Shown here piece after piece: positions 1-23,150 of a stretch of DNA of 23,150 bases (position 1 is its first letter; every line of letters begins with the position of its first letter). This DNA comes from Baffinella frigidus (taxonomy: Eukaryota; Cryptophyceae; Cryptomonadales; Baffinellaceae), in assembly GCA_026770585.1 (NCBI GenBank), contig MU646387.1, positions 19,826-42,975 of the forward strand. Reading direction: 5' to 3'. A program made the translations under genes and the position numbers. The notes beneath the pieces were generated by a model. It saw nothing but the letters and a program-made list of their open reading frames with translations, searched no databases and was not told where the DNA came from.

Positions 1-8613: not shown

Positions 8614-8677
8614 CGCCGAGGATGGCGTTTGCAAAGCGCGCGGCGAGCAGCGCCACCCACCGCACCTCCCGCGGCAC
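8614..8677 (-). CDS. RETICULATA-related (DUF3411) protein, exon 9: C-terminal membrane segment
   Basis: Acceptor CCAACCCCTAG| (telomere-like sequence abuts it) and donor GGCG|GTGAAC. It encodes VPREVRWVALLAARFANAIL followed by GG, phase 0 in and phase 1 out. The R-F-A-N-x-x-x-G-G pattern near the C-terminus is characteristic of RETICULATA-related proteins. It is the intact member of an array whose truncated relatives lie at 8805-9310. Confidence 0.65.
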
Positions 8678-8681
8678 CTAG

Positions 8682-9310
8682 GGGTTGGAGTTAGGGTTTG
8701 GAGTCAAGGGTTTGGGGTTTGGAGTTTGGAGTTTGGGGTTTGGGGTTTAGGGTTTAGATGTTAGGGTTTAGAGTTTAGAGTTTAGGGTTCGGGGTTGAGG
8801 GTTTGCAACAGGGTGAAAGCAGCGCCACCCAGCGAGTGTCCCGCGGCACCTAGGGGTTGGGTTTAGAGTTGAGAGTTTAAAGTTGATGGTTTATGGTTTG
8901 GGGTTTGGGATTTGGGGTTCAGGGCTTAGGGTTTGGGGTTTAGGGTTTGGGGTTTGGGGTTTGCAACAGGGCAGAAGCAGCGCCACCCGCGGCACCTGCC
9001 GTTTTGGGGGGGTGAATTAAGTTTACTGGATACCCATACAGTCACGAAATCCTGGGCGTTACACAGCGGTTGAAACCTTAAACTCGAGGGAGAAGCCATG
9101 CACCAATAACAGAGCAGCGCCACCCACCGTGCCTCCCGCGGCACCTAACGTTCAGGGTTTAGGGTTTAGGGTTTAGGGTTGAGGGTTTAGGGTTTAGGGT
9201 TTGAGGCTTGGGGTTTAGTGTTTAAGGTTTAGGGTTTAGGGTTTAGGGTTTGGTGTTTAGGGAATGTAACAGGGCGGAAACACCGCTGCCCCCCGCGCCT
9301 CCCAAGGCAC
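8682..9310 (-). repeat. Array of truncated copies of DUF3411 exon 9, in telomere-like spacer
   Basis: Four partial copies of the 5' part of exon 9, each preceded in the sense direction by an AG acceptor and telomere-like sequence, start (sense) at 8849, 8995, 9144 and 9310. They encode VPRDTRWVALL, VPRVALL, VPREARWVALL and VPWEARGAAVF respectively. Each then runs into unrelated sequence and loses RFANAILGG; three share a GGGCGGAA/GGGTGAAA-CAACAGGG-like tail (plus-strand GCAACAGGG). All lie upstream of the intact exon. 9000-9110 is unique insert sequence without a recognised gene. Confidence 0.7.
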
Positions 9311-9454
9311 CTACCACGCCAGATTCTTGGAAGGGGTCGCCAAAAGACCATTCCCCGGAAGGAATAAGGGGGAATTGTTTACTTTTAGCATAGTAGGGCA
9401 CCCAAAAGTTCGCTCGGAAAGAGCCGAACCCCCATGAGGAATCTGGCGTGGTAG
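9311..9454. mobile_element. 144-bp foldback element, CCACGCCAG family
   Basis: Perfect 16-bp inverted termini CTACCACGCCAGATTC / GAATCTGGCGTGGTAG, with TA at both edges fitting a TA target duplication. It abuts the acceptor edge of the truncated exon-9 copy that starts at 9310. No coding capacity. Confidence 0.8.
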
Positions 9455-9520
9455 GGGTTGAGGGTTTCGGGTTGAACCCTCAACTCTTTGGTGTTTAGGA
9501 TACAGACGGCAGGGGGGCAC

Positions 9521-9556
9521 CTTGGGCAGCGCACGCGCCTCCCAGCACGCTAGGGC
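9521..9556 (-). CDS. DUF3411 protein, candidate microexon 8
   Basis: 36 nt between CCCCAAAACAG| and CCCAAG|GTGCCC, phase 0 at both ends, encoding ALACWEARALPK. In position and pattern it matches the short L-A-x-x-E-x-x-x-L-x-P stretch that follows N-L-R-Y-Q in the family, and it fills the gap between exons 7 and 9. It is too short to stand alone; the phase and context are the evidence. Confidence 0.45.
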
Positions 9557-9898
9557 CTGTTTTGGGGTTTGGGGTTTGGGGTTTAGGGTTTGGGGTTTCG
9601 GGTTTCGGGTTTCGGGTTTAGGGTGTAGGGTTTAGGGTTAGGTCTGGAGGGTTTTATGGTTTAGGGTCTGCGATGTGATGGTTCAGTGTTTAGTGTTTTA
9701 TTTTAGGATTTAGGGTTCGGACGTAGGGTTTAGGTGGCGTCCAGAAAGTGAGAGTAATAAAGTTGAGGATGTAGGTTTAGGGTGTAGGGTGCAGGGCGTT
9801 GGGTGTAGGGTGTAGGGTGTAGGGTGTAGGGCGTAGGGCGTAGGGTGTAGGGTGTAGGGTGAAGGGTGAAGGGTGTAGGGTGTAGGGTGTAGGGTGCC
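9557..9898. repeat. Telomere-like block, TTTGGGG/TTTCGGG then TGTAGGG variants
   Basis: About 9557-9655 reads TTTGGGG, TTTAGGG and TTTCGGG; 9776-9896 is a fairly homogeneous TGTAGGG array. 9656-9775 is partly diverged, including an AT-richer insert (GAGAGTAATAAAGTTG). It forms the intron between exons 7 and 8 of the minus-strand gene. Confidence 0.8.
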
Positions 9899-9901
9899 GG
9901 C

Positions 9902-9952
9902 CTGGTAGCGGAGGTTGGTGGCAGTGGCGAGGAACGCTCCGAACCCCAGCGC
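9902..9952 (-). CDS. DUF3411 protein, exon 7 with the NLRYQ motif
   Basis: Acceptor CCCAAACGCAG|, then 17 codons ALGFGAFLATATNLRYQ, phase 0. The G-x-x-x-x-x-S/T-x-N-x-R-Y-Q motif is one of the most recognisable parts of RETICULATA-related proteins (Pfam DUF3411). The 3' edge is uncertain: after CAG the genome reads GCCGGC, so either a GC donor is used or the exon extends a few codons (AGT) into the TGTAGGG array. Confidence 0.65.
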
Positions 9953-9956
9953 CTGC

Positions 9957-10770
9957 GTTTGGGGTTCAGGGCTCAGGGCTCAGGGTTTCGGGGGTTTGGG
10001 GTGCAGGGTTTTCGGGTTCAGATTTTCGTGTTTCGGAGTTTGCGGGTGCAGGGGTTTCGGTGTTTCGGGCTTTGGGTGCAGGGGGTTTGTCCTTGCCACC
10101 GTCGGGGGTTCGGGTTGCGGGTTGCGGGTTGTTGGTTTCGGATTTTGTGGAACCCCCGACACCCTAAACCCAATACCCCAAACTCTCATCGGCAGAACCC
10201 CAGCCCCCAACCCCGAAACGCAAAACCTTGACCACAGCCGGGGCGCTGGACGCCCCGCGCTTTAGCAGGCCCTCCCGCCCCAGGGCTCCCGGATTTCCGG
10301 GTTTCGGGCTCCGGGTACAGGGATTTCGGATTTTGGGTCCCGGATTGGATTTCGGATTTTGGGTTCCGGGTACAGGGATTTCGGATTTCGGGGTTTCGGG
10401 GTTTCGGGTTTCGGGGGTCTCGCCTTGGTCACAGCTGGGGCCCTGAACTTCCCGCGCCTTAGCAGGCCCTCGCGCCTCAGGGCTTCCGGGTTTCGGGTTC
10501 CGGGTACAGGGATTTTGGGGTTTGGGTTCCAAATTTCGGGGTTTCAAGTGGAGGATGGAGGGTGGAGGGGTCTCACCTTGGTTACTGCCGGGGTGCTGGA
10601 CGTCCCACGCCTTAGCAGGCCCTCACGCCGGAGGGTTCAGAATTCAGGGCGTGGGGTTTCGGGTACAGGGATTTCAGATTTGTGTGGGCTTTCAGGTTTT
10701 CGGAGTTTCGGGTGCAGGGAGTTCCCCAACACCCGAAACTCTCTCCCTATACCCGGAAACCCAAAACATA
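9957..10770 (-). repeat. Array of donor-edge copies of DUF3411 exon 6 in TTTCGGG-like spacer
   Basis: Three clear partial copies of the 3' half of exon 6 end (sense) at about 10571, 10422 and 10228. They encode LRREGLLRRGTSSTPAVTK, ALRREGLLRRGKFRAPAVTK and ALGREGLLKRGASSAPAVVK. They are followed by GTGAGA, GCGAGA and GTTTTG, so one keeps a good donor. A fourth, very decayed one is near 10085 (TVAK). All lack the 5' half and lie downstream of the intact exon. Spacer is TTTCGGG, TTCCGGG, GGTACAGGGATTTCG. Confidence 0.75.
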
Positions 10771-10773
10771 TAC

Positions 10774-10866
10774 CTTAGTCACAGCTGGGGCACTGGGTGC
10801 CCCGCGCCTTAGTAGCCCCTCTCTCCGGAGGGCTTCGCTTGCGATACACACGGCCAGGCCCAGCGC
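10774..10866 (-). CDS. DUF3411 protein, exon 6 (intact copy)
   Basis: Acceptor CCCCAACAG| and donor ACTAAG|GTATAT, 93 nt, phase 0 at both ends, 31 codons. It encodes LGLAVCIASEALRREGLL then RRGAPSAPAVTK. In RETICULATA-related proteins a hydrophobic G-rich helix and a charged loop precede the G-x-G-x-F-x-x-x-x-N-x-R-Y-Q segment; this exon and exon 7 recreate that order. It is the only one of about eight related copies that keeps both edges. Confidence 0.7.
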
Positions 10867-10983
10867 CTGTTGGGGTTTGGGATCTGGGGTCAGGTCACTC
10901 CTCCGCCGCCCGCCGTCGTCCTCACGGTCCGAAAACCCTTAACCCTGCGCCCTGACCCCCTCAACCCTCAACCCTCCTGAACC

Positions 10984-11600
10984 CTAAGCGAGGAGGTCCT
11001 CTCGCTCGAGGGCTTCGCTTGCGATACGCACGACGAGTCCTAGCGCCTGGCGTTAGGGAATTGGGGTATGGGGTCAGGTCAAATCCTCCGAACCCTAAAC
11101 CAGGGCTCAGGTCACCCCGAGCCCTGGCCTTCTCAAACATCCTGCCTCCTGAACCCTAAGCTCGGGAGAGCCTCCTGAACCCTAAGCTCGGAGGCAGCCC
11201 CCGCGCCGGAGGGCTTCGCTTGCGATGCACACGGAGAGCCCCAGCGCCTGCACTTAGGGGTTTGGGGTGTGACGCGCCTGACCCTCAACTGACCCTCATC
11301 AGTCCGCGGGCGTGCTGCGCGATCAGTGAATGGTGCTCCCCCCATAAGGTAGGAGTTGGAGTTAGAATCTATCCGGAAAATTCTCGTATGAGCGGCCGAC
11401 ACGGGGTGCAGTAGGTGGCGCAATGCGTAGCATGTGCGGCACTGACGCTGATTGTTTGGCAATAAATTATCAATCTCTCCCTCGTAAGGCCGTGAGGGGC
11501 GGCGTGGGGCCGGCGCGGCTGGGAACCCTAAACCCTAAGCTCGGAGGAGGCCCTTGCGCCGGAGGGCTTCGCTTGCGATGCACACGGAGAGCCCCAGCGC
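10984..11600 (-). repeat. Acceptor-edge copies of DUF3411 exon 6
   Basis: Three truncated copies of the 5' half of exon 6 lie at 11535-11600, 11182-11247 and 10984-11046 (66, 66 and 63 nt). Each starts at CAG|GCGCT and encodes ALGLSVCIASEALRR (or ALGLVVRIASEALER). Each then runs into an in-frame TAG that is part of the adjoining CCCTAAGC telomere-like sequence. All are upstream of the intact exon in the sense direction. The TAG, if spliced in, would truncate the protein. Confidence 0.75.
11335..11490. repeat. Partial copy of a dispersed repeat also found at 14460-14600
   Basis: Shared words in the same order: CCGGAAAA/CCGGGAAAA, GCTCGTA/TCTCGTA, CGACACGGGGT-CAGTA, GCACAATGCG/GCGCAATGCG, CTGACGCTGATTGT/CTGTCGCTGGCTGT, AATCTCTC. 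The two copies differ at roughly a quarter of positions. No coding frame recognised. Confidence 0.55.
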
Positions 11601-11605
11601 CTGGC

Positions 11606-11716
11606 GTTTGGGGTTTGGGGTTTAGGGTTTAGGGTTTAGGGTTTAGGGTTTAGGGTTTAGGGGTGGGGTTTTGGGGTTTGGGTTTAGGGTTTAGGGTTTA
11701 GGGTTTAGGGTTTGGG
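11606..11716. repeat. Telomere-like TTTAGGG block next to the gap
   Basis: Mostly exact TTTAGGG units with TTTGGGG at the ends. It ends in a short unique stretch (11717-11761) that runs into the assembly gap. In sense it lies directly before the acceptor of the exon-6 copy at 11600. Confidence 0.85.
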
Positions 11717-11761
11717 CATTCCAATCAATCCGAATCGATGTCCCCAGGAAAGGTGACCAAA

Positions 11762-12407
11762 NNNNNNNNNNNNNNNNNNNNNNNNNNNNNNNNNNNNNNN
11801 NNNNNNNNNNNNNNNNNNNNNNNNNNNNNNNNNNNNNNNNNNNNNNNNNNNNNNNNNNNNNNNNNNNNNNNNNNNNNNNNNNNNNNNNNNNNNNNNNNNN
11901 NNNNNNNNNNNNNNNNNNNNNNNNNNNNNNNNNNNNNNNNNNNNNNNNNNNNNNNNNNNNNNNNNNNNNNNNNNNNNNNNNNNNNNNNNNNNNNNNNNNN
12001 NNNNNNNNNNNNNNNNNNNNNNNNNNNNNNNNNNNNNNNNNNNNNNNNNNNNNNNNNNNNNNNNNNNNNNNNNNNNNNNNNNNNNNNNNNNNNNNNNNNN
12101 NNNNNNNNNNNNNNNNNNNNNNNNNNNNNNNNNNNNNNNNNNNNNNNNNNNNNNNNNNNNNNNNNNNNNNNNNNNNNNNNNNNNNNNNNNNNNNNNNNNN
12201 NNNNNNNNNNNNNNNNNNNNNNNNNNNNNNNNNNNNNNNNNNNNNNNNNNNNNNNNNNNNNNNNNNNNNNNNNNNNNNNNNNNNNNNNNNNNNNNNNNNN
12301 NNNNNNNNNNNNNNNNNNNNNNNNNNNNNNNNNNNNNNNNNNNNNNNNNNNNNNNNNNNNNNNNNNNNNNNNNNNNNNNNNNNNNNNNNNNNNNNNNNNN
12401 NNNNNNN
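11762..12407. other. Assembly gap (646 N)
   Basis: Unknown bases. The gap lies in the intron between DUF3411 exons 5 and 6, bordered by telomere-like or CCCCGCACCCC repeats, so it probably reflects unresolved repeat. Its length may be an estimate. Confidence 0.98.
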
Positions 12408-12504
12408 CACCCCGCACCCCGCACCCCCCACCCCTCAACCCTCACCCCTCGCCCCTAACACCTAAACGCTGGCCTCGACAGCCAGTGGGGGGGGGGCGGG
12501 TGAC

Positions 12505-12553
12505 CATGAGCTGAGCGGCGCGGACGGCCACGCTCTTGGCCCGCGCCAGATAG
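12505..12553 (-). CDS. DUF3411 protein, exon 5
   Basis: Acceptor CGTGCGCAG| and donor CTCATG|GTCACC; 49 nt encoding YLARAKSVAVRAAQLM after one base that completes a Ser codon from exon 4. The family has a conserved (Y/F)-S-L-x-Q-R-x-x-x-x-x-x-K-x-x-Q-L-F segment at this place. It ends in phase 0, fitting exon 6. The donor GTCACC is weak but the same hexamer follows exon 2. Confidence 0.6.
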
Positions 12554-12735
12554 CTGCGCACGCGAACACTCAACTTGAGAGAACACTCAACGTAAAGATC
12601 CAGAGTCAAAAAAGAGGAATAAAGAACGTGAACGATTGGAAGTGAGAAGGGGAGGAAGCAAGATGTATTGAATTCTAGCACGGCTGCGCAGAGCCAGAGG
12701 GCTGGTGTTTGGGGTTTGGGGATTGGGGTTTGGAC

Positions 12736-12774
12736 CTGAAATCACCGGGCTGAGCAGCGAAGGCGGGGAGAGAT
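12736..12774 (-). CDS. DUF3411 protein, exon 4 (microexon)
   Basis: 39 nt between TTCGCGCCGCAG| and TTTCAG|GTCCAA. In the one frame whose phases fit both neighbours it encodes SLPAFAAQPGDF, matching the L-P-x-x-A-F stretch that precedes the S-L-x-Q-R segment in the family. The last AG joins the first C of exon 5 to give Ser. A decayed copy of its acceptor edge (GCGAAAGCGG / CGCCGCAG|ATTG in sense) lies upstream at about 12938-12958. Confidence 0.55.
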
Positions 12775-12988
12775 CTGCGGCGCGAAACGGGGTGAATGAG
12801 ACGTTCAACACTACCAACACGGCCACCATGTATGCGCCCCCACCGAAGCTGCGTCTGAGTGAGTGACGCAAAACGCCATGACCGACCCTCTCACCCAGGA
12901 CCCTAACCCCTACACCCTACATCCTAAAGTGCAATCTGCGGCGCGAAAGCGGTTTGAGAGGCACACTAGGACCAACCCTCTCACCCGC

Positions 12989-13177
12989 CACTCGAGAATG
13001 CTGGAGGATCCTATTTACATGTGGGGTTGTGAATATTTGAACCAGGATATGGTATTCCAACCTCGCGCCTGTGCTAATTTCGCAGAGTTACTTGACCAAT
13101 CAACGAAAGTTACTACACAAATGCCCACTTTTAAAAACACATAGGTTTTAAATAGGCCCCTCCAGCATTCTCGTGTG
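12989..13177. mobile_element. 189-bp foldback element
   Basis: Inverted ends CACTCGAGAATGCTGGAGG / CCTCCAGCATTCTCGTGTG, extending inward with CCTATTTA/TAAATAGG; about 25 of 28 positions pair. No open frame recognised. It lies in the intron between DUF3411 exons 3 and 4. Confidence 0.7.
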
Positions 13178-13660
13178 ACGGGGCATCCAATCAACTCCTG
13201 TTTTTTCTAAAATCAACCCCCATGCACCCACTCGGTGGACCACAAAGGTGTTGACTACGCTAGATTTGGCGTATAACGTGACCAAATTTGCACTAGAAAA
13301 TTCTTCAAGCTAATTTCCTCAAGGCAAGTTGACTTTTGATGAAAGGTCCGTAGTCCACGGTGTGGCCGTCAACGTTGATTAGGTTGAGGGCGCCGATCTG
13401 GCGTGTTGGGATCCTGACGTGGACAGTTTGTATTGGGGTTGACTGACAAACTCATCCCGCTGCAAGTGCAATCTCCCGCGCTGCCTGCGTTTATCTCGTC
13501 TCCTCACTATATACAAGTAGGCAAACAGTCCCGTACACAGAAAGCTTCAAACAACCATCTAATTTCTTTTAATGAAGAGCCACATTCACGCAAGCGGAGG
13601 ACTCTCAGGGATCTTGTGCGCGCGGGAGCGGAGGCGGGGGCCAGCAGGAGGGGGGCGGAC
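13178..13660. other. Unique intron sequence with a possible foldback remnant
   Basis: 13255-13270 (ACTACGCTAGATTTGG) and 13392-13408 (GCCGATCTGGCGTGTTG) form a loose inverted pair resembling the CCACGCCAGAT terminus of elements elsewhere in the window. The rest is AT-moderate sequence without a recognised gene, within intron 3 of the minus-strand gene. Confidence 0.35.
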
Positions 13661-13830
13661 CTCCCCCACGAGAAAGGGCTTCCAGGAAACGCGCGGCGCA
13701 AGCGCGTGAGGACGGAGGCGGGCGGGACGTGCGGCGGGATCGATAGGCCCGCCTCGGGATGGATGGGCTCGCTGCGGGAAAGAGGCGCGGCGGGCGCGAA
13801 GAGGCACACCATTATCACATCCCCTGCCGC
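13661..13830 (-). CDS. DUF3411 protein, exon 3: membrane segment ending in an AP motif
   Basis: Acceptor CCTGAATCAG|, with CCCTAAACC just upstream, then 170 nt ending GGGGGAG|GTCCGC (phase 2). The start encodes AAGDVIMVCLFAPAAPLSRS, a hydrophobic helix closed by L-F-A-P, as in the D-x-x-L-V-x-L-L-A-P segment of the family. A variable Pro/Arg-rich stretch follows. The open frame continues beyond the donor to about 13560, so the 3' edge is chosen from phase agreement with exon 4. Confidence 0.6.
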
Positions 13831-13867
13831 CTGATTCAGGAGGTTTAGGGTTTGGATTCAGGAGTGT

Positions 13868-14045
13868 TACCACGCAAGATTGTAGAGCTGACTGGCGTAC
13901 AGGAGAAATAGCCAGTTCTGGCTGTTTTTTAAGTTCACACGTGGACATTCTCCCCACAGAAAAAAAACGAAATTTCGGAAAGTTGGTACAAATTTCGTGT
14001 GAACTGACTTGTTTTCCCAGGTCAGCCCTACACTCTTGCGTGGTA
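13868..14045. mobile_element. 178-bp foldback element
   Basis: Inverted ends TACCACGCAAGATTGTAGAG (continuing CTGAC) and its complement match at about 23 of 25 positions, with TA at both edges. The CCACGC(A/C)AGATT terminus relates it to 9311-9454. A smaller inner pair, AGTTCACACG / CGTGTGAACT, suggests nested symmetry. Confidence 0.75.
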
Positions 14046-14219
14046 TGGGGTTGGGTTCTGGAGGTGTTGGGTTCGCCTGCCGCCTTCAGGGGGCGTGTCA
14101 GGCCACTTAGCAGCGGCCGAGTTCCTTTCCCCCCAAATATCCGGGGGAAATGCGGTTAGAATCCAATGCAAATGGATAAGATTCTAGTACAAATTATTTA
14201 GATGGACTGCATCCGTAAA

Positions 14220-14760
14220 GCCCCCGGTGGCTGCTAAGTGGGAGGCGCGCGCGCTCCCGGTTGAGATCATCGTTGACATGATCTCGAGCTCTGCCTCAGT
14301 CGGGTGGGCCGACTATTCTCAAGTTAACATTCCGCGTGTGTGGCACAAATCCGTGGGACGAAAAAGGACCCGGTCTCACCAAATTGAAATCAGACTAAGA
14401 CCGAGACTGATCTGGGCTGCCCTAGGACCCACCCAACCCCAACCCCCAAACCCCAGCTAGGGTGTGCGGGAAATCCGTCCGGGAAAAGCTCGTAAAAACG
14501 ACCGACACGGGGTACAGTATGCAGCACAATGCGGAAGGAGTGTGCAGCGCTGTCGCTGGCTGTTGCAAAAAAATACGAATCTCTCTTTGCGGGAAAGCCC
14601 TCGAGGAGAAGCACGAGCTCAATCGGCCTCACCCACCCAACCCCCAACCACCACCCACAAAACCCCAGCTAGAGTGTGCGGGAAAGACCGCGCTCCCGGT
14701 CGAGACGAACTCTAGCTCAGCGTCAGACGAAATCGACTGAGACAGAGCTAGCCAGGAGGC
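14220..14760. repeat. Composite dispersed repeat (CTCTGCCTCAGTCG family)
   Basis: 14288-14410 resembles 7966-8090; 14460-14600 resembles 11335-11490. GCGCTCCCGGT(T/C)GAGA occurs at 14250 and 14691, and AGCTCTGCCTCAGTCG (14288) has a near-perfect inverse at 14734-14749, so the whole may be one foldback element of about 460 bp. No protein domain recognised. Confidence 0.5.
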
Positions 14761-14773
14761 GCGGGGGGGTGAC

Positions 14774-14839
14774 CTCGAGGAGAAGCGCGAGCACGACGAG
14801 GTCCATGTCCGCCCACACCCCTCTCCGCATCAGTGCCGC
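14774..14839 (-). CDS. DUF3411 protein, exon 2 (intact copy)
   Basis: 66 nt between CCCTAAACCCGGAAACAG| and CTCGAG|GTCACC, phase 0 at both ends. It encodes AALMRRGVWADMDLVVLALL then LE. It corresponds to the A-E-x-x-(K/R)-R-G-x-x-F-W-x-E segment and following helix of RETICULATA-related proteins and joins exon 1 (ending KLAAQ) to exon 3 without a gap in the family pattern. The acceptor is formed directly by the edge of a TTTAGGG block. Confidence 0.7.
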
Positions 14840-14847
14840 CTGTTTCC

Positions 14848-15602
14848 GGGTTTAGGGTTTAGGGTTTAGGGTTTAGGGTTTAGGGTTTAGGGTTTAGGGT
14901 TTAGGGTGAATGGTTTCGGGTTTCGGGTTTCGGGTTTCGTGTTCCGCCCACACCCCTCTCCGCAGCAGCGCCGCCTGTCCCAAAGGGGATGTTCAGTTTT
15001 CTATGCTGCACCCGCCCCCCAATCGCACCCCTGTCCACAGCAGCCCCGCCTCTCGCCAGCCCATGACGACCCAAGAGTACTCGAACTGGCCAAGCCACGG
15101 CGTTGGGTGTAGGGTTCAGGGTTTAGGGAGTAGGGCGTTGGGTCTAGCTCGGTAGGAGTTCTGTCGTGGCAGGCGTTTGGGTAGTAACGTTCGTGAGTGC
15201 ACGACAAGGTCCAAGTCCGGCCACACCCCTCTCCGAAGCAGCGCCGCCTGCCCCCAAGAAGATCTTCAGTTTTCTATAGCATAGATTTTCAGTTTTCTAT
15301 TTCGCATAGAAAACTGCGGCGACCGTCTGCCCATCACACCCCTCTCCGCAGCTGCGGCGTCTGTTCCCATGTGGATGTTCAGTTTTCTATGCTGACCCCA
15401 CCCCCGCCCATCACACCCCAGCTCTGCCTCGGCGAAACTGGGCTCGGCATAAAGGCATGTTAGTTGCCCGGCCACACCCCTCTCCGAAGCAGCGCCGCTG
15501 GTCCCCCGGTTTAGGGGTTAGGGGTTAGGGTTTAGGGGTTAGGGTTTAGGGTTTAGGGGTTAGGGTTGAGGGTTTAGGGTGTTTAGAGTTAAGGGTTTAG
15601 GC
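14848..15602 (-). repeat. Acceptor-edge copies of DUF3411 exon 2 between telomere-like blocks
   Basis: Truncated copies of the first part of exon 2 start (sense) at 14974 (AALLRRGVWAEH), about 15050 (AGLLWTGV), 15247 (AALLRRGVWPDLDLVV), about 15351 and about 15492. On the plus strand each shows CCACACCCCTCTCCG followed by a GCAGCGCCGCC-like end. All lie upstream of the intact exon. TTTAGGG blocks occupy 14848-14930 and 15508-15602. Copies of CAGTTTTCTATGCTG occur at about 14993, 15264, 15290 and 15381. Confidence 0.75.
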
Positions 15603-15888
15603 CCCGCCCGCCTATCACACCCCAGCTCTGCCTGCGGAAAACTGCGCTCGCCATCCACCAACCCTCACAGCCTGGGCAAATCGGGAACAATGGCTCCAAA
15701 ACTTCCCTTGGAGGCCGTCGGATTCCGACGTCGGTTATTTTTTAAACTCCCAAAACTTGATCACAGCAGGGTGTTTGGAGTTCTAAAATCGCTTTGCTCA
15801 AAAAGTCGAAAATTCTTGATTTGTCCAGGCTGTGAGGGTTGGTGGATAGAAGCATTTCAGTTCCCCGTGTGTACGGGAGCCAGTCTCA
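15603..15888. other. Unique intron sequence
   Basis: Mostly non-repetitive. CTATCACACCCCAGCTCTGCCT at 15612 matches similar words at 15410 and 16199, decayed relatives of the exon-2 flank. No gene recognised on either strand. It belongs to intron 1 of the minus-strand gene. Confidence 0.4.
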
Positions 15889-16187
15889 TCCGGGAACAAG
15901 TATTTTTCTTTTGAAACATCTGCACGAAAATTACTAGAGCGTTTGCGGTAATTGTTGCCCGTTTTTAATTTGCAGTTTTCGGGTTTTCGGGTTTTCATTT
16001 GCACCAGAAGTGTCCATTTAAAATGTTGAACGACCTTGACACCATTTTTAAAAAACCGAACACCCGAAAACTGCAAGTCGAAAACGGACAACAATTACCG
16101 CAAACGCTCTACACGATTGCTTCTGACGTGACCCATTTTGTAGTAATTTCCATGGCCAGATTTTTTTAAAAAAAACTTGTTCCCGGA
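15889..16187. mobile_element. 299-bp long-hairpin element
   Basis: Outer inverted ends TCCGGGAACAAGT / ACTTGTTCCCGGA. Inside, arms from 15936 (AGAGCGTTTGCGGTAATTGT) and ending at 16110 (complement) pair over about 55 bp with few mismatches, reaching TTTTCGGG/CCCGAAAA. No open frame for a transposase. A transcript through it would form a strong hairpin. Confidence 0.8.
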
Positions 16188-16252
16188 TTCAGCCCGCCCA
16201 TCACACCCCAGAGTACTCGAACTCCTACCGAGCCTCAGCCAACGACACGACG

Positions 16253-16370
16253 TTGGGTGTAGGGTTTAGGGTTTAGGGTTTAGGGTTTGGGGTTTAGGGT
16301 TTAGGGTTTAGGGTTTAGGGTTAAAGGTTCAGGGTTTAGAATTAAGGGTTTAGGGTTTAGGGTTTAGGGT

Positions 16371-16402
<32 letters not shown>

Positions 16403-16412
16403 GGTTTATGGC
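16253..16412. repeat. Telomere-like block (TTTAGGG then TTGAGGG)
   Basis: Near-pure TTTAGGG at 16260-16320 and a five-unit TTGAGGG run at about 16368-16405. It follows closely after the donor of DUF3411 exon 1, in intron 1, where it reads CCCTCAA/CCCTAAA in sense. Confidence 0.85.
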
Positions 16413-16464
16413 TTTGGGTGGTGCTCGGTGGTACTTCCTGGCAGGAGGCGGGAGCGGGACCAAC

Positions 16465-16968
16465 CTGAGCAGCCAGTTTCGACGCACAGCCAATCGCGAC
16501 CTCGGCCAGGAGCGCCGGCGCGAACGCATCATGAGCGTCCGCGGCGCAGCGGTCGCGCAGCATTGGGTGAAGCGCGGCGACCCCGCGCGTAAGAAGCCCG
16601 GCCCTCCGCAAGCGCAGAAAGCCTGCAAGGGCCATCACGCCTGCCCGCCGCGAGAGGAGGGCCTCGCGCACGTCCGCTGGCAGCCCCTTCTCACTCTCCC
16701 CGGTAGCGCGAAGCAGAGCCACACACACATCGGGAATCGTGGGCGCGGCAGGATGGACGGGACCAGACCGCAATCTGAAAATTGATCTCAAAGTTCGAGT
16801 CAGCACGGAGGGCCCCGTTTCCCCTCGGGGGTGACACGCCGCGTGGTCGCCTTCATCCTGCTGGGCGGGCGCGCCTCGCCGGAAGCAGGGGAGCGCCGCG
16901 CTGCGCAAGCAGGACCCGGAGAGCAGGAAGACCACCAGCACTCTTCGCGCCAGGCTACCCCGCATCAT
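16465..16968 (-). CDS. RETICULATA-related (DUF3411) protein, exon 1 with N-terminal targeting sequence
   Basis: 168 codons from the ATG at 16968 (a second ATG follows at once, 16965) to GCTCAG|GTTGGT, phase 0. The N-terminus has the shape of a signal peptide: basic SLARR, hydrophobic VLVVFLLSG, and a small-residue RSAALP region. A basic stretch (CFRRGAP) follows, as in the bipartite presequences of complex-plastid proteins. From about residue 88, GLPADVREALL, then LAGFLRLRRAGLL and PMLRDRCAADAHDAFAPALL with AEVAIGCASKL, follow the family pattern (M-L-x-x-R-x-L-A-D-P-x-F-x-x-K-x-x-x-E-x-x-I). Plant members are plastid-envelope membrane proteins that affect leaf and plastid development; the biochemical function is not known. 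A TTTTCAG at about 16780 could be an internal acceptor, but the frame is continuous. Confidence 0.7.
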
Positions 16969-17397
16969 TCCCCGCAAAACTCTTTCGACTGCCCCCTTCC
17001 TTGACAGACACTTGTCTGTCGAGATCCTTGCGAGGTCCAGTCTTCCCAGTCTGTGAGTCTTGTTCGTGAAAAACTGGGTCCGTTTCTTGTTCGTGGGTCG
17101 AATTCAAAGCGTATATACGTATACTACGCGTAGATCTCGTATACGACACTCAGTTTTAGGCATACGTACCTGCGTATACGATGAAAAATACGACCCGAGG
17201 CCTTTGGGCTGCAACAAGCCCACCCTTGATCTTCCAAGCGCGTCGTCGCTTGGCCCGCTCTGCTCTCCAGTTGGCGCTCGTCTAGTGCTGGCTCGCCGGG
17301 GCGCTCGCTCGTGGAATTCAGTCCAAGATTGGCGTTTGCTTGTGTGAGTTTTGAGACAAGCAAGCGCGATTGGCGTTTGCTTGCGTGAGAAGCGCAG
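16969..17397. promoter_or_regulatory. Divergent intergenic region with clustered palindromes
   Basis: It separates the minus-strand DUF3411 start from the plus-strand WD40 gene. Four perfect short palindromes crowd 17114-17180: TATACGTATA (17114-17123), CTACGCGTAG (17124-17133) and two copies of CGTATACG (17138-17145 and 17173-17180, 35 bp apart). GATTGGCGTTTGCTTG(T/C)GTGAG is directly repeated at about 17329 and 17369. Presumably this holds a shared bidirectional promoter; no TATA box position can be assigned with confidence. Confidence 0.5.
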
Positions 17398-17414
17398 GGT
17401 TTATTAGCGACAGG

Positions 17415-17951
17415 ATGCTTGCCATCGGGACCACCCGGGGGGAGGTGCTCGTGGTTGATTCACAGGGGCGCACCCGCTTCAAGCGTGAGGAGCGGCACGG
17501 CAAGGTCTTCTGCGTTTCGCTTTCCCCGGATGGCAGAAGCCTGGCTTCGGGTTCTCAAGACGGGACGCTCAATTTATGGGATGTTGGAACGGGGAAGATT
17601 GTGAGGAACCTCAAGGCCAACAGCATGCAGCAGGCGGGCTGCGCACGCGAAGGCGCCGCGGGGGGGCACGAGGGCGTCCACGCGCCGCCCTGCCGCGCCA
17701 TTGCCTGGTGCCCATCGGGGAAGTTGTTAGCTTCAGGCGACGAATCCGGGCAGGTTTGCCTGTGGAACTTGGCGGATCCAGCTCAAGACGCCCCGCTCCA
17801 GCGACTCTGCGGAGATCGCGGCGGGGTGCTCTCCGTAGCGTTCTCCCCCGATGGCAGCGGGCGCGTCGCGAGCGGGGGCGGGCGGGGGAGCATCACGGTG
17901 TGGGACCGCGACGGGGCGGTGGAATGGACGCGGGCGGACGTGGCGAGCCAG
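17415..17951 (+). CDS. WD40-repeat protein, exon 1
   Basis: Start taken at the ATG at 17415; the frame is open upstream and GAAGCGCAG| before 17398 could be an acceptor, so a 5' exon is possible. Four WD40 units are visible: MLAIGTTRGEVLVVDSQG; then FCVSLSPDGRSLASGSQDGT with LNLWDV; then IAWCPSGKLLASGDESG with VCLWNL; then LSVAFSPDG with ITVWD. An Ala/Gly-rich loop interrupts units two and three. The exon ends at AGCCAG|GTGCCT, phase 0. WD40 propellers are protein-interaction scaffolds; the partner cannot be read from sequence. No other domain is seen in the exons available. Confidence 0.75.
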
Positions 17952-18655
17952 GTGCCTGTCTTACCACCAACCCTCACGGGTCACGGGAGGACCAAATCGT
18001 TGATTTTCAGACCTCGGATTGAGGGGGCGTCGGGGTCGGATCCGACCCCGACGATTTTATAATGGCCCAATAAAAGGCTGCTTTCTCTGGGTTTGGGAGT
18101 TTTAAAAATGGGGTTCGGGTTTAGGGTTCAGGGTTTGCGGGTCCGGAAGAGGCGCAACTCCTGCGTTTTGCTGGTGGCTTGCCATCAATCCCCAGCTCTA
18201 TCTTTGTTTGTGTGGTCTCACCAAATTTGGTCTCACCAATTTGGTGAGACTAGGCTCGTGCCCCCTCCAAAGTTGTCAGATCTGTACCACACACACAGCA
18301 CGTCAACTTACGAAAAGGCAGCGAGCCCGAATGAGGCAGCGCTGGAATCCCTGCAGCACCCCCCCCCCCTTCAAACGGCGCGCCCCCTGAACTCTAAAGT
18401 CTAAACGCGATCCGTGATTGAAGCTCTCAAACTTCAACCATGGGATACCATGAGCCTCATAAAGGCTGACTTGGGTTCGGTGTGTGTGCGGGCGCGTTCC
18501 TATTTTGGAAGCAATCAAACACCCCAACAGAGACACCCTTTGTCCCCTCTTCACGAGCCCCTGCACTGGAGAGCTCAACGCGATCCGAAAGCAAAAATGC
18601 TTTCTCTGCAGTCCTTTCTACGGAAGGGCGTGTCGTTGGGCCGTGTTGGGAGCAG
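17952..18655 (+). other. WD40 intron 1, with dispersed-repeat fragments
   Basis: Holds a perfect palindrome TCTCACCAATTTGGTGAGA (18231-18249) next to a second TCTCACCAAATTT, words shared with the dispersed repeat at 8056 and 14371. TTTAGGG-like sequence at 18115-18135 is in the opposite orientation to most repeats in this gene. CC runs at 18359-18369. No separate gene recognised. Confidence 0.45.
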
Positions 18656-18734
18656 TTAAAACCTGAAGGACCTGAACCCTCCAAGGTACGGACGGTGGTC
18701 TTCTCACCAGACGGGCAGAAGCTCGCGAGCGCAG
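18656..18734 (+). CDS. WD40-repeat protein, exon 2
   Basis: Acceptor TTGGGAGCAG|, donor GCGCAG|GTGCCA; 79 nt, phase 0 in and phase 1 out. It encodes LKPEGPEPSK then VRTVVFSPDGQKLASAG, the first strands of a fifth WD40 unit. An alternative acceptor CCAAG| before GTACGG (18686) keeps the same phase. The split codon joins exactly to exon 3. Confidence 0.7.
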
Positions 18735-18754
18735 GTGCCACACCTGGCCCACAC

Positions 18755-19026
18755 CCTAACCCCTAATTCCTAATCCCCTAACCCCTAATCCCTAAGGCCC
18801 ACACCCTAATCCCTAATCCTCAATCCCTAATCCTAATCCCTAAGCCCCAAACCCTGACCCCCAACCCCTAACCCCTAAACCCTGAACCCTAAACCCTGAA
18901 CCCTGAACCCTAAACCCTAAACCCTAAAAGATAACCCGTCAACATTAAACCCGAACCCCGAAAACCGAAACCCTAATCTCTAAGCCCTAATCGCTAAACC
19001 CTACGATCTAAACCCTAACCCCTAAG
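18755..19026. repeat. Telomere-like block, CCCTAAT/CCCTAAC/CCCTGAA variants
   Basis: Fills WD40 intron 2. The left part is CCCTAATC/CCCTAACC-type, the right part CCCTAAA/CCCTGAA. The plus strand is C-rich here, opposite to most blocks below 16.4 kb, in step with the change of transcription direction. Confidence 0.85.
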
Positions 19027-19168
19027 GTTGACGGGTTTGTACCACAGGCCTAGGATGTCAACCTAAGAATAGGATGACAACTCGACGCTTCGTCCCCTGT
19101 TTGCACCGCTGCGTCCAACCCCGGACCCTGAAATAACCGCCCCCCCCTCCTCTCTGCACTATCGCCAG

Positions 19169-19273
19169 GCTCAGACGCAGCCGTGCAAATATGGGACGCA
19201 GCCTCCGGCGCGCTGCTCCACTCCATCACCTTCCCTTCCTCCGGGGACTCTGTCTCGTGGTCATCCGCGGGAG
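19169..19273 (+). CDS. WD40-repeat protein, exon 3
   Basis: Acceptor CTATCGCCAG|, donor CGGGAG|GTGTGG; 105 nt, phase 1 at both ends. GC completes Gly, then SDAAVQIWDAASGALLHSI and a strand-A segment DSVSWSSAG. It completes the WD40 unit begun in exon 2 (AG then SDAAVQIWD is the canonical blade turn) and starts the next. Two truncated copies of its donor edge lie downstream. Confidence 0.75.
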
Positions 19274-19396
19274 GTGTGGCCCTTATTTTCACTCGCCAAA
19301 AATTCAACGCACGTCAACAAGCGCCCTAAACCCTAATAAGCCCTGAGCCTTAAACCCTATGTCCTAAACCCTAAACAGTAGACTCTGAACACTAAA

Positions 19397-20013
19397 CCCG
19401 CGTCCGCGCGCGGGAACCTTCCCCTCAGCAAGTGGCTCTGACTCGTGGTCCTCCGCGGGAGGTGCGGCCTTCAGGACTTTTAGGATTTATTTTCCAATGC
19501 ACCCAAGTGCGCCTTTCAATCGTCGTTGCTGACAAAGGAATAAATTACCATTTTGAGGCCTTTTATGCACTTTCCTATCGATAATCGCGTTTCCTATCCT
19601 TCCAGACTTTTGATTGCCATCGTTTGATTTCCGACGTAACTGACCACTGGGTAAAAGCCAGAATGTCAAGATGCCACCCGACCCCCTCATAGGGTGACGT
19701 TCTGAAAACCGGGTAGTTAGGCCTACGGTATTGACTACAGTAGGCCGTAGGGTCCCTAGGCCTTGTTTTCTCGCAAGATCCCCCCTAGGCTCCTACGACC
19801 TACCGTAGTCAAAACCGTAGGCCTAACCACCCGGTTTTCAGCCCGTTACCCTATTAACCCTGAGGTGTGACACGCGTCCGCGCACCCCTCTACGCTGCCC
19901 GATCCACTCAAGACGGACCGAGGCCTTTGTTTCAAACCTACAAGTGGTTGCGTGAAATCTCGTTTGGAGTGCGTGTGACTCTTGTCGCGTGGTCCTCCGC
20001 GGGATGTGCGACC
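19397..20013 (+). repeat. Two donor-edge copies of WD40 exon 3
   Basis: Copy one, about 19397-19461, keeps CTTCCCCTCAGC-AGTGGCTCTGACTCGTGGTCCTCCGCGGGAG with GTGCGG after it. Copy two, about 19865-20004, is more decayed: GTGGTCCTCCGCGGGA then TGTGCG, so the donor is lost. Both also share a GCGTCCGCGC lead-in. They lie downstream of the intact exon, 190 and 730 bp away, with telomere-like repeats at 19322-19398 and unique sequence at 19465-19688. Confidence 0.7.
19689..19854. mobile_element. 166-bp foldback element with about 50-bp inverted ends
   Basis: Ends start ATAGGGTGACGTTCTGAAAA (left) and ATAGGGTAACGGGCTGAAAA (right, complemented) and stay paired through CCGGGTRGTTAGGCCTACGG to GACTAC. 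TA at both edges fits a TA target duplication. No coding capacity. It sits between the two donor-edge copies of WD40 exon 3. Confidence 0.85.
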
Positions 20014-20057
20014 CTCATCCCTAACGAGTCGTGTGTTAAATTTAATGGACCGGAAAA

Positions 20058-20341
20058 CGAAACCCTCAACCTTGAACCCTGAACCCTGAAACCTCAACCC
20101 CAAACCCTAGGCCCTAAGCCCTAAACTCTAAAACCTTAACCCTAAAACCTAAACCCTGAAGCCTGAGTCCCAAACCCGACACCCCAAACTCCACAACCCA
20201 CACCCAAACCCCAAAACCCTAAACGCACGGGCGTGTGCTTCATTCAGAGCTGACACACCAAACACCAAACACCAAACACCAAACACCAAACACCAAACAC
20301 CAAACCACCAAACACCAAACCACCAAACACCAAACCACCAA
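20058..20341. repeat. Telomere-like block, then an ACCAAAC array, up to the exon 4 acceptor
   Basis: 20058-20225 is CCCTAAA/CCCTGAA-like. 20255-20341 is a tidy 7-bp array of ACCAAAC with ACCAAACC variants. Only CCAATGTGGCAG separates it from WD40 exon 4, so the array sits where a branch point and pyrimidine tract would normally be. Confidence 0.85.
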
Positions 20342-20349
20342 TGTGGCAG

Positions 20350-20426
20350 AGCTGGCGTGCGGTGGGGATGATATGGCTGTGAGAATCTTCGATGCCCAGA
20401 CCGGGCGTCTCAAGCGTTGCATCCAG
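20350..20426 (+). CDS. WD40-repeat protein, exon 4
   Basis: Acceptor ATGTGGCAG|, donor ATCCAG|GTATGT; 77 nt. AG completes a Glu codon from exon 3, then LACGGDDMAVRIFDAQTG and RLKRCIQ, phase 0 out. Together with the end of exon 3 (WSSAG) it forms one complete WD40 blade. The donor GTATGT is strong. Confidence 0.8.
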
Positions 20427-20665
20427 GTATGTGTTCTTTCTTCTTCGTCTTCCTTCTTTTCTTCTACTTCTTGTTCTTCTTCCTTCTTTTCCTGTTCTTC
20501 TTCTGGTTCTTCTTTTTCTTCTTGTTCTTGTTCTTCTTGTTCTTGTTCTTCTTGTTCTTGTTCTTGTTCTTGTTCTTCTTCTTCTTCTTCTTGTTCTTGT
20601 TCTGGTTCTTCTTCTTCTTCTTCTTCCTCCTCCTCCTCTTCCTCCTCCTCCTCTTTATTGCACTC
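20427..20665 (+). repeat. TTCTTG/TTCTTC pyrimidine microsatellite
   Basis: About 220 bp of TTC, TTG and CCT triplets with no purine runs on the plus strand, starting directly after the exon 4 donor. Long serine- or leucine-like open frames here are artefacts of the repeat. The tract could form triplex DNA. Confidence 0.9.
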
Positions 20666-20679
20666 AGCCTATTGGGAAA

Positions 20680-21060
20680 TGTCAGCATTCCCAGCACGTC
20701 CACTCGCACGTCCCCCTTCGTGACGGACGTGTTGATATCTTCAGCACGTGCTGACGGTCACCTTGAGTGCTGACGGTCAGCACGTCCAGCCTCGGGCAGC
20801 ATTCGCATGGCTCCCGTAAGGTGCACACAGGCGCGTTATTTCCTCACGCCTCTCGCTCCAGGGTTCAGGGTTGAGGTTGTAGGGGCGCGTTCTGCCCGCA
20901 CGCCTCGCGCTGCAATGAGCATGAGGTTGAACCCCGACGGTTGGGGTATGTGACGCACGGGCGGCAGGTGCGTTCTGTCCGCACGCCTCTCGCTCTAGGG
21001 TTGAGGGTGTAGGGGCTAGGGGCGCGCTAGGGTTGAGGGTGTAGGGGCGCGTTCTTCCTG
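20680..21060. repeat. CAGCACGTGCTG palindromes and GCGCGTTCTGCCCGCACGCC repeats
   Basis: 20690-20790 has interlocking CAGCACGT/ACGTGCTG and GTGCTGACGGTCA words, including the perfect palindrome CAGCACGTGCTG (20741-20752). From 20831, about four imperfect units carry GCGCGTTCTGCCCGCACGCC, TCTCGCT and AGGGTTGAGG (starting near 20831, 20884, 20969, 21046). Here the telomere-like words are G-rich on the plus strand. No gene recognised. Confidence 0.6.
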
Positions 21061-21104
21061 CACACCGTGCGCTGTAGTTAGCCTGAGGTTGCCGCGGTCG
21101 TGTG

Positions 21105-21118
21105 TGACGCAACGAGAG

Positions 21119-21175
<57 letters not shown>

Positions 21176-21212
21176 GGCAGACAGAAAGACGGATGCGGCA
21201 GAGCTGGCGTGT
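21105..21212 (+). repeat. GA and GACA microsatellites and an acceptor-edge copy of WD40 exon 4
   Basis: A GA run (about 21122-21149) passes into a GACA run (about 21148-21184). Immediately after, GGATGCGGCAG|AGCTGGCGTG repeats the acceptor edge of exon 4 (ATGTGGCAG|AGCTGGCGTG) and then diverges. This copy lies downstream of its exon, against the trend seen elsewhere. Confidence 0.65.
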
Positions 21213-21299
21213 GTGACGCATACATGGGGCGTTTGTTCTGGGGCGTGAATCCCTGACACTCGCATCCTTGCCTTTGGGTAGGTGTAGCCCCAAACTATA

Positions 21300-21600
21300 T
21301 ACCTCAAAATCCTGGAACCCCGAACCCTACACCCTGAACCGGTGTCGTGCGCCTCCCCTGCCGCTAAACCCTAAACCCTAAACCCTACACCCAAAACCCT
21401 AAACCCTAAACCCTGAACCCTAAACCCTAAACCCTAAACCCTAAACCCTAAACCCTAAGCACAAAACCTAAACTCTAAACCCTACACACCAAACCCTAAA
21501 CCCCAAACCCTAAACCCCAAACCCTACACACGAAACCTTAAACCCTAAACCCTACACACCAAACCCTAAACCCTTAGCCCCAAATCCTAACCCCCACGCC
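21300..21600. repeat. CCCTAAA telomere-like block
   Basis: Long stretches of exact CCCTAAA (21366-21388 and 21395-21460) with CCCTACACAC and CCCCAAA variants. C-rich on the plus strand, in WD40 intron 4. Confidence 0.9.
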
Positions 21601-21663
21601 CTGACCTCAGGGGCACGACGGATGCAACGGGTGCCTCTGCCAACCCTTCTCTCAGGTACCCCC

Positions 21664-22026
21664 CCCAGTCATCAGCGGAGTTTTGGGCTTACTTTTGAGA
21701 ATCCTTAAGCCCTTAGAAACCATAAACCCGAAGCCCTAAGCCCTAAGCCCTAAGCCCTAAACCCTGAACGCCATGAATGCAACGGCTGCATGTGCCAACC
21801 CTTTTCTCAAGTACCCTCCCCCCACGCCAGATTGCAGGTGGGGGTTGATTTTTTTAACCCGCGTCTGAAAGCGGTTGTTGACTTTTGAAAACCACTGCCC
21901 TCAGGAGGAATTGACTTTTGGCGATCTCTTCCAAGGCTCTGGCGTGGCCAGTCATCAGTAGAGTGTAGGGCTTTCCAAAAACTAAGCAATCCTCAAAGTA
22001 AGCCCTAAACTCCGCAAATGACTGGG
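21664..22026. mobile_element. Nested foldback elements (CCCAGTCAT and CCACGCCAG)
   Basis: CCCAGTCATCAGCGGAGTTT at 21664 has an inverse at the right end (22026) and a direct copy at 21948, so 21948-22026 is a small hairpin by itself. 21822-21947 is a separate 126-bp element with perfect 10-bp ends CCACGCCAGA / TCTGGCGTGG, related to 9311-9454. TTGACTTTTG is repeated inside it. Confidence 0.65.
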
Positions 22027-22189
22027 GTGGTGTTATCCCTAAACCCTAAACCTGAACCCTAAATCCTAAACACGAAGGATAGATTTCGGCTTCAGGCTTC
22101 CTTTCGTAATCGTCGTTGAGGTTGGGATTTAGAACCCCTCAGCCCTAAACCTAAACCCTAAACTTAAACCCTAAACGATCAACCCGTTT

Positions 22190-22383
22190 GCCAACCACAC
22201 GAGGCTGGTCCAACACCCTTTCAAAGTGTTGATGGTAGGCGTTTTGTATGGAATTGGTCACGTGGCTACACGGAAAGCGTTTAGCCACGTGACCAAACAT
22301 ATGAAAATTACTACACACTACCTCACTTGTACAGCTCTGGGTTTTAAAGAGGGTGCTTGAGCCGCCTCGTGTGGTATGCCAGC
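22190..22383. mobile_element. Foldback element with CCACACGAGGC ends
   Basis: CCACACGAGGC near 22195 and its complement GCCTCGTGTGG near 22362 enclose a perfect 14-bp-arm hairpin, TTGGTCACGTGGCT (22254-22267) and complement (22283-22296). It overlaps one copy of the GCCAACCC repeat at its right edge. No coding frame. Confidence 0.5.
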
Positions 22384-22424
22384 CCTTCTCGCAGGTACCC
22401 CCCCGGTGATGTCATCCGCTTTAG

Positions 22425-22772
22425 GGTTCAGGGTTTCGGTGTTAGGGTTTAAGCTTTAGGGTTCAGGGTTCTGGTTTCAAGATTCTGGGTTCAGGCTTGA
22501 GGCTTCAGGGTTTATGAGCTTTTTGTAACCGGCCAAACCCCCAAGCCCAAAGCGCAAAGCCCACGCTCAAATCCCCAAACCCCACACCCCACACCCCACA
22601 CACCACACACCAAACCCCAAACCCCACATCCTAAACCCCACACCCCACATCCCACACCCCACACCCTAAACCCAACCCCCAAATCCCAAACACCAAACAC
22701 CAAACACCAAACACCAAACCCCACAACCCACGCCCCACACCCCACACCCCGCACCCCACACCCCACACCCAA
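22425..22772. repeat. Telomere-like blocks, first G-rich then CCCCACA/ACCAAAC C-rich
   Basis: 22425-22515 is TTTAGGG/TTCAGGG-like (G-rich plus strand); 22545-22772 is CCCCACACCCCACA, ACCAAAC and CCCTAAA (C-rich). The orientation flips within about 30 bases. The second block runs up to the acceptor of the exon 5 copy at 22777. Confidence 0.8.
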
Positions 22773-22776
22773 ACAG

Positions 22777-22845
22777 GCGGTAGAGACGCAGGATGACTTC
22801 CAGGGGCACCACGATTGGGCGTGGGCAGTCGCGAATCCGAAGTAG
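22777..22845 (+). pseudogene. Truncated acceptor-edge copy of WD40 exon 5
   Basis: Starts at CACCCAAACAG| and encodes AVETQDDFQGHHDWAWAV then ANPK before an in-frame TAG (22843-22845), where the intact exon continues. About four of the first 20 residues differ from exon 5. It lies 180 bp upstream. If spliced in it would end the protein in the WD40 domain. Confidence 0.7.
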
Positions 22846-22958
22846 AGAACATCGGGATGAAGTGTGAGCCATTTCCTGCTGCCGGAGCCTCGATTTCGAC
22901 GGTCTGGCCGCAGGAAATTGCAAAATCCAGCCTCGGTTTAAATACCCTTCGGGTGCAG

Positions 22959-23062
22959 GCGGTGGAGACGCAGGATGGCTTCTCGGGGCACCATGATTGG
23001 GCGTGGGCCGTGGCTACCCCCGGCGGAAAGACGGACCCAAACTGTCAGCGCGAAGGCCACAG
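22959..23062 (+). CDS. WD40-repeat protein, exon 5 (gene continues past the window)
   Basis: Acceptor CGGGTGCAG|, donor GGCCACAG|GTGCGT; 104 nt, phase 0 in and phase 2 out. It encodes AVETQDGFSGHHDWAWAV then ATPGGKTDPNC; G-H-x-D-W-x-W-x-V is the usual start of a WD40 blade. It follows exon 4 (RCIQ) without a gap in the repeat pattern. No stop or polyadenylation site is seen, so further exons lie to the right. Confidence 0.7.
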
Positions 23063-23079
23063 GTGCGTGTGCTTGTGCC

Positions 23080-23150
23080 TCTGAGCGAGAGGGAGGGGGT
23101 GAGGGAGTGAGGAGGGAGGAGGGACGGAGAGAGAGGGAGAGGGGGGCAGG
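23080..23150. repeat. Purine-rich GAGGG tract at the right edge
   Basis: Almost pure purine on the plus strand, with many GGG runs (GAGGGAGGGGG, GAGGAGGGAGG). It starts about 18 bases after the exon 5 donor. It has G-quadruplex potential on the sense strand and is cut by the window edge. Confidence 0.7.

Follow-up and report, generated by a model that had tools for sequence, protein, structure and literature searches.

Truncated copies of exon ends were found within introns of two neighbouring genes of the cryptophyte alga Baffinella frigidus, and in parts of a few other genes; they are most likely remnants of tandem duplication that the mature message skips. The reading preferred here, to which we give a probability of roughly 0.8, is that introns grew through short tandem duplications, repeated across splice junctions, and that the copies are the fossils of this growth. 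The window, a stretch of 23,150 nucleotides of contig MU646387.1 (assembly GCA_026770585.1), holds a RETICULATA-like (DUF3411) gene on the minus strand and a neighbouring WD40 gene on the plus strand.

Exons of the DUF3411 gene were modelled from the annotated protein P0001, whose start is at position 16635 (an upstream ATG is used as start in three relatives), and those of the WD40 gene from the transcript-derived protein P0005. The latter is the 396-amino acid product of a 1,477-base contig, with residues 1-306 identical, letter for letter, to the window across six exons over 5.6 kb. Copies were detected by local alignment of exon-only queries, in both orientations, against shuffled sequence. 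One test used 30 shuffles per query; the other used 40 shuffles with all exons masked, a match passing when its score was 18 or more and exceeded those of all shuffles. This 40-shuffle test covered 27 exons of eight gene regions (probably seven genes), 15 exons lying in the window and 12 outside it; C94a and C94b were counted as two regions and look like two ends of one gene. DUF3411 exon 10 was omitted from it, the ends of DUF3411 exon 3 and WD40 exons 3, 4 and 6 were set one to two bases off, and six bases of slack were permitted in assigning edge type. For the genes outside the window only approximately 21 kb was readable; nine of 20 random regions sampled for further genes were wholly N, as were about 98 percent of two flanking stretches. 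Features of the window are listed in Table 1.

Table 1. Exons, exon-edge copies and telomere-like tracts of the DUF3411 and WD40 genes (positions within the window)
Feature	Position	Strand	Basis
DUF3411 exon 1, coding part	16465..16966	-	P0001
DUF3411 exon 2, intact	14774..14839	-	in annotated protein P0001
DUF3411 exon 3	13661..13830	-	exon model
DUF3411 exon 4, without exon-level copy	12736..12774	-	exon model
DUF3411 exon 5	12505..12553	-	exon model
DUF3411 exon 6, intact, copies on both flanks	10774..10866	-	exon model
DUF3411 exon 7, apparent GC donor	9902..9952	-	exon model
DUF3411 exon 8	9521..9556	-	exon model
DUF3411 exon 9, intact	8614..8677	-	in annotated protein P0001
DUF3411 exon 10 and stop codon	8305..8339	-	exon model
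Exon 2 acceptor-edge copy, AG lost (reads CCA)	15465..15498	-	both tests
Exon 2 acceptor-edge copy, weaker	15325..15359	-	30-shuffle test only
Exon 2 acceptor-edge copy, 43/49 bases	15199..15247	-	both tests
Exon 2 possible acceptor-edge copy	15026..15049	-	score below null maximum
Exon 2 acceptor-edge copy, continues into telomere-like repeats	14931..14974	-	both tests
Exon 2 donor-edge copy, downstream, donor GT lost	14600..14644	-	30-shuffle test only
Exon 6 acceptor-edge copy 1	11545..11600	-	both tests
Exon 6 acceptor-edge copy 2	11196..11247	-	both tests
Exon 6 acceptor-edge copy 3	10991..11046	-	both tests
Exon 6 donor-edge copy 1, GTGAGA donor	10577..10638	-	both tests
Exon 6 donor-edge copy 2, GCGAGA donor	10424..10486	-	both tests
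Exon 6 donor-edge copy 3, alignment ends 6 bases before donor	10227..10287	-	both tests
Exon 9 acceptor-edge copy, weakest	9273..9310	-	30-shuffle test only
Exon 9 acceptor-edge copy, 31/33 bases	9112..9144	-	both tests
Exon 9 acceptor-edge copy, deletion near start, ends in telomere-like repeats	8955..9001	-	both tests
Exon 9 copy covering exon bases 1-61 of 64, with acceptor but without donor	8790..8849	-	both tests
Telomere-like heptamer tracts in DUF3411 gene, mostly sense CCCTAAA	8361..16419	-	
WD40 exon 1	17415..17951	+	P0005
WD40 exon 2	18686..18734	+	exon model (P0005)
WD40 exon 3, intact	19169..19273	+	in transcript
WD40 exon 4, intact	20350..20426	+	in transcript
WD40 exon 5, intact	21611..21655	+	in transcript
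WD40 exon 6, intact	22959..23062	+	in transcript
Inverted copy of WD40 exon 3 start	19084..19115	-	both tests
WD40 exon 3 donor-edge copy, GGGAG|GTGCGG kept	19416..19461	+	both tests
WD40 exon 3 donor-edge copy, donor damaged	19977..20004	+	both tests
WD40 exon 4 short acceptor-edge copy, downstream	21191..21211	+	by eye; below both thresholds
WD40 exon 5 donor-edge copy, GTACCC kept	21777..21810	+	both tests
WD40 exon 5 probable donor-edge copy, GTACCC kept	22368..22395	+	only equals best shuffle
WD40 exon 6 acceptor-edge copy, 49/56 bases, AAACAG kept	22777..22832	+	both tests
Telomere-like heptamer tracts in WD40 gene, mostly sense CCCTAAA	18753..22770	+	

Exon 6 of the DUF3411 gene carries copies on both sides, as the initial annotation had described, with three acceptor-edge copies upstream and three donor-edge copies downstream, all passing both tests. 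The three acceptor copies all run into the junction GCTTAGGGTT and the three donor copies all start at exon bases 31-33, so that the copies share like junctions; intron sequence lying between copies resembles itself only in part, and a clean repeat unit is therefore not seen throughout. For exon 2, about five upstream acceptor copies had been proposed, four of which (15247, 14974, 15498 and 15359) exceeded the 30-shuffle null and three of which passed the 40-shuffle test, the one at 15049 falling short; a downstream donor-edge copy of this exon, absent from the initial annotation, lies on the predicted side. All four acceptor copies proposed for exon 9 exceeded the 30-shuffle null and three passed the 40-shuffle test, which the copy at 9310 did not. 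The acceptor copy proposed for exon 4 was not borne out, no second copy of this exon being detected with the 30-shuffle test; the sequence near 12935 is a repeated tail of the intron before exon 4 that shares approximately two exon bases.

In the WD40 gene, the two donor copies of exon 3 passed both tests, and the acceptor copy at 22777, previously assigned to exon 5, was confirmed as the single upstream copy of what the transcript shows to be exon 6. Donor-edge copies of exon 5 (21777 and 22368), not noted before, lie on the predicted side. An exception to the ordering had been pointed out near 21192, and by eye it is real, comprising about 20 bases of the acceptor edge of exon 4 placed downstream on the same strand. 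Also new is a copy of the beginning of exon 3 in inverted orientation, which does not fit simple tandem duplication. Sense matches that were marginal, appeared in the 30-shuffle test only and are not edge copies were seen at 16581-16608, 12931-12950 and 17627-17677; DUF3411 exons 1 and 3 matched each other in the same way (13746-13802 with 16868-16931), and marginal antisense matches of this kind lay at 14239-14258 and 10242-10275.

The claim that copies sort by edge type held in the 40-shuffle test, in which 11 acceptor copies lay upstream and none downstream, and eight donor copies downstream and none upstream. All 19 edge-typed same-strand matches thus lay outward of the complete exon, the exceptional 21192 copy being below threshold. 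With totals fixed, the chance of this sorting was calculated by hand as 1 in 75,582, with copies within one array not independent; counting each array once (six acceptor and five donor, all on the predicted side) gave 1 in 462. Copies were found for six of the 15 window exons (nine had none), and seven of the 12 exons outside the window had no copy. Same-strand local copies carrying exon sequence together with a splice site were identified in both tests. Placement in other genes agreed as well: chaperonin-family genes in other parts of the genome also had their edge copies on the side predicted, some at marginal scores (C94a exactly at its threshold, C6 at 18.5 and 19.0 against 18). The donor of the second exon of C94b was not found by pattern, and the end given by family match was used in the 40-shuffle test. 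An earlier pass over the non-window genes, in which queries included flanks of 15 bases, gave more matches than the 40-shuffle test and was left uncounted; it included one antisense match in C39 (score 19.0) and, on predicted sides, extra matches in C94b and C6.

At the WD40 exons the inner edges were used in the one spliced transcript available (P0005), and none of the listed WD40 copies was used. The inner edges of the DUF3411 exons are those used in P0001, the basis there being an annotated protein and not a transcript.

These observations fit the earlier proposal of repeated tandem duplication with the innermost site remaining in use, with regard to side order, inner edges and drift. A stretch reaching from an intron into an exon, or from an exon into an intron, would be duplicated head to tail, giving in the acceptor case intron end, exon head, intron end and whole exon, and in the donor case whole exon, intron start, exon tail and intron start. 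A tandem duplication that breaks once in the intron and once in the exon necessarily leaves its truncated copy upstream at an acceptor and downstream at a donor, so the sorting by side follows from geometry. Splicing would stay with the site on the complete exon, and the outer piece would become intronic and decay. The inner site is probably kept because nowhere else are an acceptor and a donor paired across a stretch the size of an exon, and exon definition may thus be the cause of decoy skipping. Repetition, telomere-like repeats and insertions of mobile elements would lengthen the intron further. The 21192 copy and the inverted copy at 19084-19115 need another type of event.

A special mechanism targeting exon edges was considered and rejected, as direct pairs touching exons numbered 23 against about 20 expected over the eight regions, none significant (DUF3411 13 against 10.6, WD40 5 against 2.7; lowest region P 0.15; telomere-like tracts masked, expectation from shifted controls). 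Direct duplicate pairs outnumbered inverted ones 79 to 12 in the eight gene regions; across 11 loci of the sampled regions there were 280 direct and 151 inverted pairs, so that inverted pairs are not rare.

Telomere-like repeats accompany the copies. They are degenerate, occupy at most a fifth of a gene region, and show a C-rich sense strand in each of the eight gene regions (161 against nine heptamers). An intron-wide shortage of AG found no support as the cause of this polarity, as AG stood at 0.84 of expectation, yet TC and CA stood at 0.84 and 0.83. A tentative alternative is that breaks in or near introns were repaired with telomeric repeats, staggered breaks giving direct duplications with the edge copies as a by-product. 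Insertion of interstitial telomeric sequences at double-strand breaks, with direct target duplication at three of 66 horse loci, is reported in PMC7215372 and PMC2246262. As there, the repeats of Baffinella are short, lie off chromosome ends, are partly intronic and sometimes occur with direct duplication; they differ in being degenerate, in filling up to a fifth of a region and in being strongly strand-polarised by gene. Truncated ends lay within 20 bases of a tract for eight of 21 copies, against a null mean of 2.25 and with none of 2000 null sets reaching eight, in a test that was generous since several of the eight share one junction and the null omitted points inside tracts. At 5, 10 and 40 bases the counts were four, six and nine (P 0.008, 0.0015 and 0.008). 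Against this, 12 of the 21 ends (e.g. 15247, 15498, C1202 and C94a) lie more than 40 bases from any tract, and approximately 45-60 exon bases is, in our judgement, long for a staggered-break duplication. Participation of the tracts at breakpoints is suggestive only.

It is improbable that the copies serve as functional alternative splice edges, or as mutually exclusive exons, maintained to make isoforms. AG or GT is retained in many copies, the peptide is rather well kept in those of exon 6, and differences between exon and copies lean to third codon positions (43:22:70). Second positions are scarcer among these differences, as we estimate, than free drift of the copies would give; together with the exon 6 peptides, this suggests that some copies may have been coding during part of their history. 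However, variable columns among 19 copies of five exons were about evenly spread over codon positions (16:16:20), those in which the copies agree and the exon differs were 3:0:6, and this contrast reads as drift in the copies and constraint on the exon. Furthermore, AG or GT is lost in some copies (15498, 14600 and 20004), P0005, a single transcript-derived protein, skips all those of WD40, and only one of the 23 matches in the 40-shuffle test spans nearly a whole exon, without its donor. Retention of both splice sites together with constraint, as expected of alternative exons, was not found in the copies here.

It is very unlikely that mobile introner-type elements brought exon-like ends into the introns. 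Repeats do occur inside the arrays, and that at 11349-11479 is present in at least 43 other places of the genome, but it lies between exon 6 copies 1 and 2 and is not their carrier. Moreover, P0001, copies included, matched no locus but its own in the readable part of the genome, and on this ground a paralogue as the source of the DUF3411 copies was rejected too (a source in unreadable stretches is possible). An assembly artefact from misplaced or duplicated contig ends, suggested by the 646-base gap within the DUF3411 gene (11762-12407) and by the many N of the assembly, is the least probable explanation, as copies differ from their exon by approximately 6-27 percent, and recur in other genes, and as the WD40 exons match a transcript exactly.

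The preferred reading, tandem duplication across splice junctions, has a precedent, and the statement of the initial annotation that no named mechanism predicts the pattern is not supported. In PMC4974935, a direct tandem duplication across an intron-exon boundary is described by name for a single case, potato RdRp, in which the upstream exonic copy partly becomes intron and the parental intron supplies most of the splicing signals, as proposed here. In potato, the copied piece of exon contained a cryptic donor that made an additional intron; in Baffinella, by contrast, pieces are taken up by an intron already present, time and again, and at acceptors and donors alike. The Rogers model of AGGT tandem duplication (outlined in PMC4974935) and tandem duplication near intron pairs in Drosophila (PMC2891723) similarly involve short coding duplications of which one copy is then intronised. 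Rogers-type intron birth was rejected as a general rule, since the direct repeat it predicts at the intron ends was absent overall: comparison of intron start with next exon start and of intron end with previous exon end gave means of 4.3 and 4.5 of 14 bases over 19 introns, against 4.2 and 4.8 for mismatched pairs. A single intron, whose boundary was set one base off, reached 9 of 14, and the intron after the second exon of C94b, if its donor is at GTCATT, starts by eye much like the next exon. Neither arrays of exon-edge copies nor strand-polarised intronic telomere-like repeats were described in open-licence titles and abstract beginnings among the matches listed for the terms tried.

The process is thus known, and what is unusual here is the density of copies, the rows of decoy splice sites and the telomere-like repeats alongside. 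The edge copies give a direct record of intron lengthening, each being a snapshot of a coding exon freed from selection beside the exon still under selection. Very similar decoy acceptors and donors beside the used site in real genes could reveal the rule of site choice, and the C-rich sense polarity that the telomere-like repeats show in every one of the eight gene regions offers a simple regularity open to testing. A more speculative extension is that intron growth in this lineage is driven by a coupled cycle of junction duplication and telomere-like filler at the repair of breaks near splice junctions, in which only sense-CCCTAAA filler would survive because it lacks AG and GT, TTTAGGG repeats offering a ready-made acceptor. 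If so, these introns would be splice-silent telomeric strings with fossil exon edges between them, rows of near-perfect decoys would be tolerated through recognition of splice sites across the exon, and the genes would constitute a natural test case for exon definition in a unicellular alga.

Partial exon copies that retain either the exon start (acceptor-edge copies) or the exon end (donor-edge copies) were identified in the introns of the minus-strand DUF3411 (RETICULATA-like) gene and the plus-strand WD40 gene of the window. Alignment of exons alone against each gene region, in both orientations and with shuffled controls, recovered the copies listed in the initial annotation, with the exception of that of DUF3411 exon 4, where the repeat comprises the intron tail only. 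Newly recognized in the same alignments were copies of the donor edge for two exons (WD40 exon 5 and DUF3411 exon 2) and, in inverted orientation, of the beginning of WD40 exon 3, along with a small number of marginal matches that do not represent exon edges. When printed side by side, most copies start right after an AG or stop right before a GT, with the exon-internal end of most falling short, and they diverge from the exon by 6-27 percent.

A stricter run, in which 27 exons were searched against eight gene regions with every exon masked, gave 23 matches. These comprised 11 acceptor-edge copies, all upstream of the exon, eight donor-edge copies, all downstream, one nearly whole exon situated upstream and lacking the donor, one inverted match and two interior matches (a 5' part upstream and a 3' part downstream); no acceptor-edge match downstream or donor-edge match upstream was found among these exons and regions. 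The previously proposed sorting by edge type was thus upheld for all edge-typed matches of this run, and it does not extend to the short copy near 21192, an already recognized exception that is indeed present and lies under the run's threshold. Matches were obtained for six of the 15 window exons tested. The pattern is real and statistically clear in the exons read.

Six gene regions outside the window (about 21 kb read) were obtained by family search. One holds another gene of the RETICULATA-like family, and the other five match Cpn60/TCP-1 chaperonins; of these five, C94a and C94b look like opposite ends of a single gene, so that the eight regions probably represent seven genes. Edge-typed copies of four of the 12 outside exons (regions C1202, C94a, C94b and C6) were each found on the predicted side, with several scores at or barely over threshold; both interior matches also lie here (C94b, C6), and seven of the 12 exons had no copy in the stricter run. 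The pattern is therefore not confined to the window, the outside sample being small.

The window (G000:C85:19826-42975) belongs to an assembly of 382 Mb in 1364 contigs. The top protein match of the spliced minus-strand gene was the annotated Baffinella frigidus protein P0001 (PF11891), with 257 of 257 residues placed on the window in ten pieces, and the Pfam RETICULATA-like family was matched by the same query. The plus-strand gene encodes a WD40 protein with an annotated B. frigidus model, P0006; a longer protein, P0005, originates from a 1,477-base contig with the source tag 'lgn', which we take to be a read-archive assembly. As the residues of P0005 through 306 are identical to the window, letter for letter, in six exons across 5.6 kb, this contig must derive from a spliced transcript. 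P0001 and P0006 are located on a 927,508-base contig and the window on one of 890,639 bases; the annotation may therefore belong to a different version of the assembly.

Features of the window and of one sampled locus (L027)
Feature	Position	Strand	Remark
NB-ARC and TPR-repeat gene	1157-6435	+	upstream of WD40 gene; CHAT match below its cut-off
Telomere-like repeats	7035-22770		switch strand with the gene; sense C-rich in both window genes and six other gene regions
Element with inverted ends (CTACCACGCCAGATTC)	9300-9460		inserted beside exon 9 copy of DUF3411 gene (by eye)
Apparent GC donor, DUF3411 exon 7	9896-9902		CAG|GCCGGC
Repeat of about 130 bases	11349-11479		in DUF3411 exon 6 array, separating acceptor-edge copies 1 and 2; at least 43 other genome places, 88-95 percent identity
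Diverged relative of this repeat	about 14480-14600		by eye
Inverted copy, first part of WD40 exon 3	19084-19115	-	just upstream of exon; exon-only alignment
WD40 exon 3	19169-19273		absent from P0006, present in P0005; either a skipped exon or a gene-model error
Open frame	L027:5553-5969		taken to resemble an ice-binding protein

Use of the innermost sites was borne out by P0005, in which WD40 exons 3 and 5 are spliced at their inner donors and exon 6 at its inner acceptor; for the DUF3411 gene, inner edges are used in P0001, an annotated protein only. Counts by codon position do not depend on annotation. Columns varying among copies were distributed 16:16:20, whereas those in which the copies agree and the exon differs were distributed 3:0:6 (five exons and 19 copies in both cases), indicating, in small numbers, that the copies drift while the exon is constrained. 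Raw exon-to-copy differences (43:22:70 in 21 alignments) mix copy drift with exon change, and by our estimate their second-position deficit exceeds the expectation of a simple mixture.

When a tandem duplication starts in an intron and ends in an exon, or the reverse, the truncated copy must come to lie on the outer side of the intact exon. Duplicating a whole exon, or a stretch within one, alters the protein and would tend to be selected against, whereas a duplication limited to the intron is silent. One that spans an exon edge is silent only on condition that splicing ignores the outer site. Geometry and selection together thus account for the sorted order. Tandem duplication is supported by DUF3411 exon 6, of which the three acceptor copies share the same kind of junction and the donor copies start at exon bases 31-33. 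The inverted copy of WD40 exon 3 is not explained by it.

Short direct duplications were common, with 79 direct and 12 inverted duplicate pairs in the eight gene regions. Nine of 20 sampled genome regions were entirely N; across the 11 sampled loci, several of them mostly N, direct pairs were very uneven (L012 54, L015 47, L019 1, L020 1, L022 46, L023 1, L024 9, L025 13, L027 106, L029 0, L030 2), and 90 of their 151 inverted pairs lay in L027. Exon-touching pairs showed no significant excess over circularly shifted controls in any of the eight regions, and exon edges therefore look like bystanders of duplication.

Telomere-like tracts cover 0 to 19.5 percent of each of the eight gene regions. 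Over whole regions, the sense strand was found to hold 161 CCCTAAA and nine TTTAGGG heptamers, the C-rich form being the majority in all eight, two of which hold one heptamer only. CCCTAAA repeats contain neither AG nor GT and TTTAGGG repeats contain an acceptor-like TTTAG; this polarity might arise through filtering by splicing or because G-rich RNA is avoided. Introns were also examined for a special shortage of AG, and none was seen. Truncated copy ends lay within 20 bases of a tract in eight of 21 cases, against 2.25 for random intron points, and more than 40 bases away in 12 of 21, an association that is suggestive only, since some copies have a junction in common and because of how the null points were chosen.

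The initial annotation knew of no named mechanism predicting such a pattern, yet the mechanism class is already known. The closest published case found is potato RdRp, where part of an exon became intronic after a tandem duplication spanning an intron-exon boundary, with parental signals inherited (PMC4974935); unlike in B. frigidus, an additional intron was created there. Taken together, the intron ends of the B. frigidus genes do not show the Rogers signature. In mammals, telomeric repeats are known to be inserted at breaks, sometimes with direct duplication, and effects on splicing are mentioned by those authors as interesting to test (PMC7215372). Short exons between long introns, the architecture of these B. 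frigidus genes, are expected to be recognized by exon definition (PMC6142364). By its extent, its arrays of decoys and its repeat polarity, the B. frigidus pattern is a distinctive variant of a known mechanism class.
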